Positions 1-64,000 of a stretch of DNA of 64,000 nt are shown here, piece after piece. Every line of letters starts with the position of its first letter. Positions within the stretch are counted from its first letter, which is position 1. Location of the stretch: assembly GCF_964355755.1 (NCBI RefSeq), contig NC_092679.1, positions 18,652,932 through 18,716,931 on the forward strand. Reading direction: 5' to 3'. Under the pieces are notes generated by a model. That model was not told the origin of the DNA. It did no database searches and saw only the letters and a program-made list of their open reading frames with translations. This DNA is from Antedon mediterranea. Its lineage: Eukaryota; Echinodermata; Crinoidea; Comatulida; Antedonidae. A program made the translations under genes and the position numbers.

Positions 1-423
1 TTAAGATTAATAAAAGCTGATTTTGATTAGGCCATTTGGAATTTTTATCAAGTTATTTACTTATGTAAAAAAAGAAAACCAACAAACATACTGATTTTAC
101 TTACAAAAAGACAAAATAAACGGTTAAATTTAACCAAAAACAGACAGAATACTTTTTGCTTAAAATTACATTATTTTCAGGTATAATAATAATTTTAATT
201 TTCGATCCAAAATTTGGGGAAAAGTGAATATCTAAATGTGACATTAAAATTACATTACAATTATTTTTTCAGGGGTCAAAATATCTTTAAATTTCCTACC
301 TAAAGAAATAAATTTACAATGTTGGTACTAAGGCCAAAAACGAATTACGAATTCAGAGTAAGCCTATAGTTTACTATATTTAAACAGGTTAACAGACGAT
401 TATGCGTCACTCAGAAATCAACA

Positions 424-1629
424 TTAAATTTCAATCACATTATAATAATAGGCTTCCACTTGTTGTGATGTCACAGAACTATTGTAAAATTGGACTTCGT
501 CAATCAAGCCATAGAAATAACGTTCGATCTTTTTATGTGCTGTTCCAATAACGATTGGGTTAGGATTGATTGGTATAGGACCAGAGCAACAGTCAGACTG
601 ACCAGAGCAACAGCCAGACTGACCAGCTTGTATTTGTGCATTGACATATACAGCTGCGTAAATGCCGTTATAGGTTAAAACCACATGTCGCCACACTCCA
701 AATTGAACCACAGGCTTATACTTAAATCTAGATTCACGTCGGGTAAAAAGTAATACTGTTAAATTAGGATCATTCATCATATGACCAAGTTTAATTTCAA
801 TTTCACCATCCTCATGGAAACCATTATTCAAAATAAACTGTTTACGATCACCTCTTTCGAAACTTTTATACCACAGACTAACCGTAAATTCTAATCCAAA
901 ATCAAAGTTACTGAACTCATCTACAACAATGCTCTGAGAGCCAGTGAAGTTGGCGGCTAGACCACTTACACCAGTTGTGTATGTTAAGTCTGTACCATTA
1001 GATCTTCCATGGCGTTCATTGCCAGATGTATCTTTGACGTCACACTCAAATGCGTAATAAGCAAGTAAGTACTGGTTCTCTCCAACCAAGACATTGTGTT
1101 GATGGGTGTCAGTTTGAGTACTAGACTCACCTTCCAGACAATTAGTTGACAATTCAAATTCCATTGTATGAACTTCATTTGATGTCACGACATCATCATT
1201 CATCTCCGATTGTGTACTAAACTCGTTTTCCAGACCATTAGTTAAGGATTCCGTTAATACCATTGTATTACGACCGTCTTCATCTGATGTCATATTACCA
1301 TTCATCTCGGATTGAGTACAAGACTCATTTCCCAGACCATTAGTTGAGGATTCCGTTTCTATTATATTTGTATTATCAACTCCTTCATTTTGATTCTCAT
1401 TGAATCGGTTAGCCAAACCAAAGCCAATCAGTTGATATTTATTGCAAACATCATCCGTTTTAACATGGGAATATGTAATGCATTTTGATAGTGAAACCAC
1501 TTTCAACATACATTTCTCCAGATCTGCCAATTTCACCAGTTTTTGGTTGTTTCCACATTTTGTTTGACGTTTACCATTTACGTCAAAAATTGAAAGAACC
1601 ACGATCAACGTTAACACGCTGTAATACAT
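424..1629 (-). CDS. LG1: secreted LamG-domain protein, A subtype (401 aa)
   Basis: Intact single coding exon. The start is the ATG at 1629-1627, three bases inside the exon after a 3' splice site (TTTTATCAG at 1633-1641). The frame opens a few codons earlier only through a TTG inside the intron. The protein has a hydrophobic signal peptide (about residues 1-19, ending VNG), a Cys module (Cys 25, 40, 50, 62), three acidic repeats of the type TESSTNGLENESSTQSEM (about 85-180) and a LamG_3/concanavalin A-like domain (about 187-395) with the family-typical LLAYYAFE, EFTVSLWYK, WRHVVLTYNG and FYGLIDEVQFYN motifs. N-glycosylation sequons (NGT, NFT, NLT, NSS) fit secretion. A-subtype marks are an RGD in the LamG domain and a duplicated GQSxCCS heptad. 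Secretion and carbohydrate or protein binding follow from the fold; the ligand is unknown. Confidence 0.88.
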   Translation of the reverse strand: MYYSVLTLIVVLSIFDVNGKRQTKCGNNQKLVKLADLEKCMLKVVSLSKCITYSHVKTDDVCNKYQLIGFGLANRFNENQNEGVDNTNIIETESSTNGLGNESCTQSEMNGNMTSDEDGRNTMVLTESLTNGLENEFSTQSEMNDDVVTSNEVHTMEFELSTNCLEGESSTQTDTHQHNVLVGENQYLLAYYAFECDVKDTSGNERHGRSNGTDLTYTTGVSGLAANFTGSQSIVVDEFSNFDFGLEFTVSLWYKSFERGDRKQFILNNGFHEDGEIEIKLGHMMNDPNLTVLLFTRRESRFKYKPVVQFGVWRHVVLTYNGIYAAVYVNAQIQAGQSGCCSGQSDCCSGPIPINPNPIVIGTAHKKIERYFYGLIDEVQFYNSSVTSQQVEAYYYNVIEI

Positions 1630-1709
1630 AATCTGATAAAACAAAATAAAACTGTATGTGAAAACTAGCTGTTAATTCGTATTAAAAAAACAAACTTGGA
1701 AATACGAGT

Positions 1710-1884
1710 TAGTTAAAGCAAGGATAGGAACTACAGTCCTTTGATCTTATGTCTGGCTGCGACAAATACCAACAGTACTATAAATAATCTCCGCGGCGCA
1801 CGGTGTATGTTAGGGATGTGGAACTGATCGTGTCGCAACTACAGATATGGTCTCCAAAAATCATCATCCTGTGATTGCCTTAGA
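1710..1884. mobile_element. MITE-2 copy in the LG1 5' UTR intron
   Basis: Shares TTTGATCTTATGTCTGGCTG and neighbouring blocks with copies at 11268, 20218, 55073 and 60503. The better-preserved copies have long inverted termini based on CTAACAACAGGA, the form of a non-autonomous DNA transposon. It lies inside the intron that precedes the LG1 coding exon. Confidence 0.65.
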
Positions 1885-2154
1885 GTTTAGAGGTTCTCCA
1901 CATTTTTGCCCAATAAACATAGTGAACAAATGACAGTCAATCAAAGGAGACAAATGGAAAATAAATAACGATAACAGAAAATTACGAAATTATGTTACCT
2001 TCAACATGAACCAGATTGTAATAAATCGACGGAAATAGCAGAAGCGTCACATGCTTAACTTCATAATGTAGCCAATCACATGAACTTCACAATAGTTACA
2101 ATACAATAACAAGCGCATATTCCTACAGAAGACTTTCTGAATGTATTATCTTAC

Positions 2155-2625
2155 AATACTGTTACACGAATAAATCCTTTTTGTATACTCGTCACGTTAT
2201 ATTGATCTTTCTCTCTCTAAAAAAAAGTAAAACCAATATACAGTTACATGACAATGCCAGAATACACAAAGATGATTAAGTCAATATTAGTTAAAGGCAG
2301 TTTTCTCTTTTTAATCAATATTCAATTTATGACTTGATTTATATACAATAGACGTACCACAGTATCAATGTGTAAACCAGTATTTTAAATATTAGTTTTA
2401 CTGTGAAATTTTAAATGTACGAATTGCCCCTTTATATTACATTTTAAACATTTTATTGAATAATTTTATATATTTTATAACTTTCGTATGGTAATAACTC
2501 GTTATGTTGTCTCAAAGTACAGGTAGGCTACACTGTATACATTTACATGACAAACACACAAAAAGATGTTCAACCAGTATTGTGCAAAAATAAAGCGTTT
2601 TAATTGGTTACAGGCAATGAGAATA
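2155..2625 (-). promoter_or_regulatory. LG1 5' exon and conserved promoter module
   Basis: Donor GTAAGA at 2149-2154 pairs with the acceptor before the LG1 ATG, giving a 522-bp 5' UTR intron. A second possible donor (GAAG|GTAACA, intron side at 1998) lies within it. Upstream, ATTTACATGAC (2541-2551, gene sense GTCATGTAAAT) and a CCAAT box (plus-strand ATTGG 2603-2607) recur before other LG genes in the same order. A second TTACATGAC block lies at 2244-2252. The transcription start is not located. Confidence 0.5.
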
Positions 2626-2836
2626 TAGGATTCTAACATTCCTTATTCCAGGTAAACTTAACGAGTGTTAATATTTGAGTCTAGCATTGACCATCAATCT
2701 CCGAACCTCTTATAAAGGCACAGATGAGTGGTAACGATAGGCGTAAAACCGTGTAGATTGTCCCGCTATCCTGAGCGGAGTTTCTTCTCAACCGCCCGTC
2801 CGCTTTTTGGGTAAATATAGTATAGATTTTATATTA

Positions 2837-4160
2837 CTAGATGGTACGCTCGCTTCGCTCGCGTACCATCAAGGTCGTGCCCAGAGATGGTTCTCGAATA
2901 CACAGTAATTTCAGCGTAACAAAACTGGCGATTTCAAATGTACGTACCGCAGGACTATAGGCCTATACATTGTCGTTTACAGAAACGAATAAATAGACAC
3001 GATGATTTATGTAGTCAACTAAAATTAGCACCCTGGGAATTACTTCCGAAGGAGAAACTTATCACAAAATGAGTCCAAGTTTTTGATTTGGACTCATTTA
3101 AAGAAACCCAATTTGTGTTTTGTATGTAACATTAGGGTAGAGAGGGATGGGAAAGCGGATAGGTACAAAGAGGAACAATTTTTAAATATATTCTTTATCC
3201 ACTCAGTAACGAAATATTTTTTTCATGTTTTATAGGCCTATAAATAATATACCTCTAAATACAGTAAAACATTTGCGATTTAATACTTTTTTTATTTTAT
3301 TTATTTATTTATTTCTTTTAAATATTCATTGTACACTAATTTTCCCCGTGTATGGCAAGAGATTCCTAATTATATTAGAGAACATTCTTTATTTAGTTTA
3401 GTTAAAACTGTCACTGTCATAATCGATTGAAATATTAAAGTAGCATGTCACGATACACCACTACGACGTTTATATTTGGTAATTATTAATTAATACAAAC
3501 GTTGAGAAAGAACTGTCAGTATAAAGCTTATTTGTATATAATAATGTGTTTATATATCTAACAGTAGAGCCTATCCACAATCTCGCAAGTTTATTCTCAA
3601 AGGGCCCATATATTTACCTACCGTATGTGTTAAACCAAGGGCTCATAAATTTACCTACAGTACTTGTGTTAAACCAAACTCTGGCAGACTGAGAGATTGG
3701 GATGTTCCATTCATCGCAAATCAATAGATTTGTATAATCGTATATTAAATCTATCAAAATAGTATTTTTTAAAGAAAATCGGCCTGTCTTCAACATTATG
3801 ATGGTGTACTCTAGCTGTTCAACCGGTTTTCAGCTATTAAAAACAATTATCGTAGGAGGAGATAGGAAAATGCGAAGCCTCCTCCCATTTTTGTGGCGGG
3901 TATTTTTCAAGACGGACATCCATTATACAGTGTATACCACGGTCGGAAAACACCCCTATTTGGGGCAAATCTTGGAACCTAAATTCGTTTTAACCGTCAA
4001 TAACTTATTATCTAACTTAATTTAATTAGTAAACAGGGTTACATAAGGTGGTTAAAATCAGTACCGAAAGTACGAACCAACTTTATATACCATCGAGTAA
4101 AAATTATAGAAGTAAGGCGCGATTTACCGAATTTTGCCCTTACGTAAATTTATATATAGA
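2837..4160 (-). mobile_element. Non-autonomous Helitron, 1,324 bp
   Basis: Read on the minus strand it begins TCTATATATAAATTTACG and ends CTAG (2837-2840). A GC-rich hairpin (arms GATGGTACGC and GCGTACCATC, 2841-2871) lies directly next to the CTAG end. It sits between A and T with no target-site duplication. U2 keeps the empty site at 12403/12404, where the flanks TATTA and TTATTG are joined. These are the diagnostic Helitron features (5'-TC, 3' hairpin plus CTRR, AT target). No Rep or helicase frame is present. Confidence 0.9.
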
Positions 4161-4974
4161 TTATTGTTATCCGATTACCGTTTACCGCTATCACTCGTCT
4201 GTGTAAATCTGCCTTTAAAGATGTATTTTCACCCAATCAGACTCTCAATAGTCCGTTTTGCAGTTTTAATAAAGTTATTCACTTCTGATTTCACATATAA
4301 AGCCAAACGTAACGATTAATTTTAAACAAAAAAACATTTTCTGATAAACAATTTTAGTTTTTTTTCTTTAAATTACTTTTTTTTAAGAAAAATTATTTTT
4401 TTTTCCAAAAGAATAGTAGTTATTTATCGTAAAGTGGAATAATTATTACAGTCTGCCGTTTTCTTTTTATGTTGCCATCTTGTATAAGATCAGGGATAAG
4501 AGCTACAGAAAATGTCTTTATCCAGTTAGCTGCTGCTGACTGAATTCCATTTGACAGACAAAAACCTTCTTTCTTTCTTTCCACCAATGGCGAAAACGAC
4601 TACTAGTTGCGAACAAGACATTTGATGAAATCTCCACCTGGTCTATCTTGTCCGGCTTATCTTCTAATTCGTATCTTGTTCATGAGTTTTTGATCGGAGG
4701 TCGGGAAGGGGCTAATTGGACCATCTGTATGCTAAATCATCCTTCTGGGAATTAAAGTTTTTTTTGCGGGGAATTTTAATCATATAATTTATTTTCTATT
4801 TATTCAGAGACTAGGGTTCGCACGGTCTTCAAACTTGGTTTCGGTATAAGAAAAAAAAACGAGTTAGGCCGTCAAGGTCAAATATCAAAATGTTCAAATT
4901 GCTCCGATCGAGCTGAAACTTGGTTGCTTGTATATTCACGTCAAATATTCAAAGAAAAAAAAAACTCCGCAATA
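4161..4974. other. AT-rich spacer of U1
   Basis: No gene seen. The stretch holds long T and A runs and is matched by U2 12404-13216. Short frames here have no recognisable motif. Confidence 0.6.
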
Positions 4975-5600
4975 CATAATCTAGTGAAAAAAAAAATGAT
5001 GGTGGATATGCATGGTTTTCTGTAAAAATGTGAACTTAAAGACATAAACTTGTAAATTAACGATAAATGAACACAATTTTGACAAAATGTACACAAAATA
5101 GAAATACCAATAGAAAAACATATAGAAACATACGGGTTTACAAACAATTAATAGGTGAGAGGCTATATCCACATTGATTGAAATGCAAATATAACAAATG
5201 TAATATAGGAACGATCAGTACATACCAAGGACCAACTAGAAAACGCAACGCAACAAATTCTTTTAAACTTTTGGATTAAGTTTAGATAAACATATACATT
5301 TACCAAATTTATGAAAATACGCTAACTTGTTGAGGCCTACTTTAAGTTCCAAACTAACGTACTGTACTGTACATATCTTTCTAATTTTTGAAGAGAATCA
5401 TGAAACTAACTTACAAATGTGTAGTTTGATCCAATTGACAATTTAAATGATTTTTAATGACTTTAATATTGATCACTTTTGTAGATAATAACTACTCTTT
5501 TGTTTTCTCAAATGGATATACATTTACATGGCCAAATAACAAACAAAAAGATTAACCACTATTGTGTAAAAATCAAAAATAAATCGAGCTTTAATCAAAA
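4975..5600 (-). other. Orphan 5' end of a lost LG gene (U1)
   Basis: On the minus strand, ATG TAT TGC (4977-4969) follows an acceptor-like TTCACTAG, as in the B-type LG genes, but the frame then runs into unrelated sequence and stops within 14 codons. Upstream come a B-type 5' UTR donor (GTAAGTTAG, near 5406-5414) and a TTTACATG promoter block near 5523. The coding body is gone while leader, intron and part of the promoter remain. The segment with the CCAAT box is also deleted here relative to U2. Confidence 0.65.
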
Positions 5601-6105
5601 GTAAGATTAAACATTTAATAAAATACAAAACTGTATAACAATCTATTCTCCGCAATAACACAAAGTTTTCATCTAGTAAGCATAATCAATTGATTTCCAA
5701 TAAATGCGATTTATTATTTCGTTTGGTGTATCACATCATTGGTAATACCCAAAGAAATTGATTTACAATGATTTACAATTTACCAAGCATTTTTATACAA
5801 TACATAAAAACCCTTCTGAACAATAAACGCCTCGAGGCGTTTATCCAAATAGAATACAGTATCTTCATTTTCATCTTAACACGATTTTCAATAAATGCGA
5901 TTTCTTTTTTCTTTCAGACGTCACATTATTTCTAGTTCAGATATATATCTATGTAAACCAGCTTCTTTTCTTAAATATTCTACCAAAAGCAATTAATTCA
6001 CAATTACAGTGTTAAAACTACTGACAGTATTTGACAAGCTAAATTAAAATTCTTAAAAATGTCTCTCAGCTAGCTATATTAGTTTATATGGTATGTTGGA
6101 CCATT
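5601..6105. other. 3' flank of LG2 with 22-bp palindrome
   Basis: No coding sequence. A perfect palindrome centred on CTCGAG (5823-5844, arms ATAAACGCCT) lies about 260 bp beyond the LG2 stop. The LG4 flank has the same palindrome (14341-14362) and the LG6 flank has it with one mismatch (21276-21297). Confidence 0.7.
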
Positions 6106-7179
6106 TTATTTAATAATTTTAGTCACGTTGTAATAGTAGGTTTCCACATGCTGTGAAGCAACTGTAATATTGTAAAATTGGACTTCATCAATCAAGCCAT
6201 GAAAATAACGCCTGTTGCTGCCATGTGCTGTTCCAATAACGACTGGGTTAGAATTGATCGGTATAGGACCAGAGCAACAATCAGACTGACCAGATTGTAT
6301 CTCTGCATTGACATAAAACGCTAGGCAACTTCCATTGTAGGTTAAAACCAAATGTCGCCACACTCCAAATTGAACCACAGGAACATATTCGAATCTAGCT
6401 TCGATTAAAGTAAAAAGTGATACAAATAAATTATTAGGACCAAGTTTGAATTCAAATTCACCATCGTCCCGGAAACCATTATTCAAAATAAACTGTTGGT
6501 TATCACCTCCTTCCAAACCTTTATACCACAAACTAACTGTAAATTCTGATCCAAAATCAAAATTACTAAACTCGTCAACAACAACTCTCTGAGAGCCAGT
6601 GAAGTTGGCGGCTAATCCACTTACACCAGTTGTGTATGTTAAGTCTGTACCATTAGATCTTCCATGGCGTTCATTGCCAGATGTATCTTTGACGTCACAC
6701 TCAAACGCGTAATAAGCAAGTAAATACTGGTTCTCTCCAACCAAGAGATTGTCATGGTTGCCACTTTGCGTACTGCACTCAGTTTTCAGACAACTAGTTG
6801 ACAATTCAGATTCCATTATATGATCTTCACCTGATACATCATCATCCATCTCGAATTGAGTACTAGACTCATTTTCCAGTCCATTAGTTGAGGATTCCAT
6901 ACTTTGAAATTCTTCATCTGACGTAATGACACTATTTTGTTGATTTTCATTAAATTGGTGATGAGCAACCAGTTGATATTCGTTGCAAACATCATCCACA
7001 CTCTTTTTAAGAAACTTAAATTTAACACTGGAACATATAATGCACTTTGAAAGTGAAACTACCTCCAACATACATTTCTCTCGATCAGCCAATTTCACTA
7101 GTTTTTGGTCGCTTGTACATTTACCATTTACGGCAAATATTCCAAGAGCTACGATCAGCGTTAACGAACTGCAATACAT
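6106..7179 (-). CDS. LG2: secreted LamG-domain protein, B subtype (357 aa)
   Basis: Intact single coding exon. ATG at 7179-7177 lies three bases after acceptor TTCATTAG. Signal peptide 1-19 (ending AVNG) is followed by five cysteines at 21, 36, 46, 49 and 65, two acidic Ser/Thr repeats (about 88-140) and a LamG domain (about 152-350) with a single SDCCSG loop. The stop codon lies inside an AATAAA (plus-strand TTTATT at 6105-6110), a possible poly(A) signal overlapping the stop. It differs from U2 paralogue LG4 by scattered substitutions and a small indel around LFTLIEARFEY. It is expected to be secreted; the ligand is unknown. Confidence 0.88.
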   Translation of the reverse strand: MYCSSLTLIVALGIFAVNGKCTSDQKLVKLADREKCMLEVVSLSKCIICSSVKFKFLKKSVDDVCNEYQLVAHHQFNENQQNSVITSDEEFQSMESSTNGLENESSTQFEMDDDVSGEDHIMESELSTSCLKTECSTQSGNHDNLLVGENQYLLAYYAFECDVKDTSGNERHGRSNGTDLTYTTGVSGLAANFTGSQRVVVDEFSNFDFGSEFTVSLWYKGLEGGDNQQFILNNGFRDDGEFEFKLGPNNLFVSLFTLIEARFEYVPVVQFGVWRHLVLTYNGSCLAFYVNAEIQSGQSDCCSGPIPINSNPVVIGTAHGSNRRYFHGLIDEVQFYNITVASQHVETYYYNVTKIIK

Positions 7180-7650
7180 AATCTAATGAAACAAAGAATA
7201 AATGCCGCATACGTGGTAGTTTTCAGTGAATATGAATTTTGTAAAAATAAACTTGTAAATTAATAATAAATGAACAAAACTAAGTTCTGCATTGAAAAAA
7301 TGTATATAAAAAAAAAATAAATCAACGAAGATTTACATATACAAATATACGAGTTTTAAAATAATTAATAGTTGAGAGGCTATCCACATTGAAATGTCTA
7401 AATATAAACAAAAGTAATGAAGAACTGTGCGTTTAAACCAAGGACTAACTAGAAAATCTAACAAATGCTTTATAAATATTAGCGATTTATGAAGTTCAGA
7501 TAAACAGATAAATTACCAAATTTATGAAAATACGATAACTTGTCGAGGCCTACAGTACTTTAAATTAAACCTTAACCAACGTTGTCAATAGGTAAACTAA
7601 CAAGTACATGTCTGTTTTACTTTGTTGAAAGAATTATGGAACTAACTTAC

Positions 7651-7960
7651 AAATGTGTAGTTTGATACCAAACCGACGCATTACATGAGCACTACTTGAT
7701 ACTCTATCTTTAATATTGATCACTTTCGTAGGTAATAACTTGTTTTGTTTCCTCAATGAGTATACTGATATACGTTTACATGAAAAAATGACAAACACAC
7801 AAAAAGATTATTAACCTCTATTGTGTCAAAATGAAAAAATATCGAGCTTTAATTGGTTACAGGCAATGACAATGCTATCTTATTCGTGTTTAATTAAACC
7901 TCAATGAGTGTCAGGTTTTGGATGCATCGACAATCAATCCGCCCAAACGTCCTCTAGAGG
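7651..7960 (-). promoter_or_regulatory. LG2 5' exon and promoter module
   Basis: The canonical donor GTAAGT (7645-7650) gives a 468-bp 5' UTR intron ending just before the LG2 start. Upstream are GTTTACATGA (7774-7783) and a CCAAT box (ATTGG 7852-7856 on the plus strand) set in CGAGCTTTAATTGGTTAC, a block repeated before LG4, LG9 and LG11. Confidence 0.5.
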
Positions 7961-8188
7961 AAAACACTGCTAATCGACAAGGGTGTGGGCCGGTGGTGGA
8001 CAATGTGGTTAGAAGTATATGTGATTGCCGGAGTATTTCTTGGGAATGGTGTAACGTGATAAATGTTCATTATTTAACATTTTGATATTTACATATTTAT
8101 TTTTAAAAATCAAGAAAGTATAAAACAAGAGTTAGATTAAACATTTGATACAAAAAATAAATAAATATCTTCACTAACTATTTTGTAG

Positions 8189-9062
8189 TCTGGGGAATGT
8201 CAGATAGCACAAACATTATTGAAAAAACACATACAAAATTGTGTAGATATTTATTGCAAGTTGGGAAAAATGCACCAAATACCGCTGTTATTTCTGAGTT
8301 AGGTAGATTACCACTTTCTTTGGATTGTTTAGTTACAGTTATAAGATTTTGGTTACATATTATTACTTTAGATCATGACAGATTCATTTTTAAGGGTTAT
8401 GAGTTTCAACTTAGAAAAGTTAACCGTAATGAGAATTGTTGGGCACAACAGGTCAAACACTTACCTTTGGTTTTGGTTATATATGGTTACAACAATATGT
8501 TAATAGTAAAGGTTTATTTTTTAGAGAATTTAAGTTGCGCTTATGTGATATTGAAAAACAAAAATGCATTCAAAAATTTAGTTCACATAATAAGTTAAGG
8601 CTCTTTTCTCTTTATAAAAAAGAAATATGTTTAAGTTATCACTTGACCAACATCATTAATTTTAAACAAAGAAGATTATTAACTAAGTTACGTTTAGGGA
8701 TATTAGAGCTAGAAATTGAAAAGGGCAGATGGGAGGGTGTAGAAAGGTATAAGAGAACGTGTAAATTATGTAAAAAGAACATTATTGAGTATGAATATCA
8801 TTTTATTTTGCAATGCACATTTTATAATGATTTAAGAAAAAGTTTTATTCCAAGATTTATTCATGTTTTTACTTCTATTAATAAGCTATGTTTATTAATT
8901 TCCAACACAAATTTTACTTATAATTTAGGAAAATACTTCTACTTTGCTTTTGAAAGAAGAAATCATTATCTTAAGTTATAGTTATTTTTTATTTGTTTTT
9001 ATTAGGGCCAAAGGCCAATATACATTGAACTAATAAATTCCCTGAAAAGGGAAAGAAGAAGA
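8189..9062 (+). mobile_element. 5'-truncated non-LTR retrotransposon (LINE) fragment, U1 copy
   Basis: Flanked by a 13-bp target-site duplication AACTATTTTGTAG (8176-8188 and 9063-9075). The same site is empty near 31100 and 35553. The translation holds the end of a reverse-transcriptase protein with a C-terminal zinc-knuckle region (CKLC, then YEYHFILQC, YNDLRK, and FAFERRNHYL before the stop at 8979-8981). A 7-bp deletion near 8466 relative to the U2 copy shifts the frame. The 3' end has short stem sequences (GGGCCAAAGGCC, TTCCCTGAAAAGGGAA) and a GAAGAAGAA tail. It is dead on arrival, in sense opposite to the LG genes. Confidence 0.88.
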
Positions 9063-9142
9063 AACTATTTTGTAGAATTTGTTTAATATTCTCCGCAATA
9101 ACACAAAACCAATAAACATAAACAATTGATTTCCAATAAATG

Positions 9143-9580
9143 AGATTTACTATTGATTTACTTAAAGATGTATGAAAAATGAAGATTAATAAAAGCAGAT
9201 TTACTATTGATTTACTTAAAGATGTATGAAAAATGAAGATTAATAAAAGCAGATTTACTATTGATTTACTTAAAGATGTATAAAAAATGAAGATTAATAA
9301 AAGCAGATTTACTATTGATTTACTTAAAGATGTATGAAAAATGAAGATTAATAAAAGCAGATTTACTATTGATTTACTTAAAGATGTATGAAAAATGAAG
9401 ATTAATAAAAGCAGATTTACTATTGATTTACTTAAAGATGTATAAAAAATGAAGATTAATAAAAGCAGATTTACTATTGATTTACTTAAAGATGTATGAA
9501 AAATGAAGATTAATAAAAGCAGATTTACTATTGATTTACTTAAAGATGTATGAAAATTAAGATTAATAAAAGCAGATTTT
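9143..9580. repeat. 54-bp minisatellite, about 8 copies
   Basis: Unit begins GATTTACTATTGATTTACTT and ends GATTAATAAAAGCA. Eight GATGTAT landmarks at 54-bp steps (9167 to 9545). Single-copy precursors of the unit exist at about 31185-31255 and 35625-35690, so the array grew from LG 3'-flank sequence. Confidence 0.92.
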
Positions 9581-9979
9581 GATTAGGCCATTTGGAATTT
9601 TTATCAAGTTATTTACTTATGTAAAAAAAGAAAACCAACAAACATACTGATTTTACTTACAAAAAGACAAAATAAACGGTTAAATTTAACCAAAAACAGA
9701 CAGAATACTTTTTGCTTAAAATTACATTATTTTCAGGTATAATAATAATTTTAATTTTCGATCAAAAATTTGGGGAAAAGTGAATATCTAAATGTGACAT
9801 TAAAATTACATTACAATTATTTTTTCAGGGGTCAAAATATCTTTAAATTTCCTACCTAAAGAAATAAATTTACAATGTTGGTACTAAGGCCAAAAACGAA
9901 TTACGAATTCAGAGTAAGCCTATAGTTTACTATATTTAAACAGGTTAACAGACGATTATGCGTCACTCAGAAATCAACA

Positions 9980-11188
9980 TTAAATTTCAATCACATTATA
10001 ATAATAGGCTTCCACTTGTTGTGATGTCACAGAACTATTGTAAAATTGGACTTCGTCAATCAAGCCATAGAAATAACGTTCGATCTTTTTATGTGCTGTT
10101 CCAATAACGATTGGGTTAGGATTGATTGGTATAGGACCAGAGCAACAGTCAGACTGACCAGAGCAACAGCCAGACTGACCAGCTTGTATTTGTGCATTGA
10201 CATATACAGCTGCGTAAATGCCGTTATAGGTTAAAACCACATGTCGCCACACTCCAAATTGAACCACAGGCTTATACTTAAATCTAGATTCACGTCGGGT
10301 AAAAAGTAATACTGTTAAATTAGGATCATTCATCATATGACCAAGTTTAATTTCAATTTCACCATCCTCATGGAAACCATTATTCAAAATAAACTGTTTA
10401 CGATCACCTCTTTCGAAACTTTTATACCACAGACTAACCGTAAATTCTAATCCAAAATCAAAGTTACTGAACTCATCTACAACAATGCTCTGAGAACCAG
10501 TGAAGTTGGCGGCTAGACCACTTACACCAGTTGTGTATGTTAAGTCTGTACCATTAGATCTTCCATGGCGTTCATTGCCAGATGTATCTTTGACGTCACA
10601 CTCAAATGCGTAATAAGCAAGTAAGTACTGGTTCTCTCCAACCAAGACATTGTGTTGATGGGTGTCAGTTTGAGTACTAGACTCACCTTCCAGACAATTA
10701 GTTGACAATTCAAATTCCATTGTATGAACTTCATTTGATGTCACGACATCATCATCCATCTCCGATTGTGTACTAGACTCGTTTTCCAGACCATTAGTTA
10801 AGGATTCCGTTAATACCATTGTATTACGACCATCTTCATCTGATGTCATAATATTACCATTCATCTCGGATTGAGTACAAGAGTCATTTCCCAGACCATT
10901 AGTTGAGGATTCCGTTTCTATTATATTTGTATTATCAACTCCTTCATTTTGATTCTCATTGAATTGGTTAGCCAAACCAAAGCCAATCAGTTGTTATTTA
11001 TTGCAAACATCATCCGTTTTAACATGGGAATATGTAATGCATTTTGATAGTGAAACCACTTTCAACATACATTTCTCGAGATCTGCCAATTTCACCAGTT
11101 TTTGGTTGTTTCCACATTTTGTTTGACGTTTACCATTTACGTCAAAAATTGAAAGAACCACGATCAACGTTAACACGCTGTAATACAT
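9980..11188 (-). pseudogene. LG3: A-subtype LamG gene with one nonsense codon
   Basis: Nearly identical to LG1 over its whole length, with start ATG at 11188-11186 and the same stop context. A single change turns the Tyr codon TAT into TAA (10994-10996), ending the product after about 64 residues, just past the Cys module. The downstream 331-codon frame stays fully open, so the lesion looks young. It may be a fresh pseudogene, a segregating null allele or an assembly error. I found no second lesion. Confidence 0.85.
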
Positions 11189-11267
11189 AATCTGATAAAA
11201 CAAAATAAAACTGTATGTGAAAACTAGCTGTTAATTCGTATTAAAAAAAACAAACTTGAAAATACGA

Positions 11268-11447
11268 GTTAGTTAAAGCAAGGATAGGAACTACAGTCCT
11301 TTGATCTTATGTCTGGCTGCGACAAATACCAACAGTACTATAAATAATCTCCGCGGCGCACGGTGTATGTTAGGGATGTGGAACTGATCGTGTCGCAACT
11401 ACAGATAAACCGTATGATCTCCGAAAATCATCATCCTGTGATTGCCT
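11268..11447. mobile_element. MITE-2 copy in the LG3 intron
   Basis: Orthologous to the copy at 1710-1884 through the U1/U2 duplication. It keeps CAGATAAACCGTATGATCTCC where the U1 copy has a small deletion, so it is the better match to the copy at 60503. Confidence 0.65.
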
Positions 11448-12393
11448 TAGAGTTTAGAGGTTCTCCACATTTTTGCCCAATAAACATAGTGAACAAATGA
11501 CAGTCAATCAAAGGAGACAAATGGAAAATAAATAACGATAACAGAAAATTACGAAATTATGTTACCTTCAACATGAACCAGATTGTAATAAATCGACGGA
11601 AATAGCAGAAGCATCACATGCTTAACTTCATAATGTAGCCAATCACATGAACTTCACAATAGTTACAATACAATAACAAGCGCATATTCCTACAGAAGAC
11701 TTTCTGAATGTATTATCTTACAATACTGTTACACGAATAAATTCTTTTTGTATACTCGTCACGTTATATTGATCTTTCTCTCTCTAAAAAAAAGTAAAAC
11801 CAATATACAGTTACATGACAATGCCAGAATACACAAAGATGATTAAGTCAATATTAGTTAAAGGCAGTTTTCTCTTTTTAATCAATATTCAATTTATGAC
11901 TTGATTTATATACAATAGACGTACCACAGTATCAATGTGTAAACCAGTATTTTAAATATTAGTTTTACTGTGAAATTTTAAATGTACGAATTGCCCCTTT
12001 ATATTACATTTTAAACATTTTATTGAATAATTTTATATATTTTATAACTTTCGTATGGTAATAACTCGTTATGTTGTCTCAAAGTACAGGTAGGCTACAC
12101 TGTATACATTTACATGACAAACACACAAAAAGATGTTCAACCAGTATTGTGCAAAAATAAAGCGTTTTAATTGGTTACAGGCAATGAGAATATAGGATTC
12201 TAACATTCCTTATTCCAGGTAAACTTAACGAGTGCTAATATTTGAGTCTAGCATTGACCATCAATCTCCGAACCTCTTATAAAGGCACAGATGAGTGGTA
12301 ACGATAAGCGTAAAACCGTGTAGATTGTCCCGCTATCCTGAGCGGAGTTTCTTCTCAACCGCCCGTCCGCTTTTTGGGTAAATATAGTATAGA

Positions 12394-12415
12394 TTTTATA
12401 TTATTATTGTTATCC
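12394..12415. other. Empty Helitron target site in U2
   Basis: Position 12403/12404 joins the two sequences that flank the U1 Helitron, with no footprint and an A/T junction. It shows the site before insertion. Confidence 0.88.
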
Positions 12416-13215
12416 GATTACCGTTTACCGCTATCACTCGTCTGTGTAAATCTGCCTTTAAAGATGTATTTTCACCCAATCAGACTCTCAATAGTCCCTT
12501 TTGCAGTTTTAATAAAGTTATTCACTTCTGATTTCACATATAAAGCCAAACGAAACGATTAATTTTAAACAAAAAAACATTTTCTGATAAACAATTTTAG
12601 TTTTTTTTCTTTAAATTACTTTTTTTTAAGAAAAATTATTTTTTTTTTCAAAAGAATAGTAGTTATTTATCGTTGTTTTGTTTTAAAGTGGAATAATTAT
12701 TACAGTCTGTCGTTTTCTTTTTATGTTGCCATCTTGTATAAGATCAGGGATAAGAGCTACAGAAAATGTTTTTATCCAGTTAGCTGCTGCTGACTGAATT
12801 CCATTTGACAGACAAAAACTTTCTTTCTTTCTTTCCACCAATGGCGAAAACGACTACTAGTTGCGAACAAGACATTTGATGAAATCTCCACCTGGTCTAT
12901 CTTGTCCGACTTATCTTTTAATTCGTATCTTGTTCATGAGTTTTTGATCGGAGGTCGGGAAGGGGCTAATTGGACCATCTGTATGCTAAATCATCCTTCT
13001 GGGAATTAAAGTTTTTTTTTGCGGGGAATTTTAATCATATAATTTATTTTCTATTTATTCAGAGACTAGGGTTCGCACGGTCTTCAAACTTGGTTTCGGT
13101 ATAAGAAAAAAAAACGAGTTAGGCCGTCAAGGTCAAATATCAAAATGTTCAAATTGCTCCGATCGAGCTGAAACTTGGTTGCTTGTATATTCACGTCAAA
13201 TATTCAAAGAAAAAA

Positions 13216-14108
13216 CTCCGCAATACATAATCTAGTGAAAAAAAAAATGATGGTGGATATGCATGGTTTTCTGTAAAAATGTGAACTTAATGACATAAAC
13301 TTGTAAATTAACGATAAATGAACACAATTTTGACAAAATGTACACAAAATAGAAATACAAATAGAAAATTTACATATAGAAACATACGGGTTTACAAACA
13401 ATTAATAGGTGAGAGGCTATATCCACATTGATTGAAATGCAAATATAACAAATGTAATATAGGAACGATCAGTACATACCAAAGACCAACTAGAAAACGC
13501 AACAAATTCTTTTAAACTTTTGGATTAAGTTTAGATAAACATATACATTTACCAATTTTATGAAAATACGCTAACTTGTTGAGGCCTACTTTAAGTTCCA
13601 AACTAACGTACTGTACTGTACCTATCTTTCTAATTTTTTGAAGAGAATCATGAAACTAACTTACAAATGTGTAGTTTGATCCAATTGACAATTTAAATGA
13701 TTTTTAATGACTTTAATATTGATCACTTTTGTAGATAAAAACTACTCTTTTGTTTTCTCAAATGGATATACATTTACATGGCCAAACAAAAAGATTAACC
13801 ACTATTGTGTAAAAATCAAAAATAAATCGAGCTTTAATTGGTTACACGAAATTGAAATAAGACTCGATTGTATTCGTGTCAAGGTAAACTCAATGAGTGT
13901 CAAGTTTTAGATCCAACGTCGGCCACTCATCCGCCCAAACCTCCTCTAGAGTAAAACACTGCTAATCGACCAGGGTGTGGTCATGTGGTGGACAAAATGT
14001 GATGTTGATATATATGTATTTATAAGTACATGTGATTACCGGTGTAAGGAATTTCAGTTATTTAACATTTTGATATTTACACATTTATTTTCATCAATCA
14101 AGCAAGCA
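13216..14108 (-). other. Orphan 5' end of a lost LG gene (U2), fuller copy
   Basis: Same arrangement as 4975-5600 but with the CCAAT block intact (ATTGG 13837-13841) and a downstream stretch missing in U1. ATG TAT TGC is again followed by unrelated sequence. It could still drive a non-coding transcript; nothing here shows that it does. Confidence 0.6.
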
Positions 14109-14622
14109 AAAATCAAAAGTAAGATTAAACATTTAATAAAATACAAAACTGTATAACAATCTATTCTCCGCAATAACACAAAGTTTTCATCTAGTAAGCA
14201 TAATCAATTGATTTCCAATAAATGCGATTTATTATTTCGTTTGGTGTATCACATCATTGGTAATACCCAAAGAAATTGATTTACAATGATTTACAATTTA
14301 CCAAGCATTTTTATACAATACATAAAAACCCTTCTGAACAATAAACGCCTCGAGGCGTTTATCCAAATAGAATACAGTATCTTCATTTTCATCTTAACAC
14401 GATTTTCAATAAATGCGATTTCTTTTTTCTTTCAGACGTCACATTATTTCTAGTTCAGATATATATCTATGTAAACCAGCTTCTTTTCTTAAATATTCTA
14501 CCGAAAGCAATTAATTCACAATTACAGTGCTAAAAGTAATTGACAAGCTAAATTAAAATTCTTAAAAATGTCTCCAAATTCTCAGCTAGCTATATTAGTT
14601 TATATGGTATTGTTGGACCATT

Positions 14623-15702
14623 TTATTTAATAATTTCAGTCGCGTTGTAATAGTAGGTTTCCACATGCTGTGAAGCAACTGTAATATTGTAAAATTGGAC
14701 TTCATCAATCAAGCCATAAAAATAACGCCTGTTGCTGCCATGTGCTGTTCCAATAACGACTGGGTTAGAATTGATCGGTATAGGACCAGAGCAACAATCA
14801 GACTGACCAGATTGTATCTCTGCATTGACATAAAACGCTAGGCAACTTCCATTGTAGGTTAAAACCAAATGTCGCCACACTCCAAATTGAGTCACAGGAA
14901 CATATTCGAATCTAGAAATAGATCGGAATAAAGTAAAAAGTGATACAAATAAATTATTAGGACCAAGTTTGAATTCAAATTCACCATCGTCCCGGAAACC
15001 ATTATTCAAAATAAACTGTTGGTTATCACCTCCTTCCAAACCTTTATACCACAAACTAACTGTAAATTCTGATCCAAAATCAAAATGACTAAACTCGTCA
15101 ACAACAACTCTTTGAGAGCCAGTGAAGTTGGCGGCTAATCCACTTACACCAGTTGTGTATGTTAAGTCTGTACCATTAGATCTTCCATGGCGTTCATTGC
15201 CAGATGTATCTTTGACGTCACACTCAAACGCGTAATAAGCAAGTAAATACTGGTTCTCTCCAACCAAGAGATTGTCATAGTTGCCACTTTGCGTACTGGA
15301 CTCAGTTTTCAGACAATTAGTTGACAATTCAGATTCCATTATATGATCTTCACCTGATACATCATCATCCATCTCGAATTGAGTACTAGACTCATTTTCC
15401 AGTCCATTAGTTGAGGATTCCATACTTTGAAATTCTTCATCTGACGTCATGACACTATTTTGTTGATTTTCATTAAATTGGTGATGAGCAACCAGTTGAT
15501 ATTCGTTGCAAACATCATCCACACTCTTTTTAAGAAACTTAAATTTAACACTGGAACATATAATGCACTTTGAAAGTAACACTACCTCCAACATACATTT
15601 CTCTCGATCAGCCAGTTTCACTAATTTTTGGTCGCTTGTACATTTACCATTTACGGCAAATATTCCAAGAGCTACGATCAGCGTTAACGAACTGCAATAC
15701 AT
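14623..15702 (-). CDS. LG4: secreted LamG-domain protein, B subtype (359 aa)
   Basis: Intact U2 counterpart of LG2. It has the same start context, signal peptide, five N-terminal cysteines and two acidic repeats (ESSTNGLENESSTQFEM; ELSTNCLKTESSTQSG). The LamG domain differs at FRSISRFEY, where a codon-scale insertion lengthens the loop by two residues relative to LG2. The stop again overlaps AATAAA. Its neighbours are LG3 downstream and its own promoter plus LINE fragment upstream. Confidence 0.88.
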   Translation of the reverse strand: MYCSSLTLIVALGIFAVNGKCTSDQKLVKLADREKCMLEVVLLSKCIICSSVKFKFLKKSVDDVCNEYQLVAHHQFNENQQNSVMTSDEEFQSMESSTNGLENESSTQFEMDDDVSGEDHIMESELSTNCLKTESSTQSGNYDNLLVGENQYLLAYYAFECDVKDTSGNERHGRSNGTDLTYTTGVSGLAANFTGSQRVVVDEFSHFDFGSEFTVSLWYKGLEGGDNQQFILNNGFRDDGEFEFKLGPNNLFVSLFTLFRSISRFEYVPVTQFGVWRHLVLTYNGSCLAFYVNAEIQSGQSDCCSGPIPINSNPVVIGTAHGSNRRYFYGLIDEVQFYNITVASQHVETYYYNATEIIK

Positions 15703-16173
15703 AATCTAATGAAACAAAGAATAAATGCCGCATACGTGGTAGTTTTCAGTGAATATGAATTTTGTAAAAATAAACTTGTAAATTAATAATAATGAACAAA
15801 ACTAAGTTCTGCATTGACAAAATGTTTATAAAAAAAAAAAAAAATCAACGAAGATTTACATATACAAATATACGAGATTTAAAATAATTAATAGTTGAGA
15901 GGCTATCCACATTGAAATGTCTAAATATAAACAAAAGTAATGAAGAACTGTGCGTTTAAACCAAGGACTAACTAGAAAATCTAACAAATGCTTTATAAAT
16001 ATTAGCGATTTATGAAGTTCAGATAAACAGATAAATTACCAAATTTATGAAAATACGATAACTTGTCGAGGCCTACAGTAGGCCTACTTTAAATTAAACC
16101 TTAACCAACGTTGTCAATAGGTAAACTAACAAGTACATGTCTGTTTTACTTTGTTGAAAGAATTATGGAACTA

Positions 16174-16480
16174 ACTTACAAATGTGTAGTTTGATACCAA
16201 ACCGACGCATTACATGAGCACTACTGGATACTCTATCTTTAGTATTGATTACTTTCGTAGGTAATAACTGGTTTTGTTTCCTCAATGAGTATACTGATAT
16301 ACGTTTACATGAAAAAATGACAAACACACAAAAAGATTATTAACCTCTATTGTGTCAAAATGAAAAAATATCGAGCTTTAATTGGTTACAGGCAATGACA
16401 ATGCTATCTTATTCGTGTTTAATTAAACCTCAATGAGTGTCAGGTTTTGGATGCATCGACAATCAATCCGCCCAAACGTC
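16174..16480 (-). promoter_or_regulatory. LG4 5' exon and promoter module
   Basis: Equivalent of 7651-7960: a GTAAGT donor, GTTTACATGA (16303-16312) and CCAAT (ATTGG 16381-16385), nearly unchanged from LG2. Confidence 0.5.
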
Positions 16481-16717
16481 CTCTAGAGGAAAACACTGCT
16501 AATCGACAAGGGTGTGGGCCGGTGGTGGACAATGTGGTTAGAAGTATATGTGATTGCCGGAGTTTTTCTTGGGAATGGTGTAACATGATAAATGTCCATT
16601 ATTTAACATTTTGATATTTACATATTTATTTTTAAAAATCAAGAAAGTATAAAACAAGAGTTAGAATAAACATTTGATACAAAAAATAAATAAATATCTT
16701 CACTAATTATTTTGTAG

Positions 16718-17596
16718 TCTGGGGAATGTCATATGGCACAAACATTATTGAAAAAACACATACTAAATTTTGTAGATATTTATTTCAAGTTGGGAAAAAT
16801 GCACCAAATACCGCTGTTATTTCTGAGTTAGGTAGATTACCACTTTCTTTGGATTGTTTAGTTACAGTTATAAGATTTTGGTTACATATTATTACTTTAG
16901 ATCATGACAGATTCATTTTTAAGGGTTATGAGTTTCAACTTAGAAAAGTTAACCGTAATGAGAATTGTTGGGCACAACAGGTCAAACACTTACCTTTTTC
17001 TACTGGTTTTGGTTATATATGGTTACAACAATATGTTAATAGTAAAGGTTTATTTTTGAGAGAATTTAAGTTGCGCTTATGTGATATTGAAAAACAAAAT
17101 GCATTCAAAATTTAGTTCACATAATAAGTTAAGGCTCTTTTCTCTTTATAAAAAAGAAATATGTTTAAGTTATCACTTGACCAACATAATTAATTTTAAA
17201 CAAAGAAGATTATTAACTAAGTTACGTTTAGGGATATTAGAGCTAGAAATTGAAAAGGGCAGATGGGAGGGTGTAGAAAGGTATAAGAGAACGTGTAAAT
17301 TATGTAAAAAGAACATTATTGAGTATGAATATCATTTTATTTTGCAATGCACATTTTATAATGATTTAAGAAAAAGTTTTATTCCAAGATTTATTCGTGT
17401 TTTTACTTATATTAATAAGCTATGTTTATTACTTTCCAACACAAATTTTACTTATAATTTAGGAAAATACGTCTACTTTGCTTTTGAAAGAAGAAATCAT
17501 TATCTTAAGTTATAGTTATTTTTTATTTGTTTGTATTAGGGCCAAAGGCCAATATACATTGAACTAATAAATTCCCTGAAGAAGGAAAGAAGAAGA
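16718..17596 (+). mobile_element. LINE fragment, U2 copy
   Basis: Same insertion as 8189-9062, with target duplication AATTATTTTGTAG / AACTATTTTGTAG. It lacks the 7-bp deletion of the U1 copy but has lost single A residues near 17098-17110, which breaks the frame there instead. Each copy has decayed independently since the duplication. Confidence 0.88.
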
Positions 17597-17682
17597 AACT
17601 ATTTTGTAGAATTTGTTTAATATTCTCCGCAATAACACAAAACCAATAAACATAAACAATTGATTTGCAATAAATGAGATTT

Positions 17683-18545
17683 ACTATTGATTTACTTAAA
17701 GATGTATGAAAAATGAAGATTAATAAAAGCAGATTTACTATTGATTTACTTAAAGATGTATGAAAAATGAAGATTAATAAAAGCAGATTTACTATTGATT
17801 TACTTAAAGATGTATGAAAAATGAAGATTAATAAAAGCAGATTTACTATTGATTTACTTAAAGATGTATGAAAAATGAAGATTAATAAAAGCAGATTTAC
17901 TATTGATTTACTTAAAGATGTATGAAAAATGAAGATTAATAAAAGCAGATTTACTATTGATTTACTTAAAGATGTATGAAAAATGAAGATTAATAAAAGC
18001 AGATTTACTATTGATTTACTTAAAGATGTATGAAAAATGAAGATTAATAAAAGCAGATTTACTATTGATTTACTTAAAGATGTATGAAAATGAAGATTAA
18101 TAAAAGCAGATTTACTATTGATTTACTTAAAGATGTATGAAAAATGAAGATTAATAAAAGCAGATTTACTATTGATTTACTTAAAGATGTATGAAAATGA
18201 AGATTAATAAAAGCAGATTTACTATTGATTTACTTAAAGATGTATGAAAAATGAAGATTAATAAAAGCAGATTTACTATTGATTTACTTAAAGATGTATG
18301 AAAAATGAAGATTAATAAAAGCAGATTTACTATTGATTTACTTAAAGATGTATGAAAAATGAAGATTAATAAAAGCAGATTTACTATTGATTTACTTAAA
18401 GATGTATGAAAAATGAAGATTAATAAAAGCAGATTTACTATTGATTTACTTAAAGATGTATGAAAAATGAAGATTAGTAAAAGCAGATTTCATATTGATT
18501 TACTTAAAGATGTATGAAAATGAAGATTAATAAAAGCAGATTTTG
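17683..18545. repeat. 54-bp minisatellite, about 16 copies
   Basis: Same unit as 9143-9580 with twice the copies (GATGTAT landmarks from 17701 to about 18509). A few units are 53 bp through loss of one A. It runs directly into the 3' flank of LG5. Confidence 0.92.
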
Positions 18546-18943
18546 ATTAGGCCATTTGGAATTTTTATCAAGTTATTTACTTATGTAAAAAAAGAAAACC
18601 AACAAACATACTAATTTTACTTACAAAAAGACAAAATAAACGGTTAAATTTAACCAAAAACAGACAGAATGCTTTTTGCTTAAAATTACATTATTTTCAG
18701 GTATAATAATAATTTTAATTTTCGATCCAAAATTTGGGGAAAAATGAATATCTAAATGTGACATTAAAATTACATTACAATTATTTTTTCAGGGGTCAAA
18801 ATATCTTTAAATTTCCTACCTAAAGAAATAAATTTACAATGTTGGTACTAAGGCCAAAAACGAATTACGAATTCAGAGTAAGCCTATAGTTTACTATATT
18901 TAAACAGGTTAACAAACGATTATGCGTCACTCAGAAATCAACA

Positions 18944-20136
18944 TTAAATTTCGATCACATTATAATAATAGGCTTCCACTTGTTGTGATGTCACAGAACT
19001 ATTGTAAAATTGGACTTCGTCAATCAAGCCATAGAAATAACGTTCGATCTTTTTATGTGCTGTTCCAATAACGATTGGGTTAGGATTGATTGGTATAGGA
19101 CCAGAGCAACAGTAAGACTGACCAGAGCAACAGCCAGACTGACCAGGTTGTATTTGTGCATTGACATATACAGCTGCGTAAAAACCGTTATAGGTTAAAA
19201 CCACATGTCGCCACACTCCAAATTGAACCACAGGCTTATACTTAAATCTAGATTCACGTCGGGTAAAAAGTAATACTGTTAAATTAGGATCATTCATCAT
19301 ATGACCAAGTTTAATTTCAATTTCACCATCCTCATGGAAACCATTATTCAAAATAAACTGTTTACGATCACCTCTTTCGAAACTTTTATACCACAGACTA
19401 ACCGTAAATTCTAATCCAAAATCCAAGTTACAACAATGCTCTGGGAACCAGTGAAGTTGGCGGCTAGACCACTTACACCAGTTGTGTATGTTAAGTCTGT
19501 ACCATTAGATCTTCCATGGCGTTCATTGCCAGATGTATCTTTGACGTCACACTCAAATGCGTAATAAGCAAGTAAGTACTGGTTCTCTCCAACCAAGACA
19601 TTGTGTTGATGGGTGTCAGTTTGAGTACTAGACTCACCTTCCAGACAATTAGTTGACAATTCAAATTCCATTGTATGAACTTCATTTGATGTCACGACAT
19701 CATCATTCATCTCCGATTGTGTACTAGACTCGTTTTCCAGACCATTAGTTAAGGATTCCGTTAATACCATTGTATTACGACCGTCTTCATCTGATGTCAT
19801 ATTACCATTCATCTCGGATTGAGTACAAGAGTCATTTCCCAGACCATTAGTTGAGGATTCCGTTTCTATTATATTTGTATTATCAACTCCTTCATTTTGA
19901 TTCTCATTGAATCGGTTAGCCAAACCAAAGCCAATCAGTTGATATTTATTGCAAACATCATCCGTTTTAACATGGGAATATGTAATGCATTTTGATAGTG
20001 AAACCACTTTCAACATACATTTTTCCAGATCTGCCAATTTCACCAGTTTTTGGTTGTTTCCACAGTTTGTTTGATGTTTACCATTTACGTCAAAAATTTA
20101 AAGAACCACGATCAACGTTAACACGCTGTAATATAT
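18944..20136 (-). pseudogene. LG5: A-subtype LamG pseudogene
   Basis: Three independent lesions relative to LG1: the start codon is ATA (20136-20134), a Ser codon in the signal peptide is TAA (20098-20100), and 13 bp are deleted at 19430/19431 inside the LamG domain, splitting it into two overlapping frames. Its own promoter and 5' exon were removed by the 3.3-kb deletion near 20343. It is a settled pseudogene. Confidence 0.92.
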
Positions 20137-20217
20137 AATCTGATAAAACAAAATAAAACTGTATGTGAAAAGTAGCTGTTAATTCATATTAAAAAAAACA
20201 AACTTGGAAATACGAGT

Positions 20218-20345
20218 TAGTTATACAAAACAAGGATAGGAACTACAGTCATTTGATCTTATGTCTGGCTGCGACAAATACCAACAGTACTATAAATAAT
20301 CTCCGCGGCGCACGGTGTATGTCAGGGACGTGGAACTGATCGTAT
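20218..20345. mobile_element. MITE-2 remnant cut by a deletion
   Basis: The copy ends at GGAACTGATCGT, where U1 and U2 continue GTCGCAACTACAG. From here the sequence is that of the orphan LG 5' region. Confidence 0.6.
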
Positions 20346-21040
20346 AACAAATGTAATAAAGGATCGATCAGTACAAACCAAGGACCAACTAGAAAACGCA
20401 ACAAATTCTTTTAAACTTTTGGATTAAGTTTAGATAAACATATACATTTACCAAATTTATGAAAATACGTTAACTTGTTGAGGCCTACTTTAAGTTCCAA
20501 ACTAACGTACCGTCCCTATCTTTTTTTATTTTTTGAAGAGAATTATGAAACTAACTTACAATTGTGTAGTTTGATCCAATTGACAATTTAAAGGATTTTT
20601 AATGACTTTAATATTGATCACTTCTGTAGATAATAACTACTCTTATGTTTTCTCAAAGCGTATAATATGGATATACATTTACATGGCCAAATGACAAACA
20701 AAAAGATTAACCACTAATGTGTAAAAATCAAAAATAAATCGAGCTTTAATTGGTTACATGAAATTGAAATAAGACTCGATTTTATTCGTGTCTAGGTAAA
20801 CTCAATGAGTGTCAAGTTTTAGATCCAACGTTGGCCACTCATCCGCCCAAACCTCCTCTAGAGTAAAACACTGCTAACCGACAATGGTGTGGTCACGTGG
20901 TGGAAAAAATGTGATTTTGATATATATGTATTTATAAGTACATGTGATTACCGGTGTTTGTCTTAAGAATGTAGAATAGTGTAAGAAATTTCAGTTATTT
21001 AACATTTTGATATTTACACATTTATTTTCATCAAGCAAGC
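20346..21040 (-). other. Orphan LG 5' region (U3)
   Basis: Holds the B-type donor block (AACTTACAATTGTGTAG, near 20557), a TTTACATGG block and a CCAAT box (ATTGG 20749-20753), but no start codon or coding body. It now lies upstream of the dead LG5. Confidence 0.55.
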
Positions 21041-21562
21041 AAAAATCAAAAGTAAGATTAAACATTTAGGAAAATACAAAACTGTATAACAATCTATTCT
21101 TCGCAATAACACACAACGTTTTCATCTAGTAAGCATAATCAATTGATTTCCAATAAATGCGATTTATTATTTCGTTTGGTGTATCACATCATTGGTAATA
21201 CCCAAAGAAATTGATTTACAATGATCTAAAATTTACCAAGCATTTTGATACAATACATAAAAACCCTTCTGAACAATAAACGCATCGAGGCGTTTATCCA
21301 AATAGAATACAGTATCTTCATTTTCATCTTAACACGATTTTCAATAAATGCGATTTCTTTTTTCTTTCAGACGTCACATTATTTCTAGTTCAGATATATA
21401 TCTATGTAAACCAGCTTCTTTTCTTAAATATTCTACTGAAAGCAATTAATTCACAATTACAGTGCTAAAACTACAGTATTTGACAAGCTAAATTAAAATT
21501 CTTAAAAATGTCTCCAAATTCTCAGCTAGCTATATTAGTTTATATGGTATTGTTGGACCATT

Positions 21563-22199
21563 TTATTTAATAATTTCAGTCGCGTTGTAATAGTAGGTTT
21601 CCACATACTGTGAAGCAACTGTAATATTGTAAAATTGGACTTCATCAATCAACCCATAAAAATAACGGCCATTGCTGCCATGTGCTGTTCCAATAACGAC
21701 TGGGTTAGAATTGATCGGTATAGGACCAGAGCAACAATCAGACTGACCAGATTGTATCTCTGCATTGACATAAAACGCTAGGCAACTTCCATTGTAGGTT
21801 AAAACCAAATGTCGCCACACTCCAAATTGAGTCACAGGAAAATATTTGAATCTAGAATTAGATCGGAATAAAGTAAAAAGTGATACAAATAAATTATTAG
21901 GACCAAGTTTGAATTCAAATTCACCATCGTCCCGGAAACCATTATTCAAAATAAACTGTTGGTTATCACCTCCTTCCAAACCTTTATACAATGCACAAAC
22001 TAATTGTAAATTCTGATCCAAAATCAAAATTACTAAACTCGTCAACAACAACTCTCTGAGAGCCGGTGAAGTTGGCGGCTAATCCACTTACACCAGTTGT
22101 GTATGTGAAGTCTGTACCATTAGATCTTCATGGCGTTCATTGCCAGATGTATCATTTACGTCACCCTCAAATGCGTAATAAGCAAGTAAATAGTCGTTA
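21563..22199 (-). pseudogene. LG6, 3' part: B-subtype LamG pseudogene
   Basis: The C-terminal LamG domain resembles LG4. A 4-bp insertion near 21990 and a 1-bp deletion near 22129 break the frame, and the copy is cut at TAGTCGTTA (22191-22199) by a transposon. The last 70 bases match LG12 (36380-36440) better than the B genes, so the copy is a mosaic. Its 5' continuation resumes at about 23741. Confidence 0.88.
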
Positions 22200-23740
22200 T
22201 TGTCCCTTGGAACACAAAAAAATTAAGGTCAAAATACTCTAAATTTAAATTGGCCATATCAAAGTAATATTAAAGTTATTCACCTTAAAGGAAAGGAACA
22301 ACCTAATATTTTACCTAACTATTATAAAAGTAACCCTACCAACTTAATATTCAGAACAATTTATGTTTAAATCGGATTTGTAGTTTTCTAGTAAACAGGA
22401 TTTTAAAGCTGTTTTCAAGACATTTGAAAATCGCCATCTTGTGCTCATGGCAGCCTGTTTGTGACGTCAGATACGGCCGACGAAAATTTTAAGATTCGCG
22501 GTTGCATTCGGCGCTTCTATTGGATAAGCGAATCCGCTAATATGATTGGCTAATAACGCGACATGCGGTCATGCAGGACGGCGATGACGCGGTATGAGCA
22601 TGCGCTGGCTTGGTAAACAAACCTTCGCTCGATCTTTTCTTCTGCAAGCCAATTCGTAAATCTTTCAGCTATTATTAATCTATTGTTACTTTTATTGCCT
22701 AGCTGTTTCAAACGGGATTTGGTAGGGGAATTAACTGGCAAACCTTCCAAACGAAGGCTGTTGGTTGACGATGCAGTGTCTACTTTATTTTCGTTCAACA
22801 CGAGTTCTAGGCCTAGTAAGGCATACAGTACAGATACACTGGCCGAAAGTACACCATTCTTCGACGGCTTGTTATGCTCGAGAATGTTCTTCTTCTCTTC
22901 TTTTTTCCTCATCTGCACAACGCAAAACTAACTCTCTTTCTGTATATTCTGGTTCCAAATTTTCTGAATTATAAAAACTCCAAGCCATATTCCGAATTAT
23001 TAGGTATGTTAGGCTATTTAATTGATTTTATTTATGGTTATATCCCGCACTTCCATATTGAAATACTGTACTAAGACGATGGACGCTTGGATTTGCTTGA
23101 ATGCGTCCACCTAATCTGACGTCACATATTTGCTCTTAACCTGTCAAAATGGCGCTGTTCAATTTCCGATATGTTGTCGTTTAAAAGTCTATTTTTTAAC
23201 TAAATTGCTTACTATTGTACCTTGAACCATTGTAATCATGTTTTTATTACATTTATCTATAAGCACAGTGGCACATTTAGCCCAGGGTGTTCCTTTCCTT
23301 TAAGTCGAAAATTCGAGCCATTTTTACGTAATTAACAGCTAAATTAAATTGATTACATTTCGTCTGGATAATCGTCCCGAGCGAGAGTAAACAAAGATTT
23401 CAAACCATGAATATACATTATGCATGATGCTAATTAGGATTGTTTACAACTCGTCACGGATGAGAAAGTGTTCTCACACAGATCGCGAGGAAGTTTTATG
23501 ATTATGCATACAGGGTAGCCAAATAAGCACGTTGCATTATGAGATATGTTTTGATAGAAAACTTTGACTGGAAGTCAAAGTTATTTTTTGAACCAAAAAA
23601 CGTCTGTATTTCAGTTAAATGATTTTTTTTTCGACTCATTTTTGTTGAAAATTAATAACTATTATGATACTTCAAAATTACCCACTTTTTTTCGAAATCT
23701 TTTTTTTTTTTGGAATTTGACAAAGGGACAATACATCTTT
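22200..23740. mobile_element. DNA transposon splitting LG6 (outer element)
   Basis: About 1.54 kb absent from the otherwise matching LG12 (36440). Its ends are inverted: TTGTCCCTTGGAAC on the left, GACAAAGGGACAA on the right. The target duplication is not clear, so I leave the superfamily open. It carries the second element nested within it. Confidence 0.75.
22289..23299. mobile_element. Nested TTAA-target element, about 1.0 kb (Kolobok- or piggyBac-like)
   Basis: Termini AGGAAAGGAACAACCT and AGGGTGTTCCTTTCCT form inverted repeats of about 16 bp, flanked on both sides by TTAA (22285-22288 and 23300-23303). A TTAA target with an RRG-type end fits the Kolobok superfamily; piggyBac also uses TTAA. 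A 122-codon minus-strand frame (22550-22918) has no motif I recognise, and no transposase is visible. It inserted into the outer element and is the younger of the two. Confidence 0.75.
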
Positions 23741-24225
23741 AAACATTGACTAATAGACACATTTTCTAGACCATTAGTTGCGGATTTAGTTTCCATTGTA
23801 CTGCCACCTTCATCTGGAGGATCCCGTTACCACCATTGTATTACGACCATCTTCATCTGACGTCATGTCAGTATCATTCATCTCGGATTGAGTACTAGAC
23901 TCATTTTCCAGACCATTAGTTGAGGATTCCGTTACCGCCATTGTATTACGACCATCTTCATCTGACGTCATGTCAGTATCATCCATCACGGTTTGAGTAA
24001 TAGACTCATTTTCCAGTTTATTAGTTGAGGATTCCGTTACCATGATAGGCCTATTTGTATTATCAGCACAATCATCTGATTTTATGGGCCAAGTACGGAG
24101 CAACAAACTGATATTCATTGGAAAAATTAAAATTAACACTGGGATAGCAAATGCATTTTGTACTAAAGATCAACATACATTTATCGCGACCAGCCATTTT
24201 AACCCGAAAAAGAACTTAATGGGCG
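23741..24225 (-). pseudogene. LG6, 5' part: acidic-repeat fragment
   Basis: Resumes at AAACATTGACTAATAG and runs through two or three acidic repeats (TESSTNGLENESSTQSEM, MTSDEDGRNT) towards the Cys module. It then ends near 24205-24240, against the 3' end of LG7, without a signal peptide or start. It is nearly identical to 36440-36920. It cannot make a secreted product. Confidence 0.85.
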
Positions 24226-24244
24226 GAAAACGCGGCCTTGTTAC

Positions 24245-25225
24245 TTATGGTATCCGAGTAATATTATAGTAGTAGGCTTCTACTTGTTGTGACGACACAG
24301 AACTATTGTAAAACTGGACTTCATCAATCAAGCCATAAAAATAACGTTCGTTGTTGCCATGTGCTGTTCCAATAACGACTGGGTTAGAATTGATCGGTAT
24401 AGGACCAGAGCAACAATCAGACTGACCAGATTGTATCTCTGCATTGACATAAAACGCTAGGCAACTTCCATTGTAGGTTAAAACCAAATGTCGCCACACT
24501 CCAAATTGAACCACAGAAAGATATTTGAATCTAGATTTGATTAAAGTAAAAAGTGATACCAATAAAGTATCAGTACCTAGTTTAAATTCAAATTCACCAT
24601 CTTCCCGGAAACCATTATTCAAAATGAACTGTTGGTTATCACCTCCTTCCAAACGTTTATACCACAGACTAACCGTAAATTCTGATCCAAAATCAAAGTT
24701 ACTGAACTCATCAACAACAATGCTCTGAGAGCCAGTGAAGTTGGCGGCTAGACCACTTACACCAGTTGTGTATGTTAAGTCTGTACCATTAGATCTTCCA
24801 TGGCGTCCAATGCCAGATGTATCATTTACGTCACTCTCAAACGCGTAATAAGCAAGTAAATACTGGTTCTCTTCAACCAAGACATTGTCATGGTTGCCAG
24901 TTTGCGTACTGGAACCACCTTCCAGACCATTAGTTGACGATTCTGTTACCATTGTATTCTGACCATTTTCATCTGACGTCACAAAATCAGTAAGTTGATT
25001 TTTATTGAATTCTTGAGCCAAATAAGGAGCATTCACTTTCCCTTTTAGTGACTTAAATCTAAAACTGTGATACCAAATCCATTTTGAAACTACTTTCAAA
25101 ATACATTCCTCCCGATCAGCCAATTTCACCAGTTTCTGGTCGTTTCCACATTTTATTTCATGTTGTATACCATTTACGAGATGTATTTTCAGAACCACGA
25201 TCAACGTTAACACGCTGCAATACAT
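24245..25225 (-). CDS. LG7: secreted LamG-domain protein, C subtype (326 aa)
   Basis: Intact. ATG at 25225-25223 follows acceptor-like TTTCATTAG. Signal peptide about 1-19 (ending LVNG), a shortened Cys module (KCGNDQKLVKLADREECILK), a single acidic repeat (TESSTNGLEGGSSTQTG) and a full LamG domain (about 118-322) ending NITRIP. It is the shortest architecture in the family, with a one-unit linker. Its pair-mate is LG13. Confidence 0.87.
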   Translation of the reverse strand: MYCSVLTLIVVLKIHLVNGIQHEIKCGNDQKLVKLADREECILKVVSKWIWYHSFRFKSLKGKVNAPYLAQEFNKNQLTDFVTSDENGQNTMVTESSTNGLEGGSSTQTGNHDNVLVEENQYLLAYYAFESDVNDTSGIGRHGRSNGTDLTYTTGVSGLAANFTGSQSIVVDEFSNFDFGSEFTVSLWYKRLEGGDNQQFILNNGFREDGEFEFKLGTDTLLVSLFTLIKSRFKYLSVVQFGVWRHLVLTYNGSCLAFYVNAEIQSGQSDCCSGPIPINSNPVVIGTAHGNNERYFYGLIDEVQFYNSSVSSQQVEAYYYNITRIP

Positions 25226-25689
25226 AATCTAATGAAAAGAATAGTACAGCATAATATGTGGGGTTTTTTCTGAGATAAATTTTAAATACAATGTTTTGAC
25301 TGACTATAGGCCTATTAATAATCACTGCACAAATTAATTTTAAAAAATAAATTAAACAATTCGGCCGGATTACCTAGAATTTATCAATTAAATAAAAGTC
25401 ATAAGGGTATCTACATTTTAATGCAACACAAGCACGTAAGGGCAACGCAACTGATTTTACCAATCACAAGAGATTGATTATTCAAACTGTTGCTAGTCAT
25501 TGGTAAACTCACTTGCGTTGCGTTTACGCTCTTGCGTTCTAGTGGGAAGAAAACTTAAATAAAAGACTAACTGGCAAATCAACAGAGCTAAAAGAAAATC
25601 ATAAAATATTGTTACCTTCTCAACATGAACCAGCTTCTAAAATCGATCGAAATACTTGATTATGTTGTAAAAGTATTTCACGCCTTGCA

Positions 25690-25980
25690 TTTAGTCAGTT
25701 AAACTTCTTACAGCATTTGTTTTTATTGTAAACATTTTGTGAAAAAATTACAAATACTGTAGTATACTACGTATAAACAGGCCTAAGTGATTTATTTTGA
25801 CTGTATATTCAATCTTTAATACTGAATTCTTTCATTTCATCTCGTTCTGTTCCCTCAAAAATTAAACTGATACACATTTACATGACAAATATGAAAACAC
25901 AATGGATGGTAAACTATATAATTAGTGTGATGCTACTGCTTCTGTGCTAAATTAAATCAGTGGAGTTAATTGGTTAAAAG
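25690..25980 (-). promoter_or_regulatory. LG7 5' exon and promoter module
   Basis: Donor GTAAGA near 25708-25713 (GCT|GTAAGA), ATTTACATGAC (25876-25886) and CCAAT (ATTGG 25969-25973). It carries the same two elements as the A and B genes in otherwise different sequence. Confidence 0.45.
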
Positions 25981-26511
25981 GCGTATTTAATATCTTTCGA
26001 TTTCGGCTTGGTTTCCATTTTAATTGCTACGTGTAGCCAACGAAATCTGGAGAAAATATCAGGAGCGCTAAGCGATTCGTCAAAGAACGTTCCGAACTTA
26101 ACGATTTGTCTGCAATGACTCCAATTGTAATAGAGGACCAATAATACACACCAAGTTTAATAAACATCACCAGAAATCTCTGTCTCAATACATTTATACA
26201 CTTTATAATTAAACCCATTTTCTGACAGAATACTTTTTACTTTAAATTACAGTTATTTTCAGGTAAACAATAATAATAATAATTTTATTTTTCGATCCCA
26301 TTTTTTTTGGGAAAAGTGAATATCTAAATGCGACATTAAAATTACATTACAATTATTTGTTCAGGGGTCAAAATATCTTTAAATTGCCTATACCTAAAGA
26401 AATAAATTTACAATGTTGGTACAAAGGCCAAAAACGAATTATTTATATGTGAATTCAGTAGAATAGGCCTATAGTTTAGTATATTTTAACAGGTTAACTC
26501 AGAAATCAACA

Positions 26512-27900
26512 TTAAATTTCAACCACATTATAATAATAGGCTTCCACTTGTTGCGACGACACAGAACTATTGTAAAATTGAACTTCGTCAATCAAGCCAT
26601 AGAAATAACGATCGTTCCTGCCATATGCTGTTCCAATAATGAATGGGTTAGGATTTATCGGTATAGAACCAGAGCAACAGTCAGACTGACCAGATTGCGT
26701 TTCTGCATTGACATAAAACGCTAGGTAACTGCCGTTATAGGTTAAAACCATATGTCGCCACGCTCCAAATTGAACCACAGGCACATATTTAAAGTTACTT
26801 TCCAATCGGGTAAAAATTGATACACATAAAATATTACTTTTTGAAAGTTTAAGTTCAAATTCACCATCCACACGGTAACCATTATTCAAGATATACTGTT
26901 TGTCATCGCCTCCTTCCAAACGTTTAAACCACAAACTAACCGTAAATTCTGATCCAAAATCAAAGTTACTGAACTCATCAACAACAATGCTCTGAGAACC
27001 AGTGAAGTTGGCGGCTAAACCACTTATACCAGTTGTGTATGTTAAGTCTGTACCATAAGACCTTCCATGGCGTTCATTGTCAGATGTATCATTTATGTCA
27101 CTCTCGAATGCGTAATAAGCAAGTAAATACTGGTTTTCTCCAACCAAGACACTGTCAGTAGTTAAACATTGACTAGTAGACTCATTTTCCTGACCATTAG
27201 TTGCGGATTCCGTTTCCATTGTACTGCCAACTTCACCTGACGTCATGACAGTATCATTCATCTCGGATTGAGTACTAGACTCATTTTCCAGTTCATTAGT
27301 TGATGATCCCGTTACCACCATTGTATTACGACCATCTTCATCTGATGTCATATTATCATCCATCTCGGATTGAGTACTAGACTCATTTTCCAGACCATTA
27401 GTTGATGATCCCGCTACCACCAATGTATTACGACCATCTTCATCTGATGTCATATTATCATCCATCTCGGATTGAGTACTAGACTCATTTTCCAGACCAT
27501 TAGTTGAGGATTCTGTTACCACCAATGTATTACGACCATCTTCATCTGATGTCATATTATCATCCATCTCGCTTTGAGTACTAGACTCATTTTCCAGACC
27601 ACTAGTTGAGGATTCCGTTTCTATTCTATTTGTATTATCAACTCCTTCATTTTGATTCTCATTGAATCGGTTAGCCAAACCAAAGCCAATCAGTTGATAT
27701 TTATTGCAAACATCATCATCCCTTTTAAATTTAACATGGGAATATGTAATGCATTTTGAAAGTGAAACCACCTCCAACATACATTTCTCTAGACCATCCA
27801 ATTTCACCAGTTTTTGGTTGTTTCCACATTTTGTTTGACGTTTACCATTTACGTCAAAAATTGCAAGAACCACGATCAACGTTAACACGCTGTAATACAT
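26512..27900 (-). CDS. LG8: secreted LamG-domain protein, D subtype with expanded repeats (462 aa)
   Basis: Longest open member. ATG at 27900-27898, signal peptide ending DVNG and a Cys module with KRDDDVCNKYQL. Then come about five tandem 34-residue repeats (residues about 90-255), each built as TESSTNGLENESSTQSEM plus DDNMTSDEDGRNTLVV, followed by a LamG domain (about 255-458). The repeat is 102 bp in DNA, so expansion keeps frame. LG10 has two fewer. The canonical 5' UTR donor used by LG10 is mutated here (ATAAGT at 28020-28025), which could reduce or reroute splicing. Confidence 0.86.
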   Translation of the reverse strand: MYYSVLTLIVVLAIFDVNGKRQTKCGNNQKLVKLDGLEKCMLEVVSLSKCITYSHVKFKRDDDVCNKYQLIGFGLANRFNENQNEGVDNTNRIETESSTSGLENESSTQSEMDDNMTSDEDGRNTLVVTESSTNGLENESSTQSEMDDNMTSDEDGRNTLVVAGSSTNGLENESSTQSEMDDNMTSDEDGRNTMVVTGSSTNELENESSTQSEMNDTVMTSGEVGSTMETESATNGQENESTSQCLTTDSVLVGENQYLLAYYAFESDINDTSDNERHGRSYGTDLTYTTGISGLAANFTGSQSIVVDEFSNFDFGSEFTVSLWFKRLEGGDDKQYILNNGYRVDGEFELKLSKSNILCVSIFTRLESNFKYVPVVQFGAWRHMVLTYNGSYLAFYVNAETQSGQSDCCSGSIPINPNPFIIGTAYGRNDRYFYGLIDEVQFYNSSVSSQQVEAYYYNVVEI

Positions 27901-28025
27901 AATCTGATAAACAAAAGAATACTGTATGTGAAAACTAGCGGTTAATTTGTATTAAAAATAACTGAACAAAACAAACTTAGAATTACGATAATCCAACAGA
28001 AGACTTTCTGAATGTATTAACTTAT

Positions 28026-28260
28026 AATACTGTCACCACTACACGAATACACGGGAAAATGATTACAGTACTTGTTTGCATACTCATCATTTTATATTGA
28101 TCAATCTCATTTTATAACTAATCATTCTCTAAAAAAAAAAGTAAAACCGATATACATTTACATGACAATGCCAGACTACAAAAAGATGATCAACTAGAAT
28201 TGTGCCAGATTAAAAGTCAATATGAATTAAAGGCAGTTTTCTCTTTTTAATCAATATGCA
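28026..28260 (-). promoter_or_regulatory. LG8 upstream region
   Basis: ATTTACATGAC (28156-28166) is present. The CCAAT box is not recognisable at the usual distance (AATTAAAGGCAG in place of AATTGGTTACAGG). Presumed promoter by position and by match to LG10. Confidence 0.4.
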
Positions 28261-28597
28261 ATTTATGACTTTATTTATATACAATAGACGTACCACAGTA
28301 TCAATGTGTAAACCAGTATTTTAGATATTAGTTTTACTGTGAAATTATAAATGTACGAATTGCTCCTTTATATTGCATTTGAAACATTTTACTGAATAAT
28401 TTTATATATTTTATTATATTTTTGAAAATAAATTAATATGGATTTGACAAATCTTACAAAATTAAGTTTCTTAAGGTAATGTTTAAATATACAATGAAGA
28501 TGTCGTTTGAAGGAAACCAAATTTTTGAGTATTTAAAGTTCAAATTATTCATACATCAGCATTCGTGTGCTTCTTGTGAGCGGTAAACAACGGTGCT

Positions 28598-29672
28598 TTA
28601 TTGTTCAGTGATGTTGTAATAGTAGGTTTCTACGTTTTTTGACGACACAAAACTATTATAAAATTTGATTTCATCAATCAAGCCATAGAAATAACGTTCG
28701 TTGCTGCCTTGTGCTGTTCCAATAACGACTGGGTTAGGATTGATCGGTATAGGACCAGAGCAACAATCAGACTGACCAGCTTGTATCTCTGCATTGACAT
28801 AAAACGCTAGGCAACTTCCATTGTAGGTTAAAACCAAAATGTCGTCACACTCCAAATTGAACCACATGAACATACTTGAATCTAGATCGGAATACAGTAA
28901 AAAGTGATACCAATAAATTATTAGGACCTAGTTTGAATTCAAATTCACCATCTTCCCGGAAACCATTATTCACAATATACTGTTTGTCATCACCTCCTTC
29001 CAAACGTTTATACCACAAACTAACCGTAAATTCTGATCCAAAATCAAAGTTACTGAACTCATCAACAACAATGCTCTGAGAACCAGTGAAGTTGGCGGCT
29101 AAACCACTTACACCAGTTGTGTATGTTAAGTCTGTACCATTAGATCTTCCATGGCGTTCATTGCCAGATGTATCTTTGACGTCACACTCAAACGCGTAAT
29201 AAGAAAGTAAATACTGGTTCTCTCCAACCAAGAGACTGTCATGGTTGCCAGTTTGCGTACTGGACTTAGTTTCCAGACAATGAGTTGACAATTCAAATTC
29301 CATTGTATGATCTTCACCTGATGTCACGACATCATCATCCATCTCGAATTGTGTACTAGACTCATTTTCCAGTCCATTAGTTGAGGATTCCATACTTTGA
29401 AATTCTTCATCTGACGTCATGACACTATTTTGTTGATTCTCATTAAATTGGTAAGGAGCAACTAGTTTATATTCGTTGCAAACATCATCCACACTCTTTT
29501 TAAGAAACATACATTTAACATTGGAAAACCTAATGCATGTTTAAAGTGAAACTACCTCCAACATACATTTCTCTCGATCAGCCAATTTCACTAGTTTTTG
29601 GTCGCTTGTACATTTACCATTTACGGCAAATATTCCAAGAGCTATGATCAGCGTTGACAAACTGCAATACAT
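28598..29672 (-). pseudogene. LG9: B-subtype LamG pseudogene
   Basis: Pair-mate of LG11. The start ATG (29672-29670) is kept, but a Ser codon in the Cys module is TAA (about 29545) and an extra A near 28840 shifts frame in the LamG core, giving two overlapping frames (29510 down to 28845, then 28873 to 28598). The promoter is also interrupted by an insertion (30286-30814). Confidence 0.9.
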
Positions 29673-30285
29673 AATCTAATGAAACAAAGAATAAATACGC
29701 GGTGGTGTTCAGTGAAATATTTTTTAAAAATAAACTTGTAAATAATAATAAATGAACAAAACTAAGTTCTGCATTGACAAAATGTATATAAAAAAAAATC
29801 AGTTTTAAAATAATAATAGTTGAGAGGCTATCCACATTGAAATATTTAAAGATAATGAAGAACGGTGCGTTTAAACCAAGGACCAACTGGAAAATCTAAC
29901 AAATGCTTTAGAAATATTATTTATGAAGTTCAGATAAACAGATAAATTACCAAATTTATGAAAATACGATAACTTGTTGAGGCCTACTTTAAATTAAATC
30001 TTAACTAACGTTTTCAATAGCTAAACTAACAAGTACATGTCTGTTTTACTTTGTTGAAAGAATGATGGAACTAACTTACAAATGTGTACTTTGATACCAA
30101 CTGACGCATTAAATGACCACTACTGGCTACTCTATCTTTATTATTGATCACTTTCGTAGGTAATAACTCATTTTGTTTTCTCAATGAGTATACTGATATA
30201 CGTTTAAAAACAAATAAAAAGATCATTAACCACTATTGTGTAAAAATAAAAAGTAAATCGAGCTTTAATTGGTTACAGACCATGA

Positions 30286-30814
30286 GGCGCGGTCAATATC
30301 GCCAATTCATTACAAAATAAAGTTTGATATGAACCGTGCGTTTTTCTATGTTTGTAAATGTCGTGTACCCATTCTCTTTTTCTTTTCTTATGTTGTTGAT
30401 AAGCAACATATAGGAGAAGCATCTCATCGTCACTGGAATCACTATCCGCCATTATTGATTGATTGATTAATTAATTGATTATGTGACCTCAAGTATTTTT
30501 AATTAAAATTCAAAATAAAGTGGCAACTTAACATTTGCGAAAATCAAAAACTAATTTATAAATATGTGAGCACATAAATTCTATTATTTTAAGTTTAAGT
30601 CTCCATCTTAAAAAAAAAAAATTGGCAACATTATTGTATAAATTACAAATTATCAATTTGTAACATTGCATAGTAACGTAAGCGTATCACGGTCAACGTC
30701 ATCACCTCCACGACAATCGTTACCAAATCGTTCAAATGTAAACGCGGACCTGTTACGACGACGACACGACAACGACATTCGTGTCGTTATCGTATCTAGT
30801 GTAAATGGCGCTTT
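30286..30814. mobile_element. Insertion of about 0.53 kb in the LG9 promoter
   Basis: Present only here; LG2, LG4 and LG11 run from GGTTACAGGCAATGA directly into TTATTCGTGTTTAAT. The left end is GGCGCGGTCA and the right end TAAATGGCGC, giving weak inverted ends. Superfamily not recognised; no coding capacity seen. Confidence 0.6.
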
Positions 30815-31681
30815 ATTCGTGTTTAATCAAATCTCAATGAATGTCTTGGATACATCAACCATCCATATGCCCAAACCTTCTTTAAAGTAAAACCACTGCT
30901 AATCGACAAGGGTGTGGTGGCCAAAATGTGGTTAGAAGTATATGCGATTACCGGAGTTTTTCCAGGGAATGGGGTAACATGATAAATTTCCATTATCTAA
31001 TATTTTGATATTTACATATTTATTTTCAAAAATCAAGCAAGTATAAAACAAGAGTTAGATTAAACGTTTGATAAAAATATAAATAAATAAATATCTTCAC
31101 GAACTATTTTGTAGAATTTGTTTAATAATTATTCTCCGCAAAAACAATTAAAATAAACATAACAAATTGATTTCCAATAAATGAGATTTACTACTATTTA
31201 TTTACTTAAAGATGTTCCGCCAAAAACATGAAAAATGAAGATTAACAAAAGCAGATTTTGATTAGGCCATTTGGCATTTTTATCAAGTTAATTAATTCTG
31301 TAAAAAAAAGAAAACCAACAAATATTATGATTTTACTTACAAAAAGACAAAATAAATTATTAAATTTAACCAAAAACCCATTGTCTGACAGAATACTTTT
31401 TACTTTAAATTACAGTTATTTTCAGGTAAATAACAATAATAATAATTTTATTTTTCGATCCCATTTTTTTTTGGGAAAAGTGAATATCTAGGCCTAAATG
31501 CGACATTAAAATTACATTACAATTATTTGTTCAGGAGTCAAAATATCTTTAAATTGCCTATACCTAAAGAAATAAATTTACAATGTTGGTACAAAGGCCA
31601 AAAACGAATTATTTATATGTGAATTCAGTAGAATAGGCCTATAGTTTAGTATATTTTAACAGGTTAACTCAGAAATCAACA

Positions 31682-32866
31682 TTAAATTTCAGCCACATTA
31701 TAATAATAGGCTTCCACTTGTTGCGACGACACAGAACTATTGTAAAATTGAACTTCGTCAATCAAGCCATAGAAATAACGATCGTTCCTACCATATGCTG
31801 TTCCAATAATGACTGGGTTAGGATTTATCGGTATAGAACCAGAGCAACAGTCAGACTGACCATATTGCGTTTCTGCATTGACATAAAACGCTAGGTAACT
31901 GCCGTTATAGGTTAAAACCATATGTCGCCACGCTCCAAATTGAACCACAGGCACATATTTAAAGTTACTTTCCAATCGGGTAAAAATTGATACACATAAA
32001 ATATTACTTTTTGAAAGTTTAAGTTCAATTTCACCATCCACACGGTAACCATTATTCAAAATATACTGTTTGTCATCACCTCCTTCCAAACGTTTATACC
32101 ACAAACTAACCGTAAATTCTAATCCAAAATCAAAGTTACTGAACTCATCAACAACAATTCTCTGAGAACCAGTGAAGTTGGCGGCTAATCCACTTACACC
32201 AGTTGTGTAGGTTAAGTCTGTACCATTAGATCTTCCATGGCGTTCATTGCCAGATGTATCATTTATGTCACTCTCGAATGCGTAATAAGCAAGTAAATAC
32301 TGGTTCTCTCCAACCAAGACACTGTCAGTAGTTAAACATTGACTAGTAGACTCATTTTCCTGACCATTAGTTGCGGATTCCGTTTCCATTGTACTGCCAA
32401 CTTCACCTGACGTCATGACAGTATCATTCATCTCGGATTGAGTACTAGACTCATTTTCCAGACCATTAGTTGAGGATTCTGTTACCACCAATGTATTACG
32501 ACCATCTTCATCTGATGTCATATTATCATCCATCTCGCTTTGACGACTAGACTCATTTTCCAGACCACTAGTTGAGGATTCCGTTTCTATTCTATTTGTA
32601 TTATCAACTCCTTCATTTTGATTCTCATTGAATCGGTTAGCCAAACCAAAGCCAATCAGTTGATATTTATTGCAAACATCATCATCCCTTTTAAATTTAA
32701 CATGGGAATATGTAATGCATTTTGAAAGTGAAACCACCTCCAACATACATTTCTCTAGACCATCCAATTTCACCAGTTTTTGGTTGTTTCCACATTTTGT
32801 TTGACGTTTACCATTTACGTCAAAAATTGCAAGAACCACGATCAACGTTAACACGCTGTAATACAT
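31682..32866 (-). CDS. LG10: secreted LamG-domain protein, D subtype (394 aa)
   Basis: Intact pair-mate of LG8 with the same signal peptide and Cys module. It has about three 34-residue repeats instead of five (68 residues fewer, exactly two units). The canonical donor GTAAGT (32986-32991) with the acceptor before the ATG predicts a short, 122-bp 5' UTR intron. The LamG domain (about 187-390) has a single CCSG loop. Confidence 0.88.
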   Translation of the reverse strand: MYYSVLTLIVVLAIFDVNGKRQTKCGNNQKLVKLDGLEKCMLEVVSLSKCITYSHVKFKRDDDVCNKYQLIGFGLANRFNENQNEGVDNTNRIETESSTSGLENESSRQSEMDDNMTSDEDGRNTLVVTESSTNGLENESSTQSEMNDTVMTSGEVGSTMETESATNGQENESTSQCLTTDSVLVGENQYLLAYYAFESDINDTSGNERHGRSNGTDLTYTTGVSGLAANFTGSQRIVVDEFSNFDFGLEFTVSLWYKRLEGGDDKQYILNNGYRVDGEIELKLSKSNILCVSIFTRLESNFKYVPVVQFGAWRHMVLTYNGSYLAFYVNAETQYGQSDCCSGSIPINPNPVIIGTAYGRNDRYFYGLIDEVQFYNSSVSSQQVEAYYYNVAEI

Positions 32867-32991
32867 AATCTGATAAACAAAAGAATACTGTATGTGAAAA
32901 CTAGCGGTTAATTTGTATTAAAAATAACTGAACAAAACAAACTTCGAACTACGATAATCCAACAGAAGACTTTCTGAATGTGTTAACTTAC

Positions 32992-33200
32992 AATACTGTC
33001 ACCACTACACGAATACACGGGAAAATGATTACAGTTTATTTTGATCAATCTCATTTTATAACTAATCATTCTCTAAAAAAAAAGAAGTAAAACCGATATA
33101 CATTTACATGACAATGCCAGACTACAAAAAGATGATCAACTAGAATTGTGCCAGATTAAAAGTCAATATGAATTAAAGGCAGTTTTCTCTTTTTAATCAA
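32992..33200 (-). promoter_or_regulatory. LG10 upstream region
   Basis: 5' exon ending at 32992 and ATTTACATGAC at 33102-33112. No clear CCAAT box, as in LG8. Confidence 0.4.
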
Positions 33201-33546
33201 TATGCAATTTATGACTTTATTTATATACAATAGACGTACCACAGTATCAATGTGTAAACCAGTATTTTAAATATTAGTTTTACTGTGAAATTATAAATGT
33301 ACGAATTGCTCCTTTATATTGCATTTGAAACATTTTACTGAATAATTTTATATATTTTATTATATTTTTGAAAATAAATTAATATGGATTTGACAAATCT
33401 TACAAAATTAAGTTTCTTAAGGTAATGTTTAAATATGTAACAATGAAGATGTCGTTTGAAGGAAACCAACTTTTTGAGTATTTAAAGTTCAAATTATTCA
33501 TACATCAGCATTCGTGTGCTTCTTGTGAGCGGTAAACAACGGTGCT

Positions 33547-34623
33547 TTATTGTTCAGTGATGTTGTAATAGTAGGTTTCTACGTTTTTTGACGACACAAA
33601 ACTATTATAAAATTTTATTTCATCAATCAAGCCATAGAAATAACGTTCGTTGCTGCCTTGTGCTGTTCCAATAACGACTGGGTTAGGATTGATCGGTATA
33701 GGACCAGAGCAACAATCAGACTGACCAGCTTGTATCTCTGCATTGACATAAAACGCTAGGCAACTTCCATTGTAGGTTAAAACCAAATGTCGCCACACTC
33801 CAAATTGAACCACAGAAACATATTTGAATCTAGATTTGATTAAAGTAAAAAGTGATACCAATAAAGTATTAGTACCTAGTTTAAATTCAAATTCACCATC
33901 TTCCCGGAAACCATTATTCAAAATATACTGTTTGTCATCGCCTCGATCACCTCTTTCCAAACGTTTAAACCACAAACTAACCGTAAATTCTGATCCAAAA
34001 TCAAAGTTACTGAACTCATCAACAACAATGCTCTGAGAGCCAGTGAAGTTGGCGGCTAAACCACTTACACCAGTTGTGTATGTTAAGTCTGTACCATTAG
34101 ATCTTCCATGGCGTTCATTGCCAGATGTATCATTTACGTCACTCTCAAACGCGTAATAAGCAAGTAAATACTGGTTCTCTCCAACCAAACCATTGTCATG
34201 GTTGCCACTTTGCGTACTGGACTCAGTTTTCAGACCATTAGTTGACAATTCAGATTCCATTATATGATCTTCACCTGATACATCATCATCCATCTCGAAT
34301 TGAGTACTAGACTCATTTTCCAGTCCATTAGTTGAGGATTCCATACTTTGAAATTCTTCATCTGACGTCATGACATTATTTTGTTGATTTTCATTAAATT
34401 GGTGAGGAGCAACCAGTTGATATTCGTTGCAAACATCATCCACACTCTTTTTAAGAAACTTACATTTAACACTGGAACATATAATGCACTTTGAAAGTGA
34501 AACTACCTCCAACATACATTTCTCTCGATCAGCCAATTTCACTAGTTTTTGGTCGCTTGTACATTTACCGTTTACGGCAAATATTCCAAGAGCTACGATC
34601 AGCGTTAACGAACTGCAATACAT
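33547..34623 (-). CDS. LG11: secreted LamG-domain protein, B subtype with tandem RGD (358 aa)
   Basis: Intact. The N-terminal half is close to LG2 and LG4 (same five cysteines and two acidic repeats). The LamG core is closer to LG7 and LG9 (KYVSVVQFGVW, FVSSKNVETYYYN), so it looks like a mosaic. A small in-frame insertion gives LERGDRGDDKQ, with two RGD tripeptides where LG9 has LEGGDDKQ. RGD can bind integrins in other proteins; whether it is exposed here is unknown. Confidence 0.87.
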   Translation of the reverse strand: MYCSSLTLIVALGIFAVNGKCTSDQKLVKLADREKCMLEVVSLSKCIICSSVKCKFLKKSVDDVCNEYQLVAPHQFNENQQNNVMTSDEEFQSMESSTNGLENESSTQFEMDDDVSGEDHIMESELSTNGLKTESSTQSGNHDNGLVGENQYLLAYYAFESDVNDTSGNERHGRSNGTDLTYTTGVSGLAANFTGSQSIVVDEFSNFDFGSEFTVSLWFKRLERGDRGDDKQYILNNGFREDGEFEFKLGTNTLLVSLFTLIKSRFKYVSVVQFGVWRHLVLTYNGSCLAFYVNAEIQAGQSDCCSGPIPINPNPVVIGTAQGSNERYFYGLIDEIKFYNSFVSSKNVETYYYNITEQ

Positions 34624-35091
34624 AATCTAATGAAACAAAGAATAAATGCCGCATACGTGGCAGTTTTCAGTAAATATGAATTTTGTAAAAATAAACTTTT
34701 AAATTAATAATAAATGAACAAAACTAAGTTCTGCATTGACAAAATGTATATAAAAAAAAATAAATCAATGAAGATTTACATATACAAATATACGAATTTT
34801 AAAATAATTAATAGTTGAGAGGCTATCCACATTGAAATGTCTAAATATAAACAAAAATAATGAATGACTGTGCGTTTAAACCAAGGACTAACTAGAAAAT
34901 CTAACAAATGCTTTATAAATATTAGCGATTTATGAAGTTCAGATAAACAGATAAATTACCAAATTTATGAAAATACGATAACTTAGTCGAGGCCTACAGT
35001 ACTTTAAATTAAACCTTAACCAACGTTGTCAATAGGTAAACTAACAAGTACATGTCTGTTTTACTTTGTTGAAAGAATTATGGAACTAACT

Positions 35092-35330
35092 TACAAATGT
35101 GTAGTATTGATTACTTTCGTAGGTAATAACTTGTTTTGTTTCCTTATGAGTATACTGATATACATTTACATGACAAAATGACAAACACACAAAAAGATTA
35201 TTAACCTCTATTGTGTAAAAATGGAAAAAAATTCGAGCTTTAATTGGTTACAGGCAATGACAATGCTATCTTATTCGTGTTTAATTAAACCTCAATGAGT
35301 GTCAGGTTTTGGATGTATCGACCATCAATC
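35092..35330 (-). promoter_or_regulatory. LG11 5' exon and promoter module
   Basis: B-type donor GTAAGT near 35087-35092, ATTTACATGAC (35164-35174) and CCAAT (ATTGG 35243-35247) in CGAGCTTTAATTGGTTAC. Confidence 0.5.
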
Positions 35331-35470
35331 CGCCCAAAGTCCTCTAGAGAAAAACACTGCTACAACAAGGGTGTGGGCTGGTGGTGGACAATGTGGTTAG
35401 AAGTATATGTGATTGCCAGAGTTTTTCTTGGGAATGGGGTAACATGATAAATTTCCATTATTTAACATTT

Positions 35471-36142
35471 TGATATTTACATTATTTAAAAAAACAAGAG
35501 TTAGATTAAACATTTGATAAAAAAAATAAATAAATAAATATCTTCACAAACTATTTTGTAGAAAAATAACAATACATTCAATAACGCAAAACCAATAATC
35601 ATAAACAACTGATTTCCAATAAATGAGATTTACTATTGATTTACTTAAAGATGTATTGTTCCCAAAAAACAAGAAGATTAATAAAAGCAGGTTTTGATTT
35701 AAGGCCATTTGGCATTTTTATCAAGTTAATTACTTCTGTAAAAAAAAAAGAAAACCAACAGATATAATGGTTTTACTTACAAAAAGACAAACAAACTGTT
35801 AAATTTAACCAAAAACCCATTGTCTGACAGAATACTTTTTGCTTTAAATTACAGTTATTTTCAGGTAAATAATAATAATAATAATAGCCTAATAATTTTA
35901 TTTTTCGATCCAATTTTATTGGAAAAGTGAATATCTAAAAGTAACTTTAAACTTTCATTACAATTATTTTTTTGGGGGTCAAAATATCTTTAAATTGCCT
36001 ATACCTAAAGAAATAAATTTACAATGTTGGTACTAAGGCCAAAAATGAATTATATGTCAATTCAGTAGAGTAGGCCTATAGTTTAGTATACTTAAACAGG
36101 TTAACAAATGATTATGCGTCACTAAAGAAATCAACATTACAT
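35471..36142. other. 3' flank of LG12 with single minisatellite precursor
   Basis: No gene. It contains one copy of the sequence that became the 54-bp minisatellite (about 35625-35690), then the 3' flank shared by A, D and LG12 genes (GGCCATTTGG..., TTTCAGGTAAATAA). The LINE target site is empty here. Confidence 0.65.
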
Positions 36143-36915
36143 TTCACATTATAATAATAGGCTTCCACTTGTTGTGATGTCACAGAACTATTGTAAAATT
36201 GGACTTCGTCAATCAAACCATAAAAATCAGACTGACCAGGTTGTATTTGTGCATATTGACATATACAGCTGCGTCAATGCCGTTGTAGGTTGAAACCAAA
36301 TGTCGCCACACTCCAAATCGAACCGCAGGCTCATACTTAAAGTTATAGTTAGATCAGGTGAGATCTTCCATGGCGTTCATTGCCAGATGTATCATTTACG
36401 TCACCCTCAAATGTGTAATAAGCAAGTAAATAGTCGTTAAACATTGAGTAATAGACACATTTTCTAGACCATTAGTTGCGGATTTAGTTTCCATTGTACT
36501 GCCACCTTCATCTGGAGGATCCCGTTACCACCATTGTATTACGACCATCTTCATCTGACGTCATGTCAGTATCATTCATCTCGGATTGAGTACTAGACTC
36601 ATTTTCCAGACCATTAGTTGAGGATTCCGTTACCGCCATTGTATTACGACCATCTTCATCTGACGTCATGTCAGTATCATCCATCACGGTTTGAGTAATA
36701 GACTCATTTTCCAGTTTATTAGTTGAGGATTCCGTTACCATGATAGGCCTATTTGTATTATCAGCACAATCATCTGATTTTATGGGCCAAGTACGGAGCA
36801 ACAAACTGATATTCATTGGAAAAATTAAAATTAACACTGGGATAGCAAATGCATTTTGTACTAAAGATCAACATACATTTATTGCGACCAGCCATTTTAA
36901 CCCGAAAAAGAACTT
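36143..36915 (-). pseudogene. LG12: truncated mosaic LamG pseudogene
   Basis: The C-terminal LamG part has internal deletions (codons lost near 36225 and 36357). The middle carries acidic repeats, and the 5' end is cut before a signal peptide against the 3' end of LG13. It is the uninterrupted counterpart of LG6 and shows where the transposon at 22200 inserted. Confidence 0.87.
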
Positions 36916-36942
36916 AATGGGCAGAAAACGCGGCCTTATTAC

Positions 36943-37923
36943 TTATGGTATCCGAGTAATATTATAGTAGTAGGCTTCTACTTGTTGTGACGACACAGAA
37001 CTATTGTAAAACTGGACTTCATCAATCAAGCCATAAAAATAACGTTCGTTGTTGCCATGTGCTGTTCCAATAACGACTGGGTTAGAATTGATCGGTATAG
37101 GACCAGAGCAACAATCAGACTGACCAGATTGTATCTCTGCATTGACATAAAACGCTAGGCAACTTCCATTGTAGGTGAAAACCAAATGTCGCCACACTCC
37201 AAATTGAACCACAGAAACATATTTGAATCTAGATTTGATTAAAGTAAAAAGTGATACCAATAAAGTATTAGTACCTAGTTTAAATTCAAATTCACCATCT
37301 TCCCGGAAACCATTATTCAAAATGAACTGTTGGTTATCACCTCCTTCCAAACGTTTATACCACAAACTAACCGTAAATTCTGATCCAAAATCAAAGTTAC
37401 TGAACTCATTAATAACAATTCTCTGAGAGCCAGTGAAGTTGGCGGCTAAACCACTTATACCAGTTGTGTATGTTAAGTCTGTACCATTAGATCTTCCATG
37501 GCGTCCAATGCCAGATGTATCATTTACGTCACTCTCAAACGCGTAATAAGCAAGTAAATACTGGTTCTCTTCAACCAAGACATTGTCATGGTTGCCAGTT
37601 TGCGTACTGGAACCACCTTCCAGACAATTAGTTGACGATTCTGTTACAATTGTATTCTGACTATTTTCATCTAACGTCACAAAATCAGTAAGTTGATTTT
37701 TATTGAATTCTTGAGCCAAATAAGGAGCATTCACTTTCCCTTTCAGTGACTTAAATCTAAAACTGTGATACCAAATGCATTTTGAAACTACTTTCAAAAT
37801 ACCTTCCTCCCGATCAGCCAATTTCACCAGTTTCTGGTCGTTTCCACATTTTATTTCATGTTGTATTCCATTTACGAGATGTATTTTCAGAACCACGATC
37901 AACGTGAACACGCTGCAATACAT
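36943..37923 (-). CDS. LG13: secreted LamG-domain protein, C subtype (326 aa)
   Basis: Intact pair-mate of LG7, same length and one-repeat linker. Differences are scattered substitutions (for example REEGILK for REECILK, which removes one Cys of the N-terminal module, and INEFSNFDFG for VDEFSNFDFG). The LamG domain is complete to NITRIP. Loss of the Cys suggests that the disulfide pattern in this subtype is not fixed. Confidence 0.87.
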   Translation of the reverse strand: MYCSVFTLIVVLKIHLVNGIQHEIKCGNDQKLVKLADREEGILKVVSKCIWYHSFRFKSLKGKVNAPYLAQEFNKNQLTDFVTLDENSQNTIVTESSTNCLEGGSSTQTGNHDNVLVEENQYLLAYYAFESDVNDTSGIGRHGRSNGTDLTYTTGISGLAANFTGSQRIVINEFSNFDFGSEFTVSLWYKRLEGGDNQQFILNNGFREDGEFEFKLGTNTLLVSLFTLIKSRFKYVSVVQFGVWRHLVFTYNGSCLAFYVNAEIQSGQSDCCSGPIPINSNPVVIGTAHGNNERYFYGLIDEVQFYNSSVSSQQVEAYYYNITRIP

Positions 37924-38399
37924 AATCTAATGAAAAGAATAGTACAGCATAATATGTGGGGTTTTTTCTGTGAGATAAATTTTAAATACAATGTTTTGAC
38001 TGACTATAGGCCTATTAATAATCACTGCACAAATTAATTTTAAAAAATAAATTAAACAATTCGGCAGGATTACCTAGAATTTATCAATTAAATAAAAGTC
38101 GTAAGGGTATCTACATTTTAATGCAACACAAGCACGTAAGGGCAACGCAACTGATTTTACCAATCACAAGAGATTGATTATTCAAACTGTTGCTCATCAT
38201 TGGTCAACTCGCTTGCGTTGCGTTTACGCTCGGACGTCCTCGTGGGAAGAAAGCTTAAATTAAAGACTAACTGGCAAATCAACAGAGCTAAAAAAAAAAT
38301 CATAAGATAATGTTACCGTCTCAACATGAACCAGCTTCTAAAATCGATTGAAATATTTTGTTGTAAACCGTTGTTTAATACCTTTGCAAGAGTATTGAA

Positions 38400-38700
38400 C
38401 GCCTTGCAGTTATCAGTTAAACTTCTTACAGAATTTTGTTATAACATTTGCGAAAGAATTACAAATTAATACTGTAGTATATACAGTACTACGTATAAAC
38501 AGGCCTAAGTGATTTATTTTGACTGTATGTTTAATTATTAATATTGAATTCTTTCAATTCATCTCGTTCTGTTCCCTCAAAAATTAAACTGATACACATT
38601 TACATGACAAATATGAAAACACAATGGATAGTAAACTATAATTAGTGTGATGCTACTGCTATTGTGCTAAATTAAATCAGTGGAGTTAATTGGTTAAAAG
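38400..38700 (-). promoter_or_regulatory. LG13 5' exon and promoter module
   Basis: ATTTACATGAC at 38598-38608 and CCAAT (ATTGG 38689-38693), aligned with LG7. Confidence 0.45.
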
Positions 38701-39109
38701 GCGTATTTAATATCTTTCGATTTCGGCTTGGTTTCCATTTTAATTGCTACGTGTAGCCAACGAAATCTGGAGAAAATATCACAAGCGCTAAGCAATTTGT
38801 CGAAGAACGTTCCGAACTTGATGACCAATAACACACACCAAGTTTAATAAATTACCAGAAATCTATGTCTTAATACACTTCAATGTTTACAATTTATAAA
38901 AAAAAATAAAATGTAGATAGGAAGTAATACGATTTTTAATCTTTCTGATTTAACAAAATGAAATAAGATAAATATTTTGTACGATTATTAAAACAACTTG
39001 TAAATCAGTATCAGTTCTCTCCACAATTGGTAGGTTTTGAATAAACTCCGTCGTCGCACAAAACTAAATGAGAGTCTACGGGAGATAAACAACAGTGCTT
39101 GCTCTATCA

Positions 39110-40055
39110 CTATGGAGTTTGAGTCGTATTGTTATAGTCTTCCACGTTTTGCGACGTCAAAAAAACACTGTAAAATTTGACTTCATCAATCAATCCATAA
39201 TAGAAAAGATCGATCTTGTTTTTTACTGTTCCAATAACGACTGGGTTCGGATTGATCAGTATAGAACCAGAGCAGTCACACTGACCTGATTGCATCTCTC
39301 CATTTACATAAAATGGTGTGTAACTGCTGTTGTACGTTCAAACCACATGTTGCCTCATTCCATATTGAACCATTGGCGTATACAGAAATTTACTAAAATT
39401 AGGATGGGTAAAAATTGATCCATGTACCTTTTTATGACCCATTCTTATTTCAAATTCACCATCATCACAGTACCCATTACTCAAAATGTACTGATAGTTT
39501 TTACCCGATGCAAATTGTTTATACCACAAACTAACCGTAAATTCTGATCCAAAATCAAAGTTACTGAACTCATCAACAACAATGCTCTGAGAGCCAGTGA
39601 AGTTGGCGGCTAAACCACTTACACCAGTTGTGTATGTTAAGTCTGTACCATTAGATCTTCCATGGCGTTCATTGCCTGATGTACTGTATCTTTGACGTCA
39701 CCCTCAAACGGGTAACAAGCAAGTAAATACTGTTTCTCTCCAACCAAGACATTGTCAGTAGTTAAATGATGAGAACTTGACTCATTTTCCAGACCATTAG
39801 TTGAGGATTTCGTCACGACATATCATGTTGATTCTCAATAAATTGGTAAGCCAAGTATGGAGCAACAAGTTGATATTCATTCTTTTCAAGAAACTTTAAA
39901 TTAACACTGGGATACCAAATGCATTTTGTACTAAAGATCAACATACAATTATCGTGATCAGCCAGTTTTCGGTTGTTTCCACATATTATTTGATCTGTAC
40001 CATTTACAACAAATACTTCCAACACCAGGATCAACGTTGAAAAACTGCAATACAT
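39110..40055 (-). pseudogene. LG14: diverged E-subtype LamG pseudogene
   Basis: Start ATG (40055-40053), signal peptide (ending VVNG) and a reduced Cys module are readable. The frame is then broken near 39813 and 39690 (extra bases in GATGTACTGTATC) and by a TGA near 39337. The C-terminal third has diverged strongly (ILINPNPVVIGTVKNK). By contrast, about 39516-39676 is virtually identical to active paralogues, pointing to gene conversion. Confidence 0.85.
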
Positions 40056-40281
40056 AATCTAATAAACAAAACAATAAATACTGACTAATGAACAATTGTA
40101 AAAATTAATCTTTTTGATTTGATTATTTTTTACATTTTTGCTAGCATTTAATGCTAAAGTGGAATTATGTTATAGGCATTCAAAAGGAATAAACCTCAGA
40201 GAGAGATGAAAGACCTAATTGACAGAAATACTTGGAACATTTTGTAACACTTACAGTATCAAGGTTTATTTATATATATAT

Positions 40282-40365
40282 AAAACTGACTAATAGACTC
40301 ATTTTCAGACCATTAGTTGAGGATTCCGTCACAACATTATCATGTTGATTCTCATTGTATCTGAT
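40282..40365 (-). pseudogene. Relic of LG acidic-repeat coding sequence
   Basis: ACTAATAGACTCATTTTCAG and following bases match the acidic-repeat region of LG genes, out of any gene context, inside the presumed LG14 leader region. Confidence 0.6.
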
Positions 40366-40436
40366 ATAATAACTAATACAACAAGTAATGATTATTCCTA
40401 CTAACATTTTTATGTTAAAAGGATTTGTGAAAAACA

Positions 40437-40740
40437 TTACTTACAAATATTGTATGATACCAGCCGTCGCAATAAATAGATAAATGATTACTTTTGACAA
40501 TTAAAACATTAATATTGATTACTTTCATGTACAGTAGTATTATTTACATGACAAAATGATGAACACAAAAAGATGATCAATTACTATTGTGTAAAAATGA
40601 ACAATTCCAGATTAAATTGGTGACAGACAATGACAAAGATGGTCGATCTTTATTTGTGTCCCGGTAAATTCAACGAGTGTCAAGTTTTGGGTCAAACATT
40701 GACCATCTATCTGCCCTGACCTCTAAAATAAAACACTATT
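40437..40740 (-). promoter_or_regulatory. LG14 upstream module, fossil
   Basis: A GTAAGT donor (near 40443-40448), a TTTACATGAC block (about 40548) and a CCAAT-like AAATTGGTGACAG (about 40615) show that the two-part promoter was already present in the most diverged subtype. Confidence 0.4.
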
Positions 40741-40871
40741 GTCCTAAAATAGTAGTTTTCTATCTTTTTAAATAGCAGTGACAGGGCAAGATACACATAA
40801 TTTGTTCTTATGACCTTACAGTAAACTTCAACAACCCTAGCCTCACTGAAATCCCTGCCAAGCGGCTCGGG

Positions 40872-40985
40872 TAATGCAGTGTGTGATAGGGGTCTGTAGT
40901 GTGTGATAGGGGTCTGTAGTGTGTGATAGGGGTCTGTATGGTGTGATAGGGGTCTGTATGGTGTGATAGGGGTGTGTAGAGCATG
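40872..40985. repeat. 20-bp minisatellite, about 5 copies
   Basis: Unit GTGTGATAGGGGTCTGTAGT with variants ending TATG. The minus-strand translation (TPITPYRPLSHHTDP type) is only the repeat read in one frame, not a gene. Confidence 0.88.
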
Positions 40986-41429
40986 GCTAGGGTGCGGTAC
41001 GATATGTAGACCGATAATTTGTGTCACTTGCCGCTGTCTTGCTAAAATACAACATTCTCAACATTTTCCGCCTTTGGTAAGTCGTAAAATACCCATATTT
41101 ACTATACAGTTACCAATATTTTTCAATTTTTTAATAGCGCCGAATTAGCTTAAGGCAATTTTTAAAATATAGCGGCTTCGAAGCTTTCAAAAATCATCCC
41201 GATATTTCATTTTTCCAAGTTGGGAGGTCTGGACACATGTAAAGCAATTAATGTACAATTAGTACTATATATAAAAAAACACATTTATAAAAGTGGTTGA
41301 TATTTGATGTTAATTATAGAGTTTAACTTAGTTTTTTAAATAACATAAAAAGCTATATCACAACCGATAAAAAAAAAACGTTTTACATGAATGTACTACA
41401 ATAGGTTTGGTACACAGTGATACCATTAA

Positions 41430-41610
41430 ACCTGTTAAAGCAAAGTTTAAATTCAAATTCACCATCATCGCGGTACCCATTATTATCGACAAACACAGAT
41501 TGCATTCACTTTCTTCAAACTGACAAATTAGTTCAAAAAGTTAAAAGTTATTTATACAAGAATATTCTTTTTTGAGAGCCGGTGAACTTGGCATTTATAC
41601 CATGTGTGGC
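41430..41610 (-). pseudogene. Last relic of a LamG gene at the array edge
   Basis: AAATTCAAATTCACCATCAT and GAGAGCCGGTGAACTTGGC match two separate points of the LamG coding region in the right order and orientation. The intervening sequence is not alignable by eye. It marks the eroded edge of the array. Confidence 0.6.
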
Positions 41611-42143
41611 AAGTATCTCTTCTATGACGATGACAAACCAATGTTGTATCAAAATGGTCTAGTTAATTTTATTACAGGTAGTTACGCAATTATAAACGCT
41701 GCTTTTGAGCCAAAGGTCAACACATATATAAGTTTTGGTGCAATATCAATCCTCCATTTGCAATAGCCTAACCTAAAATAAACCCTCACACACGCTTTGC
41801 TAACAGGTACAGATATGTAGCACGGCTGGTGTGTAAGGTGTGGCTGGGTTATGTACTAGAGTTTATAACTTCTGAAAATTCAAGTATTTAAACACATGTT
41901 TTTAGAGTTTTATACTGAAGTACCCAGATGCTTAATAATATTTCTGAAATGTTCTCACTCCTGAGGACGATCAAAGTATTATTGATCGAAACGTCGAGAA
42001 ACAGTTCTTTTCAGAACAAGATATATTTGGTGTACCACAAACTTTATATCAACATTTGATTTTGCCAAACCTTCAATTTCAAACAATATATTATTACTGT
42101 ACATACCATTATGCTTCTGTCAAACATTCATTTGTTTACTTTC
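41611..42143. other. Spacer between the LG array and NVL
   Basis: No supported gene. It includes a short inverted structure around 41956-42000 (CTGAGGACGATCAA ... TTGATCGAAACGTC), of the kind found near the ends of some retroelements. The NVL 3' UTR must begin at 42143 going left; I found no convincing AATAAA. Confidence 0.5.
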
Positions 42144-50908
<8,765 letters not shown>

Positions 50909-51440
50909 TTCAGATAACCTAAAGTTGGGTATAGAAAACGACATACAGTATCATAATACATGCCTGTAGGATGTGTAGTATGTACAGTAGTTATTAGCCT
51001 ACTTACTACTAATAATAGATGTGATTTTTTAAAGTTTTAACTTTTAGGCCTAATTAAAATTAATAATTTTATATTTAATAAAAATATGCCCATCCTTTAA
51101 TTTAAATGTTGAGAACGATATCTAAATAATAGACACTTGAAAACAGAAAGCTAGTACTTTATCAAACGGTTTTAAATTCCTAGGCCTAGACACAGGTACC
51201 AACTCCCTAAACATTGTCGGCGGAAGAAATCGACAATTCTTTCCACCAGTCCAACCATTATGATAGAGAGGGCCTAGGCTTAGCATAAAATATGTAAATT
51301 TATATTGAAAACAAATACATCACTTCTCCTACCAAATCAAGAGTAAGCCAAATATCTAGTTCAACTTATAAACTACATGAATGGCAAGTAATTTGTATTG
51401 ATAAATTTAAAAAGAACAGTTTAATGAGGTTAATAGTTAC

Positions 51441-51540
51441 CCGTCAATAACCAAAAGCAGCAGAGCAGACGATCGACAGACCACATGGAACCAGTCATGT
51501 GGAACGAGACTACTGTACCAGCAGCCGTGCGTCAATTAAA
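51441..51540 (-). promoter_or_regulatory. NVL 5' non-coding exon and upstream region
   Basis: Donor GTAACT (51435-51440) pairs with acceptor ACTTTAG (from 50919), giving a 522-bp 5' UTR intron that ends 10 bases before the NVL ATG. The exon start is estimated. No TATA box is evident, as expected for a housekeeping gene. Confidence 0.5.
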
Positions 51541-51544
51541 TATT

Positions 51545-53118
51545 CTATCGACACGGTCATCGTGAACTTTGAATATTGTTAAAATTAGTTATTATTTATT
51601 ATGTGGCCACCACAAATAAATGGGGCCCATTTGCATACATTCAAGTGGTATAAAAGCGTATGTACAACTCATTTAGAAAAAAGACGTATACTATTTGAGT
51701 GAAAAACATCGTATATTCACAATCGAAGTCTATAATCTACCATTATTACTATTTCAATTATTAGTTCATCTTAAAAATAAATTATGAAGACATCCCATGT
51801 TTCGATAGACTATGGTATTCAATACACACAGAAGTATATGTCAGAAAAATGTTACTATCAACTTGATTCAAGAAAAATAAATTTACATAGTAAATAAATT
51901 ATTATTTCATGATTAAAGCAAAGTATTTTTATAATGGCAGTTTTACTTTTACTTTCTGAGATGTAGGCCTACTGTGGAAATAAAACATAAACAAATGTGG
52001 GTTTCCCATCACTTTTGAAGTACGAGAAGGTAAATCTCAATACTGTATATACTGTATGTGGAGGGAAGTTACTTTGATATTATAACATCTCTATTCACGA
52101 ATACTACATACAATGTTTTTATAATTTTGATATTTAAAAGGCATTTCACTTATCTTTGGGGTGGTCCACACAAAATCCCTTCACTAACAAAACTTGCAAA
52201 AGCAAATGACCAACTAAAAGATGGAATGGATAAAATGAAATAGCGTTGAAAGAATTGATTTGATCTGTTTAGACATGGAATACAAATAATAAAAAATAAA
52301 TAGAAAATATATGTGTAAAATAACTTAACTATTCATTTTATCAATAGTATAGTATACAGCACAATAGGGAACTTCTGATTTACGCCTTAAGACCTATGCA
52401 TATCGCATTGTTGGTGACTTGGTCGTCTGGACCTAGAGTCAGGGCCAGTGGCTAGGTCGTCGCAAATTGTAATCTCCCAATTTTTTTCCCGAAACTTAAA
52501 CATACTGAGATGACAATTATGGCTATCAAAATATTATAGTGAATTGAAAAAATAAGAAGAAATATAAAATCATTATGTGTGAATAACATAAACATCATTT
52601 TAATATTAATGATTTACAGCACATTTCTTTTTTTTCCACTAGAGTAAGAACATCTACACTAGCATAGTTACTGTCTATTTTCGCTCTATTCAATAACAGA
52701 GTTTATATACTTATTTGTTACTTATTAGTAGTACTATAGTTACTTTATACACAATTTCTCTCTGGCTAGTTTTCATTTAATAACACCAAGATGCCACACA
52801 CATAGCACAATACCAGTTTAACAATCTAATTAACACACATTCTCTGTAATACTACCATACCTGTAATTTTACAGAATTAAAAAACATAAAGAAAAAATAA
52901 TGATATGCGATAAATGAACCAACCATTACATGAATTGGTATTTGGAAAAAACATAATATGTTGGAAGTTGTGTTTGCAAAATAAATAGTTTAAATAAAAA
53001 TTTTTTTTATCAAAATGTTTTACAAAATGCAAAGAAAAAAACCCAAGAAAATATAGTTGGTTTTTAAACAAACCATTAATTTAATTTGTTACTTTTGTTC
53101 AATTTTTATTGCATTTAT
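51545..53118. other. Intergenic region between NVL and pyruvate carboxylase
   Basis: No gene supported. AT-rich, with short spurious frames. The pyruvate carboxylase 3' UTR begins at 53118 and reads AATAAATGCAATAAAAATTG within the first bases, so a poly(A) signal may lie almost at the stop. Confidence 0.6.
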
Positions 53119-56100
53119 TTATTCTTCTATATCAACTAGCAGGTCTTCTCCCTGGACCTGGTATCCCATAGTGACGGATATTCCTTTAATCTTTCCCGAC
53201 ACCGGTGCGTTTATAACCATCTCCATTTTCATTGCACTGAGAACGACGAGCGGTTTACCCTTTTCGACTTTGTCCCCGACCTTCACTCGGATGTCAATGA
53301 CCTCACCTGGCATCGGTGCTCCGACTGATCCTTTCACTCCAGGTTGTACTTTAGGGTGTACATGCATCTCCTGTAAAAACAAAAAGAGTGAATCTCAACC
53401 CTCCATGTCAAATGTGAAAAATGTAATGTGCCCATATATGGACATGATGTCATATTACTACCATATTTGGGCACATTGCAATTTTTATTGTCAGACTAGA
53501 TTCAAGTATCAATTTATTTTCCTAAAAGCTATATAACTGGTGTGGATAACCATAAGAGCAAAGCTCTTATACCTGTCACTCATTAGTGCAGTACAATACA
53601 AACAACAAGGGTGCAATACACAAACAAGACAGAGCTTTAGGCTAAATAAAAACACACCTAACAATTTAAATACACCACTGAAGTGGTTAAATATTTATTG
53701 ATTTTTTTATAATGAAGTTCATCAGGCTTATTTCAGAGTGTATATGATAGTATAAAGACACCTACCTTTAAAGCCTGCTTGTCCTTAATCATCACTGACC
53801 TAAGTTGTCCATTCAACTCAAAGAATACTTCTCTTTCGCCGGTAGCTTTGTTTAACTCACCAAGGGCTAAGAATTTCACATGAAGAGTCTTGCCTCTTTC
53901 GATCTCAACCTATACAAATTTTTAGAAAAAAATTAAAAATAAAAATAATCACCAATAGTAAAAATTAAGAGAAAAGAAAAGAATTAGTCCATGTGCTAAT
54001 ATTTGTTTGATAATATTCATCCTCAAATTTAGGAAATTCAAATTTTCAAACTTAATGCAACAAAAAATGTGATGTGCCCATATATGGACATGACATGTCG
54101 TCATATCACTACTACTAGTACTACATATTTGGGCATATGACTGCCATATTTTGGCACATCACACAAATTTAGTCAAACTAGTTTAATAGTGTAGACAGAG
54201 CTTAAGACCTTAACCGTGTAACTCAACTCTAAGTAAGATTTACCTCAAATTCCTCGGCAACATCTGGCCCTGTTAGAAACAATCTTGTTGAGAGACAATT
54301 CACAGGTCCGAATTCTTTGTGAAAGTTCATGTAATCTTCATGAACCTTTGGATAGAGGGCGGCACTAATCACGTCTTCTTCTCGTACTCGAGAGCCATGT
54401 TTCTCAATTAATTTTTCCTTTAGACTACCGAGATTTTCTGGTTGCATTGTTTCTCCAGGTCTGCCATCAATTCTAGGCATATCTTTTATGACCTGAAAAA
54501 CATTTATCATTTTGATTTAATCTATAATAGAAATTATCATTGTATGAAATATTTATCTACTATCCACTATATACCATACTATGTAACTAGCTGTGTAATT
54601 TTTTAAAAACCATACATTTATCATTTCGTTTTTTGCATGATACTGTTAAAGCTCTATTTAATCTATAAAAATTATTAATCTATTAATTCATTATTTATCT
54701 AATGTAGGTCTACCAACTACTGTAACCCTGCTCTGAAACTAGTTGTTTCACTATAAAACATAAATTTATCATTTAGTGTAAATATTAGTTTAATTTAATA
54801 ACAAAATACAGGGCGTCGCTATGCTTTCTAACCTTTGTTCTTAGTGGCTCTGGGAAGCCTCCGTACGGTTGGCCTAGGTACCCTTGTAGGAATTCCACCA
54901 CAGACTTGGGCAACGAGAGTTCTTCCGCTTTCGTTTCTACATCTGCAGCACTCAGTTTATTTTGTACCATGAACTGGGCAAGGTCACCAACTACCTTAGA
55001 TGATGGGGTCACCTACCGAAGAAAGGTCATATTATGAGACATGACATAAAATATATTGTAAAGTATAAAATAACAACAGGATGCTGAGCTCCTAAGATCA
55101 AAGGGTTTATCCGTGTCTGCGACATCAACAGTTCCACATCCCATAACATACACTGAATGCTGCGAAGAATACGTACATGGTACAGTACTGTTGCTATCTG
55201 TCGCAGCCAGACCTAGATCAAAGGGCTGTTAGGAGTTCCTATCTTGGCTAGGCAAGCTCAGTGTCATGTTGTTAGATTGCCTTGATTTACAACCATTAAA
55301 CATTCTCCAGAAGAGAGCAAGTAGATAGACTAGTACAGGAGTTGCATATCTTACTGTCTTATGAGCCTTTATAGGTAGTTGAGTATGTGGAAGATTGAGC
55401 AGCATTCACTACTACAATGCTCAGACTTACTAAAAAAACATTCCAATAGTCAATACCTTAATAAGATCTCCCAACAACTGATTTGCTTCCACATAAGCCT
55501 TTTTGACTTCTGTGAACTGACTTCCAAGGCCTAGACTAAATGCTTGGAACTGAAGATTTGTGTACTGGCCTCCTGGAATCTCGTTCTTGTAGATATCCGC
55601 GTTGCCGCTCTTGAGTGTTGTACAACATTCAAAGGGCGCGTATAACTGCCTCGTAACCTCCCAGTATGAACTATAATCAAACACTTTATCCAGTGGGATT
55701 TCTGAAAACGTAACCAATAGATAAAATAATCCATTTATACCATACAGTGAATTGGCACACTATAATATAAACACATAAATTTGTTATAAGATATTTGTGA
55801 ACTTGCTTTGTCAGTGAAATAAACAATGTTTAACAGTGGAATTAAACTTACTTGTGTCAAGTTCTGTGTTCTCAAGAGCTGACACAACAGCTCCCATGCT
55901 AGGCTGAGATGTCAAGCCAGACATGGAATCGACGGCTACATCAACGACGTCAGCACCAGCCTGGGCTGAAGCCAACATGGCCGCTACACCAGCGCCAGCA
56001 GTATCGTGAGTGTGAATGTGAATAGGCATGTCTGGAAATTTGTCTCTCAATGACTTTACCAACAACGTGGCCGATTTCGGCTTCAATAAGCCAGCCATAT

Positions 56101-59100
56101 CCTATGAAATTATAGATTCAAAATTATTATTATTAGTTTTATAGTCTTTAGAGTGGCAATGCGATGGTTATATACTAATAATAATAATGAACAAGCACAT
56201 TCTTACTTTGATACAGAGAATGTGTGTTCCCATGGCTACAAGTTCAGTGGCCAGGTCCATATAATAATCTAAAGTGTACTTCGACTTCATTGGGTCAGAC
56301 ACATCACCACTGTACGATATTGCCGCTTGAACAACGCCCCCAGACTGGCCAGCGGCTTCCATGCCAAGCTTCATGTTCGGCACGTAGTTGAGACAATCAA
56401 AAACACGGAAAATGTCCATGCCGTTCTTATGAGCTAATTCACAAAATCTAAACAAAACATTAAATTCATTTTTAATTTAAACAATTATGCACTTTATCTC
56501 GAGAACTAGCATATGGATGAAGAAAAAGTGTTGCCATTTTTCAATTCGATATTAAACGTATGAAAGCCTAACAGCATTAACATAAGAAGCAGAAAACGTG
56601 TATTGGTTGTAGCAAGTCTTCTCATTTTTGCAGAATGTAACTGGTTACTCAAGTTTATAATGGTATAAACTTGGATCTCGAGTACACCAGCTGTGAATAC
56701 TGATAGTCAATGACGGCCATGTGTCTTTAGAAGAAAACAGCTACAAGAACAGTGACAAACTTACTTAAATACAACATTATCTGGATAACTTGTGTAACCA
56801 ACAGCGTTAGCACCACGTAGTAACATCTGGAATGGAATGTTTGGAATTTGGCTCCGCATGGATTGTAGTCTTTCCCACGGGCACTCATGTAGAAAGCGCA
56901 TGGCAACGTCAAACGTAGCTCCTGAAAAGCGATACATATTCCAAAACAACTATATTCTTATTGGGTTACATTTTTTCCAAAGATTTAAATTACAATAAGG
57001 ATAGGTGATCTGATAGAATTTCTTGAAACCCAGATATGGCACTCTCTCTTTCAATAAATGTAAAAACAAATAATACAGTATGTGTAAATAAACAACCTAC
57101 CTCCCCAATTTTCAACACTAAATAAGTTATTAAAATTCTGCGACACAAATGGAGAGATGTTGAGAAGATCATGTGTTCGCACTCTGGTTGCCAATAGGGA
57201 CTGATGAGCATCTCGGAATGTTGTGTCCATAAGGAGTAATCCTTTGTGTTGCCTTACAGCCTTGGCGAAGGCTTCTGGACCCTCCTTTAGAAGGATGTCA
57301 CGGAACCCTGCAGGAGCTGGTTTGTCTGCAAGAAAGATAAGTGTTACCAAAGCTTTCAAGACAGTTGGGGAAATGACAAAATTCTTACATTGTCATGATA
57401 TCAATAATTTAGAAATCTTAACAAAACCTTTCCCAGTTATAATGGTGTAGCAAATTTATTTGTGGTAAATTGTACAGATAAGAGCATCCACCTCTTTTGC
57501 TTATTTTACATGGATAACATAGACTGGTAGAATGCTATTTAATTACCGAATGGTACTTCTGGTATTGGTGGCGTTACATCTGCTGGCAGAAGATCTGTAG
57601 CTAATGGAGTTGATGGTCCGTTGACCTTTAAGTGACCGAAGTAATGCAAGAGCTTCTGAGCTCGATTCTGACTTGGAAAGATGTCATGTAGAAGATCAGG
57701 GTTGTCATCTATGAAGTGCGTGTCTACGAGACCGGAGCGGAACTTTTTATGAGTCAAGACATTCTTTAGAAATGGAATGTTAGTCTACAGAACAAAGAAA
57801 ATTAATATTAGTTTTTCAAAAACAGATAAAGAAATTCAAACGTGTTATTTGAATTGGAAACTTAACACGAGAAATTTTGAAAGAAGAAAGATTATGTCTA
57901 TGTCTATGTCTATTACTGGTTACCTTTACTCCTCGGATTCTAAACTCTGAAAGCGCCCTCTGCATCTTGTCAGAGGCTGATTGATGATCTTGTGCATGAG
58001 CAATAATCTTCACAAGTAAGGAGTCATAATGGGGTGATACAATGGCACCAGCAAAGGCTGATGCGCTATCAATTCTAATGCCCATACCTTCACCACTTCG
58101 ATAAACCTGCAGAGGAGAGAGAACAAAAAAGATTAAAAGGAATTACAGTACTAACTCTAGTGCATGGAAAAGTTGATATCCGACTTCAAGATAGATCTAT
58201 GGATGTATTACTTTACCTCTAGTCTGCCTGTGTCTGGCTGGAACCCCTTTGCTGGATCCTCTGTCGTGATTCTGCATTGAATAGCACTTCCACGAACTAA
58301 CATATTCTCTTGAGTGATGCCAAGATCTGGCAAAGAACGACCTTCTGCCACGTGGATCTGAGACTGCACAAGGTCAATTCTAAAGAGATAAACCAATCGT
58401 AATAAAGTTCACACGTCTTGAAACAAGACATTTGACTGGAAAACAAGAGAAGATTTGTACCATAATGGATTCATTTCCATATGGCGCTTATATAACTATT
58501 TCAAAGCCAATTCGATAAGTCACATACTGTACAACAATTTGTGGTCTCTTTGTGTCGAATGCCACCACTAACATCGTTCATTAGTCTCTTCACAAAATGG
58601 TCAATTAAGTTATCTTAACATAATATTATTATTTATATTATATTTATTATTATATCTAAACCTTATATTTTATATTTTCAAAGCAAATCGAATTATAACA
58701 TATAACAATTCTAGAAGCAATCATGATAGTTCCAAAATCTGGTTTCAGGGCAAAGCTGGCAACACCAGCTTTTATTTTAAATGCAAAAATGGTTGTTAAA
58801 GATATACTTTACCCTGTAACCTCCTCAGTGACGGTATGTTCCACTTGTAGCCTAGCATTAACTTCTATGAAGTAATGTTTACCATGCTCGTCAACCAGAA
58901 ACTCCACTGTGCCTGCATTCTCATAGCCAACATGCTGGGCAAGCTTGATTGCATCGGAAGTCATGCGATCACGTAGTGCCACATCTAACTCTGGGGCAGG
59001 TGCGATTTCAACAACCTTCTGGTGTCTACGCTGGACAGAGCAGTCTCGTTCGTAGAGATGGACAATGTTACCAACACTATCCCCTTAAATGATTAATGAT

Positions 59101-61928
59101 GAAGTATTTAGTGGCTTCAGTTTAATCATTATAAAGTCATTTACAGTAGCACCCCTATCAGAGGACAAACAAAGTATAATAGGGGTATCTCATGAATAGG
59201 GCTTCGTCTTAATAGGAGACCTACTAGATAGTGATTAAGATCTCTTTTTAAGAATTCCGTCTCTGCCTGGTTATGTGTGTTGTTTATTCTTGTTCTTAGT
59301 CCACGTTTTATATTTTTATGGAGACAAAATAAATGAAAAAAAAAACATAATATCGCATTATACTCATTTAAAAGGAAGGTGTCCGCTTAATAGGGGTGTC
59401 CCAAAGGAGAGATTCTACAGTCCAAAGTAGTAGTTCCAAACATCTGAATAAAATACACTAATGTGAACCATTACGTGTACAGCCCCATTAGAGAATGTGT
59501 TCATTTTTACCCGAAGTTTTGAAAAACTTCGGGTAAATGTCACTTAACCTCCTAATGTAACATGTGTTTATATAAGCCCAACTTTGATAGGCAGGTCGTT
59601 AAACCTTTTGATCATCATCAAATTCTGCTAGTTTTTGCCTGACCATTGACCTTGCATACTGAAGAATGTACCTTGTCCTAATCAATCAATTACAAGAGAG
59701 CTAATAAAATCACAGGGGTATAATAGGATTCAGGTAATTAATCACCTGCTTAGATGATTTATCTGATAAGGATTTTGACCAAAAAGTTCTAATGGGGATG
59801 TACACCTAATGTGAACAATACCTAAGATTTGTACTTCTATGTGCCTTGGCCGTTCTATAAACCTTTCAATAAAGAGTGAACCATCCCCAAATGCTGCTTT
59901 TGCTTCTGATGTCGCTCGGTTGAAATTTTCTTCTAATTCCTGCGAAAGTAGAAAAAAACACATCAAGTTTGACGATTGTGAGATATTAGTGTGTATTTAA
60001 TAAAACAGTAGATTTATGATGTTGAGTTGTTTTATTTATATCTTTAACTGTTCTCTTAGCAATGTTAAACTATATAGTACTCATGTAACTATGTTTTTAA
60101 TCAATATTTTTTCCCCATTCTTTCAGAATTTAAGAGGGTCCTATTTTTGCGCATTCTGTATCTACTTACAGACACTGATTTAACAACTCTCATGCCACGC
60201 CCACCACCTCCGTAAGCTGCCTTAAATATTATAGGCATTCCATGTTCTTCGCAGAAAGCCTTAGCCTCCTGTAAGGATGAAACTGGGCCATCAGTTCCAG
60301 CAACAACTGGCACACCTGTAATGAAACAATGTACAAGTATTTGTTATCTGGATTCAGAAAAATTATTATGCAACGGTAACCTCAATAAAAAAGTGTGGGT
60401 ATGCATTGATTCCAATACAAAACACTGTAGTAACAGAATTAGAAATACATACTGTACTACACTAATTAAGCAACTGTATTAACATAATGTTACACCAATC
60501 AAAGCAATCTAACAACAGGACACTGAGCTCGCCTTGCCAAGATAGGAACTAATAACAGTCCTTTGATCTTATGTCTGGCTGCGACAAATACTATATTCTC
60601 CGCATTGCGCGGTGTCTGTTAAGGGTTGTCGCAGCCACAGATAAACCCTTTGATCTCCGAAGCTCAGCATCCTGTTGTTAGGCTGCCTTGTACCAACATA
60701 CCTGCCGATATTGCAATAGCCCTGGCTTCCACTTTATCTCCCATCTGATGTACCACTTTAGGTGATGGCCCAATGAACTTAATTCCAGCATCAAGGCAAG
60801 CCTGGGCAAAGTCTGCTCTCTCTGATAGGAATCCGTATCCAGGGTGCACAGCATCCACTCCATTTTCCTGAAAATAACATGGTAAAAAATGTTACATTAA
60901 CATAAGGTTGTTCACACCATTTTCTGTTTCTGTTGAAAAAAACAGTAGAATGCTTCATTTAGGACATCCCTCTTAAGGGTACACTTTCCAGTGAAACAAA
61001 CAGCCCATATTAAAAGAACAATGGGCCAGCCCTTATGAATTGAACAATGGGCCAGCCCCTTTGAAATGATCAATGGGCCAGCCCCTATGAATTGAACAAT
61101 GAGCCAGCCCCTTTGAAATGATCAATGGGCCAGCCCCTATTCAAGTAAGAACTCTATTAGGTGAAAGCTCTAATTCAGTACCCATTTACATTCATGGGTG
61201 AAACAAAAAATCAAATGTTAGTGCCACTTACTTGGCATATACGAATGATTTCCGGTATAGCAAGGTACGCCTGTACAGGTGGTAACCCATGACCTATTAA
61301 GTATGCTTCATCTGCCTTGCCTCTGTGCATATGCTGTTTGTCCTGCTCAGAGTATACTGCCACTGTTCGGATGCCTAGCTCTGTGCATGCTCTGAACACA
61401 CGGATAGCTATCTCGCCTGTATACAAACACATGTATGAGAATATGAAAATTGTCAAAGATAGCATTGTTAGCAATAGATATAATGTAGAAAACCTCCTTT
61501 GGTACACCTTTATTCAGGGGTGGAGACACCCCTATTAAGACTACACTTTCTTGTAAAAAGGGGATGTTTTAAATCTACGGCCAACCACTATTCAGGGGAC
61601 ACTGTTTTTGTCCTCTTATTAGAGATTGTGCTGTACAAAGTTAATGGTTAATGACAGATTACTATATATAGAAAATAACTTATATAGATGATTACAGTAT
61701 ACAGTATTCATGCAAATAAATCAGATAACTATATTTTAATTTCATCTTTGGCATCTTACCTCTGTTTGCAACTAAAACCTTTTCAATTGGCTTAGACTCA
61801 ACATTGTGCTCTGCACTTAGCGTTGAGTATTTATCTGTGTGCGTGAAGCGGACTTGAGATGCGCATGGTAGAGCAGGCCTGTGTAGTCTATTGACCAACG
61901 ATTTTATGCCTAATGGCAATCTCTGCAT
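53119..61928 (-). CDS. PC: Pyruvate carboxylase, mitochondrial, 18 coding exons, 1,193 aa
   Basis: Exons in order: 61760-61928, 61232-61416, 60702-60867, 60170-60315, 59822-59939, 58813-59083, 58217-58379, 57924-58106, 57547-57784, 57101-57325, 56765-56921, 56207-56447, 55852-56101, 55457-55701, 54833-55012, 54244-54492, 53766-53909, 53119-53370. They total 3,582 nt in frame; human PC is 1,178 residues. The enzyme makes oxaloacetate from pyruvate, bicarbonate and ATP in the mitochondrial matrix. Exon 1 gives a basic, Ser-rich N terminus suited to import, then [16 protein letters not shown]. The biotin carboxylase part has GGGGRGMR (209-216) and [14 protein letters not shown] (335-348). The carboxyltransferase part has [10 protein letters not shown] (580-589), the catalytic Lys754 in CIKDMAG and metal ligands in HIHTHD (782-787). 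Biotin attaches at Lys1158 in AMKME, 35 residues from the end, the standard spacing. Exon 15 uses the less common donor GTTAGA. No lesion seen. Confidence 0.97.
53390..53515. mobile_element. Degraded MITE-1 copy in PC intron
   Basis: Core AATGTGCCCATATATGG and CATATTTGGGCACATTGC in inverted arrangement; the ends have decayed. Confidence 0.6.
54062..54206. mobile_element. MITE-1 copy in PC intron
   Basis: Right end TAATAGTGTAGACAGAGCTT and the GTGATGTGCCCATAT core; the left end is shortened. Confidence 0.75.
55073..55291. mobile_element. MITE-2 copy in PC intron 14
   Basis: ACAACAGGATGCTGAGCTCC at one end and TGTTGTTAGATTGCC at the other, with TGTCGCAGCCAGAC inside. It is inverted relative to the copy at 60503, and its inverted termini span about 80 bp each. 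Confidence 0.8.
59100..59420. repeat. Dispersed repeat with AATAGGGGTGTCC motifs
   Basis: TATAATAGGGGTATC and TTAATAGGGGTGTCC occur here. GACACCCCTATTAAGAC recurs near 61526-61542 in PC intron 1, and CATCCCTCTTAAGGG near 60965. Likely remnants of one repeat family; boundaries not defined. Confidence 0.45.
59507..59536. repeat. Perfect 14-bp inverted repeat in PC intron 5
   Basis: TTACCCGAAGTTTT, two bases, then AAAACTTCGGGTAA. Could be a hairpin or the centre of a palindromic MITE. Confidence 0.85.
60503..60692. mobile_element. MITE-2 copy abutting PC exon 3
   Basis: Terminal inverted blocks around CTAACAACAGGA and TCCTGTTGTTAG. TTTGATCTTATGTCTGGCTG is shared with the LG introns. It ends within about 10 bp of the exon 3 donor (intron begins at 60701). 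Confidence 0.8.
61010..61142. repeat. Tandem repeat around AATGGGCCAGCCCC
   Basis: Five occurrences of AATGGGCCAGCCC or the close AATGAGCCAGCCC at about 27-bp spacing in PC intron 2, alternating two spacer types. Confidence 0.88.
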
Positions 61929-61935
61929 GATGCAT
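61888..61935 (-). promoter_or_regulatory. Upstream ORF overlapping the PC start
   Basis: After the 5' UTR acceptor (TTTCTTTCAG, exon from 61940) the first ATG (61935-61933) is in another frame and reads 15 codons, ending in TAG about 40 bases past the PC ATG at 61928. If used, it would lower PC translation. Whether the mature leader keeps it depends on the true transcript start. Confidence 0.5.
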
Positions 61936-62162
61936 TAACACTGAAAGAAATATTGGAAAACGTTATTGTCAAATTCTCGTATTGTAATGAAGATATGGAC
62001 ATACCGATGTTTTCACCGTGGGTCTAAATAGTTTTATAAAAAGAGGGTACCTGTTCATAAAATAATTAGACAAAAGAGTGATGTAATATTAAATCAAATA
62101 TTGCATGAATATCCATATCATTTTATCTACAGTAAAATCTCATCTCAATCTCCGTCTCATCA

Positions 62163-62178
62163 ACCCCCCCCCCCCCCA
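62163..62178. repeat. Poly-C tract upstream of PC
   Basis: CCCCCCCCCCCCC run followed by ACCACCCCACC, just left of the orphan LG flank. Confidence 0.85.
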
Positions 62179-62249
62179 CCACCCCACCTTATATAGTACA
62201 ATAAGGTTCATAACAAATGTTCTGAATCCATAGAGGCACATTTTTATTG

Positions 62250-62595
62250 AATTTTAAAGATGTATCGTCCCTCAAAAACATGAAAAATGAAGATTAATTA
62301 AATTAGACTTTGAATAGGTTATTTTGTAGTTTTAATAAAGTTAATCACTTTCGTAGAAAAAATGTTTTCCCTTTAAAAAAAAGACAAAATAAATGGGTAA
62401 ATTCAACCAACAATCCATTGGCTGGCAGCCAATTTCACTAAATTACAGTTTTTTCAGGTAAATAAATTTGCTTTCGATCTAATTTTTGGTCAAAGTGGAT
62501 AACTATTGTGACACATTAAAATGGCATATTCAACAGAAAAATAATTATTTTTTCAGGATGACAAAACATCTTTAATACAAGATAATCCCACCTTC
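62250..62595. repeat. Solo copy of the LG-gene 3' flank
   Basis: AACATGAAAAATGAAGATTA, AAAGACAAAATAAATGG, TACAGTTTTTTCAGGTAAAT and a later TTTTTTCAGG block follow the order seen at 31225-31560 downstream of LG10. No LG coding sequence follows to the right, where one would be expected. Either a relic of a lost distant LG gene, or a sign that the flank is itself a mobile repeat. Confidence 0.7.
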
Positions 62596-62599
62596 CTAC

Positions 62600-64000
62600 T
62601 ACCCCTGCATTAAATCATAATGCATAACAACACACGGCTTTGTTTATGATGAAGTATACATGATATGAACGCATAACCAAGAAAATCGTTATTATGTAAC
62701 ATACGGTAGTAGTATAACCTCAATCTCTTCAAAATGTCAAAATCGAGAAAAACATCAGAAACAGTATGTTTGTGTTAAAAAGATATTTAGAAAGACTAAA
62801 AAACAATCATCATATTATAATTCATCTACCTTCAATTTATCAATAATTACCAGTCAAAAATATTGAAAACAATACATCTGGTTATTAATGCTCTTAGCAA
62901 AATAATCAAAGATTAATGTAAATGAATTCATACGATATCCAATAGACGATTCAGTACGTGCATTTGGGAACGTATGCCTCTTAAAATCCAATTATGAATC
63001 AATGCGTTTGCAGCAGATGGTTTAAGGTTTCACAATCAGCTTTGATGAATTCTGAACTTTCAAATATTACTGAATATATTACCCAAAATCTGTTATCAGT
63101 GTGTGCGATACTGTACATTCAAATACATCATTTGGGTTAAAAACGACTGTTAAAATTAAGTAAAAATTTTACTGAATTAATTCATTCCCATTGCCACCTC
63201 CCCAACCACACATATTTTGGAATGTCATCTAAAGGTCTGTCTACACTATCAAACGAGTTTGACAACAAAATGTTCCCAAATATGGTAGTGATATGCTTAA
63301 ATATGGTAGTGATTTGACATTAGCATATCCATATGGGCACATCACATTTTTTGTCACATAAAGTTTGATAGTGTAGACAGAGTTTTACTCATATTTTGAA
63401 TTCACACAGCAAATGAGTTTTATTCCTTCTTGACCAAACAGAAACAGGCTTTGATGTTTGTTATTGTCATTGTGGACAAAAGTGTATATATCTAGGCCAC
63501 TGTTATTAATTATACACAAAAGGATATTGTTAATTTTAAATATCCACAGGTCAAGGTGCTCTACCAACTATAGTAATCCAGGTCAGCCTATTAAACATAA
63601 ACAATACTTTTGACTTTTTCATTTGTTTTGGCCTGAAGTCCTTGTTTAAAATGCCAACTCATTGTGATTACAACAAAACCATCTGAAACTATATACTATA
63701 CTATATTAACTATACTTCTTTACTGAAAATTTTAATCAAAATCATATCACATTTATATTATAGAGATTAGATTACAAGCCTTAAATTGTTCACATTTTGA
63801 GTGGAGTTATCAAAGTGAAGTTTCAAAAGAACTATTGGGCCCTATCAACACATTGTGTCTAACTATAGTCTACTAGTATTGCATTTTGTGCATATATCTC
63901 ACAACTTTGCAAATTACAAAAACAAATTCTAAGACGGTATTTATTATAGACTTGCCCCAAATCTGTACAGTATATTAATTAGTCTTTTTTATCAACCAGT
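62600..64000. other. Region upstream of PC without recognised genes
   Basis: AT-rich with only short spurious frames. The one recognisable item is a MITE-1 copy. The PC non-coding first exon and promoter may lie between 61941 and here; a possible donor (ACAG|GTACCC) occurs near 62053. Confidence 0.5.
63229..63390. mobile_element. MITE-1 copy, near-complete
   Basis: GGTCTGTCTACACTATCAAA at the left and TTTGATAGTGTAGACAGAG at the right, with internal AAATATGGTAGTGAT repeats. One of the clearest copies for defining the family. Confidence 0.85.

Follow-up and report, generated by a model that had tools for sequence, protein, structure and literature searches.

The window (the whole 64,000-nucleotide stretch of DNA analysed) carried one gene 15 times over, as copies or fragments, all on the minus strand and head to tail; these are best explained, with about even confidence, as members of a lineage-specific secreted LamG family that evolves by birth-and-death and recombination and probably serves extracellular recognition or forms a surface layer or coating. 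All eight open copies shared one plan: signal peptide, short three-cysteine module, Ser/Thr-rich linker, and single Laminin_G_3 domain. The first-pass annotation had described at least 14 head-to-tail copies, eight open and the rest in graded decay, and this was borne out (eight open plus seven broken), with lesions ranging from a single stop to many frameshifts and stops:

424..1671, minus strand: open copy A1, a 415-aa frame with ATG at 1629
6106..7182, minus strand: open copy B1
9980..11188, minus strand: broken A-type copy that is 99.3% identical to A1 and carries a single in-frame stop
14623..15705, minus strand: open copy B2, whose coding sequence matches that of the L005:2506-3582 copy (C10:18,645,437-18,646,513) without a difference
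18944..20136, minus strand: broken copy of A type, 13-bp deletion plus one stop
21563..22260, minus strand: broken copy of B type, lacking the 5' part, three frameshifts
24245..25228, minus strand: open copy C1 (C type), shortest linker in the window
26512..27951, minus strand: open copy A2, the longest, linker with 4.5 copies of a 102-bp repeat
28604..29672, minus strand: broken copy of B type, one frameshift plus two stops
31682..32917, minus strand: open copy A3, linker with 2.5 copies of the 102-bp repeat
33547..34626, minus strand: open copy B3, a mosaic with B-type 5' part and LamG closer to C type
36145..36760, minus strand: fragment with acidic repeats and LamG remnants, many lesions
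36943..37926, minus strand: open copy C2 (C type)
39110..40055, minus strand: broken copy, most diverged of the near-complete ones, several frameshifts and two stops
41400..41610, minus strand: doubtful LamG remnant (59.5% identity) at the array end

The full array spanned about 83 kb, twice the length first stated, and reached left beyond the window: it started 41.7 kb to the left of the window, at C10:18,611,274, and ended at about window position 41,500. It contained up to 27 copies or fragments (an upper figure, as certain fragments may be parts of one copy), 14 of them open (eight within the window and six to its left) and 13 broken or fragmentary. A CatSper-like channel exon was the left neighbour; past the right end lay two minus-strand genes, one for a nuclear VCP-like AAA ATPase and one for pyruvate carboxylase. 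GC content was 32-37% in the genomic DNA examined. The assembly gave no COX1 match, and models of mollusc haemocyanin and annelid linker had no hits, in the controls either. The C10 array was one part of a genome-wide family, which included another cluster on contig C1, a more diverged cluster on contig C2, and singletons. Module, linker, and LamG were found in one open frame at 10 further loci on contigs C1, C2, and C9 (L008, L010, L011, L014-L019, and L024); moreover, the three-cysteine module was visible at C1:16.65 and C9:25.70, the C2:16.8-Mb cluster had just the final part of it (KCxRYPS), and the L009 and L020 copies were broken up between reading frames.

Pfam Laminin_G_3 (PF13385) matched all four array proteins scanned, taken from the eight open ones, with E 2.2e-15 to 1.6e-21 and 57.5-77.5 bits, in every case exceeding the curated cut-off (27.6 bits). 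Profile search related the family to LamG/pentraxin-type folds [S-layer protein, arabinanase, pappalysin-2, PTX3 (E 0.006)], and AlphaFold gave low-confidence models (mean pLDDT 26.9 and 26.4) because the alignment depth was too small. The N-terminal module C..C..KC, located before linker and LamG, had three invariant cysteines across nine aligned sequences from the array, contig C1, and contig C2 (one row being a hand-typed hybrid sequence); exceptions within the window were W for the third cysteine in copy C1 and G for the second in copy C2. No Pfam match to this module was obtained in the nine members scanned (the sole match, at 0.066, was weak and unrelated), no chitin-binding or VWA domain was detected by Pfam in four array and two non-array family proteins, and no membrane anchor was seen in four proteins profiled. 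The linkers varied from locus to locus in repeats, sequence, and length. The acidic repeats initially reported held for A and B types (linker charge -15 to -35) and were weak in C type (-3), and the three leftmost short array copies had no repeat; acidity did not define the family, the linker being neutral to basic (pI 8.1-10.9) in 7 of 12 non-array paralogues. Repeat expansion, in turn, was confirmed as in-frame: tandem repeat periods were all multiples of three in the 12 linkers with a detected array among 26 frames examined.

The signal peptide would deliver the protein outside the cell, and the product is probably glycosylated; the module, through its cysteines, may cross-link subunits, the Ser/Thr-rich and often repetitive linker would form a stalk of variable length, and the single concanavalin-A-like Laminin_G_3 domain is the likely ligand-binding head. 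Genes would be gained through segmental duplication and lost through stops and frameshifts, while unequal crossing-over or gene conversion would swap parts between genes, yielding new combinations of the 5' part (leader, module, and linker) with the later LamG part. Duplicating, recombining, and dying copies are frequent in protein families for microbe recognition or for the making of body surfaces, and the most likely role would be recognition or coating outside cells at an exposed surface, of the innate immune type.

The coding part was open in one piece, as the earlier description of a single coding exon had it; strict single-exon structure is doubtful, given a putative splice acceptor and a conserved upstream island, and a 5' exon ahead of the main coding exon is likely from these sequence signals. 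The acceptor, just 5' of the ATG, was conserved in all 11 aligned open copies, being not obvious in L026 and one L007 gene and lying farther upstream in L014, L024, and S1; a donor-like CAT|GTAAA site was kept in all eight aligned open copies. The ATG lay 3' of the acceptor, and therefore the leader would be encoded in the main exon. The candidate islands were as follows:

2473..2623, minus strand: conserved island 5' of A1, candidate promoter and donor-bearing 5' exon
7715..7872, minus strand: conserved island 5' of B1, putative promoter and 5' exon
25804..25900, minus strand: conserved island 5' of copy C1, putative promoter and 5' exon
28145..28213, minus strand: conserved island 5' of A2, putative promoter and 5' exon
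35106..35263, minus strand: conserved island 5' of B3, putative promoter and 5' exon

Duplicated blocks were present at identities of 99.4, 96-97, 94, 90, and 83%, and together with the copy states and repeat differences they supported the proposed birth-and-death evolution. The claim of recent segmental duplication proved correct (8.6 kb at 99.4%), and the flanks described as microsatellite-like turned out to hold a 54-bp minisatellite, with different copy numbers in the two blocks:

9404..18006, no strand: 8.6-kb duplicated block, 99.4% identical to C10:18,640,200-18,648,817 left of the window
9135..9579, no strand: 54-bp minisatellite, 8.3 copies
17669..18543, no strand: 54-bp minisatellite, 16.3 copies

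Several genes were mosaic, the history of the 5' part being separate from that of the later LamG part even at synonymous sites: (i) L006a/L006b had 2/139 synonymous differences on the left and 51/98 on the right; (ii) L006b/L026 displayed the opposite pattern (27/70 on the left, then 8/137); and (iii) S2/S3 had 1/87, then 31.5/85. The shift at the cut was unclear in two of eight pairs (B1/C1, p 0.053; A2/C1, p 0.74; C1 being the window copy), and the p-values of this comparison were optimistic because the cuts were picked from the maximum chi-square result. The maximum chi-square test, which takes no account of domain rate differences, gave p <= 0.001 in 23 of 45 array pairs, two of three S pairs, and three of six contig C2 pairs. 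Mosaicism in more than one separate cluster, those on C10 and contig C2 at the least, suggests a regular evolutionary mode rather than a single accident. An invertebrate recognition family diversifying by modular recombination, in which crossovers in or around the conserved LamG start would swap the variable second part of the head between genes that differ in leader, module, and stalk, and in-frame repeats particular to each locus would tune stalk length, is unlikely in this specific form.

LamG was under moderate purifying selection (dN/dS 0.33-0.81 in diverged A, B, and C pairs; pooled ratio 0.63). Significant positive selection was not demonstrated, the most variable LamG window having a raw N/S of 1.55 across six pooled pairs, and recent pairs were rich in nonsynonymous changes (10N:1S and 14N:2S), the counts being small. 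In neutral simulations at 10% divergence, the frame survived in 1-4% of runs when indels were excluded and in <=0.05% when frameshifts were allowed; at 1% divergence, chance alone left it open in 64-71% of runs, and therefore the youngest open copies alone prove nothing. The last figure, the 13 broken or fragmentary copies among up to 27, and the broken copy 99.3% identical to an open one would all fit mostly neutral copy-number noise, that is, a decaying family sustained by unequal crossing-over with most copies lacking current function; this is nevertheless highly unlikely, since the diverged A, B, and C types were still open with LamG ratios <1, the linker repeats kept the frame, and the putative splice acceptor was kept in all aligned open copies.

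Structural matrix proteins (of cuticle, skeleton, egg coat, mucus, or adhesive), with load-bearing or mineral-binding repeats, copy number acting as dose, and turnover as relaxed drift, have an appreciable minority probability. Matrix proteins commonly have expandable repeats and duplicated genes. Such a role agrees with the strongly acidic A and B linkers, LamG ratios <1 with positive selection unproven, and oyster LamG3 and Pif, which are clustered, duplicated shell matrix proteins in the accessible part of PMC10543319; however, acidity was not conserved among the paralogues, chitin-binding and VWA domains were absent from the proteins scanned, and the role needs no mosaic LamG heads. Acidic mineral-binding as the core function was thus weakened by the paralogue linker pI. 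Self/non-self or gamete recognition, with polymorphic secreted heads telling individuals apart, is the least probable reading: the loci were mosaic and fast-duplicating, but the proteins profiled had no membrane anchor.

If the open copies of this probable recognition or coating family are expressed at exposed surfaces, they would represent a gene family new to animals that displays, side by side and at several ages (99% to 83% identity), how copies duplicate, how repeats expand, and how genes exchange one half of a binding domain; they would also be a test case for LamG heads as diversified recognition molecules, like C1q, fibrinogen, and SpTransformer elsewhere. If they are matrix proteins, the array would illustrate how a stalk is free to turn acidic, neutral, or basic while the head stays conserved.

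Searches of Pfam, PDB sequences, and open papers turned up no account of such an architecture. Pentraxins (PTX3) have a related concanavalin-A-like fold, and their signature H-x-C-x-[ST]-W-x-[ST] was found in none of the eight open window copies. The FREPs of molluscs are secreted, lectin-like, and encoded in large tandem families, with a head domain other than LamG. Molluscan C1qDC proteins also form large tandem families of this kind (PMC6835236), again with a different head domain. Lophotrochozoan Pif/LamG3 shell proteins resemble the predicted secreted proteins here in their Laminin_G_3-type domain (PMC10543319, accessible part), but carry chitin-binding domains (Pif also VWA), which none of the array-family proteins scanned had.

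The array resembled sea urchin Sp185/333 (SpTransformer) in clustered short genes with repeats in the main coding exon (PMC3091723) and in segmental duplications, mosaic copies, and tandem repeats around genes (PMC3091723 and PMC5491942), as far as the accessible parts of these papers go. Sp185/333 genes have two exons with the leader in the first; the array genes may likewise have two exons, and the position of their ATG would put the leader in the main one. SpTrf proteins are rich in Gly and His and have no LamG domain, whereas the array proteins have a LamG head and other repeats. The Gly-rich/RGD/His-rich layout of mature Sp185/333 was not found (Gly and His content judged by eye), RGD occurring in only two of eight window copies, within LamG. 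Sp185/333 is induced by immune challenge; gene fragments were not found in Sp185/333, according to the accessible part of PMC3091723, in contrast to the many broken copies here. The LamG domain and these broken copies make the likeness an analogy only, as first proposed, and one that was strengthened by the likely 5' exon, the main coding exon, repeats, duplications, and mosaics.

Fifteen copies or fragments of one gene were arranged head to tail on the minus strand from position 424 to about 41,600 of the window, bearing out the secreted LamG array reported in the first-pass annotation; eight had an open frame, and seven were broken or fragmentary. Each open copy displayed the structure hydrophobic leader–short cysteine module–linker–one Laminin_G_3 domain (LamG), and three types were sorted by N-terminus:

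Window 424, 26512 and 31682 (starts), minus strand: type A copies
Window 6106, 14623 and 33547 (starts), minus strand: type B copies
Window 24245 and 36943 (starts), minus strand: type C copies

The window corresponds to C10:18,652,932–18,716,931, and the array was larger than that annotation had described: it extended 41.7 kb leftward beyond the window and comprised up to 27 copies or fragments (an upper figure, as some fragments, e.g., two lone N-terminal pieces, may be parts of neighboring ones), 14 of them open, over about 83 kb. Its left border was an exon of a CatSper-like channel (best match CatSper 1, E 1e-8); to the right lay a nuclear VCP-like ATPase exon and pyruvate carboxylase. 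In the three leftmost open copies, which were short, LamG followed almost directly after the module with no repeat. RGD was found inside LamG in two of the eight open window copies, 424–1671 (residue 259) and 33547–34626 (residues 224 and 227), the others having mostly GGD at this position.

This is a real family, mosaic and spread genome-wide. A Laminin_G_3 search of the genome (354.43 Mb, 18 contigs) gave 89 matches, 21 of them in the array on contig C10, and many of those outside it belonged to unrelated architectures. Among the loci read, module–linker–LamG lay in one open frame at ten non-array loci (L008, L010, L011, L014 to L019, and L024, on contigs C1, C2, and C9); it was split or broken at L009 and L020, and L010 had a second gene in which it was cut short. 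With a protein from contig C1 as query, 18 matches were obtained: 15 at C1:32.71–32.82 Mb (two weak, E 0.1 and 0.8) and three in the array. The cluster at C2:16.66–16.90 Mb had similar LamG domains and only the end of the module.

Mosaicism was seen at synonymous sites: (i) L006a and L006b, both of the contig C2 cluster, differed at 2/139 sites through leader, linker, and LamG start and at 51/98 beyond; (ii) L006b and locus L026 displayed the reverse pattern (27/70, then 8/137); (iii) array copies S2 and S3 differed at 1/87 sites up to mid-LamG and at 31.5/85 thereafter; and (iv) the array pairs B1/B3, B3/C1, and B1/B6 also shifted. No clear shift at the cut was found in B1/C1 (p 0.053) or A2/C1 (p 0.74), and all such p-values are optimistic because the cut points came from a maximum chi-square scan. 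Since synonymous sites shifted too, domain-wise constraint alone was insufficient for the six clear cases; the natural explanation there is exchange, through either unequal crossing-over or gene conversion.

The linkers of 21 proteins had 20–46% Ser+Thr and pI 3.4 to 10.9. The acidity previously ascribed to the repeats held for the C10 rows (pI <5 in 9/9), but it was not conserved: of the 12 non-array rows, five were acidic and seven had pI 8.1–10.9. Tandem arrays, every period a multiple of three, occurred in the linker of 12/26 frames examined; the repeat unit was 102–105 bp (34–35 residues) in the window, and units were not alike from locus to locus. What is conserved is therefore a stalk rich in Ser/Thr whose length is free, rather than acidity. 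A 13-bp tandem array of L006a and L006b sat upstream of the presumed start codon.

Judging from splice-like motifs, the gene would likely have one main coding exon preceded by a 5′ exon. YAG-ATT-ATG behind a pyrimidine-rich stretch marked the start codon in 11/11 aligned open array copies, and a similar acceptor lay within about 20 bases in most unlinked members, except L026 and one L007 gene. At L010, L011, L018, and L020, no ATG followed the acceptor, so an upstream exon would be needed. Types A, B, and C shared a conserved upstream island, with the donor-like site CAT|GTAAA in 8/8 open and 1/3 broken copies aligned.

Self-comparison of the 114-kb region, which contained 0 N bases, revealed duplicated blocks at 99.4% (8.6 kb), 96–97%, 94%, 90%, and 83% identity. 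The youngest may be a false duplication of assembly; its 54-bp minisatellite had 8.3 versus 16.3 copies at the two window sites. Decay was graded, from one stop in a gene otherwise 99.3% identical to heavily deleted remnants. Immediately downstream of each C-type gene sat an acidic-repeat cassette (window 36515–36740 and 23817–24042), the remnant of a neighboring copy duplicated along with the C gene. Repeated frames at window 8433–8981 (+) and 17060–17515 (+), L004:6654–7115, and L005:4940–5395 (L004 and L005 being further loci) each adjoined either the 54-bp minisatellite itself or its reading frame and moved together with the duplicated blocks; they had no Pfam match above cut-off and resemble a retroelement end.

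Among diverged A, B, and C copies, dN/dS was 0.33–0.81 in LamG and often near or above 1 in the linker. Six pooled pairs gave a LamG ratio of 0.63, with minima of 0.10 at the start and 0.20 near the end and a peak of 1.55 in one 12-residue window (without formal test). Very recent pairs were richer in nonsynonymous changes (10N:1S, 14N:2S, and 15N:3S), counts too small to decide. In neutral simulation, frames 10% from their ancestor rarely stayed open, a result in favor of past function for the diverged types but not for the youngest copies.

Other tandem LamG_3 clusters, of different architectures, lay at C6:19.72–19.79 Mb and C5:29.21–29.22 Mb; five matches in the former had identical scores, suggesting very recent duplication or homogenization. 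Frames of about 1000–1070 aa with several laminin G domains were represented by L028:1212–3299 (C3:17.14 Mb; Laminin_G_2 at E 3e-27 in the stretch read), with similar Laminin_G_3 matches at C3:25.18, C4:16.66, and C9:14.11 Mb; match scores were near-identical across the three chromosomes. Beside the L028 frame, on the minus strand, lay a second frame that had no Pfam match but contained a Walker-like motif reminiscent of large DNA virus terminases; L028-type frames may represent a mobile element or an endogenous viral one bearing a secreted LamG protein.

As to function, recognition of an innate immune type was our first choice, and a structural surface matrix was the main rival. The nearest PDB profile matches of the LamG head were an S-layer domain protein, an arabinanase module, pappalysin-2, and PTX3; the module had no Pfam match. 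The head is shared with oyster LamG3 shell proteins, which are defined by chitin-binding domains (PMC10543319), a hallmark not found in the family proteins scanned. Membership in the Sp185/333 family was rejected; the analogy drawn earlier stands as a likeness in genomic style (PMC3091723, PMC5491942, PMC8634487).
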